Assembly: GCA_900618795.1 (NCBI GenBank)
Contig: UYJD01000001.1
Coordinates: forward strand, 148,310-212,309
Reading direction: 5' to 3'
DNA from: Cyanodermella asteris
Lineage: Eukaryota > Ascomycota > Lecanoromycetes > Ostropales > Stictidaceae
Length of the DNA stretch: 64,000 nucleotides
A model generated the notes under the pieces. The model was given only the letters and a program-made list of their open reading frames with translations, had not been told where the DNA came from and did not search any database. Below, in pieces: positions 1 to 64,000 of this stretch (the first letter of the stretch is position 1; each line of letters begins with the position of its first letter). The position numbers and the translations under genes were made by a program.

Positions 1-286
1 CCCCCCCCCCCCCCCCCTTTTTTTTTATCATGGCCCATCCACCAAAAACCCCTCCTTTTGCCCTGCCCTTTCAGCCTTATCACCAATGAATTCGTTGTCT
101 GGTTCATGATATATCGAAGCGAATTGGCGATTCAAAATGTGAATATTAACGACAGTCGGGCGAAGTTTAAATGGTCGACGAAGCCCAGCCCGGTTTCGTG
201 TCCCGGAATGCGAAGACTTGTCGAAAGAAGCAAAGTGTATATCCGTATATCCAAGAATTTTTGTCATTCGTCATGCGTAGTCTCGT
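1..286. other. window edge with poly-C/poly-T run, no gene
   Basis: The window opens with 17 C followed by 9 T, a low-complexity run typical of a contig edge or of sequencing slippage. The rest, up to the stop codon of the regulator gene on the minus strand, would be that gene's 3' UTR and flank. I see no coding sequence here. Confidence 0.6.
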
Positions 287-3224
287 TCAATCGGTGAGTC
301 CTCGTGCTTGCTCGTCCCACCTTCTCTTCAATGGATTCGAATTGTACGCCTGTCCAACCGCCTCTTGCCACATGTTCGGGCTGACAAATGTGTGATTGCT
401 GGCCTGGAAGTTGGCGTTGCCTGCTACACCACTTGTCGGAACCGGAGGTGCGGCCATGGTGTTGTATTGTTGTGTATGGTCGTGATCGTGGCCAACACTC
501 GATGCGGTCTGACTGTACAGGGTGGGTGATTGCTGTTCATTGACTCCACTCGCGTTCGGGAAACTATTCGCCACTGATGATGCCGGCGTACCAAACGCAG
601 CTTGCCACTGGCTGTAGAAGAAGGGTTAGCGCTCGCACAACACAAAACACGCAACTACAGGGGTAGAAAATCAAGAATCGCCATAGAGCACAACATGATG
701 GGAAACGGCATACTCAAAGATCGGGGTCGGGTTCCAAGCGACGCCGTCCTCGTTACCGGACGTGGCGATGTCGTCAAACGACGCCGCGTCATTGTTCCCA
801 TAATATCCTGCTATAGTGTCTGGCGGGCTCAGCTGCTGATGGGGTAGTACTTGCCCTGAATTCGGGTGGGCGCTGGCAGCCATCATGGTGAGTGAGGCTG
901 CCGCCATAGAACCATCCTTCAGGTCATCAGCATGATTGCTGATGGGAGTCACGGGCAAGCTGTGCGCAGCAAGGATTTGTTGTGGACCGGCTTGTGAGAT
1001 TTGAAGTCGGAGCTGCGGCTGTTGGTAGCCGTGCGAGGTTGGGTCGATTGGTGAGTGCATCGGACTGTTGCCCATTTGCTGCTGCACCATGCGATTCTGA
1101 CTCGCAATGTCCAGTCGCAACTCAAACGGCTTAGAAGTGTCCACCGAAAAGGCTTCCCTCAGAGATTGAATCTGGTCTTGAATGTCTTTCATCGGCGTTG
1201 CGTTCATGCAGCTCTCCAGGAGGCGCATGTGTCTGGTAAAGTAATCTCTGGCATCGTTGTTGAATTCGGGCTCGGGGGAAGTGAGAGCAACCAGATGCAC
1301 CATCACACTAGCTAGAATCGTGTAGACCGTGAAGCCCATGCCTGGAGTGTGTTAGCGCAAATTTTCGATACTTGGTCACGTCATCTTACCTCGAACCATG
1401 CTCATCAAGCCGTTAATGCCATAGTTCTGGAAGAGCGACTCTTGTATCCGGCACATCATCTTGGCAGTTTCGTAACACACTGACAAGTGCTGTCTGAACT
1501 CGCCAGCCGACGATACGAAGTTTGCAGTAGCCATCATTTGCGGCCGACGCAGGAGAAGGACACTAAGATGGTAGTAGCAGTGCATGTTGCCCGTGTAGTG
1601 GTCTGGCAGCCATGGCGCTGATTCGTCGGCCGCATATCGGATCTGCAGATTGTTCGGCAACTCGTCAAGGAATTTGGGGATCTGGCTGTTGAGGGCAACA
1701 AAGGCAGGCTCATGTTGCCAGTTAGTCTTCTTGCGAATGGGTGCGTAAGCGTCTGTAAGATAACGGACGTTGCGAACAGCTCGTGCCATGTAGGTGTAGT
1801 TGTACGACACCTCGCTCTCTTCGTGGTCGATTTGCGGGTTGGGTGCCGGCACATTGAAGTCGACCGTGTCTAGATTGACGCTGTAGTCGTAGCGACCTTG
1901 TGGACCTCCGATCATCTGCTCAATGATGAATATGGACTGCCATATTCTGGTCTTCACCACACAGTGCGTTGGGTCCGAGCTGCATCCTGACCCTGACCGG
2001 TGCTCCATGTAATGCTGATCGAGCTCAAGATCTTTGCCCATTTCGACCATGGTCTTGACACTCATCCAAGACCGATAGTAGTACCCTCTTTTCGGGGCGT
2101 GCTCTCGAGCCTTCATCAAAATGATCAAAGCTTGCAAGGTGCTTAGTCGAGGTACGTCCATAAACCAGGGCTCATGCTTTGTGGCCAGGGCTAGCCATGA
2201 AGCACCACCCGCCGGGTCTGAGTCGGAAAGCCTTCCCGCGCAAGCGAACATGGCCTCGAGCAGTAGTGGGGAGATTGAGCCTCGGTTGCTATTCCACTGG
2301 GAGCAGAAGTACGACTTGCTGATGACCGGAATATAGGGGTGTATCTCGCGGAAAAAGATTTCGAAATACTCCTGCGCAATCAAGTCGTTGGGCATCAGCT
2401 CCTGCGGTATCCTCACAGTTCCTCCCGGCCGTAAGGGTATATTGATCTCCTGCTCTTCCATTGCTGGTGCCTCGGCAAGCTTCTTCTTTTGTCCAATAAT
2501 ATATGGAGCAACCCCAGCTTCGTCCAATTTCAAATCTCCCATGACTTCGCTGAGGTTGCCAACAGGTGCCGAGGTTGCTGAAGGTGCAGCAGGAGGCCAA
2601 GTATCCTGTCTCTGGGGCATCTGAATGGGGTGACTCGACGGAATAGGGCGGTATGATTGAGCATGAAAGTTTGCGTCATTCGAAGACATGGGAATTGATG
2701 TTGCGCTTCTTTGTCTGATGTGGGGCATCGACGGTCGCGAGTGAACTTGGTAGGGAGTTGGATTCGTGAAATCCGACAACTGCCCACCCATGCTGTAACT
2801 TGTCATCGGAGGCTGAGGCATATAGCCTTCGTCGCCAGATGCATCACTAGAGTCGAAGTCCAGTACCCTCTCAAGTCCTGATGCGCTGTTGTCAGATGTC
2901 GCTGATCGTGCGTAGTTTACTGTTGGAGGAATGCACTGCAGCTTGAGCCGTACGCAGGCTGCGCAAGGCCACGAGTTTGTCGTCGCAGCATCACATTTGA
3001 TCTTTCGTCTGCGGCATCCTTCGCAAGCACGCATTACCTTCAATCGCTTGTGACGGTTGTGCTCGTCGACGAAAACATAGTCTAGAAACGTTAGCACATT
3101 GCTGGCCCCACCACGTTTTCAACTCACTCTTCTTGCCAAACCCAGGCCCCGGCTCGACAGCTGCGAACTGGATAGTTGAGGCCGAGGTCTGAGGAAGTAG
3201 AACCCTCTCGGCAGGGCGATTCAT
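287..3224 (-). CDS. Zn2Cys6 fungal-specific transcription factor
   Basis: Predicted nuclear DNA-binding regulator of about 913 residues in four exons: 3224-3128, 3081-1390, 1341-714 and 611-287. Each joint keeps frame and has GT..AG ends. Residues 52 to about 83 form a binuclear zinc cluster of spacing Cx2Cx6Cx9Cx2Cx6C, preceded by a basic RHKRLKVMR stretch. The middle of the protein matches the fungal-specific transcription factor (MHR) domain, with EYFEIFFREIHPYIPVI near its start. The long linker is rich in Ser, Pro, Met and Gln, as activation regions often are. The C-terminus ends in a short basic PLKRRWDEQ segment. The ATG at 3224 is supported because exon 1 splices in frame straight into the zinc cluster exon. 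The nearest upstream gene is almost 6 kb away. I recognise the family but not the target pathway, so no symbol is given. Confidence 0.9.
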
Positions 3225-4135
3225 GATGGAATAAATCCGTTATGGCGTGGAAAGAAATAGGCAGAGCTCAGAAACGCTTCTGGCGCAGACGGAGCCTCTA
3301 TTGAAAGTTGTGGAACCTCAACTTCCAATAGCGACGATACGAATGCCTAAGAAACGAGTCCAAGACACTGACAAGGCCCGGGCGCGAGCCTGTATACGAA
3401 GCGTGGGCAGTCGGCCGTAAGAGAGTCCAAATGTGCCCCCAATCTATCTTGGATGGGAATCCTAGTCGCGCACGTCCTCAAAGGAAGTGGTCCTCGGGAA
3501 GAGCAAGTACAAGCGCCCCCAGGTGACAAGGGTGAGATGGCCCTACGAACCGGATTGAAAAAGGTGCTGCTGGTCTGTGCTGCTCCGACCAGGAATGGGG
3601 AGTTGGGACCTTGGAAGTCTGGACGGGGTCGTGCCAGCAGGATGGCGACGATGGAGGACTGCACCAGGACGCCAGACGGACGAAGATTCGTGGTCCGCGG
3701 CGCTATAAATCGAAGTGGTTCCAATATTCCAGAATGGGCGGCAAATGAGGCGTCAGTGTGGGAGCCACCACAGCCCCTCGTGAATTCCGAAGGCACAGTG
3801 CAGCGAAATGTCGCTCAGTTCCAAAATGACGACTTTGCTGTGCTGTGGCGGTCTCTACATGTGACGTCTGGCCAGTGCGAGGGCAACGGAAGACGCAGCG
3901 GCGGAGATGAGCTGTATTCGTAGGGGAAGTCCGCAGCGTGGGCATGCGTGGGCATCAGACAGGCTCGGGGTCGGCCGGGGTAGCAGCAGCGCAACAGTTG
4001 AGAGAAGCTGACACGTCGAGGAGTAGAGTTGCAACGGCAGCGCGACGCTGTTGACATGAGACAGAAGACTTTGCGCAGTCGCTGAATCCTTTGCGGGCGG
4101 CAGCTGGACTGGGCTGGGATAAGGAGCGGGACGAG

Positions 4136-4215
4136 ATGAGATGAGATGAGATGAGATGAGATGAGATGAGATGAGATGAGATGAGATGAGATGAGATGAG
4201 ATGAGATGAGATGAG
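4136..4215. repeat. (ATGAG)16 microsatellite
   Basis: Sixteen uninterrupted copies of the pentamer ATGAG, with a partial copy on the left side (from about 4133). It lies about 0.9 kb upstream of the regulator's start codon. Perfect copies over 80 bp imply recent slippage and likely length variation between strains. Confidence 0.97.
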
Positions 4216-7200
4216 AGGAGTCGGGTCGAGTCGAAAAGCTATAGCATCGGGTGGAGCCAGCCTAAGTTAAGCAGGTAGGTATGTATCGAAGCGTCTCTGC
4301 GATGCGAAACCGAGCAGAGCTGTGAGTTGCTCGATACTGGTTAACAAGAGCCCGGCCGGGGGTCGCAGGCGTCACGTGGTGTCTCGACTGCCTGCCTACT
4401 CAGCGCTGCTGCTGCTGGCTCTGACAGGCCGTGAGACGCTGCGATATTGTCTAGGGATCTGCTGGCGGAGAAGGCGAGGCTCGAAGGCCGTGAGTCTTGC
4501 GATGGTGGTTGAGACTTGAGAGAATCCGGCCGGCATGGGCCAGGGCTGTGCGCGGGCCCCAGTCACACAAAAGGCGACGCCGTGACGCAGACGCAAGAAA
4601 TCGAGGTACGTGGAGCAAGTTGAAAAGGTGAGCGAGGGGGAGTCTCGGTATGATGAGTGGCGCTGTCAGGTGTGGGCTTCGAGACGCTCAAGACTCTGGT
4701 TCGTCGCCGGCCGCTGATGGCGACAGTTGATAACTGTTGTTGCACGCGGGAGGAGATGGCTGAGGGCAGATGCTCTAGCTCGACTGCAGCCGCCAGTCAC
4801 AGCACGGCAGACGAGATACTGGGCGACAATGCACGGTACAAGTTGTGCCAGAACGTGGGAGAGGAACAAGCAGGGGTACCGGCCTCCTGATATCCAAGCA
4901 CAATACTGGCCATCGGCGAGTTGGCGCCTCTTGGTTCTTCCACGAAATATAGAAACAGAGTCCCACTCTTTTCGCTCCATGGCTTCTCCCGTCCGTACGG
5001 AACGATAATACTGTAGAGCAGAGCACCGCTCCGTTCCTTCTACTGCTGGCACCATCGCTCTTTGTCTGCGGGGAACCGGCTGCACACCACAGAGTCGGGA
5101 AGCCATCCAGCCGATCAGACCGTTTGGTCAGTTGGGACCTCTGCCGATACAGTATTGCATTCTTCGACGCTGTCGACGCGCTGGCCAAAGTCTGTCTGCC
5201 ATTGGCGGGGCCACGACGGCGAGGCAGGCCAGTGTCGCCGCCACACAGGCTTGTTCCCTGTCGTTTGCTTCCAGAAGATTGCCGAAGGCTTCTCTCTCTC
5301 TTCCTCCCTACTGGCTGCCACTCCAACTCGACCTGCAAGTCTGGCTTCTTCCTGGAGTGCAGCCGTGCCGCCCTGCTTTTGGGGTCCCAAGTCTCCACCG
5401 ATATAGACTACCCTGTCCGGGTATCGTTAGCATCATATACAATCCACGAATATCTGACTCAGTTGTTGTGCCCGTCTACCCTCAACCACATTCACATCCT
5501 GGTCGTTCTTTGTAGCCGCCTAGCTTGGAAGAGAAGTTGGACTTGTCGCCGTGTTTGCCAAAGACCTTGCTGCCCTTTGCGCGATGATCGCTGCAGCTTT
5601 CGCATTGCCTTGAATACCAACATTGCCTGGCGGCTCGCTGCAGCGGAACCAGGCCGCATCCGCTCGCGTGCATCATCATCTGGATTACTCGTACACCACC
5701 ATCGAGTCAGGAGCGCCGTGAGGACATGATAGAAGCACTGATTGGGGAATCTCGGGGCTCTTGCCGGCCCACCTAAAGGCCCCCGATCAACCGTCGCCCA
5801 ATCTTGGCCCTGAAGTGAGGCCGTCAGCGCAGCTCTGCGACGTCGGCAGCTCCGTGTGTACCCTGGTCCCGGTCGTCGCGTTTGATAAAGGAGAGATTTG
5901 AATCAACGCCCATCATCATAGTTGATCGCGGTCCGGCACGGCAAGCAGTGAGACGGCTGATGCAGACACTCTAACGCCTTTGCACCCTGAAATTCCGGGA
6001 CTTGCTCTGCACGAACCACTGCATCGTGCCCTTTCCACCAAACTGTGCGCTGAAGACAGAGATTATGTAGAGTGATCTTCAACTGTGGCTGGGCTTGTGT
6101 CGTCTCACGATAACCTTCATCGCCAACACTATGCATACGAAGCAAGGCAAACAAATGGTACATGAGAAAATACAGGACTGCTCGACAGAATTGCGCTCCA
6201 CCAGTGTCGAAACATTGCTAAGGCCGTTGGCGCCTCTTGGTGAACGATCGCCGCGGCACAGTGTGCTGTACCCCACAGTTGCGGTCCACCTGCCCCTTGC
6301 TGCTCCCAAGAACGATCGCGAAGATTGTGCGCTTTGAAACAGTCGAGACTTTCGCCATGGCGGTCGCATGGAATTATGGAAGTTCTTGATCCTTCGCACA
6401 AGGCTCTCGCAGCGCCAGCATCGAAACGTCAACTCCACAGCTTCAGGTCTTACGTCGAATACTTGTAATCAAAGCAACACCTCCTGCCCAGCGTCAAGCT
6501 GATCAGCTATCTCAGCTATCAGAGTTTGGCACAGCAATCATCGGAAGAGGTGAGCCGTGTTGCGTGTATGCTAATCTTGCCGCCGCCATGAAGATCAGCT
6601 GCGTCAACCCAGCTGCTCCGGCTCGTCCATTCGCCAGCGCCGCCACAGCGACTGTCAGCACACAGGAGACGAGTCCTGATTTTTCGTCCCCACACTCAGC
6701 TCGTTCCTGGTCTAATGAGAGTCTAAGAGCACTGTGCCAGCCTCGGTTGGTGGCGGGTCATGCGCGGCCTGCGCTTGGCTTCCCTGTCTACTCACGACGA
6801 TGACTGCGACAAGCACAAATTTGTGTGCTTCTAACCGCTGACAAATTTGAAGCCGAAACGCCCATCACCACACACGTAATCTGCAATGTGTGATCAATCA
6901 CAAGCAGTAACAGTGCGATGAGCACGGATTCTGTTGCAGTCTCCAACAAGTAACATGTTCCCCCGCGGCTAACCTCGACTTCTGCGAAGCGACGAACGAC
7001 AGTGAAAAGCATAACCTCAATGACAGCTGTTAGCTCCAATGCGGCAGGTCGTCACATTTGTGGGACACAGGCCCACCATCAGACTTCCAAGAACACTGTC
7101 TGAGCAAAAGTGAGACAACGTTCGAAGTCTCCCGATTTGCTCGGCTCGACGGAAGTGCTGACCGCCCAAGTTTGGCCAGAAGCAGGGCGTTCACAGGTGG

Positions 7201-7904
7201 TCAACTGTGCTTGAATGATTTGCCAGCTAGCCCGCAGGCAAGCAAGTCTCACTGACAGATCAATTGCTGCCCAGTACGCAACTGGAGCTCGAGCATGAGC
7301 ATCAAAATGAGTGTGCCGCTCACGCGCTTTATGCAGAAGGTGCTCGCAATTACTTCTCTTGCTCAGTGCGAGCACGCCAAACAGAATTTTCGACACGTGA
7401 TATATTGACAAGGAACCGAGGACATCGACCGTTTTTCTCAAGCCTAGTCCAGGCCTGGGAAAGAAGTTGCCCAATATGATCGCGAAACGGTCCGTCCGCA
7501 GGATCGACCATCACGCAAGGAGTTGGAGGGAATGAATTGGGATCGCGCAAAGGGCGTCTGCGAGCCCGTGTACCCGATTTCGATTATGCTAGCCAGAGCC
7601 ACCTTTCGAGATGACAGGTTTGCAACGACCTTTGGCCCAGCGCGTGAAGTTCCCGGCGAGAACAACAATCTCATTGCCGACGGGCGAGCCCGGCAAGAGG
7701 AGCAAATGCTGCCAAGATTGTTGGTGATTTTCCACCAGCATAGAAGTAGTGACAGAAGTGCAAGGCGGGTTTAAAAAGGGTCTCTAGCGGGCTGCGGACG
7801 TGCCTCATAGTCCAAACACTAACCAGTACCCATCACATAGGTGGCTATTCTAGTATCGAGTTCGCTGCTCGTCTAGAGATATGCTTTGATACTTCGTACG
7901 ACTT

Positions 7905-8052
7905 TTAGCTGGGCACTGGGCTAGGCACTGAGTATGATACTGAGGCAGGCACTTGGCTGAGTCCCTGGATAGGTGCTTAGCTACCTAGGTGTCTAGCTGG
8001 GTTGTTGGCTGGGTACTTGGGTGCCTGCCCAGGTAGTCGCACAGCTAGACTG
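7905..8052 (+). repeat. degenerate 12-bp tandem array, locus 1
   Basis: About twelve head-to-tail units of 12 bp, for example ttagctgggcac, tgggctaggcac, ttggctgagtcc and ctggataggtgc. The unit at 8005-8016 equals the family consensus TTGGCTGGGTAC exactly. One unit carries 3 extra bases. The array is intergenic, in the desert between the regulator and the kinase. Three further loci of the same family lie at 23786, 42046 and 55100. Confidence 0.85.
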
Positions 8053-9119
8053 GACACCAGCGGCGATCTCTTTCCACCCTAGTAGGTAAGAAAGTGTCTT
8101 CGCGGCACGGCAATAACGCATCGGCCGGCTCCTACCTCCGACACCGAATTTCACTTCAGGGTCCCTTGAACAACCTCCTTTATTTCGAACTCCATCCACC
8201 CTTGCTCGTGTGTCAGCAACATGAGCCACTTTCGCGACCACCATCCATCCCTCCTTCTTTGCTTTACGTTTTTGAGGTTCCATTCGTTTGCGTCGCAACC
8301 ATCGTGATTTCTGTCCCACGCAAAAAAAGCGAAATGCGATGCACCTTCGCCTGGCCTCGCCTATTTGCCCACGTCGTATCGGCCACGGATCGACACGGAT
8401 CGACCTTTGGCTGCGCACGTAGCCGGCCTCGTGCGCGAAACAATAAATCATTTTTTTCTAAATCGCGCAATCGAGGGTTGTTCGACACGATCGTCGTGCG
8501 TCAGCCAAGTGTTCGCGCGAGGCCGACGTTCATAATCACAGAGGAGACTTCGGGTAGGTGCATTGAGGCGTGGTGTTCATCTGATCCAAAATTTGCCCCA
8601 TGTCGTTCTCATTCGAAAGGCGATGCTTTGTCCTACTCACGCATGTGCTCTGGATGACCATGGCATTTGCAATAACAAACTTTCATCAATCTGATTATAT
8701 ATTGTGGGCGGAAACCTGCCGCGGCCTTGAAGACGGCCCCTATCTTAGGAATTGAGTCCACGTCTGAAAAAGGGGTCACTGGATTCGGGCGATTGCATGC
8801 GAGCATGCTGATGTGAGGGCGGTTGACATGGGCCCGCCATACCTGGGGTGCGGCCGCCACTTTTTGTAGCAACGACAATTTGGAGTGGTGGAACCTGGAG
8901 GAGAGTGGACTATCAACTGGTCGGAGTCACGATTTCGATCGCTTTCATGTCACAGGTAGCAGTATTGGGTATGAAGCGAGTAAGTTTGTGTATATGTCGG
9001 TTCCTTTACCGATTTCATTTTGCAGTACAAGGTGGCTAGGTATGCATTGTTCTAATGAATTAGTTCTCCGTCAAAAGGGGAATAAACGCCAACTATTATC
9101 TGCGATCCTAATTTCGGGC

Positions 9120-10721
9120 TCACTTTGCCAGCTTTGAAAAGGAAAGAGCGATACCTTGACCAGCGAGGGCGTCAGTCGCGGCCCTGATGTCTGCCGCGTT
9201 CTTGCGCTTGCTTTCTGCCATCGCCTGCGTCAACGCCTTATCGTGATCTGTCAGCTCTACAACAGAGATCTTTCGAGCTTTACCTTTCCACTTGGCACCT
9301 GCGTCCTTGATCTGTGCTGCAGCTCGCTCGACTCGTGCTTGAGCCTTGTCTTTCTCCTCTTTCAGCTTGGCAATAGCTGCCGTTTCCGTCGCTTCCGTCT
9401 TTGCTTTCGCTTCTCTCAGATTTGCAATCTCGACGTTGAAGCCTTCTTCTAGCCTTTCGGCACGCTCCTCGAGGGACTTGGCTTTTGCAAGTGTCTTGCG
9501 AGCGATCTCGGCCGGGTTCGACATGTTGGCCACCTGAGCAGTGGCATATTGTTGCTTGGCCTTTTGCCGCAACGCGTCAACTTCCTCACGGAGGCGAGCG
9601 ACTTGCTGGTTGGCGTCCTCTTCGTATGACGACAGACAGCCTAGTTTTCCGCGGAAGCCCGCCCAGACGTCTTTCTCGTGGGCTATTTTTGGTCCGTACG
9701 AGTCAGTAAGCCGGATGGCATCCGCGGGTGAGATCGAGCGCAACATTTCCAGTACTTTCTGGGCCCGGCATTCGGACTTCTGTGTCCCGTCCCATTCAGC
9801 ACGAGTGGGCTGCACGAAAGCAGGTCGAAACGGCTTCATCTCGGACGCGTGGTAGAGGTCTTGATGAATCTCCCGCCGACGCTCATGGAACCATTCGGTC
9901 GGTCCGTAGTCGTGCAGGCTCCGGAAACCCTCTCCGTTGAAAGAAGGCAGTTTCACGTCCATGACCCAAGCCAGCACAATGACCGCGCGGCAAACATCCA
10001 CTGCCGGCGTATTGTAAGTGATTCCGTTCCTCCAATGCCAGTCAGGTTCCCAAATCTGGAGCGGATAGCGCCACGGATCTGATTTCCCAGCGCCGTTTAC
10101 GGGCCGGACCAGGCCGAAATCGGCGAGTTTGACGGTCGTGATGTCTTTCAAGCTTCCGGTGAGATTTAGATTCGCAAAGAGAACGTTATCGGGCTTGATA
10201 TCGTTATGCAAGGCATGGTGTGTCCGATCGAGATAATCCAATGCCGAAAAAAGTCCCGGTGCCAGAGTGCTGTACACCCAAGTCATGGGCAGCCCTCGAT
10301 TGACGATGCGATACAGATCGCCTCCATCGCAGTACTCGAGCACCACATGCTGCGCGAGGCGCATAGCGCTATTCGTCCCATCGCGGCTTTCTCTGCTGCG
10401 CCCAACACCATTGTTCGGGTCGGGTCTCTTCGTCGGCACTTCGAACGCATCGAGAACCTGCACGATGTTGGGGTGTTGAAACTTCCTGTGCACCCTCAGC
10501 TCCTCGCGAAGTTCCTTTTCGTTTGTACTCAGGCTGCAATCTGGGTTATCAGTGCGCGCGGTCTTGATCGCCACGGGAAGGTTGTCGTCGCGCCGGGCCA
10601 CGATCACTTTTCCAAACGTACCCTGCCCCAAGAATGATTTGGTGCCGAATTTGTACGCACGAGTTTTGCTATGCAGGATCGTGACGGATGTGTCCGAGGA
10701 TGACGACTCCGGAGCCGACAT
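9120..10721 (-). CDS. divergent protein kinase with coiled-coil tail
   Basis: Single-exon gene of 533 residues. The N-terminal half (about 25-330) is a protein kinase fold: glycine loop GQGTFGKV at 32-39, VAIK lysine at 53, catalytic loop HNDIKPDN at 172-179 and DFG at 201-203, so the core catalytic residues Lys, Asp and Asn are kept. The usual HRD arginine is Asn. I see no clear APE motif in the activation segment, and the helix-F region reads DVCRAVIVLAWVM in place of the usual DVWSLG type. Residues about 370-510 are rich in Glu, Lys, Ala and Arg and look like a coiled coil. The start at 10721 is the first ATG before the kinase core. It resembles no kinase I can name. Activity is plausible, but the C-lobe is atypical. 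An intron acceptor-like sequence lies just upstream, so a 5' UTR intron is possible. Confidence 0.85.
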   Translation of the reverse strand: MSAPESSSSDTSVTILHSKTRAYKFGTKSFLGQGTFGKVIVARRDDNLPVAIKTARTDNPDCSLSTNEKELREELRVHRKFQHPNIVQVLDAFEVPTKRPDPNNGVGRSRESRDGTNSAMRLAQHVVLEYCDGGDLYRIVNRGLPMTWVYSTLAPGLFSALDYLDRTHHALHNDIKPDNVLFANLNLTGSLKDITTVKLADFGLVRPVNGAGKSDPWRYPLQIWEPDWHWRNGITYNTPAVDVCRAVIVLAWVMDVKLPSFNGEGFRSLHDYGPTEWFHERRREIHQDLYHASEMKPFRPAFVQPTRAEWDGTQKSECRAQKVLEMLRSISPADAIRLTDSYGPKIAHEKDVWAGFRGKLGCLSSYEEDANQQVARLREEVDALRQKAKQQYATAQVANMSNPAEIARKTLAKAKSLEERAERLEEGFNVEIANLREAKAKTEATETAAIAKLKEEKDKAQARVERAAAQIKDAGAKWKGKARKISVVELTDHDKALTQAMAESKRKNAADIRAATDALAGQGIALSFSKLAK

Positions 10722-11216
10722 GGTAGCCTGCGTTTGGCGATGCTTGAGCTAGAAAAATGGAGAAAGAATGCACAATTGTTGGTAATGTTGTTTCGAAATG
10801 TCCAACCCAGTCGACGGAACCCAAGGATAGCGAGTGAAGAAGGAGTAGGAGGCCGGTGATAGTGAAGCCGGCGGGGAGGGTGAAGAGCCAAAGGAAGAAT
10901 ACCATCTCGTCGGGCTCGCCATGATTTATCAACTATTTGCAATTGTCAATGTTGAAGGTGATCAAAAGCATTGTGACACGCATAGCATGACTGTTTGTCG
11001 CGTCACAGCATACGTTCCATGTTCCCAAAAGGGAAACTCATTCAGGGCGGTGTGGTACCAAATATCAGGCGACGGCAAATACGAAAGGCTTTGAACAAAA
11101 CATGCGCACACAGTGAATGTGTAAAAATGAGAATAAAAAAAACAAATAAAAAAAATCAACACGCTGCAGTCTGGGTCGAGTGTGTTTTTGCAACTTGAGA
11201 TGGCTTGAGCCGTAGG

Positions 11217-11473
11217 CGCGATGCTCGAGTACCAGGCGTCAGTCCGCTGCATACCCCCGATGGGGCTGAATTTGACTTCATACCTTCGAACGTACCTTTG
11301 ACATGAGGACACACAACCACCCATCCTTTCCAAGCATTCCCACGTCGATTCTCGAGTACCAGGCGACAGTCCGCTGCATTACCCCCGACGGGGCTGAATT
11401 TGGCTTCGAAACCGTTGAACGCACCTTTGGCCCAAGCACACGCAACCACCCATCCTTCTGCAAAGCATTCCCA
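11217..11473. repeat. tandem duplication of a ~128-bp block
   Basis: Copy A begins at about 11217 and copy B at about 11344. Both contain CTCGAGTACCAGGCG, then CAGTCCGCTGCAT, CCCCCGA(T/C)GGGGCTGAATTT and ACCACCCATCC, ending in AAGCATTCCCA. The copies have diverged by substitutions, many of them transitions, and a few indels. Neither copy carries a supportable reading frame. Confidence 0.85.
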
Positions 11474-11839
11474 GACCGACAACCCAGCTTGTCCGCCAAC
11501 AATGGCTCTGTCAACATTACCACAATGCTCTTGTCCCAAACCCGACCCGGCAAGGCTGCGCGCCAGCGGTCCCAACCCCGGGGGAGAGGGGTCCCTTTGA
11601 TCCAAAAATCGTCTCGCAAGCCCTATAAAAAAAGAAAAAAAAGGGACCGCCTTTGACCAAGGGGACGGAACAAAGCCGTGGCCATCCAGTTGACAATCCG
11701 CCTTGTTGTCTTTTTTTGCTATTATTCTCTCTCACCAGGAAAATCTTGCAAGCGCACTCTTCGCACAGCTTCATTGTTTTCCACAACCTTCCAAAGCATC
11801 AAACCTCGCTTTTTCTTTTGCCCAGCCACCCATTAACGC

Positions 11840-12134
11840 AACGAGCAACCTTTCGAGCAAGAGACGAAGCAACAGAGACACGACTTTTGCAAACTCAAGC
11901 CTTCTCACAACAACCTCACTTTCTGCCTTTGAGCAGTAAAAATTTCGACGAACAAAGCTTTTCAGGACAGCTTTCTCGGACCACAGTCATTCGATCATCA
12001 GCGTCACTTTCTTGCTCATCACGCAATCATAACGAAGCGGCCTTCGAGCAAGCAATCGAAGCAAAGAGACACGACATTCGACTCCACAAAACTTCTCACA
12101 GCCTCACTTTGTGTGCCGTCGGCGGTAAAACTTT
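11840..12134. repeat. imperfect direct repeat in the orphan gene leader
   Basis: Copy 1 (11840-11943) and copy 2 (12031-12134) share an ordered series of blocks: AACGA, TTCGAGCAAG, CGAAGCAA, AGAGACACGAC, CTTCTCACA, CCTCACTTT and GGTAAAA/AGTAAAA followed by T-rich sequence. Spacing between copies is about 191 bp. Copy 2 ends about 35 bp before the ATG at 12170, so the repeat probably lies in the 5' UTR or core promoter. Confidence 0.75.
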
Positions 12135-12169
12135 TTTTTCCACGACCAAAAGCACAAGCCTCCCCGATC

Positions 12170-13330
12170 ATGGCGTCGCTTTTCAGCAAGAAGTTGGCGG
12201 TCAAACTGCTCACCAAAAAGAGCAAAGCTCTGGAGCTGGACGTCAACGTCGACAAGAAATTTCCGAGATCCGGCTGGTCGAGGGGTGTCAAGGACACCGG
12301 GAGACCCTCGACCCCACTCAAAAACATCGTATCGCCATCCGACCTGCCGGATCCTGTCGTCTATATTCGCAAACATGCCGCTCGGCCGGCACTCACTCGC
12401 GCCTTCGCAAAGGCGCCCATGGTCTCACATCCCATGACCCCACAGCCCATCGTCCCACAAGAATCGATGTTCGACATGGACATGGACGTGGACGCAGACA
12501 GCGGCGCCGTCGAAACGAAGCCGGCCCAGCAATCACATCAAACAAACATACTCGTACACGGCCACCCGCAGTCCATGATCCCGGAGTTTCCCTGGGCAAA
12601 TCAATCTGAAGACAAGGAGTCCTGGGCCGACATGGTCGAAGTCGAAATGACTGACGATAACAAACAACCAATCGTTGCCCCAAGCTGGGCAACGACGCTT
12701 CCCCACGTAAGCGTGTCTTCCACAAAGACAGAAGCGACATTGGCAGGCATCGCAGAAGAAGACGAATGCGACGAAATGGAAGGGGTTATCATACAGTCCA
12801 ACTCACTTGCCTTGAAGGAAGAAGCCGCATATGCGGGAGACGAAATGGAAATTGACGAAGAATACGACTCATATGTACACGCCGATACGGAGTCGGAAAC
12901 AACGATGGCGAAGCGGGGAATCCTCCCGTGGGCCTCCGATGAACAGAATTTTCCTGATTGGTCAAATCCAGATTTCCAAGAATGGGTCAGCGGTAACTTC
13001 TGCCAAGGCACGACGATTAAACAGTTAGTGGAAACGTTGATGGTGTATGGGTACAAGGACAAAATCTCCGACGACTATGGGCACCTTCATTACCTCGTGA
13101 AGGTGATCATCAAACTGACACATAACCTCAAACTGGGCAAGCAGCCCACCCCACCGATACAATCTGGGAGACCTCGAGCCAGGTTTATTCCCATCGAATG
13201 GCGCAGCGCAAACTTTGAACAGTTCCTGCAAGTTCATGATCAGGAAAGGAATATGGAAAGGGCACGAGAGGAAGTTAAAATCGAACTTTCGGAAGAATTC
13301 AGTCAGACTCGGGCAGAGCTCGATTTTTGA
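12170..13330 (+). CDS. acidic orphan protein of unknown function
   Basis: Single-exon frame of 386 residues that I do not recognise. The start is the ATG at 12170, giving a basic N-terminus, MASLFSKKLAVKLLTKKSK. The frame stays open a little further upstream but only from a GTG. The middle is acidic and Met-rich (a DMDMDVDADSG stretch near residue 100 and EMEIDEEYD near 225). A more ordered segment around residues 245-320 is aromatic-rich, with PDWSNPDFQEWV. The C-terminus is charged and probably helical. There is no signal peptide or membrane segment. Unlike its neighbours it has no evident conserved domain, and its leader is duplicated. It may be a lineage-restricted gene. Length and coherent codon use support it as real. 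Confidence 0.6.
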   Translation: MASLFSKKLAVKLLTKKSKALELDVNVDKKFPRSGWSRGVKDTGRPSTPLKNIVSPSDLPDPVVYIRKHAARPALTRAFAKAPMVSHPMTPQPIVPQESMFDMDMDVDADSGAVETKPAQQSHQTNILVHGHPQSMIPEFPWANQSEDKESWADMVEVEMTDDNKQPIVAPSWATTLPHVSVSSTKTEATLAGIAEEDECDEMEGVIIQSNSLALKEEAAYAGDEMEIDEEYDSYVHADTESETTMAKRGILPWASDEQNFPDWSNPDFQEWVSGNFCQGTTIKQLVETLMVYGYKDKISDDYGHLHYLVKVIIKLTHNLKLGKQPTPPIQSGRPRARFIPIEWRSANFEQFLQVHDQERNMERAREEVKIELSEEFSQTRAELDF

Positions 13331-13456
13331 AGAGCTCCAATGAGCTCAACACAGCTTTATTGACCTCGACCAGCAGCTAGGAAACGACTTGGCATAGATT
13401 GCAGGCTTTGGTGAAGCGTTTGAAGCGTGTGAAATAAACAGCGTTTCGAAACTGCA

Positions 13457-13600
13457 GCATTTGGAAGATGGTGTGTTTGGAAAACGAAGTCTTCGGAAGA
13501 CGGAGTGTTTAGAAGACACATTGTTTGGAAGAAGTCTTCGGACTTTGCAGTGTATGGAAGATGGAATGTTTGGAGGTTGGAGTGTTCGGAGGATGGTGCA
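13457..13600. repeat. degenerate ~15-bp minisatellite
   Basis: Nine or so imperfect units of the type GTGTTTGGAAGATGGA, of 14-17 bp, in the convergent 3' region between the orphan gene and HisRS. Its unit differs from the 12-bp family found elsewhere in the window. Confidence 0.65.
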
Positions 13601-14017
13601 GTACGAGTGCGTCGATTGGACACAGGCACCTGTACAAACGAAGATTCGTCAATAGGACTTAACATATGTATACTATGCACATTTAGAGAATAGTTGTACT
13701 CACTGAATGTCTCCATTGTGAAAGATGTTCGAGTGGTGAGTTCTGCATAAGCCGCGATATGAGTTGACTTTGGCTCAAACGTGCGACCAGTCTTCCCTTC
13801 ATGCCCTTTTTCCATCTCGAAAAATTTTGCGACTGCGTCAAGAAATATTCATGGCGATTGAAGGTGTGACAGACGCAAGGTCTTCCATCACGGCTGTCGT
13901 AACAGCCGACCATCGCTCTGCTCCGGGCGACGAGTCATCCGGACTTCATCGTAATGCTTTCAGTCCGTTAAACCCCGCCGACATTAACATCAAAATCTGG
14001 TGAGTTCGATCGGTCGA

Positions 14018-15773
14018 TCATGGTTGGCTCGGTCGCAATGCTAATCCTGAGATTGCTGCCTTCTCTAGCCTTTGTCTTACTTCGGTGACTAGATCGGATA
14101 TCGATACGAGGACACCATCCTTCTCTGGGTGACCTTCAGGTAATCCCATCTCTTTAATCTTGACCTTGTTCTGGGCGACCTCATCCTCGCCCATGATAAT
14201 CGCATATGGTACTCCACCAGATTCCGCCAGCTTAAACTGAGCAGGAAGCTTTGGCTTCTCTTTGTACGCAAATTCCGCTTTGATGCCGGCATCCCAAAGG
14301 ATAGTGCAAATTTGCATCCTCTCTTTCAAGAGACCCGTGAAACCTTTGCCACCGAATGCCATGACGTACACGTCGACCTCATTCTTTCGGACAGCAGCTG
14401 CTTCTTTGTCTGCTTCCAATCGCTTCTTTGTGACGGAGAAAATTCTGTCCACCCCGAATGAGATTCCAACACATGGTATTTGTTGTTTGCCAGAAAACAT
14501 GCCGACCAGGTTGTCGTACCGGCCACCTGCAGCGATACTTCCGACACCGACGGAGGGATCGTCCGATCTGTCGTCATCTGCGTTCTGAGACTTCTTCTTC
14601 TTGGGCTTCTCGCCTGATCTGGACCCCGGTGGTCCGCTCGAAGTTTCCGGAGCCGAACCCTCGGTGACGATTTCGTAGATGAGCCCTGTGTAATAATCCA
14701 GACCACGAGCAAGGCTAAGGTTGAACTCGACCTTCTCTAGGCAGTTGAAGGCCTCGAGATAAGCGAAAAGCTTCTCCATATCCTCCATGCCTTGTTTCAT
14801 GCTTTCGTTTGCCGACAGCTCCGGTTCGGTCTTCATCCACTCGAGAACATCGCGGCCACCCTTCTTCTGGACGAAGCTCCAGATCTTGTCAGCGACATCT
14901 TCGGCAAGGCCTTTCTCTTCGGTCATTTCCTTCTTGACCTCTTCCCAGGGCAGCTTGTCCAGCTTGTCGACAGCGCTGCTGATGGTTCTGATTTTATCCT
15001 CAGGCACGCCACAAACGGCGAAGATACCATCAAGGATCTTTCTGTGGTTCAGCTTTATGGTGTACTGCCCTTTCCAGCCCAGATCTTCGAAAATCTCGCA
15101 AGATATGCGTAGAATTTCCGCATCTGGCAACATGGAGTCATATTGTCCCGCGATATCGAAATCACATTGGTAGAACTCGCGCATGCGTCCTTTTGTCATC
15201 GCTGGCTGATCGCGCCTGTAGACCTTGGCGATGTGATATCGCTTGATGCACTGAACCTGGGAATTCATGGCCAGCCATCGCGCAAAAGGAACAGTGAGAT
15301 CGTATCGCAACGAGCAAAGCTCTCCACCCTGGTCGGCGAGGTCGTAGATGAGCTTGCTATCCTCGCCATATTTTCCCGTCAAGACCTCTTTCAGCTCGAA
15401 GACCGGGGTATCAATCGTAACTCCACCGTGGCGCTTGAAGACTTTGGAGATGGTGGAGAAGATGTGATCACGGATGACCATATCAGTGCCATCCCCTGTT
15501 CAGGTCAGCACATATCTAGCGGGCAGGCAATGGCAAGCACAAACAATCCTTGGTGCCTTTCGGCGTCTTGAGCTGGAAGCTCAACTTGTCCTTACCCATG
15601 TCGTCGTGTGTCTCGTGAAAGGGAACGTGAGGGTAATCTGAGGTCGAATTGAAACGAATAAGGCGAGGCCGGAGGAATCGCTTTGAATGCTGCGCCAAAG
15701 AGATTTGACAGCTTCGAGACAAGACAGCTGCCAGGCGTGCCGGACGCATAAATATGGCGGGGCTTCGACTCAT
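14018..15773 (-). CDS. HTS1: histidyl-tRNA synthetase, cytosolic/mitochondrial
   Basis: Class II aminoacyl-tRNA synthetase that charges tRNA-His. Two exons, 15773-15545 and 15495-14018, with the 49-nt intron falling inside the conserved KGTKDW motif, give 568 residues. Visible landmarks are TPKGTKDWDGTDM at the catalytic start, motif 2 [15 protein letters not shown], the histidine-binding [11 protein letters not shown], a Lys-rich insertion (KPKKKKSQ), and motif 3 [10 protein letters not shown], followed by the C-terminal anticodon-binding domain. Two start regions are visible. ATGs at 15773 and 15749 give an Arg/Ser-rich presequence lacking acids, as in a mitochondrial transit peptide. The ATG at 15599 (MGKDKLSF) would give the cytosolic form. 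Dual targeting from one gene by alternate starts is known for yeast HTS1. It is divergent from VPS33, with 188 bp between the outer start codons. Confidence 0.95.
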
Positions 15774-15961
15774 AAGGTACCTGCCCACTCTCTTTTCTCT
15801 TCCGCGCGCCGTCTTTGCCTGTGACGCATGGTCTGAGCCGCCGGCGCTAAGCGCTGCTAATTGCCGACGGCAGCACTGCCGCAGGCAACATCGACACTCT
15901 ATCTTCAATCCAAGTCGTATGATGGGAATGTGGGCAAGAAAGAGCTCTCAGTCCACATATC

Positions 15962-18155
15962 ATGGCCCCGCATCCCGGCCTGGATGTCGGCTATATACGC
16001 GACAAGGCGCGCAGAGATCTCCTAGACCTGCTTGAAGGCGTATGTATGGGCAGTCGATTGCTCCATTCAACTTGGCACTGATACTCAATCCCAGGTTCGA
16101 GGCACCAAAAATCTTGTGATTGAAAGAGCTTTGGCAGGTCCTATCAGTCTTTTCTGCAAGGCATCGACGCTTCAGCAGTATGGCGTTGACAAATTCTTCT
16201 TTCTCGAACTCGACAATGCCGACTCGTCGCAGCGAAATGTCGTCTTCCTCACTCGTGGCGAGAATGCGGAGCGCATCATTGCAGTTACTGGTAAGCCATT
16301 GCTCATGCAGATTGTTGTTTGACAGTCGGGATACAAAGTAGGCTTGCTGGACAACTCCTTTCCATTCTCGCCAGTCGTACGCCCAAGATCAATAGCTTGA
16401 ACATAAGCGCACTTTCATACTACAGACTTTGCGCCATCAAGACGTGCTAACACTGTCGTAGAACAAATCAAGCGTCTACAGTCGAACAAAGGTGTTGAAC
16501 ATGAAATCTCTGTCATCCTCGTTCCTAGACGCACCCTGGTGGCCAACAAAATTTTCGAAGATGCGGGCATCCTTGGCGATATCTCGATCGAGGAGTACCC
16601 ATTATACTTCACAACCATAGAGCAGGACTTGTTGTCACTGGAACTGGAGAGCAGCTTCCAGGATCTGTATCCGGAAAGGGATCCGACTACGATATTCCTT
16701 GCCGCGAAGGCACTGATGCAAATGCAGCAGAAGTACGGCCTGTTTCCCCGCATCATTGGCAAGGGTGATCAAGCACAGCGCCTGATGGAACTTCTTCTCA
16801 AGATGCGAGCCGAAGCTTCTGCCGATGAGCCCTCAACTTCAGGCCAGCTAGGAATGATGCCAAGTTCCGAGATCGAGAGCTTGATTGTGATTGACCGTGG
16901 AGTTGACTTTGCCACACCACTTTTGACGCAGCTGACCTATGAGGGGTTCATCGACGAGCTTTACGGCATAAAGGACAATCAAGCTGAAGTTGATACCTCG
17001 GTTGTAGGTTCGGGTCCTGGATCCCAGAGTCAGGCCGCAAACAGTTCTCGACCGGGTGGACCCAAGCGCCAAATCAAGCTTGACTCTTCGGACAAGCTTT
17101 ACGAGCAGCTACGAGACGCAAATTTTGCTCGAGTGGGAGGCATGCTGCAGCAGTCTGCGCGGAAGATGAAAGCGGACTTTGGTGGTACAGGGAAGATCGA
17201 TGCAAAGTCGACGAGCGAACTCAAGGATTTGGTGCGGAAGTTGCCTGGATATCAACAAGAGTCACAAAGTCTAAAGGTCCACATCGACCTGGCTGATGAC
17301 ATTGGAGCACATACTCGAACAGAGGGTTTCAGAAAGAGCTTAGAGATTCAGCAAAATTTCACTCAGGGAGCGGATCCGTCTTCACAGCATGATGCGATCG
17401 AGGAGCTAGTCGCTCGCGGCACTCCTCTAAAGATCATCCTCAGGCTGCTTTGCCTCGAGTCAGTCACTAATGGAGGCATCAAGGAGAAGGATTTGCAGAA
17501 TTTCCGCACCCTGGTCATCCAAGCTTATGGCTACCAGCACTTGTTGACACTCGATGCGCTTGAAAAGATGGGCCTGCTCACCTCACGAACCGGAGGCTTT
17601 GCAGGTTTGCCAGTTGGGACAAGCAGTATCGGCGCAGCTCCAAAGACGAACTATAGCTTTCTCCGCAAAGCTCTGAAGTTGATCGTCGATGATGTCAATG
17701 AGCTGGATCCGACAGACATTGCTTATGTTTTCAGTGGGTATGCTCCGCTGAGCGTTCGATTGGTGCAGAGCGTGGTGCAAAAGTCCCACCTGTATGCGCA
17801 AGTCAACCGGGGCCCCGGCACGATCAATGGCGTAAGCAGTGCTGTTATTGGCTGGCAAGGTTTTGAGGATGCTTTGAAAGCTGTCAAGGGTCCCAGCTTT
17901 AACAAGATCCAGAAGGGTGAAGAAGCCGCAACCAAGGCCAGGTCTTTGCTCAGCGGATCGGGCAAGGAGACCGTCGTGGTGATGTTCCTGGGCGGCATTA
18001 CGAGGGCTGAGCTGGCTGCGCTTAGGTTCCTGAGCGAAGCTGAGGGGAGTAGGAAGATTCTGATCTGCACGACACAGATGTTGAATGGTGACAAGATAAT
18101 GGATGCTGCCATAGAGAACCGGACGTTTGCAGTACCGCAAGAGTCTGAAGAATGA
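15962..18155 (+). CDS. VPS33: vacuolar sorting SM protein Vps33
   Basis: Sec1/Munc18-family subunit of the HOPS and CORVET tethering complexes, which assembles SNAREs for fusion at the vacuole and endosome. Three exons, 15962-16039, 16095-16290 and 16462-18155, encode 655 residues, a usual length for fungal Vps33. The family signature runs across the first splice: VRGTKNLVIERALAGPISLF, then YGVDKFFFLE, SQRNVVFLTRGE and VPRRTLV. A central segment with LIVIDRGVDFATPLLTQLTY is the SM-protein core, and the C-terminal part has GGITRAELAALRFL. The start is the first ATG and gives a helical N-terminus. The second intron, 171 nt, has a GCTAAC branch site. It shares a short promoter with HTS1. Confidence 0.95.
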
Positions 18156-18494
18156 AGAATATGTATTATCTGTCAACATAATTAACAGTAAGAACGACAT
18201 GAAGGCCGTATTCTAGTGACACCATAACACTTTCTAGGGCAAATGAGGGTTGGTCATAGAATCAAGGTTCGTGTCAACAGGAATATTCCTGAACCAAGGA
18301 ATTCGGTGCCTTCTCTCCCGCCAAACTTGCGAGGAATTCAGATTGAGTATCAGCCTTAGATGCTTACATAGAGCTGGCTCTCATCGAAGACAGTCCACGA
18401 CATTGATCTACAAGCTAAGCTGTTGCTTCAGCAGAGAAAACAGTATAATGTTTAACATCACGGACGCTGTCGCCGAATCAGGGCCGGAAGCGGG

Positions 18495-18540
18495 TCACGT
18501 CACGATGCCGCGAATTTGGCGCGTCTGCGCGTCTCCCGCG
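18495..18540 (+). promoter_or_regulatory. E2F/MBF-like and CRE-like sites ahead of RFC gene
   Basis: TTTGGCGC at 18515-18522 matches the E2F consensus TTTSSCGC, and it sits in a run of GCGCGTCTGCGCGTC that resembles clustered MBF half-sites. A TCACGTCA at 18495-18502 resembles a CRE/bZIP site. The cluster ends about 105 bp upstream of the RFC start codon. G1/S control of clamp-loader genes by E2F/MBF-type factors is known in other eukaryotes; a role here is inference. Confidence 0.45.
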
Positions 18541-18643
18541 GCGGATTGAAGACCGCCGCCACATAGATTTCGGCGCTGCATTCATCGCAACTGAAACCAC
18601 CATTGACACACATTGGGTAATCTGGAGTATAATCGGATCTCAC

Positions 18644-19948
18644 ATGGCGGACTTCTTCAACAACAAAGCCCGCGCCGCCGCAGCTGCAGCGGCCGGCGCT
18701 TCGTCGTCCAAAGCGGCGAGCAAGACAGAAAATACTCGTGAACAGCCATGGGTGGAGCGATAGTAGGTATTAATAGTGACTGCTCTAGGTCAAGCTGACA
18801 ATCTTGAAGCAGACCAAAGGATCTCGATCAAGTACGGGGCCAGGAACATACAGTACAAGTATTGAGACGAGCGCTTCAAGCCAGCAATGTGAGCTGCCTC
18901 ATTACTACTCTGGATTCGATTCTGACGAACAGCCTAGCTCCCTCATATGCTCATGTATGGCTCGGCCGGTACAGGAAAGACATCAACAATCCTAGCACTC
19001 GCAAGACAACTCTATGGGCCCACACTGTTCAGCTCTCGGGTGCTCGAGCTCAACGCCTCTGATGAACGAGGCATTTCAATCGTTCGACAGAAAGTCAAAG
19101 ACTTTGCTCGTCAACAGCTCTCAAATCCGCCTCCCGGTGACTATACCTCGAAATACCCCTGCCCTCCCTACAAGATTATCATATTGGACGAGGCGGACAG
19201 CATGACACAGGATGCACAAAGCGCATTGCGACGGACGATGGAGACTTACAGCAAAATCACCCGATTCTGCCTCGTTTGCAACTACGTTACGAAGATCATC
19301 GATCCACTGGCGAGCAGATGCAGCAAATTTCGATTCAAGAGTCTGGCATCGGATAGTGCCCGAGGGAGACTTGAAGACATCGCCAAAATGGAAAACGTCA
19401 AGATGGAGGACGGTGTGGTTGATACTTTGATCAACACCAGCGAGGGCGATTTGCGAAAAGCTATTACTTTCATGCAGAGTGCTGCGAGGCTAGCATCGTC
19501 TTCAAGTACAAATGGGAAGGCAGATGGCGATGCCATGGACGTGGATTCTGACGACGGCATTGTCACCAACACCATGATTGAAGAGATTGCTGGCGTGATA
19601 CCAGGCGATGTTGTCGGCGGTCTGTGGAACGCAATGCAGCCAAAGGGCAAAGGAGCAACGTACACTGCAGTTGCAAAAGCAGTGACAGACATGATAGCAG
19701 ATGGCTGGAGCGCAGGCCAGGCTGTGGGGCAGGTATGCTGAGGAACGGCCATACAGAATGTTGTGAGCAATGCTAACAAGTTCCAGCTCTTTCAGCGCAT
19801 TCTCTTCGACGACATGGTTTCGAACAAGCAGAAGAACAAGATCACCGCCGTGTTCTCAGAAATTGATAAGCGGCTTGTTGACGGCGCTGACGAGCATCTG
19901 GAGGTGCTCGACCTAGCATTGCGTATTTCTACTATCCTCAGCGAGTAG
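18644..19948 (+). CDS. RFC2: replication factor C small subunit (Rfc2/human RFC4 type)
   Basis: AAA+ ATPase subunit of the clamp loader that places PCNA on primed DNA. Four exons, 18644-18762, 18810-18888, 18938-19732 and 19787-19948, give 384 residues. Landmarks in order: [14 protein letters not shown] near residue 35, [16 protein letters not shown] (Walker A), [21 protein letters not shown] (Walker B with DEAD), [28 protein letters not shown] with the arginine-finger SRC motif, and the RFC C-terminal collar. The [14 protein letters not shown] form is that of yeast Rfc2 and human RFC4 rather than Rfc3-5. The Walker A has Ser-Ala where PP is usual. An Asp-rich insertion (AMDVDSDDG) lies before the collar. 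The ATG at 18644 gives an Ala-rich N-terminus. Introns are 47-54 nt. Confidence 0.93.
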
Positions 19949-22323
19949 AGCACTTGGTCTGCTTCGTCAATATGATACTCTGTTGGACGTGATGTGTTCT
20001 GGGAGGACCACATCGTTGATATGCGTTCATAATGCTGTGTCCGCTGTGCGGTTGCATGATGGTCGTCCCAGTCAACACAGCGGGCATATTCTGATACGAC
20101 GCGGCGTCGACACGTCTAGGCACCGCACAAGGTTGGTGAAGAACGCCAATCTCCATTTGGCCGATCCAGGAGTCATCGAGCGACTTGGTGTGGGGAAGTG
20201 GACCGAGCAATCTGCTTGGCTGGAGGTTTTGGTCCAAGAGACTGCAAGGTTTCAAGTCTCCAGGGAGCCTTGTGACTTTGTGAGGCAGCCAAATCTGAAT
20301 GCGCGCGCACTGCGATTTCGCGCTACTTGCCCCTTTCCAAAGCTTTTTACGGTGCATCAAACATTTGCAGCGAAAGGCAGACCGACATCAGTCATTGCGC
20401 ACATACTTACAGAACTCCTTCGACAGCTACTTGTGATCGTCCTGCTGCAAATACATGAACGAGTAGAAGTAGGGCTATTCATCTAGCTATCTACGTCGGC
20501 AGCCTTCTCGGTATTTTTGATAGTGTTGATAGGGTTCCTGCTCAGGTAAATAGGCGATCAAACATCTCCGTAACGACTGCGATTAGCCTGCCTTGAGCAT
20601 GGTTCTTTCATACCTGATCGCAGCCGTACGATCGGTTAGAATCAATCCCATCACCACGATCGCGCTCAGTACCTTGTCAGACCTGTTAGTCCATGATCCA
20701 TGTGCACTTGCGCAGACATGAGAAACTTGCTGCGTATCTGCGCCCAACTTGCATAGCCAAAACTCTGACAAGCAGGGCCTGGAGGGTGCACTAGGATTAT
20801 AGCAAGTCTCTTGTGTTTGCATCTGAAAGCATACAGCCAATAGTCAGCGTGCTTTGTCAAAGCTTAGAACTCTGTTTTGGTTCGGATGTTCAGTATCCGG
20901 CCTCGCTTCCACACGTTTACACGCGACTTTGGGAGGTTTGGTTGCTCTGGGTTTGCTGTTGAAACGAGCATCGGCTGTTGCGGCCCAACGTTTATATTTC
21001 GGCACTGTTTGTCGTTGCAAAATCTGCCCATACTGAAATGCGTTTTTGAAAGCCACAGACGATGAGATCATGGATGGATCACGATGATGAAGAAATCCAT
21101 AGGTGTCACTGTATTTTCAGTACTGGATGTAGCCCAGTAGCCCAGAGCTATCGACCACTGGAACAAGATCGAGCATGACAAAGAGGGCAGTGGAAAGACA
21201 TGCGCGATTCAGTTTAGCGCCCGTCAAGGGCTGTCAGCCTGTTTCGCACTTCACTTCATCCCTTGGTCGAGACCGAAGCGGCGCAAGTCGCACTGGGTGG
21301 TGACGATCTGCGAGCCAAACGCTTGGACGCCACGTATCGACCAATGAGATAAGGCTCATTACCAGCTGTTTGTGACTTCATCCATCAACTGAGACCCAGC
21401 CGTAGACCTGCGTCTTTCAACTAACGACCGTGTAGCGTTCGCCCTGGCTCTTCCCCGTCATTTTCGGCCCAGCCCCATCATCTGTGGCTCTTGCCCGTTC
21501 ATCTTCGCGGTCCAATGCTCTGTTCTATGACTGCAGACTGCTGCTTTGTTTCGTGTAACTTGCTTCATTTGTTTCTTTGATGACCATCGGCAGCGAGATC
21601 ATTGGAAGAGTTCACTGGCAACGGCTTTTCATCTCCACTGGCCATGCCGCTGAGGTCATGGTCCAGAACCAATAAGGCACGGTGTACCAAGCGGGGCTAA
21701 ATCTCCCTCCACCTTTTGTCGTTTCGTTCACGCGTTTACACTTTTTCCTCTGGGGGCTGTGTTGGGTGGGTGTCCACGAGGCGGCGTTGAGGCCGCGAAC
21801 AACGAAAGTTCTCTCTTCGGCATCTCAGCTTCCGTCCAAAGGAGTAAGATGTGAGACGACGTGTTGCAGGCTAGTCTTTTTTGAGCATCCCTACCGACTC
21901 ATGCAGCAAGTGTGGTTCCATTCAGGGTAATTGAGCTGCTCGAGAGGAGTCTAGTCGCAGGCCTGACATACCATTTCTGTCATAGCCGGTTTTCGCAGCT
22001 TGGTTATCTTGACGCATTCGGCCACTGTGCCTGAAGCTGACGCCGATTATGAGAGAGCTTGAGCTCCTGGTCGACCACTCAAGACCAAGCTTTCCAAGCG
22101 ATAGGACCGTTGCCCGCATCGGCCAAGTGAAATGAGAGACCCCTAAGAAAATGCCTGAATTCAAGCACCTCCTCTTTTTGGATTTCCTATAAGAACGCAG
22201 CTTGGTCTCCTGCTTGCCGCATCCCGGCTTTGCTCTTCGTCCACCTCTTGACTCTCGCAGTTCAGTATCATACCTTCTTTTTGCGCTTTACCGTGAGACC
22301 TTCAAGCCATACACACAGTCAAG
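19949..22323. other. 2.4-kb intergenic region, no supported gene
   Basis: Several frames of 60-167 codons occur on both strands, but none shows a domain, a plausible protein composition or splice partners. The right end is the promoter of the GPI-protein gene and contains TATAAG at 22188-22193. I see no tRNA or repeat here. Confidence 0.55.
22188..22194 (+). promoter_or_regulatory. possible TATA box of the GPI-protein gene
   Basis: TATAAGA lies about 130 bp upstream of the ATG at 22324, after a CT-rich stretch, and suits a strongly expressed gene. Position and sequence only. Confidence 0.4.
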
Positions 22324-23353
22324 ATGCAGTTCACTTCCAGTGTCCTGGCCGCCATGGCTCTTGCCGGCTCTGCCCTGGCTCAGCGCCCCATGAACACGTC
22401 CATCTGTGACTACTGTAAGTCGAACGCCGTGAGAATCTTGACAGACGCAAGCTGACATTCCAAAAGACACTACCGCTCTCCTCAAGGACAACACGGCGGA
22501 CCACCAGCTGACAGTCTTGACTCTCCTCGTCAACACCGTCGTCATCGGTAACTACACCAAGCCTTCGATCCCGGGCATCACCTTCCCCGATGTCATGGTC
22601 CCCGGCATCCTCGCCAACGGCACCGTGAACGGCACTAAGGTCAACCTCCTCCCATACTTCAACGGTGGCCTCGCCTCCTCCAACCGCGGCGACAAGGCCG
22701 TGTCCGTCAACTTCCTTGACGATGGCGGAGCTGTCCCATTGATGATGAACAAGCCCGCCAACGGCACCGAGTCCAACCAGTACTTCCTCCTTACCCACCT
22801 GTACCAGTTCTTCGGCACCCTCCTGGGCTGCTCGCAGCAGGGCATGGGCAACTACTCCAAGTACCAGGGCGAGGCCAGCATGTACAAGGTTCACAAGTTC
22901 ATGGACCTGAACGCCGCCGAGAATACCTACTTCATCCAGCAGGTTGGTCTGGCCGCCAAGTCCTTCGGCGTCTCCGACGAGGACATTAGCGGCGTTGCCA
23001 CGACCCTCGACGGCGTCTTCAACAAGCGTTGCGCTGCCCCCGTCACCCTGACCCCGGCGCTCGGCTCTCAGCTGCAGAGCATTTGCGTCGACTCCAGCTG
23101 CCCGCTCGCCATGAACAACACCTGCTCCATGTACGCTGCTCCCGTCTCTCCCGGTATCGCCAACTCCACCCTTGCCATGGGTGAGGGTAACTCCTCCAAC
23201 ACCGCCACTGCTGCTGCTCCCAACGGTGGCAAGCCCACCGGCACCTCCGGCTCCTCCGGCAGCATGTCCACCTCTTCTATGGCTGGCGGCGCTGCTGCTC
23301 TTGGCTCCAGCGGCATCATCGCCGCTATTGCTGGTGCCCTCATGCTTCTGTAA
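22324..23353 (+). CDS. GPI-anchored secreted protein
   Basis: Two exons, 22324-22414 and 22467-23353, encode 325 residues. Residues 1-19 are a clear signal peptide ending SALA|Q. The body has many N-glycosylation sites (NGT, NYT, NYS, NNT, NST) and several Cys. A Ser/Gly/Thr-rich stalk begins near residue 280, and the C-terminus is a hydrophobic tail ending AALGSSGIIAAIAGALMLL, the pattern of a GPI-attachment signal. It is therefore predicted to sit on the outer plasma membrane or in the cell wall. The central region (LLTHLYQFFGTLLGCS) belongs to no family I can name. Codon use is strikingly C-ending (AAC, AAG, GTC, ACC), more so than in its neighbours, which suggests high expression. Confidence 0.85.
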
Positions 23354-24572
23354 GCGTGAGGCGCAAGGATTGGTGAAAAGAATTGGCTAGTTGGCCGTGA
23401 TACCTAATGTACATACCCAATTTGATGCGTTAAACATGCAATCTTCCTCTCTTGATGCCATGTGAATGGTAACAGTGTGCCTCGTACCCAGCCTGTCTCC
23501 GTGCTCGGCAACATTTCGTCCCACCAAGACCGCGTTCCTACGAGAGGTATCGCACAGCTCCTAGCTGCGTCAATTCCGTGCCTGTCTCATGCGCAAAGGC
23601 CACAGTCTGTCCGCGCATTCTGCGGCCAATCTTGTCGCAGACATGCGCCGAGAGTTCGTAAATCCATTGGCTGAATCACCCGAAATTGCTGTCCCGCTGT
23701 TGAGCTATAGACAGATATACTTTGGCACCAATCTGCGAAGCAAGGTGGCAGGCTTGAAGTCGCTGCTGCTGGCCTATGCAGCCAAGTACTGGCCAAAGTT
23801 TTCGATCAGATCCCCAGCCAAGCACCTCGCTCAGTACCCAGCCAAACACCTGGTCAAGTCCCTAGCCGAGTATCCAGCTAAGTAAGTACCTGGCTAAGTA
23901 CTCAGCCGAGTGCCTGAGGAGATACTTCAGGGAATATTCAGTTCGATATAAGTAGCTGAGGTCATACCTACACAAGTATTCACATCCGTCTTACACAAAC
24001 GACTTGATTCGACAGGGAATCTCTTTCGCCCGGCTCGAAAGCCAGTGCTTGAAACTTGGAATGATTTGAGCTAGCTTCCATATCTATGCTACGTATACAC
24101 AGCGTGATCGCTCGACGTCAAATCAACCAATACTGTTTGATCAGCGGAAGTCCTTGCACCAGGACTCAGGAAAGTCCTGAAGTGTATCATTAATCGAGCA
24201 CCAATGAGACGACATTCCATTGCGGTCTCGTTACATGTACACAATATGTGGTGTGGAATGAGGACCCCTGTTTGCGCGGCTCCCGCGCCAGCATCGGCGT
24301 GCTTCCATGGAAACGGCTGGGTTCCAGCATTCCTGAGCGCAGTCTCAGAATCTGATCGGCGTGGTGGAATGAAGCGGCGAATTCGAGCCATGTCGAGCGA
24401 CAGCTGCAGTTTGCACATTGGCCAATGGCCGCAATGGCTTTTGGCATGGCTCTAGAAGAATGGGGCTTTGTCACACTGCCCTCACACATGGGCCATGGGA
24501 TCGACGGGTTGTGATTCATGAGCGGAGCTAGGTACAGCTCGACATCTCAACCACTCATTGCTTTGTCATGAA
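23354..24572. other. intergenic region with 12-bp satellite locus
   Basis: Convergent 3' ends of the GPI-protein gene and the flavoprotein gene. Apart from the tandem array at 23786-23945, I see no supportable gene. Confidence 0.6.
23786..23945 (-). repeat. degenerate 12-bp tandem array, locus 2
   Basis: Thirteen units of 12 bp with one 4-bp interruption: gtactggccaaa, atccccagccaa, gcacctcgctca, gtacccagccaa, gtccctagccga, gtatccagctaa, gtacctggctaa, gtactcagccga and others. The unit at 23834-23845 is the exact reverse complement of TTGGCTGGGTAC, so the array runs opposite to loci 1 and 3. Confidence 0.88.
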
Positions 24573-26144
24573 TCATCGGACTGCTTTCGCCCGTGTTGCT
24601 GCTTGCGTGCCAGCAATCCTGCCGAATACCGCACCGGAAGTGAGGCCGCTGCCACCAGGGTAGTTGCCGTAGAAAAGTCCACCGACCATCTCCCCGGCAC
24701 AAAATAAGCCTGGGATTGGCTCGCTTGTATGCTCTGATATTACAGCCGCCGAGTGAGGATCGATCTTGATACCTCCGAAAGTGAAGGTGATGCCGCATGT
24801 CACCTTGACAGCCAGGAAGGGTGCTTTTGTGATGGGTAAAGCCCAGTTCGTCTTGTCCAGCTTGAGACCGCCTTTCGAAGACCGCGACGATAGTCCGTCC
24901 TTCTTCGACGGATCAAAGGTCGTGTCGGGTCTCTCTCCATGATACAGAGCAACTGCATCGTTATACTCATGAATTGTCCTGGCAAAGTTTTCTGGTCTTT
25001 TCAGACCTTTTGCAGCTAACTTGTCTGCCAGCTCCTCAAGCGAGTCTCCCCAAACTTTCTCGACAACTTCATCCGCGTACTCTTCTTGCCTCAGCCACTG
25101 CGCGGCGTCGGAATCCCAAACTTGGAAAGCAACGCCGTCCGGCTGCATTAGAATCTCACGTCCAAATTTGGCATAGGTGTAGTTCCGCATGTCGAGCCCT
25201 TCGTCCACGAAGCGGTCGCCGTTCACATTAATCATAATACCAAGGGGGTACCCGGACTTGGTGAACTGATTGGTGAGTTGGGTATCGCCTTTGTCGGTAG
25301 GAGCGTTTGCGTCCCAGCAGGTTGAGTGGCAGCTCGACCATCCACCGACAGGTTTGGCGCCAATGTTCATAGCTACGTTGAGTAAGTCGCCAGTGTTATA
25401 GGGCGTTCCTCGAACATGCGCGAGGTCCCAGTTTGGTCCCAGATAACGTGCGCGCATGCTGGAGTTGGCTTCGAAGCCGCCAGCGGCTAGAATGACGCCG
25501 CCTCGAGCATGAATTTCATGAGTTGTGTTGTCGGGTCGTCGTACCGTGACACCGTTGATTGCATTCTTGTCATTGTTTAGAAGACCGATGACCGGGCTGC
25601 GGTATCTGACTTCGATGCCCTTTCTCTGTGCATTGGCCTGGTGCTGCTGTGTGAGACCTTTGCCACCATCTTCAATCGCCAGCACCATTCCGCCCCAGAA
25701 CTTGAAGCGTCCATCTATCTCATAGGCTTGTCGATTGAAGCTTAGTCGAAACCGTATGCCGTTGCCAGCCAGCCATTTCACCGTCTCGTTCGACTTACCC
25801 ACAAGAACCTTTGCCAGTTCGGGATCACATCGACCGTTAGTCACGCGCCTCATATCGGCCATAAAATCATGTTCAGTATATGACTCCATGTCGATCTTGT
25901 CTGCCAAGTCCGGCATGACATTGTGTACCAACGGCAATACATCCTGCAGTCCATGGAAGACAGTGCGATATGCACCGGCGGTGAACGTGGTGTTTCCACC
26001 CGCCCACTCTTCCGGTGCTTTCTCGAGGATCAAGACACATTCTGCTCCGGCCTCTTTGGCCGCGCTCGCAGCTGAGAAGCCAGCATTGCCAGAGCCAACG
26101 ACTATCACGTCGAAAGTCTCTCCAGCCGAAGGTCCTGGCGTCAT
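24573..26144 (-). CDS. FAD-dependent tricarballylate dehydrogenase-like flavoprotein
   Basis: Single-exon gene of 523 residues in the fumarate reductase/succinate dehydrogenase flavoprotein family. The N-terminal FAD-binding motif is FDVIVVGSGNAGFSAASAA, followed by VLILEKAPEEWAGGNTTFTAG. The GGVILAAGGFEAN segment in the middle and GLFCAGEMVGGLFYGNYPGGSG near the C-terminus are the remaining dinucleotide-binding and active-site parts. The GGNTTFTAGAYR form resembles bacterial tricarballylate dehydrogenase (TcuA) more than fumarate reductases, which favours oxidation of a tricarboxylate such as tricarballylate to cis-aconitate; the substrate is inferred. The start is the ATG at 26144, since upstream in-frame positions have only GTG. 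It lies head-to-head with an MFS transporter 868 bp away, consistent with an uptake-and-oxidation pair. No targeting peptide is obvious, so it is probably cytosolic. Confidence 0.8.
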   Translation of the reverse strand: MTPGPSAGETFDVIVVGSGNAGFSAASAAKEAGAECVLILEKAPEEWAGGNTTFTAGAYRTVFHGLQDVLPLVHNVMPDLADKIDMESYTEHDFMADMRRVTNGRCDPELAKVLVGKSNETVKWLAGNGIRFRLSFNRQAYEIDGRFKFWGGMVLAIEDGGKGLTQQHQANAQRKGIEVRYRSPVIGLLNNDKNAINGVTVRRPDNTTHEIHARGGVILAAGGFEANSSMRARYLGPNWDLAHVRGTPYNTGDLLNVAMNIGAKPVGGWSSCHSTCWDANAPTDKGDTQLTNQFTKSGYPLGIMINVNGDRFVDEGLDMRNYTYAKFGREILMQPDGVAFQVWDSDAAQWLRQEEYADEVVEKVWGDSLEELADKLAAKGLKRPENFARTIHEYNDAVALYHGERPDTTFDPSKKDGLSSRSSKGGLKLDKTNWALPITKAPFLAVKVTCGITFTFGGIKIDPHSAAVISEHTSEPIPGLFCAGEMVGGLFYGNYPGGSGLTSGAVFGRIAGTQAATRAKAVR

Positions 26145-27011
26145 GCTCGTTCGTGAGCCAAGAGGCGGGTGGGAAAGGGTAGGCACTCAACGGTTAAAAC
26201 TTGGCGAATTCAGATGCCGGCGACCTTTGCTCAGAACGCCAGGACCCCACGGCTACAAATCAACCTCCTTCCATCTCGTCGCAGGTCAATGATGAGACGC
26301 AGTTCCGCCGACGACAAACCTTACTCACACGCTTCTGCTGACGCGTGCATCGTAGGTGGACCGACAACGCAGCAAATTCAGCCATAACCATGAGAAACGA
26401 TCTTCTGGGTCCGCCACTGGGTCGAAAAGCTTCGCGCCGCCTTCCATGCTGGCTTATCCGGCCATCTAGAAGGCTTTTCCGCCTCGTACCCACTGCGGCT
26501 GGGGAAGCAATGTCCACCGGCTCCACTTTAGCCTGGGGTGTAGCAAGACGCGATGCGGGGGAATGATTAGCGGCGGCGTTTTCCCGATGGCTACAGCATC
26601 CTTCAAAGCTGCACCTATCTGACCGATGCAGGAGAGCGGCACGGCTGAACTGATTTCGCTGGTCGCTGTCCGGGGTAGGAGGCGTCGGGTCTGGGCCAAG
26701 ACGAGGGGAGGGATCAATGGAAGTGCACCAACGAGGTAGGTGTGTACCACCGTGTCCAAGTAACAGGATCGAGTGCGTGGCCCGTTGAGGCCGTTGGACG
26801 GTGAGTTCCAGAGTGTGTCGACCTTGGTATATCTCTGTCTGCTTTCTTCAATCTTATAGAGAGCTCCGTGTGCTGTCCGCTTTCCACCCTCCTGCTTTTG
26901 CCAGTGCTTTGTCTCCAGACGTTCACTACAAAGGACTTGCGTGGAGATTCCTTCTCTCAGCCAACGGATCCAAGCTACTCTCATACCGCGAGCTATATTA
27001 ATCCTCCTACC
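26145..27011. other. divergent promoter region of flavoprotein/MFS pair
   Basis: 867 bp between two divergent start codons. No supportable gene lies inside. The arrangement would allow shared control of the pair. Confidence 0.55.
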
Positions 27012-28556
27012 ATGTCTAAGAACGATGAAGTCTTCGAAGTGGAGCAGGTGACCTCAAACATCTCAGTCGATGCCGAACGGGCACATTTCACAAAGGCGGA
27101 GGAGAATGCAGTCATTCGAAAGCTCGACAAGCGGTTACTGCCCTTGATCTTCGTTCTATACACTTTGTCCGTCTTGGACCGCAGCAATCTGGGCAACGCA
27201 AAGCTCGCCGGTCTCAACAAGAGTGTCGACCTGACTGGTGCAAATTACAACTGGCTTGGAACAGTCTTCTACATTGCATGTGAGCAGCTTGACGAATTGA
27301 AGGCAATCATGCGTGTTACTGACGATCCGCAGACATAACTTTCCAGTGGACATTGCTAGGATGGAAGCAGTTCAAGCCCCACCAGTACTGTGCCTTTGCA
27401 GTCTTCTTCTGGGGCACCATCGCTACAGTACAGGCGGGTGTCACGAGCTGGGGTGGCTTGATGGCCTGCAGGTTCCTTCTCGGCGTCGCAGAAGCCATGT
27501 TCAGCCCGGGCGTCCCACTATACCTTTCGTACTTCTATCCCCGTGAGAAGGTCGGATTTCGCCAGGGTGTGTTCATTGCCGGTGCGGCTATGGCCAACGC
27601 ATACGGAGGTGCTCTGGCATACGGCATCTCGCAGATCAAAAGCCCGCTGCTGGCGCCGTGGAGGATCCTATTCATCATCGAGGGTCTTCCTACGATCGTC
27701 TTCGCCGTCGTCGCGTGGTTCTTCATGCCCGATTCTCTCATGGAAGCCAAGTTCCTGAATGAAAAGGAGAAAGCGATTGCTCAGTCGTACATTACGCGAG
27801 ACCAGAAATCCGACGAAGGTAACCACAAGCGCGGTTTGCGCCTGAAAGAGCTTGCCGCCGCTTTCAAGGATCCCAAGAGTGAGTGCCCGCAATTTGTTCA
27901 GACTTGAGAGTATAAAACTGACTCAACCAGGCTATATCCCTCCTCTGATGTACTTTTCCATCAACGTCTCCTACGCCTCTCTCCCCCTCTTCCTCCCCAC
28001 CATCATCAGCGAAATTGGCACCTTCACCACAATTCAAAGCAACGGCCTCAGCGCCCCCCCCTATCTCCTCTGCTTCTTCATGATCCTGACCCTGACCTAC
28101 CTCTCCGACCGCCTGAACCTGCGGGGCCCCTTCACCGGCGGCATCGCAGCCGTCGCGTCCATCGGTTTCATCCTGCAAGCCACCGTCCTCAACGGGTCAG
28201 TCCGCTACTTTGCCACCTTCCTCTCAGTGCAAATCTTCTGCGCTGTCGCCTTGACGCTGGCGTGGACGGCGAACATTCATGCAACGGAATCGAAGCGCGC
28301 GGGCGCGTATGCGATGTTGGCCACGTTGGGTCAGTGTGGGCCGCTATTGGGCACGAATGTGTTCCCAGCAAGTGAGGGCCCGTTTTATCATAAGGGAATG
28401 TGGATTTCGGCGAGCTTTTGTGCGTTTGTGTCGGTGTTGAGTGCGATTTTGAGCTGTATTTTGATTGTGGAGAATAGGAAGCTGGCGAAGGCGGAGGCGG
28501 AGTGTACTGACGAGAAGCAGCTTGGTCACGAGCGCGGATTCAGATATATTTGGTAG
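27012..28556 (+). CDS. MFS transporter, anion:cation symporter (Dal5-like)
   Basis: Plasma-membrane transporter of 479 residues in three exons: 27012-27279, 27333-27878 and 27931-28556. The joints restore FYIAYITFQWTLLGWKQF and FKDPKSYIPPLMYF. The N-terminus is cytoplasmic. The first membrane segment carries RKLDKRLLPLIFVLYTLSVLDRSNLGNAKLAGL, the hallmark of the Dal5/ACS group of fungal MFS carriers of organic anions. Further segments include RFLLGVAEAMFSPG, YLSYFYPREKVGFRQG and LYLSYFY. About 12 hydrophobic segments are expected from its length. It shares an upstream region with the tricarballylate-dehydrogenase-like gene, so a tricarboxylate substrate is a reasonable inference. Exon 3 changes from C-ending to G/T-ending codons near 28250. 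Confidence 0.88.
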
Positions 28557-29298
28557 ATGTTTCTGGTAGACTACATGATTTTCACTCTACGAATTGGATG
28601 ACTTATAAATAAAACCAATACTGCTCTAGGCCGGTGGGCAAAAGTCGTTGCGCAGGGCAAGTAGTACAGCTTCTACTCACACTATTACTTGTACGTCTCC
28701 CTCGATTAATACTTGTATAGGTAGGTTATGAACCTGAGACTAGGACATGTCTCGAGGTGTTCCTAGAAATCAATACACTGGTCGTTGATCGAAGACTTCT
28801 AAAGGTGTCAAAATACTCATGTCGGCCACGACTTTCATACTACTGCCTGCGAAGCTCGGTAGCGAAAAATGCAAGACAAATATTCGAATGACCAATTGTT
28901 CGAAGGGGGAAAAAAAGATAAAAAAAAAGAAAGAAAAGCTCAGACAACGATTTTAATGTCGATCTTTGTGACAGGCAGCGTTTAGTCACATGCACAGTGG
29001 GGAGCTCAGAACGAGCCGCAGCCGTGACTGACACGCCGGGAAGCCGCATCTTGCTCGTACCATTCTTCCTTCGCGACAACATCCCTACAAGAGGGTGAAT
29101 CGACACCAAATCATGCGCAAGTCCTCACCCTCACTTCACCGCTACCGCACCTGAACCCATAAATGCGGCAGTCTCAGCTCCCCCTTGCTTGAAAAGCTTC
29201 CTACAACTTCCACTCTTGCCCCGCAAACCCGCAACTCCGACTCTCTCAACCCCCATATACCATACCCGAAAGAAATAATAGCTCGAGCCACCACGATC
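28557..29298. other. intergenic region, no gene seen
   Basis: Intergenic sequence between two plus-strand genes. It includes an A/G-rich run near 28906-28937. No coding or RNA gene is supported. Confidence 0.5.
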
Positions 29299-29879
29299 AT
29301 GTTCGCCGGAAAGCGCCTCCAAAAGGTAAAAGATCACATACACACATACACGCACACACACTCAGCTCGACCGCTCTCACTGACACCCTCCAGGAACTCC
29401 TCAAGCTCGAAAAGGGCCCCCTCCCCCCCGGCATAACCCTCGTCTCCGCCCCGGACCTCTCGACCTGGGAACTCGACATCCGCGTCCTCGACAGCAACCC
29501 CATCTACGACTCGCAGACCTTCCGCCTGCGCTTCTCCTTCTCCGCCAAATATCCGATCGAAGCGCCCGAAGTCACCTTCGTCGCCAACAACAACAACCGC
29601 CACCACGGCCAAACGTCCGACGACGACGACGACGCGGCACAGGTCCGCCGGATACCGCTCCATCCGCACGTGTACAGCAACGGGATCATATGCCTGGATT
29701 TGTTGGACTCGAGCGGGTGGAGTCCCGTGCACAACGTGGAGAGCGTGTGCGTGAGCTTGCAGAGCATGTTGACGAGCAATACGGTGGCGGAGCGGCCCGA
29801 GGGGGATGATGTTTTTGTGAAGAGCAATCGGCGGAGGCCGAGGGATATTGATTTTGTGTTTCACGATGACAAGGTCTGA
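29299..29879 (+). CDS. UBE2W-like ubiquitin-conjugating enzyme E2
   Basis: E2 enzyme of 170 residues in two exons, 29299-29325 (nine codons) and 29394-29879. The core has LPPGITLVSAPDLSTWELDI, FRLRFSFSAKYPIEAPEVTF and HPHVYSNGIICLDLL with catalytic Cys109. In place of the usual HPN it has HPH, and the segments WSPVHNVESVCVSLQSMLTS and the terminal FHDD match UBE2W, an E2 that ubiquitylates the alpha-amino group of substrates. An Asn- and Asp-rich insertion at about residues 74-92 precedes the active site and is absent from the animal proteins I know. Third-position usage switches from C to G around codon 96. UBE2W-type function is inferred from sequence. Confidence 0.87.
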
Positions 29880-30210
29880 ATGAGGCGATATTCCGGTACT
29901 GGGAACACGCTGTCGAGGCAGCAGCGAATTTCTTGGGGATCGGTTACCGGACTGGCTTACCGCAACGACTTGGGTTTTTCTCTTATCCTTTTTGGAGCGC
30001 GGAGTTGGGCGTCGGACAATCACTACCCTCTCGTTGTGATGGACTATGGGTATTTTGGCAAATGGAAATGAGTCTACGGCAAACATATCACGCATACGCT
30101 ATGAAGCAGTATTGGAATAGTTCTATCACGTTTTGAGCACGTGCGATGGATGTGATCAAACAAATGGGTATCATACAATGCGATGCGGGCCGGCCTTTTT
30201 CGTCCTTCTC
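29880..30210. other. convergent 3' intergenic region
   Basis: 331 bp between the stop codons of the E2 gene (plus) and the dynamitin gene (minus). Only 3' UTR sequence is expected; nothing else is seen. Confidence 0.5.
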
Positions 30211-31563
30211 TCACTTGCCCAGCTTCTTCATCCTGTCGGCAATGTCGCTCACCCAGCCTTCAACGACTTTCATATTGTTTTGCGTCTTCGACTCGCTTTG
30301 ACCGAGCATCTTTTCGACCTTGTCAAGACTTTCCTTCCATTCCGCGAGCTCAGTATTCATGTCCGCTTGCCTTTTCTCGAGCTCGCTCAAGCTGTTGCTG
30401 GCATTCGCGGCGTCCGTGTGTAAAAGTCGAAGAGACCGGAGTCTGTCGAGGAGTCCAGGCAGGATGGGTGCCAGAGCCTCAATGGTCGGCAATGTACCGT
30501 GAAGCGCGTTGATTTTCGCGACCTGTTCGGGATCATCGATTCCCAGCTCGCCGTTGCCGTTTGCGGGCCCACGTTCCTCGATCCGGCTCGAGCGCGGGGA
30601 TGTGAGAGTTTCTTGTGCTTCCTTCGCTCGCTGCCTGGCTTCTGCAAGCTTCTCTGTCTGGTCGTACAAGGCCTGTACCCGTTTGTGTACGCTGTCTAGT
30701 GAAGCCGCGGATGCAGAGGTGAGGGTTGACAGTTGTTTGTCGAGGATGTCCAGAGTGGGTAGCAGAGGCTTTCGGTAGAGTGAGCCTTCTTTCATTGGCA
30801 AGGTCGTGCTGTCGGCCCCAAGTAATGCTTCCAGCACCGCAAGTCGTGTGTCGAAAGAAGCAGCCTTTGCTAGGGCGTGAGAGGAACTGTAGGTCGGCGC
30901 ATAAGAGATCGTATATCCTGTAGACTCCGCCATCGGCGTCTGGCTGATGTCCTCTGCACTTTGTGACACTGCTGGTTTCAAGTTCAGCTTTCGCCGCAAC
31001 CTCTCCTCTGCGGGCTTCTCGCCGGTCGCAATAGCTTTGTTCAAAGTCTCGAGGTCGTCATCCAACCCTTCCAGGCCGTCCATATCTAAATTCACGCCTT
31101 CTTCCCTCTTCTTGTCAAGCGCGCTCTTAAGCTCAGCAGCCTCCCTCTTCAGCCTGGCAAGCCGCCTCCTGAGCCCCTCCGGCGAAGGGTCCTCTTCCTC
31201 ACTCCAGTCCTCAGCCTCCTCATCCTGCCCAATCCTCTCCTCACCCTCGTCGACAGCAGTATCTCGCCTCCGTCTTCGTCTGCTGCTCTTGACCTGATAC
31301 GACCGTCTCTCTGCATTGATCCGGTCCGAGAAATCCGCCTCCGTGGCATCGACTCGCGAGCCAAGGAATCTCGAGCTCGCAGCCTGTCGGTCCAGGTGTT
31401 GTCGATCGATGTACTCGCTGAGAATAGCGTCGTCGTCCTCTGCCGCGAAGCTGGACGCCGGAGCTGCTGTGGAAGTGTCGTCTGTGAGCTCGGGTGTGTT
31501 GAAGAGATCGGGCCCGGAATCGAGGTCGGGAAGACCGGCGTACTTGTCTTTCGCGTCGGCCAT
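30211..31563 (-). CDS. dynactin subunit 2 (dynamitin)
   Basis: Shoulder-arm subunit of dynactin, the cofactor of cytoplasmic dynein used for nuclear and vesicle movement along microtubules. Single exon of 450 residues. It begins with the family signature DKYAGLPDLDSGPDLFNTPEL, followed by an acidic and Arg-rich region and several heptad-like coiled-coil stretches (about 140-185, 255-310 and 370-440). A second conserved block is FDTRLAVLEALLG. Length and coiled-coil layout fit fungal dynamitins. It is convergent with the E2 gene. The start is the first ATG and gives MADAKDKYAGLPD directly. Confidence 0.9.
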   Translation of the reverse strand: MADAKDKYAGLPDLDSGPDLFNTPELTDDTSTAAPASSFAAEDDDAILSEYIDRQHLDRQAASSRFLGSRVDATEADFSDRINAERRSYQVKSSRRRRRRDTAVDEGEERIGQDEEAEDWSEEEDPSPEGLRRRLARLKREAAELKSALDKKREEGVNLDMDGLEGLDDDLETLNKAIATGEKPAEERLRRKLNLKPAVSQSAEDISQTPMAESTGYTISYAPTYSSSHALAKAASFDTRLAVLEALLGADSTTLPMKEGSLYRKPLLPTLDILDKQLSTLTSASAASLDSVHKRVQALYDQTEKLAEARQRAKEAQETLTSPRSSRIEERGPANGNGELGIDDPEQVAKINALHGTLPTIEALAPILPGLLDRLRSLRLLHTDAANASNSLSELEKRQADMNTELAEWKESLDKVEKMLGQSESKTQNNMKVVEGWVSDIADRMKKLGK

Positions 31564-32240
31564 TGTGGGTGATCGCTGGATGAATGATCAAACTATGCAG
31601 GACGCTGACAGAGCCAGAGACGTATTGTGAGGTGCTTAGGAAGTCAACGGGCTGGCAGAACAAGGGAGGGCGGAATGTTTTGTTCGGTCTGCTAGAAACG
31701 GAGCTTCGAGGCAAGGGCGGGCGATCTGCATTTTAGCGCCGGAGCGGTGCCTGATCCGCGCGTTTGAGACATACTCAAAGAGCTCCGCCGAGATTCTTTT
31801 CTCTAGCTAAAGCATCATCACCACCACCATCACCAAACATGCGAACCATCGAAGGAGATCTACCATGCATCCTACTGGATCTCGTATCTTTGCTTCGTGA
31901 GAGTACACTTGCCCTTGATTTTCCATCCGATTTGGACTCAGAGGGATGAGGGTCCGAATTCTTCGACAGTTGAACTGGACCATGGCAGATACTATGGAGT
32001 GGCAGCTGGCGACTGATTTCAATCTCGGCTGACGGCAAAAATGGAGGTAGGCATATAAAGGCTGGTTTGTCTTCACTTCTCCTTGCGCGATCCTTCTCTT
32101 GCATCGTACATCCGTTCTGGTCAATTTTACATCCCTTTCGAACCACCTGCACCTGTCGCTACCAGCTGGTCGCGAAGCTACAAAGCATTGCGCCCTATCC
32201 GCTATCAGTCTCACTGATCACTACGTCTACCTTTCTGAAG
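31564..32240. other. divergent upstream region with a TATA-like box
   Basis: 677 bp between dynamitin (minus) and the first F-box-like gene (plus). TATAAA at 32054-32059, 182 bp before the ATG at 32241, is a plausible core promoter. No gene is seen. Confidence 0.5.
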
Positions 32241-32804
32241 ATGACACTGCCAATATCATCTCCTTCGGCCAACGAGGAACGCGCCGCTGTCCCCGTGGTG
32301 GCCGGTCCTTTGAACTTCACCAATCTTCCCCTCGAGATCCGCGGCCTGGTCGTTGAACAAATCTTCCGAGAAATGCTCGACGAGCTTGAGCGGATGGGTT
32401 CGAAGCTTTGCCCCTGCGGTCGTCGCTACTGCCATGACCACCGTTATCCAACCAAATCTAGCTACCCCTTCTTTCACTATCCCGAACGAACATACGAAGT
32501 CACCTCTCCCGACGCTCCCGAAAATTCATGTGCGCAACTGTGCAGGGACATCGCAATTGTTGATCTTGGGTCAGGCAAGGAGATGTTGCGCTTGCTCAAG
32601 TCGTTTGTTCGCCACCCCGAGCGTCACGTGAATCCATATTTACTCCCGGATCTTCTACCAATTGCTGTGAGCTGCTTGACCTGGCATGTGAGGCTGGCCA
32701 TCCTCGAGGCTCACTTTGGCTGGTCGCCCTATACGCCCTCGGCGAAGCCTCTTGTGGTTGAGGACGCAGAACTTCGGGTTCTTATCCTGAAGCCGCACCT
32801 GTAA
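32241..32804 (+). CDS. short F-box-like protein
   Basis: Single-exon frame of 187 residues. Residues about 23-45 read LNFTNLPLEIRGLVVEQIFREML, an F-box-like helix opening (LPxE(I/L)), which suggests a possible link to an SCF ubiquitin ligase through Skp1. A Cys/His-rich patch (CPCGRRYCHDH) follows near residue 57. No repeat domain for substrate binding is visible. The start is the ATG at 32241; the frame extends upstream without a better ATG. The next gene downstream begins its protein with a very similar LNFTQLPFELR, so the two may be diverged tandem duplicates. Function is otherwise unknown. Confidence 0.6.
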   Translation: MTLPISSPSANEERAAVPVVAGPLNFTNLPLEIRGLVVEQIFREMLDELERMGSKLCPCGRRYCHDHRYPTKSSYPFFHYPERTYEVTSPDAPENSCAQLCRDIAIVDLGSGKEMLRLLKSFVRHPERHVNPYLLPDLLPIAVSCLTWHVRLAILEAHFGWSPYTPSAKPLVVEDAELRVLILKPHL

Positions 32805-33254
32805 ATGCGGTTCACATGGGGGCCTGGATTGCACTTGATGTCACGGCGTTTATATGCTTTGGCCCCGGAGCGGATTACTGTCAGGAACTAGCAGAGTCCA
32901 TCTGTGAGGGCCGATATTTGCAGCTGAGGCAAAACGCATGTCGCTCAGCTCAGATGATAACGCGTTTGCCGAACCGTCGGTACATACGTCAGAAACCCGC
33001 GTGTCCCACACAACTATGGAAACACAGGCCCTCTCTTCGCACAAGACCAGCCCACAAATGGGCCCGACACATACGGAAATGCAAGAATCCTCCATATCGA
33101 TTAGTAGATAAAACGCCACTCCCTTTATTCATGTGATTTCGAAGCATATCCTTCCTTTCAAGTTCCCCCAACACCCTGGCGTGGCTCAATACATCAATCG
33201 AGCACTCGCCGACTTTCGAAATAATTACATCGCCTCGGTCAGAACTCGGCTGTC
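32805..33254. other. intergenic region between two F-box-like genes
   Basis: 450 bp, no supportable gene. It should hold the 3' UTR of the first and the promoter of the second gene. Confidence 0.5.
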
Positions 33255-35012
33255 ATGTTGAATTTCACTCAACTTCCGTTCGAACTCCGAGACACCGTGC
33301 TCAGATTCATGGCTGACGGAACGAGTCACGCAATGAATGAGACTTGGACTTCTCCGCACAACTTTCGGCATTCAACTCAAGGGCCCTGGATGAAGGGTTG
33401 TGTATCCCTTGTCTACCTCGACCTCATCGTCGGTATATTGCTCATTGATCATCTCCTCGACGCCTTCAGCAAGATCGGCACGATAGGCAAGCTATTGGCC
33501 TGGGAGTTGCGAGAGGAATTGAAAGGCCAGTTCGAGCAGCAGGAAGGACACAGCCATGACCTGGATGAACGGTTCGACGCAAAAAGACTCTCACTGCGAA
33601 GCCGGACCCTGCTACGCAATCTCGATATCCTCCACTTTCTGAACAAGCTGAAGGAGTCGCTTTGCGAGGAACACTACGCTGCCATCCTGGCCCTCGACGA
33701 CGTGAGGCTGCTTGAAAAACTACGAAGACAACTACCCCAGCTCGAAGGCTGGAACGCTCGCCTGCCAAGCTGCGCATGCGCGTTCAATACAGGTCTGCAC
33801 TTGGACGGAGAGAAGCGCGACGCCTGGCACAAAATGAATATGGTCTGTTCCGACGATCCTCAGACACGCGGTTGCTACATGAAGTCTGATTTCAACGACT
33901 ACCTGAATCGGTCGCGAGCACAAGACAAGCAGATACCGAAGGTGTGCTACGAACCTGCACCGTGGTGGATGACACAGTCTTCGGCTGCTAGTAGCTGCCT
34001 TCCCATCAGCAGCAAATCCCCAAGAATCGATGTTGAGACATGCGATGATCCCAATGCAGCGCGCAACACCCCAGTTGGGGGAGCGCCAGCAGCTGCCAGT
34101 TTGCTCCCATCGGAGAATTCACCGGAGCCTGGCTGTCCCTGGCAAGGTTGCGCTTTGCCGATGAGAGTTCATGATGCGGCGCTGCCTTCTGTCGCTCCAA
34201 TCATCCCAGACAGTGAGACTCTGTTCATGGTCGACGGTGTTTTGACAACTGAGGATACATTAATCATTGAGGATACTTCCACGACTGGGGATACTCTGAC
34301 AACTGAGGATTATTCAATAACTGAGGATCATTCAATAATTGAGGATTATCCAACAACTGAGGACAGTTCAATGACTCACGGTAGTCTGGCCACTGACGAG
34401 ACTTTGACGACTGCCGGTATTTGGACAAATGACGGCATCTGGACAACTGACGGTGCTTTGACGACTAGCTTCGCATTGACTACAAACATCATTTCATTGG
34501 GAGAGTTACCTCCAATGACTGACCCCGTCTGTCCGATCGACTTTGATCCATTCACTGAGGCTGTCTTGACAACTGATACAATCGCAACAATGGAAGCCTT
34601 CTTGTCATGCGACTCTACGCCAACATATGATACTGTGTGTTTGTCTGACCTTGATTTGACACATGATCATTTGTCGAGAATCCATGTCATTTCGGACTCC
34701 GTCCCTGAACCGAGATCTGCAACCCCCGATAGCTGGCAAAGCTCTGAACTTCCTGCATTCAGTTTCAATCTCTTGCTTCACGAGTCATGCAAAAAGACGT
34801 ATCCGACACCACCCTGCTCGGTCACAGGCAACGGAAGTGATCTCGATGGGTCCATCAGAAAGCGAAGGATGGAAGGCACCAACTGTGAGCTTCAGAAACC
34901 AAGGAGCGGGAAGCCAAGGCACAAGAAGAGGAAGAGAATTACGAGGACATACCCCATGACGTTGGCTAACATAGGATGGAGGAAAGGTCACGTTCCTGCG
35001 TCGTCGGAATAG
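33255..35012 (+). CDS. F-box-like protein with 6-residue repeat tract
   Basis: Single-exon gene of 585 residues. The N-terminus reads MLNFTQLPFELRDTVLRFM, F-box-like and similar to the neighbouring short gene. Residues about 60-230 are helical and charged. Residues about 330-401 form a tandem array of twelve 6-residue units of the type (L/S)TTEDT, encoded by an 18-bp minisatellite. The C-terminus is Lys/Arg-rich (KKRKR, RKRR), a possible nuclear localisation signal. I do not recognise the protein as a whole; the F-box reading is tentative. The frame is intact through the repeat, which supports a translated gene. Confidence 0.6.
   Translation: MLNFTQLPFELRDTVLRFMADGTSHAMNETWTSPHNFRHSTQGPWMKGCVSLVYLDLIVGILLIDHLLDAFSKIGTIGKLLAWELREELKGQFEQQEGHSHDLDERFDAKRLSLRSRTLLRNLDILHFLNKLKESLCEEHYAAILALDDVRLLEKLRRQLPQLEGWNARLPSCACAFNTGLHLDGEKRDAWHKMNMVCSDDPQTRGCYMKSDFNDYLNRSRAQDKQIPKVCYEPAPWWMTQSSAASSCLPISSKSPRIDVETCDDPNAARNTPVGGAPAAASLLPSENSPEPGCPWQGCALPMRVHDAALPSVAPIIPDSETLFMVDGVLTTEDTLIIEDTSTTGDTLTTEDYSITEDHSIIEDYPTTEDSSMTHGSLATDETLTTAGIWTNDGIWTTDGALTTSFALTTNIISLGELPPMTDPVCPIDFDPFTEAVLTTDTIATMEAFLSCDSTPTYDTVCLSDLDLTHDHLSRIHVISDSVPEPRSATPDSWQSSELPAFSFNLLLHESCKKTYPTPPCSVTGNGSDLDGSIRKRRMEGTNCELQKPRSGKPRHKKRKRITRTYPMTLANIGWRKGHVPASSE
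34242..34457 (+). repeat. coding 18-bp minisatellite, 12 units
   Basis: Twelve consecutive 18-bp units with consensus near TTGACAACTGAGGATACT. The first seven units keep the ACTGAGGAT core well, while the last five drift to ACTGACGGT. All units are exactly 18 bp, so the reading frame is kept throughout. It encodes the 6-residue repeat of the F-box-like protein. Confidence 0.92.
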
Positions 35013-35180
35013 TGAAACGGCAGTAAACTAGAGATACCCAAATATAGAGGAGTTTTGATTTTCCTAACCACGTTGACTTTGGAATGATGTTTCAGTCGCA
35101 GCACGTCCTGATACCATGAGTGGCCAGGTTCTATTTGAGTGTCTTCACCTGTTTCTCGAGCTTCCCACCACTCTTGCTCA

Positions 35181-36528
35181 TCATCCATTTGACGCGTTCT
35201 TCTCGGCCCTTTCCAGTAACACCTGGACAGTCTCCAGCTGTCTTAACCGGTCGCTCGGCGCAATCATACCCAAACCCACTCGTTCTTGAAGTGAAATCTC
35301 ATCGTGTATTGTACGCACTTTACTGCCAGCCAGCCGACAATTGGCCGTATACAACTCACTAATGATGAGAGACCGGCGAGCACCGAATCTCAGCGTCAAC
35401 TCCTCCAAGTCGACTTTTCGAAGCGTGGTCGAATCTAAGAGAACACCCAGAACATGGTTCCACATGGCGCTCTTCGAGTCCGTCTCCTCCTCCCACATCA
35501 GGTTGATCCTGTGCAGGTACAGTTCTTGCAGAGTATCCTTGTGGGCTTCCAGGACACGCCGGAGTCCTTCGCCTTTGCAGTCGATGCAAGGGCTGTCGGC
35601 CATCGGCATGCGCACCGCCAGGGAACGCAACGATGCGAGCTCGACAAACTTGAGCGGAAGCCCGAACTTGTGCTTGTCCCCGATGTAGTTGAGTTCGAGC
35701 TCTTCCAAGCCTCGAACGCCCACCGGAGCCGGAAACCGTGGTCGCCACCAATGCGAAACAAAGTACTGTCCAAACGCCAAACTGAGCTTCTTCAACTGTA
35801 CTTCGTCCCATCGATTGCCCTCCTCCTCGGCCTCCCAGATACCCCCGTTCGACGAATCCTCGTCCAGCGCCCATTTATCCTGCATGGGACTCGTGTACGT
35901 CAACTCCCGTAACGACCCCGACGCGGCACCCAACACCCGTCCCCAGAACGGCGTGTAGAGCAGCAACGCCGGCTCCTCGTCCTTCTCCCCCGGCGAATGA
36001 TACCCCGAGTGATCCATCTCCAAAACCCTCAACCTCGTGAACCGGTCCACGCACAACCGCAACGTCTCCCGATTCCACTCGCTCAACGCCCTGAACTCCG
36101 GGTCCAGATCCCGGGTCTGATGATCCCCCTGCTCCGCATTCGGCCATTGAACGAACCTCAATTCTTCGACGTACGCCGCGTGGGGGCTCTGCGCGAGGGA
36201 CCAGAGCTTCAGCACCGGGCCGCGAGACTCGGTCCAGGTGGCGACTTCGAGGCGTCGGAAGTAAAAGCGACTGGCGGAGGCGCAGAGGGTCTTGCTGCTT
36301 AGCCGGAGTGCTTTCAGGGTGCGCCAGGCGGGGACCCAGTTCCCCAAGGGCCGCCGGCCGCGGATGTCGAAGGTGGAGGTTGCTTGGTAGCGGGGTGGTT
36401 CGTTGTCGGCATACAGCCAGAGGTCGGCGTAGAGCTCGGAGCAGATCTGGGCCGGTTAGTAAAAGGATGAAATCACCTTCGGAGAGGCGTACTAGATCGA
36501 ATATCTCGACGGGAAGTGTGGGCGGCAT
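35181..36528 (-). CDS. F-box protein with leucine-rich C-terminal region
   Basis: Two exons, 36528-36493 and 36446-35181, encode 433 residues. Splicing out the 46-nt intron (branch TACTAAC) joins MPPTLPVEIFDL to ICSELYADLW, which makes a proper F-box. Downstream, spaced segments such as LRVLEMDHSG, LRELTYTS, LEELELNYIG, LRSLAVRMP and LQELYLHRIN look like irregular leucine-rich repeats. F-box plus LRR proteins usually recruit substrates to SCF ubiquitin ligases; the substrate is unknown. Codons change from C-ending to G-ending at about 36190. Without the intron the frame breaks just after LPVEIFDL, so the spliced form is preferred. Confidence 0.75.
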
Positions 36529-37640
36529 GGTGAGACGGCGGCCGGAGATGGCTTGAGGTTGGTATTCATGTATCCCCGCTCATGCCTCGGTGCTGCCGTT
36601 GCAGAGTACTCGACCGGGAGTGAATGATTAGTTGAATTAATTGTGTCAAAGCTGATGAAATCCAATTTCAAGGTCGTGCTGATGTCATGTCATTTCGAGG
36701 GAGTGAAGTTCAAACGGTCATGATTCCCCCGCGTGGCAGGCACGCCGATTTCGTTAAGTCTTAGTCGTAGAATGAGCCATTGAGTTCATGGGTCCCAGGG
36801 TCGTTGCTGCAAAGACGTCAAAATAGTCAATATGAACCAATGGGAAGGGCAACGGCCCGGAAACGTGAACAGGCGGCAAGGCTCGCGACCAGGCTCGTGA
36901 CAAGACGATTGATTTGACCACGAAATCATGTGCAGCTGAAGTGATTTCTTATCCATGATCGTCCGGTACGTTACTTGGACATTACGGTTTGCTACTCATA
37001 GTCTGACTTATCGGGACTACAGACTTCATATGTCACTTCAATACCAGCTTGAAAGGGTTTCTGGTATTCCAAGTCAATTCGCTGAGTGATCATGACGAAT
37101 AACATTGATAGCAGCTTTGCATTTAATTGCGTCTGGACTCCTTAAATGGCTATTCACTTTCAGGGCGAGACCGCAGGGCATTGTTGTAATACAAAGATCA
37201 GCTCATTTGACTGTCGAGCCCGAGATCTGGCTCCTTCGGTCTTATCGACGCCGTGGTGTTTGGCAAGCAAGAAACGGACGTGGCTGGTGGCGGGCGGTGT
37301 CGGTAGACGCAGAATAGCAACCACCTCGCGTCCACATGATCGCACATGATGGCTGGATACTCTTTGTACTGCCGTGCTGCCGTGATCCCTGTCCTGTGTC
37401 CTTGTCGGACAGCTGCGATCGTCGGACTGATGAGGATTTCACGGCGACGGACCGCGGGATCGGCTTTGAGATAGACCAGGACGAGCTTCCCACATACGCA
37501 CAATCACGACCAAAGTGTCGTGGGCTTATTCGCCGCGAGGTGACTCGTCCATGTGCATTCAGCCGACCAGGATAGCCAAGCAAGGCTGAAGCGGGTGAGC
37601 ATGGTGCTGGCTGTTGAGATGAGGCGTTGAATCGTGTTTA
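36529..37640. other. 1.1-kb intergenic region, no gene seen
   Basis: Upstream flank of the F-box/LRR gene and downstream flank of CWC24. Short frames on both strands have no support. No repeat is evident. Confidence 0.5.
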
Positions 37641-38690
37641 TCAAGTCTCCTGCTCTGCTTTCTCTTGCTCCTCCTGCTCCCTCTTCCGCTGTTCCCGCTT
37701 CTCCTTCTTCTCCAAAAGCTTTTTCAGCCCCTTGGCCTGATTGAAGACGCCTCCCGTCCCAGCCCCACAAGCAGCGCAAGCCGGCGTCTTTCGAAACCGC
37801 TTCAGCGCGCAAGCTTCGCAATAATAGTGCCCGCACTTTGTAACAATCGGCATCTTATAATCCTCCTTGCAAATGATGCATTTGAAGGGTATCCTCTCTA
37901 ACAATTCCCCCTCCTCCTTCGTCAGTCCCTCCTCTTCATCGTCCTTATCGAGTGGTCCGCTTCGCGAGCTGACAACCTTGCCGTCGATCCCCTTCTTGCC
38001 TGCCGCGAACTTATCCCACTCGCTATCCAGCTGCCAGCCCTGCTTATAATCCTCTCTCGCATGCAAAAATTTACATGAGTCTCCAAATCCACAGGACCCA
38101 GTCTGTTTGTAGTCCTTACAGACATCTGGCGCGAAATCCGTATAATTCGTCATCCGCACATTGGTCGCTGCAGCCTTCGTCGGCCCAATCTTGTTCCCCG
38201 GCCCGTCCGCGTTCTTCTGTATAAAGGATCCATACCCCGACTGGCCCTTATATGTCGCCTCGCTCCCCTCCGTCGCGGCAACAGCAACACCGACACGCAA
38301 CGGATTGGGCGCCTCAGGCGGCGGCGCCTTATTCCTCGTACTTCCCAGTAGCTGCGCCGTGCTCAGATTCGCGTGCAAGTCGCTCTCGATCCAATTCGAC
38401 TGCTTCGTCGCATCATTACTATCCTGTATCGTCCGCGACCTGTCCCCTGCAAACGTGCTCGCACCCTCGATTTGTGAGCCGGCGGGCTTGTTGCTAGTCG
38501 AAGTGACTGTGAATATCCCTTTGCTCTTTTTCCGTTGCTTGACTTGGCGTTGCCCTTGTTCGTCTTCGCTGGAGTAGTCTTCGGAATCGTCGGAGTCGGG
38601 GGGTGGCGTTGCGGGACGTTTGCGAGCGGCTTTTTTGGGTCCACGCCTTTTAAAGAGGATTTCTTCGCCCGCGTCGGCAATTTCTGTCAT
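37641..38690 (-). CDS. CWC24: pre-mRNA splicing factor Cwc24 (CCCH + RING)
   Basis: Spliceosome-associated protein of 349 residues that binds near the 5' splice site before the first catalytic step, and is the homologue of human RNF113A. The N-terminal third is charged and disordered, with KKAARKRPATPP. A CCCH zinc finger, CKDYKQTGSCGFGDSCKFLH (Cx8Cx5Cx3H), lies near residue 190. A RING finger begins near residue 265 (CIICKEDY...CGHYYCEAC...CAAC). The C-terminus is a Glu/Lys/Arg-rich helix. The start is the ATG at 38690; frame continues upstream only from a TTG. Finger order and spacing match the family exactly. Confidence 0.94.
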   Translation of the reverse strand: MTEIADAGEEILFKRRGPKKAARKRPATPPPDSDDSEDYSSEDEQGQRQVKQRKKSKGIFTVTSTSNKPAGSQIEGASTFAGDRSRTIQDSNDATKQSNWIESDLHANLSTAQLLGSTRNKAPPPEAPNPLRVGVAVAATEGSEATYKGQSGYGSFIQKNADGPGNKIGPTKAAATNVRMTNYTDFAPDVCKDYKQTGSCGFGDSCKFLHAREDYKQGWQLDSEWDKFAAGKKGIDGKVVSSRSGPLDKDDEEEGLTKEEGELLERIPFKCIICKEDYKMPIVTKCGHYYCEACALKRFRKTPACAACGAGTGGVFNQAKGLKKLLEKKEKREQRKREQEEQEKAEQET

Positions 38691-39640
38691 CGTGAGGGTA
38701 TGTCGAGGAGGAAGAGGGATGGTGGGATGTGGAAATGGAAGATGAGGCTGCTTCGAGCATGACAACGGCCTGGGGAATTTCCAAGCAGTCCGGCTTAGTC
38801 ATGCAACCTCTAACACGGACCACTTCGACGATCTTCTGGGACCGCGTCAAGCTTCATTGGGTCTAACTTCTAGTCTCCCTCACAGCTCGGATAATCAAGG
38901 GTTACATTAAGCTGATTCAAGACACGGCTCACCAGTTGTTCACACTTTGTTCCTCTACTTGGCATGACACGTGCGGAACACGACAAAACATGTCGTCGTC
39001 CAACGACATAACACGAGGCATCGAACTACTCCATCGTTGCCGGCGTGATCAGTAGAACGCAGCTGTCGGTTGTCGTAAAACGTCCTGTCCCCGCACCTTG
39101 TGTTCGAGGTGTATACATTCAAGTCCATCCATCTGAAGTCTCTACCTATACCGCCGAGCTGATTGCCTGAACGACAGCATTCTCGGACAGGAGTCTGCTG
39201 CAGATGTTTGACGATTCAAGAACATCTCGGACACAGATGTGTGAGATTAAGTTAAGTTGGACGAACCTCGATTCCGAAGAAGCTTGGCGACGGCCTGTTT
39301 GTCGTAGTTGGAAAGCGAGCTGAGAGTTTGTTGCACGTGTCACAGTCAGCCTACATTGCCGTTTTAAAGCGTTCAAAATTGTCTTTTAACAACCATCAGC
39401 AACTTGTCGCCACAGGACCCACTACAGAGCACGACTACTCACCTGTCTACTCACCTGTCTACTTACCAAAATGCACCCTTAAGTACGTCCACTGAGTACT
39501 TCCACTGAGACCCCTAGTTACCTTCCAGATAATCCCTCAAGCACCACTTTGAACGCCCCTCAAGAACCCCTCCTAAAGTGAAATTGAAACAAGGTGTATG
39601 GCCAGATGAATTGAACGAATTTGTGAAACTACATACAAGC
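38691..39640. other. intergenic region with weak short repeats
   Basis: About 950 bp with no supported gene. Between about 39436 and 39531 the sequence shows two perfect copies of CTACTCACCTGT and related 12-13-bp units (GTACGTCCACTGA, GTACTTCCACTGA). This may be a far-diverged member of the 12-bp satellite family. Confidence 0.45.
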
Positions 39641-40807
39641 TCAATTCCCCGTCCGGGACAAATTCTTCGCATACTCCTCCCAAAAGTCCGGAGTCGCCTT
39701 AGCATAGAAACTCTCTTCAACCTGCACCTCCCACCTCTCCCTCCCCCCTTCCTCCCTCAACTCCCCCAACCATTTCCCCATCTCCTCCAACCTCGTCTCC
39801 CCCAACCCCGCAAAATGCACAACCTGACTCCCCCTTTCCTCATCAAACCCTCCCGTCGTCTGGAACGCGTTGAACCATCTGCGAGGTACCCATGCGATGC
39901 CCGTACGAACACCACCACCTTCGCTACTCGCTTCACGATTCTCTTCACTCTTCCTCGCCGCAGCAGCTTCGCGGTTCTTGATGACGCGTTCCATGGCTAT
40001 TTGCTCCCCTAGCCAACCGAGGTCTTCGTCGGGATGCGAAAAGGTGTAATCCACGACTTGTGTCAAGAGGTCGACGGACGCGTAGCTCACGCGAAGATAG
40101 AACAGCCCGTCGTTAAGTCCATTGTGGTCTGCTGTGAAAATACCATATACATCGTCTAGATGCAGGTGTGGTGGGGGGAGGAAAGCTTCCGGTGAGATTG
40201 CGGGATTGATTACGATTGAGTCGGCGTCGACCCACCTGCATCAACGTCGATCAGCAAAGAAGTTCATGCGCGCTCAGCACACTAGCCATTCCTCGAGCGA
40301 TGGGTGATTTGGAACTCACATGATCCACTCTTTTCGTTGGTCGGCGGGTTTCGCCAGTTCCTGCAGCATATGGCTGAGGATGAAATACTGTTTACTGAAA
40401 TGCCGGCGCTCGGTAAGTTCGTATTCGAGGTTCTGTAGCTCGCATCCCCATCGGTGGGCGTGTTGTCGGTGCGAATCTACGGCTTCGAAGAGTTCGGGAA
40501 AGCGATGGGCGCCGTAGAGCATAGAAAGCTTCAGGATGCTACAGTTGGGACGAGGTGGCGGTTCATCGATCGATAGTGCCATGGATTCGTGGATTTCCTT
40601 GACTGGTTCGAGGTCTTTGAGGTCCTCGACTTGCGGAGTGCGGAATGGTTGGAGCGATGGTGCCGCCTCTTGTTGTACAGGTGTGTGGATTGGGTGGTCT
40701 GGAGTTGTGGAGATATCCGTCGGTGGACTTAACCACGTCCGCGAACGCAAATGAACAGAGAAGAAGAGAAACGCTGCAAGACATATCGCAGGAAGCAAAA
40801 AGCGCAC
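39641..40807 (-). CDS. GT34 alpha-galactosyl/mannosyltransferase, type II membrane
   Basis: Golgi glycosyltransferase of the GMA12/MNN10 family (GT34). Two exons, 40807-40320 and 40235-39641, joined across an 84-nt intron, give about 360 residues. The first exon opens with a hydrophobic anchor (FLLPAICLAAFLFFSVHL) followed by a Pro/Thr-rich stem. NCSILKLSMLYG starts the catalytic domain. The splice restores EWIMWVDADSIVINP, containing the metal-binding DAD (DxD) motif, and LNDGLFYLRVS and GSQVVHFAG follow. The exon lacks an in-frame ATG at its 5' end: the first codon of the anchor region is GTG at 40807. A short upstream coding exon is therefore likely but could not be placed, so the N-terminus is uncertain. 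Confidence 0.75.
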
Positions 40808-42809
40808 AGCAACCGGCCTAACCTGCTCGTCAGATCAAAAACGTTGTGAAGAGAGCGCTTCACTCACATATTCCCCTGCCACCTGCGTCTTTATCTATAG
40901 CCTTCGGGTGAAATAGTATACAGAAAGAACGATGAAGAAGAACGACGGTAGCGCGACAGCGAACGGATTGAGCCTCAGTGACTTCGCCGAGACGACACAA
41001 GACAAGGCAGGACTATTATGGAGATGTACACAGAAAGTATCATCGACGCCATGTCGCCAACACGAGCGTCGAAGCGGACACATATTGCCCAGATACAAGC
41101 GCTGTGGCCGTGTGACTAAGGGGGAGGCCTCAAAGTAGGCCGTCGCGCAAGACGGAAATAGCTGTGCACTGTGGTTGGTGACCCACACATACTGGTCCAC
41201 ACGCTCAAAAGCTTCTTCCTCTATCTACTGTACCTTAAGCGCATGCAACTTGAAGAAAATTTATTTGACCGGGCAGCATGATGGCTTACTCGTTGTTTAG
41301 ACGGGTCTGAGGAGGATATTGCCGTGGTGACAGAACAGTCGCCTCACGGACTTGTCCTTGTACTTGTATAATCAGGAGAGACTGTTGGGAACCACATCCC
41401 GACCGCACGTGGCGGAAATGATAGGGACATAGACTTGACGATCTGAATGTCGGGTTTTGACAGAACTGTGAAAGGTACGTGGATGTTGAGATGCTGGGAA
41501 AGGAGTAGTGGTGGGACGCGCTGCAGCTGTGTCACCCGCGCGGTTAGCTACCGTGGTACTTCACATGCAAGCGCCGAGCTATCGCCCGTCACGGAGTTGC
41601 CCAGAGTGCACCGCACCACGGTCACAGTCTTGCAATGCTTTGGATAGAGGCAATAAAAAAAATACGACGAAGGGGCCCCGCTTGCTATACATACTCTCCG
41701 ACGCAGTAAAACACGGGCCTCATCGACCGGCTTCGACAGCAATGTTCCACGTTTGCCGTGTGTTTCCACTGCTGTGTATGTGCAGGGCTGAACAATTAGG
41801 AAATATGGTGCAATCCTACGACGGTCGCAGGAGTTTCGCAAAAAGTCAAAACCAGTCGTTCGGGTTCAGATCACGGACCGGTACTCGGTCGAAGGCTTAG
41901 CACTTCCCTTCGAGACGGTCTCTGAGTATGTCTACGGCGGAATGACATCGCGGCTACCCCCTTGGCCAATAGAAATCATGCTTCTGCGTGAGCCGTCGTT
42001 CATTTTCGTTGATAACGGCATAAGGCGGAGGAAGTCAATTGGTGCTTGGCTAGGTACTCAGCTGCAGACCTGGTTGGATCCCTAATCGAGTGTGTAGCTA
42101 GCTGCTTCGCTGGGTGGTCCGCTGGATGGCTAGTAGGGTACTCATTTAGGTACTTGGCCGCACGGCTGAACAGGACGCCGGTGAAAACTTTCCCTCCACC
42201 TTAACAAAGGAGCTCAGCAAGACGATACAGATATACAGTTTGAGACAGAATGTAGTCAAACACGTAGCTTGCTTACTCATGAACAGCAGCGTGAGCATTG
42301 ATCGCGGCTTGTAAGGCTGAAAATGTTTTTCGACAAACAAATTCATGTCATTCAAACGAAACTACCGAATTTCGCGTCAGACATGAAGGTCGACAAGGTG
42401 TCAAGCCATATACTCAATTGTATCCTTGCCTGCAAGAATTGACACGATCTGCTACTTCATGATATCGCCAAACCTTTGACCGCGTATCCGCCATGTCCGT
42501 GTAGGCTACGCGGTGTGTGGAAATCAAGCGCTCGTTGTTATGGGCGCGTTCTGTTTGCGGCGGGGAAGTTCGACAATTTCGGTCCGTAACGGTTGATATG
42601 CTCCACAGCATCCGCCTATCTTCGAACGAAGACTTAATCTTTGATATCTGGTATTCAATTGATGCATTCAAGGCCCTCCGGGCTGTCTGTATAATAGTGA
42701 AGTTTATATACAGCTCACTTTGTAAGCATTATATATACATCTTCCCACCGTTCCTTCCATCAGTAACAGACGCTGCTAGCTCAGCTAGCATCTCAAGTTT
42801 CTAGTTCGC
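40808..42809. other. 2-kb intergenic region
   Basis: It contains the 12-bp tandem array at 42046-42177 and probably an unplaced first exon of the GT34 gene within about 300 bp of its left end. I found no other supportable gene; frames of up to 130 codons lack coding character. Confidence 0.5.
42046..42177 (+). repeat. degenerate 12-bp tandem array, locus 3
   Basis: Eleven units of exactly 12 bp without indels: ttggctaggtac, tcagctgcagac, ctggttggatcc, ctaatcgagtgt, gtagctagctgc, ttcgctgggtgg, tccgctggatgg, ctagtagggtac, tcatttaggtac, ttggccgcacgg and ctgaacaggacg. Same orientation as locus 1. Confidence 0.88.
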
Positions 42810-42891
42810 GGCGCGATGGCCGAGTGGTCTAAGGCGATTGACTAGAAATCAATTCTCTTCGGAGGCGCAGGTTCAAATCCTGCTCGCGTCG
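42810..42891 (+). tRNA. tRNA-Ser (anticodon AGA)
   Basis: An 82-nt type II tRNA. The acceptor arm GGCGCGA pairs with TCGCGTC, with one G-U pair and discriminator G. The D-arm is TGGCCGAGTGGTCTAAGGC. The anticodon stem ATTGA/TCAAT encloses loop CTAGAAA with anticodon AGA, read at UCU (and UCC by inosine). A long variable arm follows, as expected for Ser. The T-arm is GCAGGTTCAAATCCTGC. There is no intron. A TTTT run lies 5 nt downstream and can serve as RNA polymerase III terminator. Confidence 0.96.
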
Positions 42892-43426
42892 AACCTTTTG
42901 CCTTCCATGCAGGCAGGAGAACTTATTTTATGGACCTAAGATGATGGTGAGAGTGGAGGGGAGTCGAATGGGAGGAGGGCTCAGTTTTTGGAGGTAGTGG
43001 TCGCCGATTTTGGTGGGTGGGAGCGGACGACCGACGTTACGGGTTGCCAAGGTGCGTGGACTGGCCCGTGCGCGGACAGAACAGCCTGAGCAACGCGTGG
43101 ATGCACACGGAGCAAGGGGCTGGCGGCAGCAAGAAAGAGAAAGGTCAGGTATGCGAAAGGAACGGGCGAGGAAATCTATAGATCTTGTGAGTACGAAGTT
43201 CGGTGCTGCGTCATGACCTTGTCTTTGACAAGCACGATTGCGGCAGCATCAAAATCAGGCTTGGCAAGCATGCATGAACTATTTACGCAAAGACACCAAA
43301 GCGCTTGCTCCAAACTTCCACTCAGGTTCATGAAAGCATCGATTGCAGTGCTCGCTACAAGGCCAACCAATCATAACTGAAACGCCACATAAATGCCCAA
43401 TGCAATTTTCAAAGCCCTTTCCAATC
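42892..43426. other. intergenic region between tRNA-Ser and HAS1
   Basis: 535 bp, including the tRNA's downstream TTTT and the 3' flank of HAS1. No further gene is seen. Confidence 0.5.
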
Positions 43427-45361
43427 TCAATCTCGCTCCCGCTTGTTCCTCTGCCAGTTCTTCTTTTGCGTCGGCTGACTGCCATACGCTCTCCTGCCTT
43501 CCTTCTTCTTATCCCTGCTCATGCTTGCACCGAGCTGGATGTCTATCCTGGGCGGTGCCTGGAAGCCAAAGCTCTTTGCGACTTTGACGAGATCGAGTTT
43601 GTGGACGTCGAAGACGGATCGGAGGGAGTGGCTGGCGTATGCTTGCAAGTACGATCGATAGCCATCTTTCGCGGTCTGCAAACATGTTAGCACGTGGTTC
43701 GTACTCATATTCCCGTTGGGACGTACCTTGTTTAGATAGTAATTGCTGCCAATCAGCTTCTCCAGCTGGCTCTGCACGTTGAGTAGTTTCTTGGTCGGGA
43801 ACTCGTACTCCACGATTGGCACCTTGGCTTCTTTCAGGTGCTTCAAGAAGCCGACCTCGTTCGGCTGTAGGAACATCAAACTCCTGCCCTTGGCGTTTGC
43901 GCCTCTCGCTGTTCGCCCGACACGGTGGATGTAGTCTCTGGGGTCGTCTGGCGGGTCGAACTGGCAGATCCAGTCCACGCTCGGAATGTCGAGCCCTCTT
44001 GCCGCAACGTCGGTACAGATCAGTGTACCTTCTTTGGCGTTACAGAATTCAAAAAATGTGTTGGTTCGTTTAGCCTGCTTCTGTTTTCCGTGAAGGTCCA
44101 GCACGGGTAGGTCGATGTAATTGAGGAGGTCGGCGTAGAAGGAGACACAAGCACAAGATGAGAAGAAGACAATAACTTTCTTGTTCTTGTTGCGCTTCAG
44201 GAAGCTGAAGAGGAGGAGGAATCGTTTGTCGGAATCGCAGATGACGTACCCCTGCTCCAGTCCAGACACTGTCGAGTCTTCTGTGCGAGGAACAACATTG
44301 ATATACAGAGGTCCAGGTCGAAGAGATACTCGGGCCAAATCTTCAACCTTGGTTGTCTGAGTGGCAGAGAAAAGCATGGTCTGGCGCTCGTCCTTCGGCA
44401 AGATCTTGACGATCTGCTTGATCTCGTCTTCAAACCCAACCTCCAAAATGCGATCCGCCTCGTCCAATACTAATGTACGCAAATTGCGATAGACGAAGCC
44501 AGGTGTATTTTGAAGATGATCGAGGAGACGCCCTGGAGTGGCAATGAGTAGGTTCACGCCTTTTGCAAGCTTCTCTGCCTCTGCGCGACGATTCGCTCCT
44601 CCCATGACAATGCCATAGGTCTGACTGTGGAATTCCATGAGCTCCCGCGCGACACCGAAGATTTGTAGAGCCAGCTCTCGAGTCGGAGAGACAACAATAA
44701 CACCCGTCCCGTTTCTCGGCTTGAATTTCAACGAATATAGGATCTCAATGGCGGGTATCAGGAAAGCGAGCGTTTTGCCGCTGCCAGTCTTCGCGGCACC
44801 AAGCACATCCTTTCCAGCTAGCAGCGGCGCAATGGCTCGTCGCTGAATTTCCGTCATCGTCTTCATGCCCATCTTTTCCAACGCTTTGTACGTCTTATCG
44901 GAGAGCCCTAGCTCCGTGAAACTCTGCGCTTCGGGTCCGGTTTGCGGTAGTGATAGCGACGAGGCAGGAAGGTCTGTGTGTGCTTTGCCATCTTCGACAT
45001 CCTCCTCTTCCTCTTCCTCCTCTTCATCATCGTCGTCTGCGTCCTGAACCCGTGCCCCTTTGAGTTTGCTCAACTCCGTCCCCGCCTCGCTGTCGTCGTC
45101 CTCGTCAGAAGCATCCGCTTCATGGTTTCCATTTGCGGTAGCTTCATCATGGTCCAAATATGGCAGATCTTCGGCAGCAGTGGTGCCGTTCACATCGTCC
45201 GAGATCTCCTCCTCTGCAACTTGTCTCCGTTTCTTCGACTTCGGCTCTGACGGTGCGGGTGCTTCGAGCGCACCGGACATGGTAAGCGTCTTTCCATTGC
45301 TGGCAGAAGCAGACTTGTGCTTTCTCTTGCGCTTGTTAGACGTGAGATCTGAGTTGGCCAT
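43427..45361 (-). CDS. HAS1: DEAD-box RNA helicase Has1
   Basis: Nucleolar ATP-dependent RNA helicase needed for 18S and 60S ribosome assembly (human DDX18). The N-terminus is basic then very acidic (an Asp/Glu run near residue 110). Motifs in order: Q-motif region, [56 protein letters not shown] and HRVGRTARG. The conserved NYYLNK...[17 protein letters not shown] block is interrupted by 51 in-frame nucleotides (43726-43676) with GTACGT at the 5' end, a GTGCTAAC branch and TTTGCAG at the 3' end, so I call exons 45361-43727 and 43675-43427 and a 627-residue protein. Unspliced RNA would stay open and add 17 residues. Confidence 0.95.
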
Positions 45362-45881
45362 TGCGAATGCGATGCGGATGCACTGTCAGATGTATCGTCG
45401 CAAATTCTCTGTTTCGGCAACCTGAGCGCCTTGCAACTCGGAGCTCCGTAAAAATTGTGTGGACGGCGGAGTGAAACTCCCTTGCGGCGAAACCATGGGC
45501 GAAAAAGTCCGCTAGTAGACGCAGGTCATGTCAATAACATTTCTGTCTTTGACCCTCAGTGCCTACTTATGTTCTTACGATAAGCCGATACGTGTCGTAT
45601 GTGACGGGTGGGTGTTTGTCCCGTTGGTTCGCCACAAAAACGCACCGAAACCCCATACTTGCTGTGTCAGAGGCTGGTCTTTGATGTAGAGATATTCCGC
45701 TCTTGTTGCAAGCTCTTTTTCCCTGTTTACGAACTCAAATATCGTCCATTGATCCGAGCGTTCATGCAAGTGCTTCAGGTCAATCTTGTACATTTCGTCC
45801 ACTGCTATTCATCCGTCATTTTCGATCATGGGCCTTCATCTTCATCATCACATCTCAACCAGTCTCTTCTGTCCGAGCTTT
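45362..45881. other. intergenic region HAS1/AMS1
   Basis: 520 bp upstream of HAS1 and downstream of the mannosidase gene, both on the minus strand. A 75-codon minus-strand frame at 45575-45802 has protein-like composition but no recognisable family. It lies where the mannosidase 3' UTR should be, so it is not called. Confidence 0.45.
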
Positions 45882-48800
45882 TCACAGCTGCAACCTGAAA
45901 GTTGCCACCTCAAACGGCCGCAATTCAATCTTAGCCTTGCCCTCCTTGCTATCAAACTCCAACTCCTCACCGTCATCTTCAAGCACGTTCGTCGAGATGA
46001 CCTTCTTGACATCCAGCAACTTTGAATCCCAGGTAATCGTGCCTCGACTCTTTCCCCCTAGCGATTCGTAGACACGCAGAATGATGCTCCTGCCCTTCCT
46101 GTGGGGAAGGTCGCCCCTAGTCACATCTGAGTCGTCCTCACCACGCTTGATGGCATCGAGAATCAGACTCTCGTCGCCCTTGAGTCCGACCGCCGACCAG
46201 ATCTTGTGTCGCTCCTCGGAGGTCTCGGCGTCGTCGAGGGGACTGAGGATCTTCATCGCGTGGTTGAAGTTGTATGCTGCCTTGACCGTGCGGTGGTCAA
46301 GAGGACCTTTGTGCGGCAGGATAGCATACTTGAAGAAATGGCGGCCCATGTCTGCGTGCGCGTCGGGAGCCTTGGGCGCTCTGAGCAAACTCAAACGCAT
46401 GACATTGCCGCAAGTGGCAAAGCCATATTTGCTGTCGTTGAGGATCGAGACACCATAGTTGGCTTCACTGAGGTCGGCCCACTTGTGGCAGCAAACCTCG
46501 AACTTGGCCATGTCCCATGAGGTGTTGTAGTGCGTTGGTCGGCGAATGAGACCATACTGGGTTTCATAGCTTGCCTCTGTGTTGACAATGTCGACCGGGA
46601 ATTCGACCTTCAAGAACTTCTTGTTCTCGCGCCACTCAACCTCGTTTTCGACCACAACCGGCGAAGGCGCGCCATTGTCGGCAGACAGACTGATTGTCGA
46701 CTTGATCCAGCTGTGTTCGCTGACCTTGGTCTTCGTGATAACACTGACGGTGCTGCCTCTGGACTTGCCCACCTCTGTCTTGCCCGGTTCCAATTCCTTG
46801 CGAGACTCGAGATGGAAGACCTCAACGTCCCAGGCTTGCCAGTACAATGGCTTGTCGTCGAAGATGACGTACTGGTTGGCTTTGCCACCTTTGGCGAGGA
46901 CCTGTCGATCGGCACTCTTATCATAAAGAGAGGTGATAGCACCTCGCTCGACGTGAACCTGAAAGCTGCTGTTCTCAAGAACGAACAAACCAGGCTTCTC
47001 TTCCTGGACTGTCACCGAACCGGAGAGTGGTGTTTGATAGGCGGTCTCGCCGGCGTTCCATGGCTGGAGTGTGCGTGTTGATCCATCCTCAGCTTCAACA
47101 GAGATCAAATCCCTACGCGCCCATGGGGTCAAACCAACAGCATGCACCCCACTCAGCGACGCAGGAACCTTCTCCTGATGCTCCTTGAAACCAATTGCCG
47201 CAAAAGCCTTCTTCAACAGCTCATGACCAGTCTTCCACACCTCTGCGTATACCTTGTCCGAGTCATCATAGCACATTTCGATCGAACTTCCAGGCAAGCA
47301 ATCGTGGAACTGACATAGCAGGATACCCTCCCACAGATCATCGATCTCCTTTTTGGGGTACTTATACTTCCTGCTCTTCAATATCGCCAATGTCGATACG
47401 TATTCAATGTCGTGCATAAGGACCTCGGTCTTGCGATTATTCCACTTGTTGTTGGCTTGCGTGGTGTACGTTCCGCGATGAAGCTCGAAGTATAGCTCAC
47501 CATACCAGCTGGTGTATTCGGTCTTTCCACTTGCAGCCTTCTCCTGCAGCATGTCGAAGAAATCGTCAACAGACTTGCCCATGGTGACGCGAGGCAGAAG
47601 ACCTGTCTTGTCTGCCAAACCACGACATCTACGAAGCTTCTCGAGATGCTCGAAAGTGGGACCGCCGCCACCGTCACCTTTGCCAAATACTAATAGCGAC
47701 GTGTTATCCTGGTCTAGGGACTTGTGTTGTGTGACGCTTCGCTTGACATCGCCAAAGTGCGCATCTGCGGTGTATGTCTCGGAGGGCGCCATGTGGCAGA
47801 GGACCTGGCTGCCGTCCAGCGACACCCAGTTGAAAGTAGTGTGAGGAAAGTTGTTGATGTTGTTCCAGCTGAGTTTATGGGTGAAGAAGCGGCTCATCCC
47901 AGCAAGACGGCATAGCTGAGGAATCTGAGTGGAGTAGCCAAAAGTATCAGGAAGCCAAAAAGTCTCGCAGCGCTTGCCAAATGCAGCCTGAAAAAACCGC
48001 TGACCATACAAGAACTGGCGCACCAAAGACTCGCCACTAGGCATATTGGTGTCATGTTCAACCCAGCTACCACCAATGGGCTGGAATTGACCTCTAGCAA
48101 CCTTTTCCCTCACCCGCTCGTATACAGCTGGATAGTATTGCTTAAGCCACTTGTATTGCTGTGCTTGTGAACAGGCAAACCTATGTTCCGGGTATCTGTC
48201 CATCAGATCGCACTGATTGCTCCAACTTCTGGCGACCTTGCGCTTGGTTTCATCCCAAGGCCACAGCCAGCAAGTGTCGATGTGGCAGTGACCAATGGCA
48301 AACACAATTGGCTCTTTATCGGAGAGATAGACCTTCGGCGAGCTAGTTAGATCACCTAGATATTCTTTTGCAATCTCTCTGCCTTTCAGTATAGACTCGT
48401 TGCTGCCAGCACCTGCGACAAATGCATCGATTATCTGATTGGCCACAGTCAAGGCCTTGTGCCTCTCCCACGAATCACCGGGGAACTCCCTCGCGGCATC
48501 CCCGATGATCCAGAAGTCATAGTATAGTTCCCTCGCGTCCAGGTTGACGGCAACAATGTCCGCCGTATGCAATGTGAAGTACCTGTCCGGCTGGGGCGGC
48601 TGAATGATGTCGCCCGGGGCATTGCCAAACATGCCATTGCAGGCCATTTCCACGTAGAAAATGTGCTCCTTGCCATCTCGGAACGCCTGAGGCAGGATCC
48701 ATTCTTCTCGGTCGCCGCCGCCGGTCAGACCTTGCAACGGAACTCCATGGGGCGTGTATATCATAGCTTCATTGTCCGAGTTCCAGTGAAACTCTAGCCT

Positions 48801-49157
48801 TCTCTTATCTTTCAAGTGATGCGGTACCTTCACGGCGACCTTGAACCAATGTGTCGACCAACTGGGACCAAAGGCGACACCGGTGCTCGTAGGCTTGAAG
48901 TGACCCTTCATGGCCTCGTCGAAGCTTGGTCGCTTGAGGTTCGGGACCGAGTATACCCAGAGTTTGACATGGGGGTCTCCGGAAACTCGACCCTCATCCA
49001 TTTTGCCGAACAGTCCATCGTTCCTGTACTGGCCGCGGTCCGTGAACTGCCCGAGTCTGTCTCTGTAGATGCTTTCGATCTTTTGGCCGACGGGCCTGCT
49101 GGCCAGCTTGGGGTAGGTGGCATTGCTCGTGTGAGCGAGGTGAGTTTCGCCTCCCAT
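45882..49157 (-). CDS. AMS1: vacuolar alpha-mannosidase (GH38)
   Basis: Class II alpha-mannosidase of 1091 residues that trims mannose from free oligosaccharides in the vacuole and cytosol; yeast Ams1 reaches the vacuole by the Cvt/autophagy route, without a signal peptide, and none is seen here. A single exon. The catalytic domain has the zinc site GHCHIDTCWLWPWDET near residue 290, GSWVEHDTNMPSGES, and FWLPDTFGYS near 404 holding the nucleophile Asp. Further blocks are SWYGELYFELHRGTY, and CQFHDCLPGSSI with another zinc ligand. The C-terminal beta-sandwich region ends EVATFRLQL. Length and motif order fit fungal Ams1 closely. The start is the ATG at 49157; residue composition is regular from there. 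Confidence 0.96.
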   Translation of the reverse strand: MGGETHLAHTSNATYPKLASRPVGQKIESIYRDRLGQFTDRGQYRNDGLFGKMDEGRVSGDPHVKLWVYSVPNLKRPSFDEAMKGHFKPTSTGVAFGPSWSTHWFKVAVKVPHHLKDKRRLEFHWNSDNEAMIYTPHGVPLQGLTGGGDREEWILPQAFRDGKEHIFYVEMACNGMFGNAPGDIIQPPQPDRYFTLHTADIVAVNLDARELYYDFWIIGDAAREFPGDSWERHKALTVANQIIDAFVAGAGSNESILKGREIAKEYLGDLTSSPKVYLSDKEPIVFAIGHCHIDTCWLWPWDETKRKVARSWSNQCDLMDRYPEHRFACSQAQQYKWLKQYYPAVYERVREKVARGQFQPIGGSWVEHDTNMPSGESLVRQFLYGQRFFQAAFGKRCETFWLPDTFGYSTQIPQLCRLAGMSRFFTHKLSWNNINNFPHTTFNWVSLDGSQVLCHMAPSETYTADAHFGDVKRSVTQHKSLDQDNTSLLVFGKGDGGGGPTFEHLEKLRRCRGLADKTGLLPRVTMGKSVDDFFDMLQEKAASGKTEYTSWYGELYFELHRGTYTTQANNKWNNRKTEVLMHDIEYVSTLAILKSRKYKYPKKEIDDLWEGILLCQFHDCLPGSSIEMCYDDSDKVYAEVWKTGHELLKKAFAAIGFKEHQEKVPASLSGVHAVGLTPWARRDLISVEAEDGSTRTLQPWNAGETAYQTPLSGSVTVQEEKPGLFVLENSSFQVHVERGAITSLYDKSADRQVLAKGGKANQYVIFDDKPLYWQAWDVEVFHLESRKELEPGKTEVGKSRGSTVSVITKTKVSEHSWIKSTISLSADNGAPSPVVVENEVEWRENKKFLKVEFPVDIVNTEASYETQYGLIRRPTHYNTSWDMAKFEVCCHKWADLSEANYGVSILNDSKYGFATCGNVMRLSLLRAPKAPDAHADMGRHFFKYAILPHKGPLDHRTVKAAYNFNHAMKILSPLDDAETSEERHKIWSAVGLKGDESLILDAIKRGEDDSDVTRGDLPHRKGRSIILRVYESLGGKSRGTITWDSKLLDVKKVISTNVLEDDGEELEFDSKEGKAKIELRPFEVATFRLQL

Positions 49158-50392
49158 GTTGGCGGATGGAGCGGATATAGAGTTGAGGAGGAGGTTCGAG
49201 GTGTGGGAGGTGAGGTGCAGTCAGGTGGCGGAGTTGAGCTGGGGCGGACTTGGAGCTCACCGCAAGCTGGGCCAGCTGAGCGATGTGGTTGGCTGGAGGA
49301 CATCGGCATGAGGCACAGCTGTTCCCCGCAATCCTGATTGCATCTCCCAGGGCGGGAACACAGAAGTCATGGCGCCGATGACTTTTGAGGTCAGGAACGA
49401 CGGTGTTCTTTTACGCGTCCGCACATGTCCTCAACTACTGTTCGATCTATGCCTAGACATGCCTACGTGGTCGTGAAAATGGCCCCACTCGTGTCAACCC
49501 AATATTCATGCAGACACACGACAGACTATTCGCAGACATGTTCGTCAAAACAAGGAGGATAGGCGCTCCGCAAGGACTCTAGACCGGCCGCATGCCGCCG
49601 TTTCAGCTGCAAGGTCCATCCTACTTGCAGACAATGCTGATCTGAGCGGAGCGATCAAAGAAGAGAAATGAGATTGTGCAGGACGATCTGAACAGAAGAT
49701 CTCGGCCTTTGTCCCAGTAGATAACATGTTTTCAGCATTGTATCTGTGTATTCAAATGAACTGTTGTCGCAGAAAAAGCCGAAGCAAAAGTATGGGCTAC
49801 AGCCTGCGGTGTGTGGTCTCGGACCAACATCACAACGATGTCGTCTCAGCGCTTCCTCGCATATGCAGACCACTAAGATTTATTGAATCGACTCGAAATA
49901 ATTCCACAGGCTGACGTCCCGTCAGCACTTAACTCAACGCACGTCGTAGATCTCCACCCATCAACCCACTATACTCCAAGAGTGACTCAAGATAACGTGA
50001 AGGATGCTCAGATACATGGTCTGATTCGTACAGTCAAGTCGGAATTTCGGTAGCAGAAGTCGTCTTATATGCCAAACGAGTCTGAAGCACAGCGCAAAAC
50101 TACGGTTCTCCCGAGGTGGGGCGATCGGTTGGTATCTGGTCCACGGCACAGATAGGCTGAAGCGTCTGCTTACGCGCTTTTCAGCTACTGCATTTACACA
50201 GAGTATCAGTCGTTCATGATATACATCAGTGCACAGCATATATTTGGACTGTATAGCGAGCATCTTGCATTCAGTCATCAGCATTTGCCTGGCGTGACCA
50301 CCTAGAGCCCAGATCTTGACACGCGCGGGGCGGCCGCAATTGTGGTGTCAACAACTTTGGACAGATCAAACAACGTCGCTACTGGTCTGACC
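49158..50392. other. 1.2-kb divergent intergenic region
   Basis: Upstream of both the mannosidase (minus) and the dehydrogenase (plus). No supportable gene or repeat was seen. Confidence 0.5.
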
Positions 50393-51676
50393 ATGGCCGG
50401 ACCAAGTTCGAGACAGGATCATCTATTACTCACGCTGCCATTTCCCGAGCCAAAGGCAGTTACGGATGCACTGAAGAAAAAGTACACTGGACTCAAAATT
50501 ACATACCAGAATCTTGGCAATATCAAGTGGAATATTGATCAAGTATCGGATGGTAAGACTGGACACTTGTATAATGGGACTAGCTAACAATGCAGATACT
50601 TACAAAGATGTTACCATAATTGGAACCTTGGTCGCCCTACCATCGAGCCCCGAAGCGGTGCCGAACCTAGGTACGTGATAGTCTGCACAGCTGCGACGCC
50701 AAGTGACTGACGAATGGTATTCAAATAGATTTTGTGCAAGTATTCATGGCTGGCACTGACCACATCGAAAGCTCTCCACTCTACCAGGATCCGAGCATAG
50801 TCATCGCCAACAGTAGTGGTATTCACGGGCCGACCATTGCGGAATGGGTCATCATGACCATGTTGGTGCACAGCCGACAATATGACATTCTACATGACGG
50901 GCAGAGGAAGCACGAATGGGGCAGAGGACATGACCAGGGTAGTGCCTTTCACAAACTCAGCGACAATGTTGGCAAACGCTTGGCTGTTCTTGGATATGGC
51001 AGCATTGGTAGGCAGGTTGCGCGGCTCAGCAAAGCCATGGGAATGGACGTGATCGCCTACACGGCGAGCCCACGTAATACACCCGAAAGCAGGAAAGACG
51101 ATGGATATCGGGTTCCCGGCGTGGGTGACCCGGAAGGCGCATTCCCCTCCCAGTGGTTCAGTGGCGGTGAAAAGAAGGATATTCACCGATTTCTCAGTCA
51201 AGATATCGACTACCTGCTGGTAAGTGTGCCTCTGACAAAGAAGACAAAGTACATGTTGGGCAAAGAAGAGTTCGACATTTTAGGCAAGAAACATGCTTTT
51301 GTCATCAACATTGCTAGAGGTGATGTGCTTGTGCAGGATGAACTCATCAATGCCCTGAAAGCGTATGAAACAAGCGAGGGTAAAGAAGGCATTCGGGGAG
51401 CAGCTGTGGATGTGACGAGCCCGGAGCCGCTACCAAATGACGATAAACTCTGGGATGCACCAAACATCATCATCACTGTAAGTCGTGGTGCCGCGTTTTT
51501 CTGACCTGCGCTGATGAACCGGACAGCCGCACATCTCGGGGGTGAGCAGGAACTATACCGAGAGGTGCTTCGACGTACTGGACCAGAACATTGGTCGATT
51601 CCGTGAAGGCAAGAGGCTGCTCAATGTTGTTGACCGGGAAAGAGGCTATTCATCGAATGCAAGCAAGCAGCAATAG
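50393..51676 (+). CDS. D-isomer-specific 2-hydroxyacid dehydrogenase
   Basis: NAD(P)-dependent oxidoreductase of 377 residues in four exons: 50393-50552, 50596-50670, 50729-51477 and 51527-51676. All joints keep frame. The nucleotide-binding domain has AVLGYGSIGRQVARLSKAMG (GxGxxG) near residue 170. Catalytic residues are Arg in NIARGDVL, Glu in SPEPLP and His in the final-exon PHISG, the Arg-Glu-His triad of the family. The N-terminal substrate domain includes FVQVFMAGTDHI. Residues between the Rossmann strands (RKDDGYRVPGVGDPEG and a Lys-rich stretch) are longer than in bacterial members. The true substrate cannot be told from sequence. The start is the ATG at 50393; earlier in-frame codons are only GTG. 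Confidence 0.9.
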
Positions 51677-52691
51677 AGCTGGAGCGTTTCGTGGCAGCGA
51701 CCGAAGCATCACGTTGATGGTCTCACCATGGACGGTGATCATGCTCATCCAGCTAGTCCTCACTCATGTTGGAAGCATTGAATTATTCGACTGTGCAATT
51801 CACCTGAAGATAGAATTAGTGCCTGTCCAGATGAAATCGCTACTCTGGCAAGTGGAAAAGCAACAGTATCAGAGACCCGTTTATAAGCATCGGCAGCCGC
51901 ATATGTCGATGCAGCCGCGCCTTTTCCGGCTCTTCCTAAGCATATGAAGGGTGAAATAATCTCATCAGGTAGAAAGTAGGAAATCACAAAGGGCGCTTAC
52001 CGGGGAAACTGATCCGTCATCGCGTCACCACAAAGAACATAGAGACTCTGAGCTTGGTTCGCCGTGGACGAGGACATGCAAACTAGAATCGACGTCGGCT
52101 TTGGGCTGCTGCAATTGCTGAAGCGTCTGAGCAAAGCTTCGGCAGAAGAAATTTAAAGCTCAAACTTGATGCGCCGGCCTTTGCAGTGTGCTAAACCCGG
52201 AGTCGCAGAGTTGCGTCAGTGGGCCGCAGGCTGGCTTGGGCGCCCCCCCGGCGCGTCTTTGCATGACTTCCCGCTATACGACTCCCCTGAGGCTCAAGGG
52301 GACCCCCTAGAAGCGGTATCTTAGCTGGGCTCTTGGCGGAAACAGTGGGCACAGAAGCCGAGATATTCATCAGAGCAAGGGTCCGTCAGAGGCTTGGGAA
52401 GCTGAAGCCATAGCCTCGTCACTTTCAGATCCAAGCATCCGAGACACCGATCCAACCGTTACCATCCACTGCCGCGCCTCGCACTACGTTTCGTTGTTTT
52501 CGCGCCCAGCAAGCGATGTAGCTGCTGTGAGCTGTCTATGCCCGACAGCGCAAGTTAGATACCGGGTACGCTCCCACGGCGCCTACAGCTGAAAGCGCCT
52601 GCTAATCCATGCCCCAGCCTCGAGCTGCCAGTCCATACATAACGAATTCCCTCTAGTCCAGCAATCACAACCAAGACAAGCCGGGAACGCC
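51677..52691. other. 1-kb intergenic region, no gene seen
   Basis: Intergenic between two plus-strand genes. A short G/C block (CCCCCCCGGCGCG at about 52243) stands out. No gene or RNA is supported. Confidence 0.5.
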
Positions 52692-54842
52692 ATGGCCACT
52701 GATCAAGTCTATCAGATTGCCTTGCCAATCCTGCAGGATGACAACATTGAAGAGGAGGAGAAGACCGACAAGCTCGAAGACCTATTGCGCAAGGAGACAA
52801 CATTGACCGGCAGGCCCCTCGAAGACGCTATATTAGGCGTCCTCTGGCGACACCGAGACTCCAAGGCATCGCCAGCACGCCCTCCACTGGGAGCGCGTAA
52901 ACAATCTCCAGCACCTTGGCAGATACCTCGAGCAACGACCCCTCTGGCATCCCCGCCACTTAGCGGCGTCAGCCCTGCCTCTGCCATCACCCATCCCGGC
53001 CTTTCGAGAACGAAATCGTCCACCATCTCGCCATATACATCACCGCGACCATCACCGCGGCTTGCGTTCGCCAGCCCGATTCCTCATAGTCCGAACTTGA
53101 GTACATATCAGTTCAGTGAGCCCTCCGCCCATCCGGCAGACGATTATGGCGACTACGGCTCTGACACGGTCGACTGGCTTGTCAACGAGGAAGCACCTTC
53201 TCGTCCATCATCGGCCGGTGGTATAAGTGCAACTGGATCAACATTGAGTGCGACGGCGACAGCATGGCAACAGCCTCTGGAGGCGCAGATGTCTCCTTAC
53301 GACATGCTGCGCTCAGTGCTCGGGGAGACGAAGAGCGATGATGAGATCGAAAACGCCCTCGCCCAGCATGACTATGATTTGAGTGCAACGCTTGCTGCCC
53401 TGATGGCACAAGGCGGAATGTTTGATGACGCTTCTTCAGGGCAGGATGGCGATGGCAAGATCATCGTTGGAAAGAGCATGCTGTCGTCACCACCCATCAG
53501 CATCCGCCAGACACAGCCCAACAACAAGTCCTCAGTGCCCTGCAAATACTGGCTGCAGACAGGCCAGTGTTTGAGAGCAGACTGTCGGTTTAGTCACGAT
53601 CTGACTGGGCACGTGTGCAAGTACTGGCTGATGGGCAACTGCTTGGCTGGCGACAGCTGCCTATTTTCGCACGATCCAGCTGCGTTGGTGGATAATATGA
53701 CCCTGAACGGCGACTCAGTCACGAGCTCTCCTCAAGGTCCCAGCTTCCAGGTTCAGGACTATGATGCGTTCCCCAACCTGCAATCAGGACTGAACTGGTC
53801 ACAATCCTTGCGCGCAAATGCGGGCACATTTACACCATCGAACCGCAGTGTTTCGGGGTCTTTCACGAGCACGCGAGCCCTTATTGGTTCACCAAGAAAT
53901 GGTGGCTCGCGACCTACGAGTAGGCATTCGTCAAGACCTGCCACGCCATCGCATTTGTCCTTCAATGACGAGGAAGCATTTCCGACACTGGGTTCGGCAG
54001 GGAAGGGTGGGAAGAAGCATCATGGCAAAAGGGGCGGCCACGGTCACGGACCCAAGGAGCCGAACTCAATGGCCGATATCGTTCGTATGTCTCCTGGTCC
54101 GTCTCCTGCTTCGCTACGAAAAGGTCTGGTCAAGTCGAAAAGCTACTTTGGCAGCTCGGAGAACAGCGCGGCCGCAAAAGCGATCCCCGAGCCAAAGCAC
54201 ATTCCGTGGCTGGAGACCGGCGAGAAAGTGAACCAAGCCTACATCAAAGCCCGTCAAGACGCTTTCAAGCACGGTGGGTTGCGGAATAAGTTTCTACAAA
54301 GCGCTGCACAAGCGTGGAATCGCAACGACGCCCGTGCTGCGAAAGCCTTGTCTCTTCGTGGTCAGTCCGAAAACGAATCGATGCGTAAAGCTCATCGTGA
54401 GGCCGCTCGAATATTGTATGACTCGCGAAACAAGGACCCGTCGGCGACCGACTCGGAATTGTATGTCGATCTGCATGGCTTACACCCCGAAGAAGCAGTC
54501 GAATATCTCGAGCGTGTACTTATGGAGCAGCAAACCAGCAGTCGGCCGATATATGCCATCACAGGTACCGGGCATCACAGCAAGAACGGCAAAGACAAGG
54601 TCGGGAAGGCTGTCCGACAGTGGTTAGCGGAATGGAAATATGCCTTCCGCGAATTCAGCGTCCCCGGCGATCGAGGTAACATGGGTGGTATTCTGGGCGT
54701 GGATGCCCGTAGCTTCGATCGAAGCATGCTGGACAAAGCCAAGGCATCAAAATATGGAGAAGAGCAGCCGTTGAAAGCAGGTGAAGATACAAAGGTCAGG
54801 GTCGTGAGAGACATACCGACCGGTCCCAAGTTGAAGGCTTGA
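52692..54842 (+). CDS. CCCH zinc-finger and Smr-domain protein
   Basis: Single-exon protein of 716 residues, probably RNA-linked. A helical N-terminal segment is followed by a Ser/Pro-rich linker and a short CUE-like segment near residue 210 (PYDMLRSVLGETKSDDEIENAL). Two adjacent CCCH fingers (CKYWLQTGQCLRADCRFSH and CKYWLMGNCLAGDSCLFSH) lie near residues 279-325. A DUF1771-type helix (SMRKAHREAARILYDSRN) precedes a C-terminal Smr domain near residues 589-690, with YVDLHGLHPEEAVEYL and ITGTGHHSKNG. Smr domains often cleave or bind nucleic acid. The arrangement is known from fungal and other eukaryotic CCCH/Smr proteins; the exact role is not established from sequence. Confidence 0.88.
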   Translation: MATDQVYQIALPILQDDNIEEEEKTDKLEDLLRKETTLTGRPLEDAILGVLWRHRDSKASPARPPLGARKQSPAPWQIPRATTPLASPPLSGVSPASAITHPGLSRTKSSTISPYTSPRPSPRLAFASPIPHSPNLSTYQFSEPSAHPADDYGDYGSDTVDWLVNEEAPSRPSSAGGISATGSTLSATATAWQQPLEAQMSPYDMLRSVLGETKSDDEIENALAQHDYDLSATLAALMAQGGMFDDASSGQDGDGKIIVGKSMLSSPPISIRQTQPNNKSSVPCKYWLQTGQCLRADCRFSHDLTGHVCKYWLMGNCLAGDSCLFSHDPAALVDNMTLNGDSVTSSPQGPSFQVQDYDAFPNLQSGLNWSQSLRANAGTFTPSNRSVSGSFTSTRALIGSPRNGGSRPTSRHSSRPATPSHLSFNDEEAFPTLGSAGKGGKKHHGKRGGHGHGPKEPNSMADIVRMSPGPSPASLRKGLVKSKSYFGSSENSAAAKAIPEPKHIPWLETGEKVNQAYIKARQDAFKHGGLRNKFLQSAAQAWNRNDARAAKALSLRGQSENESMRKAHREAARILYDSRNKDPSATDSELYVDLHGLHPEEAVEYLERVLMEQQTSSRPIYAITGTGHHSKNGKDKVGKAVRQWLAEWKYAFREFSVPGDRGNMGGILGVDARSFDRSMLDKAKASKYGEEQPLKAGEDTKVRVVRDIPTGPKLKA

Positions 54843-55641
54843 CTGGTGATGAAATGAACAATGTATGGTAAAGTAAACAAAATTGAAAAGAGCCGTTCCA
54901 CACTACTCCGCAAGACCCGAAATAAAAGATACCGCCCTCGAAATCCGTGAAGACCGTTCCGTCAAGCTCAAATGCTCGTGACAAGTCCGTTCGTTTGCTG
55001 ACGATTGTGCAATCCAGATGTTGCGAAGTCAGGATGCAGGTGTAAAATCGAATACCTCAAGCAATCCCTGCCTGACAACCTAGGTTGTTGAGGTTGACAG
55101 TACCCAGACAAGTGCCCAGACTAGTGACTTCAGTGGTTTCTAGGCCGATATCTAGGCAAGTACCCGGGTAGTATCAGAACCAGGCTCCAGGCAAGCATCT
55201 CGGCAGGCGTCTTGGTAAGTATCCAAGTCTCCGACCTCTGCCTCGACCGCTGGGGGGTGTGTCTTCTCAAGGTCCTCACGAGACCAGCGGCCGAGGTACC
55301 GTCAGAACGACCTGCGACACGACTCCGGGGCATACGCCTCGGGCAACTCAACGCAATTACTGAGAGATTGCCCGCCACCTCGTTCGGTCGCCTGAGTTGA
55401 TCTGGCTTGCACTCAATGATCGATACCCAGCATGACTCAAGCCCGGTCCCATGACTTGGGCTGAGTCAAGCTGGCCAAGGGGACACGGAGATGTCATCGG
55501 GGTTGTTTGCACATCTTCGTCGTGTCTAGCACCTGATCGTTATCGATGACCGCCGCCTTGGTGGTCCGAGATGCCGATTTCGTCGTTCCGTTCGGCGCTC
55601 ATGGATCTCTCGAATTCTGATGTTTCCTCATCTGTTGTGCT
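54843..55641. other. convergent intergenic region with 12-bp satellite
   Basis: 3' flanks of the CCCH/Smr gene and the NLR gene. Apart from the array at 55100-55230, no gene is supported. Confidence 0.55.
55100..55230 (-). repeat. degenerate 12-bp tandem array, locus 4
   Basis: Eleven units, ten of 12 bp and one of 11: gtacccagacaa, gtgcccagacta, gtgacttcagtg, gtttctaggccg, atatctaggcaa, gtacccgggtag, tatcagaaccag, gctccaggcaa, gcatctcggcag, gcgtcttggtaa and gtatccaagtct. Orientation as in locus 2. Confidence 0.82.
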
Positions 55642-58600
55642 CTAATCAGATTCGCCACCTGCTCCCTGTTCGTCCAACAAGCGCCGTGCGGTGGCGAGTT
55701 CAGACTCAGCGTATATCCGCTGCTTGTTTGTCTCTGGCAATTTTCTCTTTAAAAGCGTAACTATGTGCTGGAGTAGCTTCATCCCCTCCGCCGCCCTCCC
55801 AGCGCAAACATAAGCAGCTCCAAGGAGCTGTTGTGAAGCAAGCCGGCTAGGATGCTCGTCCGCGAGGGTCCTCGACCGAATATCAACGACGCGCTCTAGA
55901 ATCTCGATAGCCTCGTCGGTTCGTCCGCTAACGAGATACGCTTGCGCAAGCTCGCGCTGCGATGAAAGTAACCCTTGATCTCTTTCGTCTGAGACTTCCA
56001 TGCGTACCTTAGTGATCTCTTCGAGCAGCGTTATGGAATAAGCAGTCTGACCATAGCGGAGGCAAGCTCGAGCAAGCGATTGGGAGGCAATCAGGTAGCT
56101 CCCATGATTGTTGCCGTAGATGCTTAACGTGCTTTGCCGTGCCTTTTCAAGGATCGGTATCGCTTCCGCATGTTTTTCCATACGGTGATAGGTATCTCCA
56201 AGCAAAATTTGGAAGCACCAGAGTTTGTGAGGATCAGTGATTGATGAGCATAAGGGCTGCGCTATAGTAAGGGCCTTCTGGTACTGTGCATGGTTGATGT
56301 AAGACAGGCCCAAGCAATGGCTCAATTCGAGCTTGTCTTTTTCGCTCGCATTTATGGTCGAATATCCGGTTTGAGCTTTTTCGAGCCACTCAACAGCTTG
56401 CTGGTCTCTTCGAACTTTTACGAAGCTTTGACCGATTTTGAAACATAGATACCATCTGCCGGGCAAAGCATGTTCGTCTGAGTGGCTGAACAGAGCCACA
56501 GCATGCGGATGGTACTGACGATGAAGGTCGTCGCTTTCTTCGTATTCGAGTGTGCCGACCATATACGCCACTGCATTCTGGATTGAACACTGCCAGTTGG
56601 GTATCCTGCGGACCCAATACGACAGTGCCAAGTGTACGAGAGGATGCATATCATAGATCTGTTGAGACGGTCTCCTGGAGAGGAAGGCATATCCCACCAA
56701 AACTCCGGTCGAGGACAGCTTTGTTTCTGTCTCATCATCGCCTGGTAGCATTTTGGAGGGAATGGCACGGGCTTCGATGAGTGAGATGAATTGTAGTAGC
56801 TGCGAGGCACCCGGATGTTCTTTTTGTATTCGTTCGAAAGAAATGATCCACGTCGTGGCAATTGCTTTATGGTCACCGGAGGCTTCGTCGTAGACACCTT
56901 GTTCGAGTAGCGCATGCGCTTCGTTGTCCGTTCGACTCAGAAGCTCCATGTATGTCAATAGTGAGCAGCCGGTCGAGTTCAAGTAGGCAGCCGCCTGAGT
57001 GATAGCCAGCGGATGCGATTCTAGCTTGTCAGTCAGCTCTTCGATTTCATCCTCGGCGGCGCCCCTGGCATCGTCCGCCGGAAACCACAGTCTGGTCAAG
57101 AGCTTCACTGCATCTTTTTGGGACATCTCGGCTAAACGGCGAATGTTGCGGTTTGCGAGGTCTTGCCCGATGCTTGGATACCGGGTCGTGTATAGTGTTC
57201 GTCCCAGATCAGAATGTGGGAAGTGATCCTTAAGACCTTCTCGTCCTTCGTGTCTGAAGAGAACGTCGGAATCGTCCCCGTTGTCCAGGACCAAGAGCCA
57301 TCGGCCCGTGCCTTCTGAGCTAAGATAACGCTTCATCGTTACCTTAGGGTCTTCCTTCTCTGATACTGGCTTGATCCCGATCTCAGTACAAAGTCGGAGA
57401 CAGTCGCTATCGAAACGTTCAGCGCTTGCGATTGAGAGCCAGAACACAGAGCAGTCCTTCATTTCGTCCTTGACCAGGTGGGCAAATCTGAGAGCAAGCT
57501 GAGTTTTGCCAATGCCACCAAGGCCTACCAGTGCAACCGAATGCCTTGGATGCTCTCCGAAAAGTGATTCCTTGATGTTAGCGAGCTCGTCGTCCCTTCC
57601 AATAAAGTTGTCGTTCCGTCCGAATGGAATGACACACTTGCGCACTGGGGAAGCGTCGTCGGCGCTAGCTGCACACGGAGTACTAAGCCAAAGAACGAGC
57701 TTGCATTATGAGCTACATACCCGTGTTCATTATATTCTCTGCGGACCATCTTGCTTCTATCGTTCTTGCTGCATCTTTGATCATCAGTCGCGTTTCCTGC
57801 ATGATAGTTCGATACGCTTCGTTCTCCCTCGTTGCGAACTTGACCATGTTCACGTTGTCAGCATTTATTCCGACAGCGGCGGCGTCGTTATCGCCAGGGA
57901 CGAAGGCAGACCAGCGGGGGACTACCTGGTTTTCGTCAGCTCTCAATCGTCTCGCGTCTGATCATATACGACCCTACCAAAAGTTCTCCGACCGGGAGCT
58001 TCAGTGCATATGTCTCATACATGAACTTGGTGACATAATCGGACCGTATCTGTTGACAATCATCGGCCTGCTTCTGCAGCACTCGAGAATGCTTTTCCAA
58101 GTCGTCCAGTAGCACCTTGTTGGTCGGCACAAGCGCCGAGGCGATGTTTAGAACAAGCTTGCCTAGCGAAACGCCCTCTCCGCCTTGGTGCGGCGTGCCA
58201 ATGAAGAAAATTCCGTATGTCGATAGGTGGAACGCGCGGCTATATGTATTCGCTCCCGCATTCTGTCGGACTGATCGTGAATATAGCAAGGCCTTTTCGA
58301 ACACTCAGTCAGTAGTCCCGTATTTATGCACGCAGTCGTACCGCTTTGAGAATAATACCACCCAGGCTGTGAGTGATGAAGATTATCGGTCGTCTCTCGG
58401 TCTCATAAAGTTAGTTTTTCGTTGCGGTTATTGATTCCGATCTGGACTCACATCCGTGTATCGCCTCTCAGTTGTTAATTTGACCACCAGATCTGTACCC
58501 ATATGCTCAATGAATTGCTGGTTTCGAGGACCCTTTCCATGAGTATTTGCATCGTAGCCCCATGCGTAGACACGAGCATTCGGAACATCTTGGGCAAGGA

Positions 58601-58923
58601 AACTACCGAGCCAATTGACTGGGCCCTGGTCGGTTGCAGCAGTCCATGTCTTGTCCCGATGGCCGTCCAGACCGTGGATTGCAACAATGTCGACATCTGG
58701 ATTCTCGCCTTCGCTGATGATCTTCAACCCATACGGACTCTCTGTCTCTGTAGCTGGGACCTCGGATGGAGGAGATACGGCTGTGCTACTCGAAGTGTCC
58801 CTCGAGGCTGCATTCCGAATCTTTCTCAGGAATTGACTCCTTTATACTCACGATGGGCTTGATGTCAATTAGACTAGCGGGAGGCAATTGTTGGCAGAGG
58901 AGGGGTATCGAAGCTCGATTCAT
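55642..58923 (-). CDS. fungal NLR: SesB-like hydrolase, NB-ARC, TPR
   Basis: STAND-type NTPase of about 995 residues. Proposed exons: 58923-58852, 58760-58452, 58401-58342, 58292-57978, 57925-57721 and 57668-55642. The N-terminal alpha/beta-hydrolase (SesB-like) domain starts SPYGLKIISEGENPDVDIVA, with the nucleophile motif THSLGG rebuilt by splicing and FFIGTPHQGG after it. The NB-ARC domain has a P-loop VALVGLGGIGKTQLA, Walker B LLVLDNGD, and a terminal MHPLVH in the MHD position. Residues from about 690 onward are TPR units of about 42 residues (for example AVEWLEKAQTGY). Such proteins act in heterokaryon incompatibility or non-self recognition; activation would release hydrolase activity. 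The later four joints are firm; the first intron and start codon are a best guess. Nothing suggests it is broken. Confidence 0.85.
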
Positions 58924-59807
58924 CCTCGCATAAGGCTGGACGACACAGCCTAATGGACTAGCAGCCACGTGACTCAGCCTCTCGCATACCCACAAGGGTA
59001 TCTATAGGTAGGTACCTTTACAAACACGTATGACAAACAAGTCGAGAATACGCGCCCGATGCTTCTTGCTTGGAGATACGTCATTTTGGCGAATTAGACA
59101 TAATCTTGATACAAAGTTGGAAAACGATGTCGGTGTTTTAGAGCGACGAGTTTGCGGATGACTAGTACTGAGAACAATGCACAACAAGCCAGCGCCGAGC
59201 CCAGCTGGCATCACTATTCAGAGCTCAACACTCATGGCCGCAAGGCGTCAGCAAAACCTCGCGGCGTGGTCACGCCGGCATGCAGTTATGACACCAGCGC
59301 GCTGCGGAAACTGTCGAGAGTGGAAATCGCTAGATAATAGCAGGACACCGAAAGAGGGACATTGGGGCCCGGTTGGGCATATATGATTGGTGCTCGACTG
59401 TATTTGGCGTGCATTTGCATCGCCTTACCAGGTTGACTGGGGTGTTGCAGCAGCGAAGAGACACAAATTGCGGAGCGAAGCCCTGAAAATGCAGACAAAA
59501 CAAGGGCTGGCGGAGTTGGCCGCCGACTCGTCAGACTCTTTCAAGTCAGCTCACGCCTTCACATTCTCGCCGCTCCTCACACTCGCTGTCCTCGATCCTT
59601 TCTCCCCCGTCCTTCTCCCTCCGACCACCTACTGTCTCTCCGGCCGATAGACATCCTGGGCCTCTCCCGCGTCAAGCCAGTCCATCAGACTTAGCTACCA
59701 AAAGAACCCAAGCAAGCCCACTTGCTGACCCTGCCTGTTTCCATGGTGGGCGATATCGACACTTTGACGCCGTTCAACTTCAGGTGCTGCTGTGACTTTC
59801 ACTAGTT
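58924..59807. other. divergent promoter region NLR/eIF2A
   Basis: 884 bp between two divergent genes. CT-rich stretches near 59570-59640 suit the eIF2A promoter. No gene is supported. Confidence 0.5.
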
Positions 59808-62181
59808 ATGGCTGCCCCAACCCAGTTTGCCTGTTCGTACAGTGTCCATGTGTGGACTGCAATCGCTAAATTGAGCAGACCGCACCCTCAAGGGCATCGG
59901 CATCATCGACGCCGCTCCTGTCTACGAGCCCTTGCCAGGATTTTCCAAGTATGCTGAGCCAAATCCGGACACGCAGGGTCTCCGCTGACTCTATACAGAC
60001 CGGAAGGCAATCTTCGTTGCTGTGCCTACTCACCCGACGGTCGTTACTTTGCATATGCCTCGCCCGAAAGGTACGTCATATCTTGCGGACCCAATGCATT
60101 CAGGATTGTGCTGACATTTTCGCAGCGTCACTGTCGTCGACTCCTCTGTCGGAAGTATCGTCCTCACCCTCAATGCTGCAAATGTTTATGAGCTGGGATT
60201 TTCACCATTGGGCACATATCTCATCACGTGGCAGCGCCCCACCAAAGACGCCAATGGGGAGCCGGTAAAGAACCTGAAGGTCTGGCGCGTGGATGGCGAG
60301 AGCGACGGCGATGTATCTGATGAAGAGCGGAATGTTGTTGGCCGCTTCTTTCAGCGATCGCAGACCGGATGGAACCTGCAATACACCTCCGACGAGAAGC
60401 TCTGTGCTCGCGTGGTCACCAACGAGGTTCAGTTCTTCGAATCTCACGATCTGAAGACTGTCTGGAACAAGCTTCGCGCCGAGGGCGTCGCGGACTTTGC
60501 TCTTCCCCCGGGCAAATCGAGCTCTGTTGCGATCTTCGTGCCTGAGAAGAAGGGTCAGCCAGCGTCCGTCAAGATTTTCAACATACCGAACTTCGCTTCC
60601 CCTGTCAGCCAGAAGAACTTTTTCAAGGGTGATAAAGTACAGCTGAAGTGGAACAACGCCGGTACATCTTTGATTGTTCTTGCCCAGACCGATGTCGACA
60701 AGTCAAACCAGAGCTACTATGGCGAAACTACACTCTATCTGCTGAGTGCGGCTGGCGGCTTTGACTCCCGAATCGACCTGGATAAAGAAGGCCCCATTCA
60801 TGATGTGACCTGGTCTCCAAACTCGAAGGAATTCGGTGTGGTATATGGCTTCATGCCAGCCAAGTCTGTCATCTTCAACGCCCGTGCCAAGGAGGTTCAC
60901 TCGTTTGCTCTTGGCCCGCGAAATACCATCTTGTTCTCGCCTCAAGGTCGTTTTGTTCTTGTCGCTGGCTTTGGAAACTTGGCTGGTGATGTCGATATCT
61001 ACGACCTGGAGAAGAACTACCAAAAAGTTTCGTCCTTCCAAGCAAGCAATGCCAGTATTTGTGAATGGGCTCCAGACGGCAAACATCTTCTCACCGCCAT
61101 CACCAGCCCGCGTCTGCGTGTTGACAATGGTGTCCGAATCTGGCATATTTCTGGAACCGTGATGTACAACAACGAAATGGACGAGCTCTATCACGTCACC
61201 TGCCGACCTCAGGCTATCGATCAAACACCAATTGGAGATCCATTGACTAACATCCCAGCCCCTCACTCGTCAGCTGCCGAATACTTGGGTCGTGTCAAGA
61301 CCCCGTCCAAGCCGGTTGGTGCATACAGGCCCCCAGGCGCACGCGGTACCAGCACTCCGCTCTCCTTCATGCGTGAAGATCAAGGTGGAGCTGCATATGT
61401 TCGCGGTGCTTTCGGTGCTAGCACAGGAGCGAACGGTTTCGGAGCAAAGTCAGTTCCTGGTGCTGAACCGGCAGAAAAGACAGTTCCGGGCTCAGCGCCC
61501 GCCGACGCCGCAGGCGATGAGAATTTGTCTGTGGCCGCTTTGAAGAACAAGAAGAAGCGGGAGGCGAAGAAGGCTAAGGCTGCTGCGGAGAAGGCTGCTA
61601 CTCTGATGCCCACTGGTGAGGGCAAACGGGCAGGTAGTCGCAGCCGCAGCAAGGATGGCAAGGGTGAAGGCAGACGTGGATCTGTGGATGGGCGTGATTC
61701 TTCCAGGAACCGCAACCGCTCCAACAGTGACTATCGCCCGCTTTCTCGCGATCGCCGGGATGTGCCCCGCGAAGATCGCTCTCGTAGCCGCAACCGCAAT
61801 GACCGCGATGGCAAGCCAAAGGAGAAGAAATCTCGCGAGGGAGCTCCTGCGAATGGTCCGAAATCCCCTAAGAAGGTTGACGACAAGGCTACGAACGGTG
61901 CTGCGGCTGCGGCTCGAGAGAAGCTGCCGAAGATTGAGACAGTTGCAAGCAGGTCTAGCGCTGCCCCCGCTCCGGACTTGACAGTGACTACGCCTGGCGG
62001 TGGGACTGGCAGCCCGACTGACAAGAAGATCCGCTCACTCACGAAGAAGCTACGAGCTATTGACGAGCTTAAGATGAGAAGAGCAGCGGGCGAGAAGCTG
62101 GAGGCCACACAAGTGCAGAAGATGTCTACAGAGGAGGAAATCCGCAAGCAACTTACCGACCTAGGCTGGAACGGAGAGTAG
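59808..62181 (+). CDS. translation initiation factor eIF2A
   Basis: Monomeric initiation factor of 740 residues that binds initiator tRNA in non-canonical starts. Four exons, 59808-59832, 59879-59948, 59999-60070 and 60126-62181, with small 5' exons joined in frame to give AYRTLKGIGIIDAAPVYEPL, FSKPEGNLRCCAYSPDGRYF and YASPESVTVVD. Residues to about 420 form a WD-like beta-propeller, with CEWAPDGKHLLTAITSPRLR typical of eIF2A. After a Gly/Pro/Ala-rich linker the tail is Arg/Ser/Lys-rich and ends with the conserved KKLRAIDELK and LTDLGW. The first intron begins GTTCGT, an uncommon donor, but the fit to the family supports it. Confidence 0.93.
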
Positions 62182-62347
62182 GACAGCGATCTAGTCATAC
62201 ACTTATCGCACTTGACAAAATGATAGAGGCTTCTGACGCCGTTAGGTTGGAATACCAATGGACTGAATAGAATGCCAATGCGAAATGCCACCACCCGACA
62301 TATTGCTTCATTTGACGTACTCGTTTTGAAGGCTACATGACTGCTAG
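62182..62347. other. convergent 3' ends of eIF2A and COG5 genes
   Basis: 166 bp separate the stop codons of two convergent genes, so their 3' UTRs probably overlap. Confidence 0.5.
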
Positions 62348-63853
62348 CTATCGTCCTAAAGGCCCGACGACGCTTGCGACCATGACAGCTGCTTCTCGCT
62401 CCCAAGCGTTGTCGCCCGCTCGCCCGTCTGGGAGTCTGGCTCCTTCACATCCTCTCAACACTGCTTCTCGTAGTCGTTCTCTGATGTTGTCCCGATTCGT
62501 CCTGAGCGTCCTCGCCGGTGCCCCTTCTCTGATCAGAATATCTCCGACTTTACTGCTCATACCTGATGCCAGTGACCGCCAGAAGAACGATGGCAGCGAC
62601 GACGTATCCAAAGCGTTGAGTAAAGGCGCGAGCAAGTTCTCCTTCGTAGACTCGCCACCATCATCGTCCTCCTCGGTCGTCTTCCTCCCATCCCCGTTCG
62701 TAATTCCTTTCTTCCGACTCACCATCTCGGACGGTAGCAGTGGATGATCGGGAACCGCCGTCGATTGCAACAACACCTCCAACGCAACCACGTTCTTGCA
62801 CCGTGCCGTGATCTCCTGCAGCGCCCTCGGCAGCGTAGGCAACTGAGCAAGCGCCCGACTCAGACTCGCCGCCGAGCTCGTCAGCGATGTATGTAGATAG
62901 GTCTGCAACGCCGTGAGGAGTAGCGTCGGGGTAAATTCCCTGCTGCTTCCTGCCGCGTCCGGAACCGGTGAGAGGAGGTATAGCGTTATCAACGCCGCCG
63001 TGGCGCGTTGTCTCATCTCGCTAGTCTGAGCGTACGTGGAACCGCTTCCCGTTGGCGCCGCGTTGTGTGAGGGACTCGGACTCCTGGAGTCTTGTCGAGA
63101 GGGAATGCTCTGGCTTTGTGTGACTGTTGAGCCGGGGATGCTGGACAGGGAGAACTCCCGGATGACCTGCTGCACTCGCCCACGGACCCGCGCTTCGCTC
63201 GGCTCGACCAATTCGCGCCTCAACGTCCCCACGACCGCGATGCGTCCGAGATGCTCGCCTTCCTCGCCGGGTCCGTCGGCTGCGAATAACGCTCGTAGCG
63301 CGACCAGCGTGCCCGCCGCGCTCACCATCGCCCGAGACTCGTCTCGTCCGGGGGCGCCTCCGCCGGCCTTGGTCCCGGATGCGGGCGCAAGACTCGGTCT
63401 CATCTCAGCCAACTGCGTCTCGAGTCTTCGGCCAAGCTGCAGCGCCCTCAGCGCGCCGCGTCCGATTTTGATCGTAACCCACAGCCTCGCGGCAGCGAGA
63501 CGGACTTGTTCCGCTGCCGCATGGCGTGTGACGACCTCGGATTCCAATCGAGCATAGGAAGCTGTTAGTGCTGCGAGTGAAGATTGTAATGTCGTGAGGA
63601 TATGCGAGGACGACGATAGCTGTGATTGAGAGTGGGCTAGTAGGGGCAGAGCGGAGCCTGAGGTTAGAGTGTGGATGTGCGTGTCGACTTCCTGGAGGTC
63701 GAAGAGGGTTTTGGAGAGTGGGGTGGAGAGGTCGAGGGAGGTGTCGGAGGGGTTATTTGTGCTTTTTACGAGGCTGTTGCTGAATGTTGTCGGGGAGAAG
63801 GATGGGGAGAGGAAAGTCTCGTAGTCGATATAGGTGGTGTCTTTTTCGGCCAT
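62348..63853 (-). CDS. COG5: conserved oligomeric Golgi complex subunit 5
   Basis: Subunit of the COG tether, which sorts retrograde vesicles within the Golgi. Single exon of 501 residues. The N-terminus DTTYIDYETFLSPSFSPTTF and LSKTLFDLQEVDTHIHTL matches the Cog5 N-terminal domain, and helical bundles follow. The middle has a Gly/Ala-rich loop and a Ser/Pro-rich low-complexity insert near residue 270, with the last 100 residues again helical (SLPSFFWRSLASGMSSKVGDIL). The start is the ATG at 63853; the frame stays open for nine more codons upstream but only from a TTG. C-ending codons dominate the first quarter, and G-ending codons follow. Confidence 0.85.
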   Translation of the reverse strand: MAEKDTTYIDYETFLSPSFSPTTFSNSLVKSTNNPSDTSLDLSTPLSKTLFDLQEVDTHIHTLTSGSALPLLAHSQSQLSSSSHILTTLQSSLAALTASYARLESEVVTRHAAAEQVRLAAARLWVTIKIGRGALRALQLGRRLETQLAEMRPSLAPASGTKAGGGAPGRDESRAMVSAAGTLVALRALFAADGPGEEGEHLGRIAVVGTLRRELVEPSEARVRGRVQQVIREFSLSSIPGSTVTQSQSIPSRQDSRSPSPSHNAAPTGSGSTYAQTSEMRQRATAALITLYLLSPVPDAAGSSREFTPTLLLTALQTYLHTSLTSSAASLSRALAQLPTLPRALQEITARCKNVVALEVLLQSTAVPDHPLLPSEMVSRKKGITNGDGRKTTEEDDDGGESTKENLLAPLLNALDTSSLPSFFWRSLASGMSSKVGDILIREGAPARTLRTNRDNIRERLREAVLRGCEGARLPDGRAGDNAWEREAAVMVASVVGPLGR

Positions 63854-64000
63854 GGTGATGAGAGAGGTGGGGAAGCGCAAGGCGAAGATGTGATTATATT
63901 TGAGGCATAGATTTGGGCCGTAGCTACTTGGAACGTCTCTAATTCCTTCAAAACACTTGTGAGTTGACAGATGTCTGATGTTGAGTACATCAACGTGAGG
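63854..64000. other. right edge of the window, upstream of COG5
   Basis: 147 bp of upstream flank, no gene identified before the window ends. Confidence 0.5.

Follow-up and report, generated by a model that had tools for sequence, protein, structure and literature searches.

Four arrays of 12-bp units in the window

The window analysed here, a stretch of 64,000 nucleotides from a fungus with a genome of 28.5 Mb, contains four arrays of 12-bp units, whose intergenic placement, as claimed by the first-pass annotation, is backed by ORF and domain evidence (Table 1). The arrays were present at the positions and on the strands given in that annotation, and two approaches concurred on this: chains of hits to a 12-column unit profile and the profile-free identity at lag 12. 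When the window was shuffled six times with dinucleotides preserved, the best profile chain reached 15.7 bits, compared to 52 bits or more for the arrays, on which the profile that scored them had also been refined. In the shuffle control that the annotation had proposed, the 12-bp periodicity was far below that of the arrays (lag-12 identity ∼0.25), and for each locus 0 of 1000 shuffles reached the observed value. At lags 11 and 13 the identity within the four arrays was just 0.20–0.31. The exact consensus was confirmed at window positions 8005 (plus strand, C15:156314) and 23834 (minus strand, C15:172143).

Some details of the annotation had to be revised. While the positions of the arrays held, array 1 is longer than described and array 4 can be chained over a greater length (Table 1); the statement that the units follow each other nearly without indels is roughly right, except for register shifts inside array 1. 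The roughly equal spacing of the loci did not survive, as two related elements (class A in Table 1) lie between the arrays and the neighbouring DNA has more of them, irregularly spaced.

Table 1. Arrays and TIR-bearing elements in the window (TIR, terminal inverted repeat; MITE, short non-autonomous DNA transposon)
Feature	Position	Strand	Description
Array 1	7833–8048	+	18 chained 12-bp units in TTGGCTGGGTAC sense; 96 bits; lag-12 identity 0.475
Array 2	23774–23951	-	12-bp units in TTGGCTGGGTAC sense on minus strand; 73 bits (23774–23905); lag-12 identity 0.479 (23774–23950)
Array 3	42034–42165	+	11 chained units; 66–73 bits; lag-12 identity 0.458
Array 4	55016–55230	-	11 units at 55100–55230, chainable to 18; 52 bits, extended 66; lag-12 identity 0.414
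Element 1	7761–8085	-	Class B MITE around array 1, decayed; BL end on right
Element 2	23741–24037	+	Class B MITE around array 2, decayed; BL end on left
Element 3	42021–42203		Probable class B MITE around array 3, decayed
Class A MITE	20373–20595		Same kind of TIR; pair 45.1 bits; flanks agcg/agca; weak 12-bp periodicity
Class A MITE	28626–28850		Left TIR clear, 27.8 (p = 0.0027); right weak, 5.5 (p = 0.05)

A family of short elements with TIRs and 4-bp target duplications

The arrays recur in the genome, and the further loci that the first-pass annotation had set as a check were found: the exact 12-mer consensus occurs at 21 places (control, 2), and an array 28-mer spanning more than two units matched 170 places across contigs when at most 3 mismatches were allowed (control, 0), overlapping and both-strand matches at one locus being counted separately. 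DNA searches with arrays 1 and 4 matched only themselves, in a search that skips simple repeats and common words. Direct pairing of the left with the right flank of each array gave scores mostly at null level, and it took a comparison of flanks across loci to reveal a TIR. This TIR is ∼34 bp long (CAAGGCGGG..GAAA.AAGTC.CTGCCGG). The pattern starting with CAAGGCGGG was present at 433 places in the genome versus 14 for the reversed control, and two further TIR patterns at 123 (control, 0) and, for a 28-mer, at 128 places (control, 0); the TIR pairing and overlap counts below rest on about the first hundred matches listed per pattern, and likewise for the array 28-mer.

Among 34 complete elements, which were mostly picked because both ends fit a TIR pattern, 21 had an exact 4-bp target-site duplication (18 of 23 in class B and 3 of 11 in class A) and 13 had none. 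Duplications of any other length from 2 to 10 bp were found in 0 of the 34, and shifting the ends by 1–6 positions also gave 0. The duplicated sequences vary. An intact class B copy consists of a 4-bp duplication, a TIR, head-to-tail 12-bp units, a second TIR and the 4-bp duplication again. Complete class B elements are 124–359 bp long (n = 23), too short for a transposase gene, and their interiors have a lag-12 identity of 0.560 versus 0.266 in shuffles. All 23 have two ends of different type and an array orientation that matches them (three with a margin below 5 bits). Their lengths cluster modulo 12 (R = 0.63, n = 23; 0 of 20000 random sets), indicating that arrays gain and lose whole units, and two distant copies with a common unit order were identical at 177 of 198 aligned letters, with gaps totalling 36 columns. 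Class A elements carry TIRs related to those of class B and have a near-constant length of ∼220 bp; they are related to each other, and their 12-bp periodicity is weak (lag-12 peak 0.349 versus 0.250 in shuffles).

Arrays and TIRs are linked at most loci. With TIRs among the matches listed, a facing TIR lay within 400 bp at 28 of 49 array loci (chance 0.0024 each). Ten more loci with a TIR were found when 19 of the remaining 21 were examined, which brings the number to 38 of 47 examined loci; at the other nine no convincing TIR was seen.

The profiles used to score TIRs in the window had been trained on sequence from outside this region. Element 1 has TIRs scoring 20.0 at 7761 (p = 0.0042, type BR) and 16.9 at 8085 (p = 0.0049, type BL), a pair score of 36.9, while three shuffles and the reversed sequence gave no pair of at least 18; its flanks (agtg/gtaa) hold no matching 4-bp duplication. 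In element 2, the left TIR scored 17.0 (p = 0.0044, BL) and the right one weakly (4.2, p = 0.08, BR), and the flanking 4 bp (gaag/aaag) are identical at 3 of 4 positions. Element 3 has a right TIR of 16.4 (p = 0.006) and on the left the stub TAAGGCGGAGGAAGTC (3.4, p = 0.10). The flanks of array 4 have no convincing TIR, the best scoring 8.6 (p = 0.02) on the extended form and none being found on the short form. The left end of the class A element at 28626 fits the 28-mer TIR pattern with 2 mismatches. None of the three array elements in the window has kept an exact 4-bp duplication. The window copies are decayed ones.

Origin of the arrays

We conclude that the arrays very probably are, for the most part, the interiors of short, decaying copies of a MITE family. 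A transposase made elsewhere, which we infer and did not find in searches for two families, would have recognised the TIRs, and copies would have inserted through a 4-bp staggered cut. Each copy would have landed with its array already diverged, which would account for diverged units in rigid register; arrays would later have lost or gained whole units, and copies would have decayed by substitution.

The first-pass annotation had left two readings side by side, a mobile repeat and a conserved non-coding element. The TIRs bordering the arrays, the 4-bp duplications and the orientation locked to the end types bear out the former, and the scattered insertions and varied decay speak against the latter. 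That selection holds a regulatory, chromatin or origin element in position would fit the intergenic location in the window and the rigid 12-bp register, but the insertion marks, the copies at all stages of decay and the irregular spacing argue against it, as does the predicted single-strand fold, which is inconsistent across the four arrays (z = -2.15, -2.06, 1.72 and -0.15); we therefore regard it as highly improbable. The annotation had also set mobility against random slippage. Mobility stands for most loci, but slippage or unequal exchange contributes too, as the lengths modulo 12 indicate. Slippage on its own, with independent minisatellites growing and diverging at each site without dispersal, is extremely improbable. 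The class B interiors do have the 10–100 bp tandem units of a minisatellite, lengths do differ by whole units and nine examined loci are without a convincing TIR; nevertheless, a single consensus is common across contigs, distant copies have the same unit order, and arrays are bordered by TIRs and 4-bp duplications (array 4 excepted). For the TIR-flanked loci this reading is contradicted.

Could the array serve a function in the transposon, as a series of spaced sites for a transposase or host factor? Such a series would resemble the subterminal repeats found in En/Spm elements of plants. In favour of it, the array always lies in the direction set by the types of the two ends, and the mutually related class A copies also show a lag-12 peak. 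However, common descent alone would also fix the orientation, and exact 4-bp duplications flank copies of 85 bp (L047), 124 bp (L061) and 136 bp (L062) with few or no units, although these could have arisen by deletion after insertion. We consider a working role unlikely. A second route of dispersal for the 12-bp arrays, through another element type with different ends or by capture of pre-existing arrays, is likewise doubtful. With 28 units (C15:76620–76955), the longest array of the 264-kb region has a variant unit that matches five other places, grouped in relatives elsewhere; the CAAGGCGGG TIR is absent from these variant-unit arrays, and the left flank at C15:76620 is partly common to L082 and L084. 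Against this, no ends or target duplication are definable for arrays of this type, which may belong to the family of the TIR-bearing MITEs as a branch that has decayed.

The transposase and related elements

A transposase partner was not found in searches for two families, hAT and DDE_1. The hAT search gave 0 matches, with a silent control; the DDE_1 search gave one (C24:674181–674393), and its control was silent too. Nor was an autonomous element found among convergent TIR pairs separated by 1–12 kb, which either have one end in common with a short element or are ambiguous (165 distinct ends, among the matches listed). Tc1/mariner-type MITEs have a 2-bp TA target duplication and hAT-type MITEs one of 8 bp; both were rejected, since 2-bp and 8-bp duplications each occurred in 0 of 34 elements and those present are 4 bp. 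The piggyBac type, which duplicates TTAA, was rejected because none of the 21 duplications is TTAA. Duplications of 4 bp occur in superfamilies such as Ginger, Sola, Chapaev and Academ. The CAAGGCGGG TIR and the unselective 4-bp duplication might mark a group of fungal DNA transposons with an undescribed transposase, the array offering a platform of spaced binding sites to that enzyme or to a factor of the host and at least two element classes (A and B) having evolved around it; we hold this to be quite unlikely.

Short TIR elements are known from other fungi: mimp of Fusarium and Guest of Neurospora have TA duplications and TIRs unlike those found here. No description of the CAAGGCGGG TIR and array family was found among the open PMC matches listed, which were judged mostly by title, repeat databases and subscription papers lying outside the scope. 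The MITEs of Mycosphaerella graminicola form family groups with a common TIR and duplication and different interiors, as do classes A and B; in the available part of that account their duplications are of 2, 5–6 and 8–9 bp, none of 4 bp, and no array core is mentioned (PMC4522978). MITEs with tandem repeats are known from animals, such as (GTCY)n of Lepidoptera, Xmix/Xstir and miDNA4 of Xenopus and the pearl type of bivalves (PMC9659126), and Tetris of Drosophila virilis (PMC4079207). As far as the accessible text of these two sources goes, the tandem-repeat MITEs of animals and plants resemble the elements here in being short, non-autonomous and TIR-bearing, with repeats inside or derived from them and array lengths that differ between copies; in contrast to them, the present family has a 12-bp unit, a class B interior that is nearly all array, a 4-bp duplication and a fungal host. 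The CAAGGCGGG family appears to be a new addition to a type of element already known, the MITEs with a core of tandem repeats.

The puzzling pattern of scattered loci whose units have diverged yet keep a rigid register is explained here as decayed transposon cargo, and similar arrays in fungi call for a search for TIRs before any interpretation as conserved regulatory DNA. The family is a clean set of MITEs with a 4-bp duplication for which no transposase is known, and it offers a concrete handle for finding the enzyme. Finally, the graded series of copies shows how a minisatellite is carried along within a transposon and grows or shrinks in steps of one or more units.

Array loci in the window and across the genome

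The window (C15:148310-212309; C numbers denote contigs and L numbers single sequence stretches) belongs to a genome of 28.5 Mb and 25 contigs and carries fungal genes, among them those for an Ams1-type alpha-mannosidase, a Sec1/Vps33 protein, dynamitin, a Zn2Cys6 transcription factor and a Has1-type helicase. The four 12-bp arrays were present as the first-pass annotation had described them, with lag-12 identities of 0.475, 0.479, 0.458 and 0.414 for arrays 1–4, none of 1000 dinucleotide shuffles attaining the value at any of the loci. Array 1 extends beyond the limits first given and contains register shifts, and chaining can extend array 4 further than first drawn.

The annotation had also asked whether the genome holds further array loci, and it does. 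The exact 12-mer consensus occurred at 21 places (control, 2), and a 28-mer spanning more than two units at 170 places with ≤3 mismatches (0 for the reversed pattern used as control), overlapping and both-strand matches at one locus each being counted. Across 264 kb that take in the window and its surroundings, a profile trained on the real chains themselves gave 28 chains scoring ≥16, 13 of them at 50–259, while one shuffle gave 6 with a top score of 22.3. Contig C10 (931 kb) holds many elements among the matches listed and may be enriched.

Most arrays lie inside MITEs of a two-class family

Four of the 264-kb chains were copies of one dispersed sequence. One copy, used as a genome query, gave 24 matches including itself, the others at 69–82% identity and many with common end points. 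Alignment defined class A, with terminal inverted repeats (TIRs) starting CAAGGCGGGCTGACAGAAGTC, and between-locus comparison of strong-array flanks defined class B, in which a related end, CAAGGCGGGCGGAAAAAAGTCTCTGCCGGC, adjoins the array. The pattern common to both TIRs was found at 433 places with ≤3 mismatches (control, 14), the B-type 28-mer at 123 and the A-type 28-mer at 128 (control, 0 for each). A TIR variant lacking one G (CAAGCGGG) recurred at L067, L070, C10:210026, C25:25419 and C6:1632139 and is perhaps a sub-lineage.

The listed 28-mer places group into 49 array loci. At least 28 of these had a listed TIR end facing the array within 400 bp (expectation, 0.0024 per locus), the TIR places used being the first hundred or so listed of each search. 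When 19 of the remaining 21 loci were checked, a TIR score ≥20 was found in the flanks of 10, so that 38 of the 47 loci examined have a TIR and nine have no convincing one. The longest array in the 264 kb (C15:76620-76955, L011:8311-8646) consists of 28 units of the variant TTGCTRRGGTAC and has matching places elsewhere in the genome (L082–L086); the CAAGGCGGG TIR was absent from it and from the matching places examined, and its left flank is partly common to L082 and L084.

Complete elements and their target-site duplications

We sampled 20 + 20 stretches, picked mainly for a listed TIR or TIR pair. Four of the first 20 (L045, L053, L056 and L057) were left out of the duplication count because their second end was not clear; stretch L053 ends just before its second end, which the B-type TIR search did list. 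This gave 34 complete elements, 23 of class B and 11 of class A, with three from the 264 kb. An exact 4-bp direct duplication flanked 21 of the 34 (18/23 in class B, 3/11 in class A), or 20 without L044, whose end was moved by eye once the duplication had been seen; the script moved an element end by one base wherever the TIR start was offset. The flanking 4 bp of the others matched at three bases in six elements, at two in five and at none in two. The 21 duplicated sequences were varied. No duplication of 2, 3 or 5–10 bp was found among the 34 elements, nor any of 4 bp when the ends were shifted by 1–6 bases.

Every complete class B element had one BL and one BR end (23/23, three with a margin <5 bits), and TTGGCTGGGTAC pointed inward from the BR end in all 23; the end profiles, with 8 of these elements in the training set, were grouped by end sequence and not by array orientation, three right ends with a one-base deletion were scored as such, and the incomplete L053 was excluded. 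Class B lengths (124–359 bp) clustered modulo 12 (R=0.63; 0 of 20000 random sets), and the copies at C15:292021 and C10:209789 have their units in a common order: 177 of the 198 letters that align are identical, and the gaps add up to 36 columns. The orientation lock, the modulo-12 lengths and the common unit order mean that arrays are copied along with the element and alter by whole units.

In the class B element at C15:292021-292401 (L026 end to L027 start), the second TIR is split by a stretch of other DNA, ~160–180 bp long, that may be a nested insertion.

Class A is near-constant in length: among the A-type 28-mer matches listed, 10 of 12 further pairs measured 216–225 bp, with one more at 213 bp and one at 304 bp. 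Its lag-12 peak, 0.349 against 0.250 in shuffles, is of overstated significance since the copies are related, and hints that class A may have descended from an array.

Most window loci are decayed copies

Arrays 1–3 lie in decayed class B elements (elements 1–3), element 3 being a probable one. End types agree with array orientation in elements 1 and 2, and element 3 has no clear end type. None of the three has an exact 4-bp duplication, the flanks of element 2 matching at 3/4 bases. For array 4 the best flank score was 8.6 (p=0.02), in its extended form only. Two class A elements intervene between the arrays, and the regular spacing that the annotation had read as meaningful is therefore an accident of what the eye could see.

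Features of the window. TIR profiles were trained on copies from outside the 264 kb; p-values are per flank, uncorrected for the 19 intervals scored, and conservative because the null includes real TIRs.
Feature	Position	Strand	Remarks
Array 1	7833-8048	+	
Array 2	23774-23951	-	
Array 3	42034-42165	+	
Array 4	55016-55230 (extended form)	-	
Element 1	7761-8085		both ends found, 20.0 (p=0.0042) and 16.9 (p=0.0049)
Element 2	23741-24037		left end clear, 17.0 (p=0.0044); right end faint, 4.2 (p=0.08)
Element 3	42021-42203		right end clear, 16.4 (p=0.006); left stub, 3.4 (p=0.10)
Class A element	20373-20595		TIR pair
Class A element	28626-28850		left TIR clear, right weak; left end matches the A-type 28-mer
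NLR-like fungal gene	55642-57645	-	NB-ARC plus TPR protein; adjoins array 4
ORF	33255-35012	+	585 aa, without Pfam match
18-bp tandem repeat	34245-34372		AACTGAGGATTATTCAAT; within the ORF
16-bp array	13460-13596		degenerate tandem
GAGAT run	4133-4220		nearly perfect

Mobility and relation to known elements

By the most probable route, a transposase acting in trans would cut at the TIRs and integrate the elements at 4-bp staggered breaks. The array would ride as cargo, gaining or losing units, for example during replication or gap repair, and inserted copies would later decay by substitution. Units would thus differ within a locus because the element arrived carrying an already diverged array. 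L047, L061 and L062 have few or no units, yet exact 4-bp duplications, which argues against a strict need for the array in mobility, barring unit loss after insertion. Searches for the hAT and DDE_1 families found no autonomous partner (control silent in both).

Tandem-repeat-bearing MITEs are described from animals and plants (PMC9659126; PMC4079207). In the available part of an account of Mycosphaerella graminicola (PMC4522978), MITE families have common TIRs and differing interiors, and the sole '4-bp TSD' is that of an LTR retrotransposon; the MITE duplications given there are of 2, 5–6 and 8–9 bp, in contrast to 4 bp here. We found no description of the present family in the open-access (PMC) literature searched. 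The family is filed among the MITEs, where it is unusual for its 4-bp duplication and its array-filled core.
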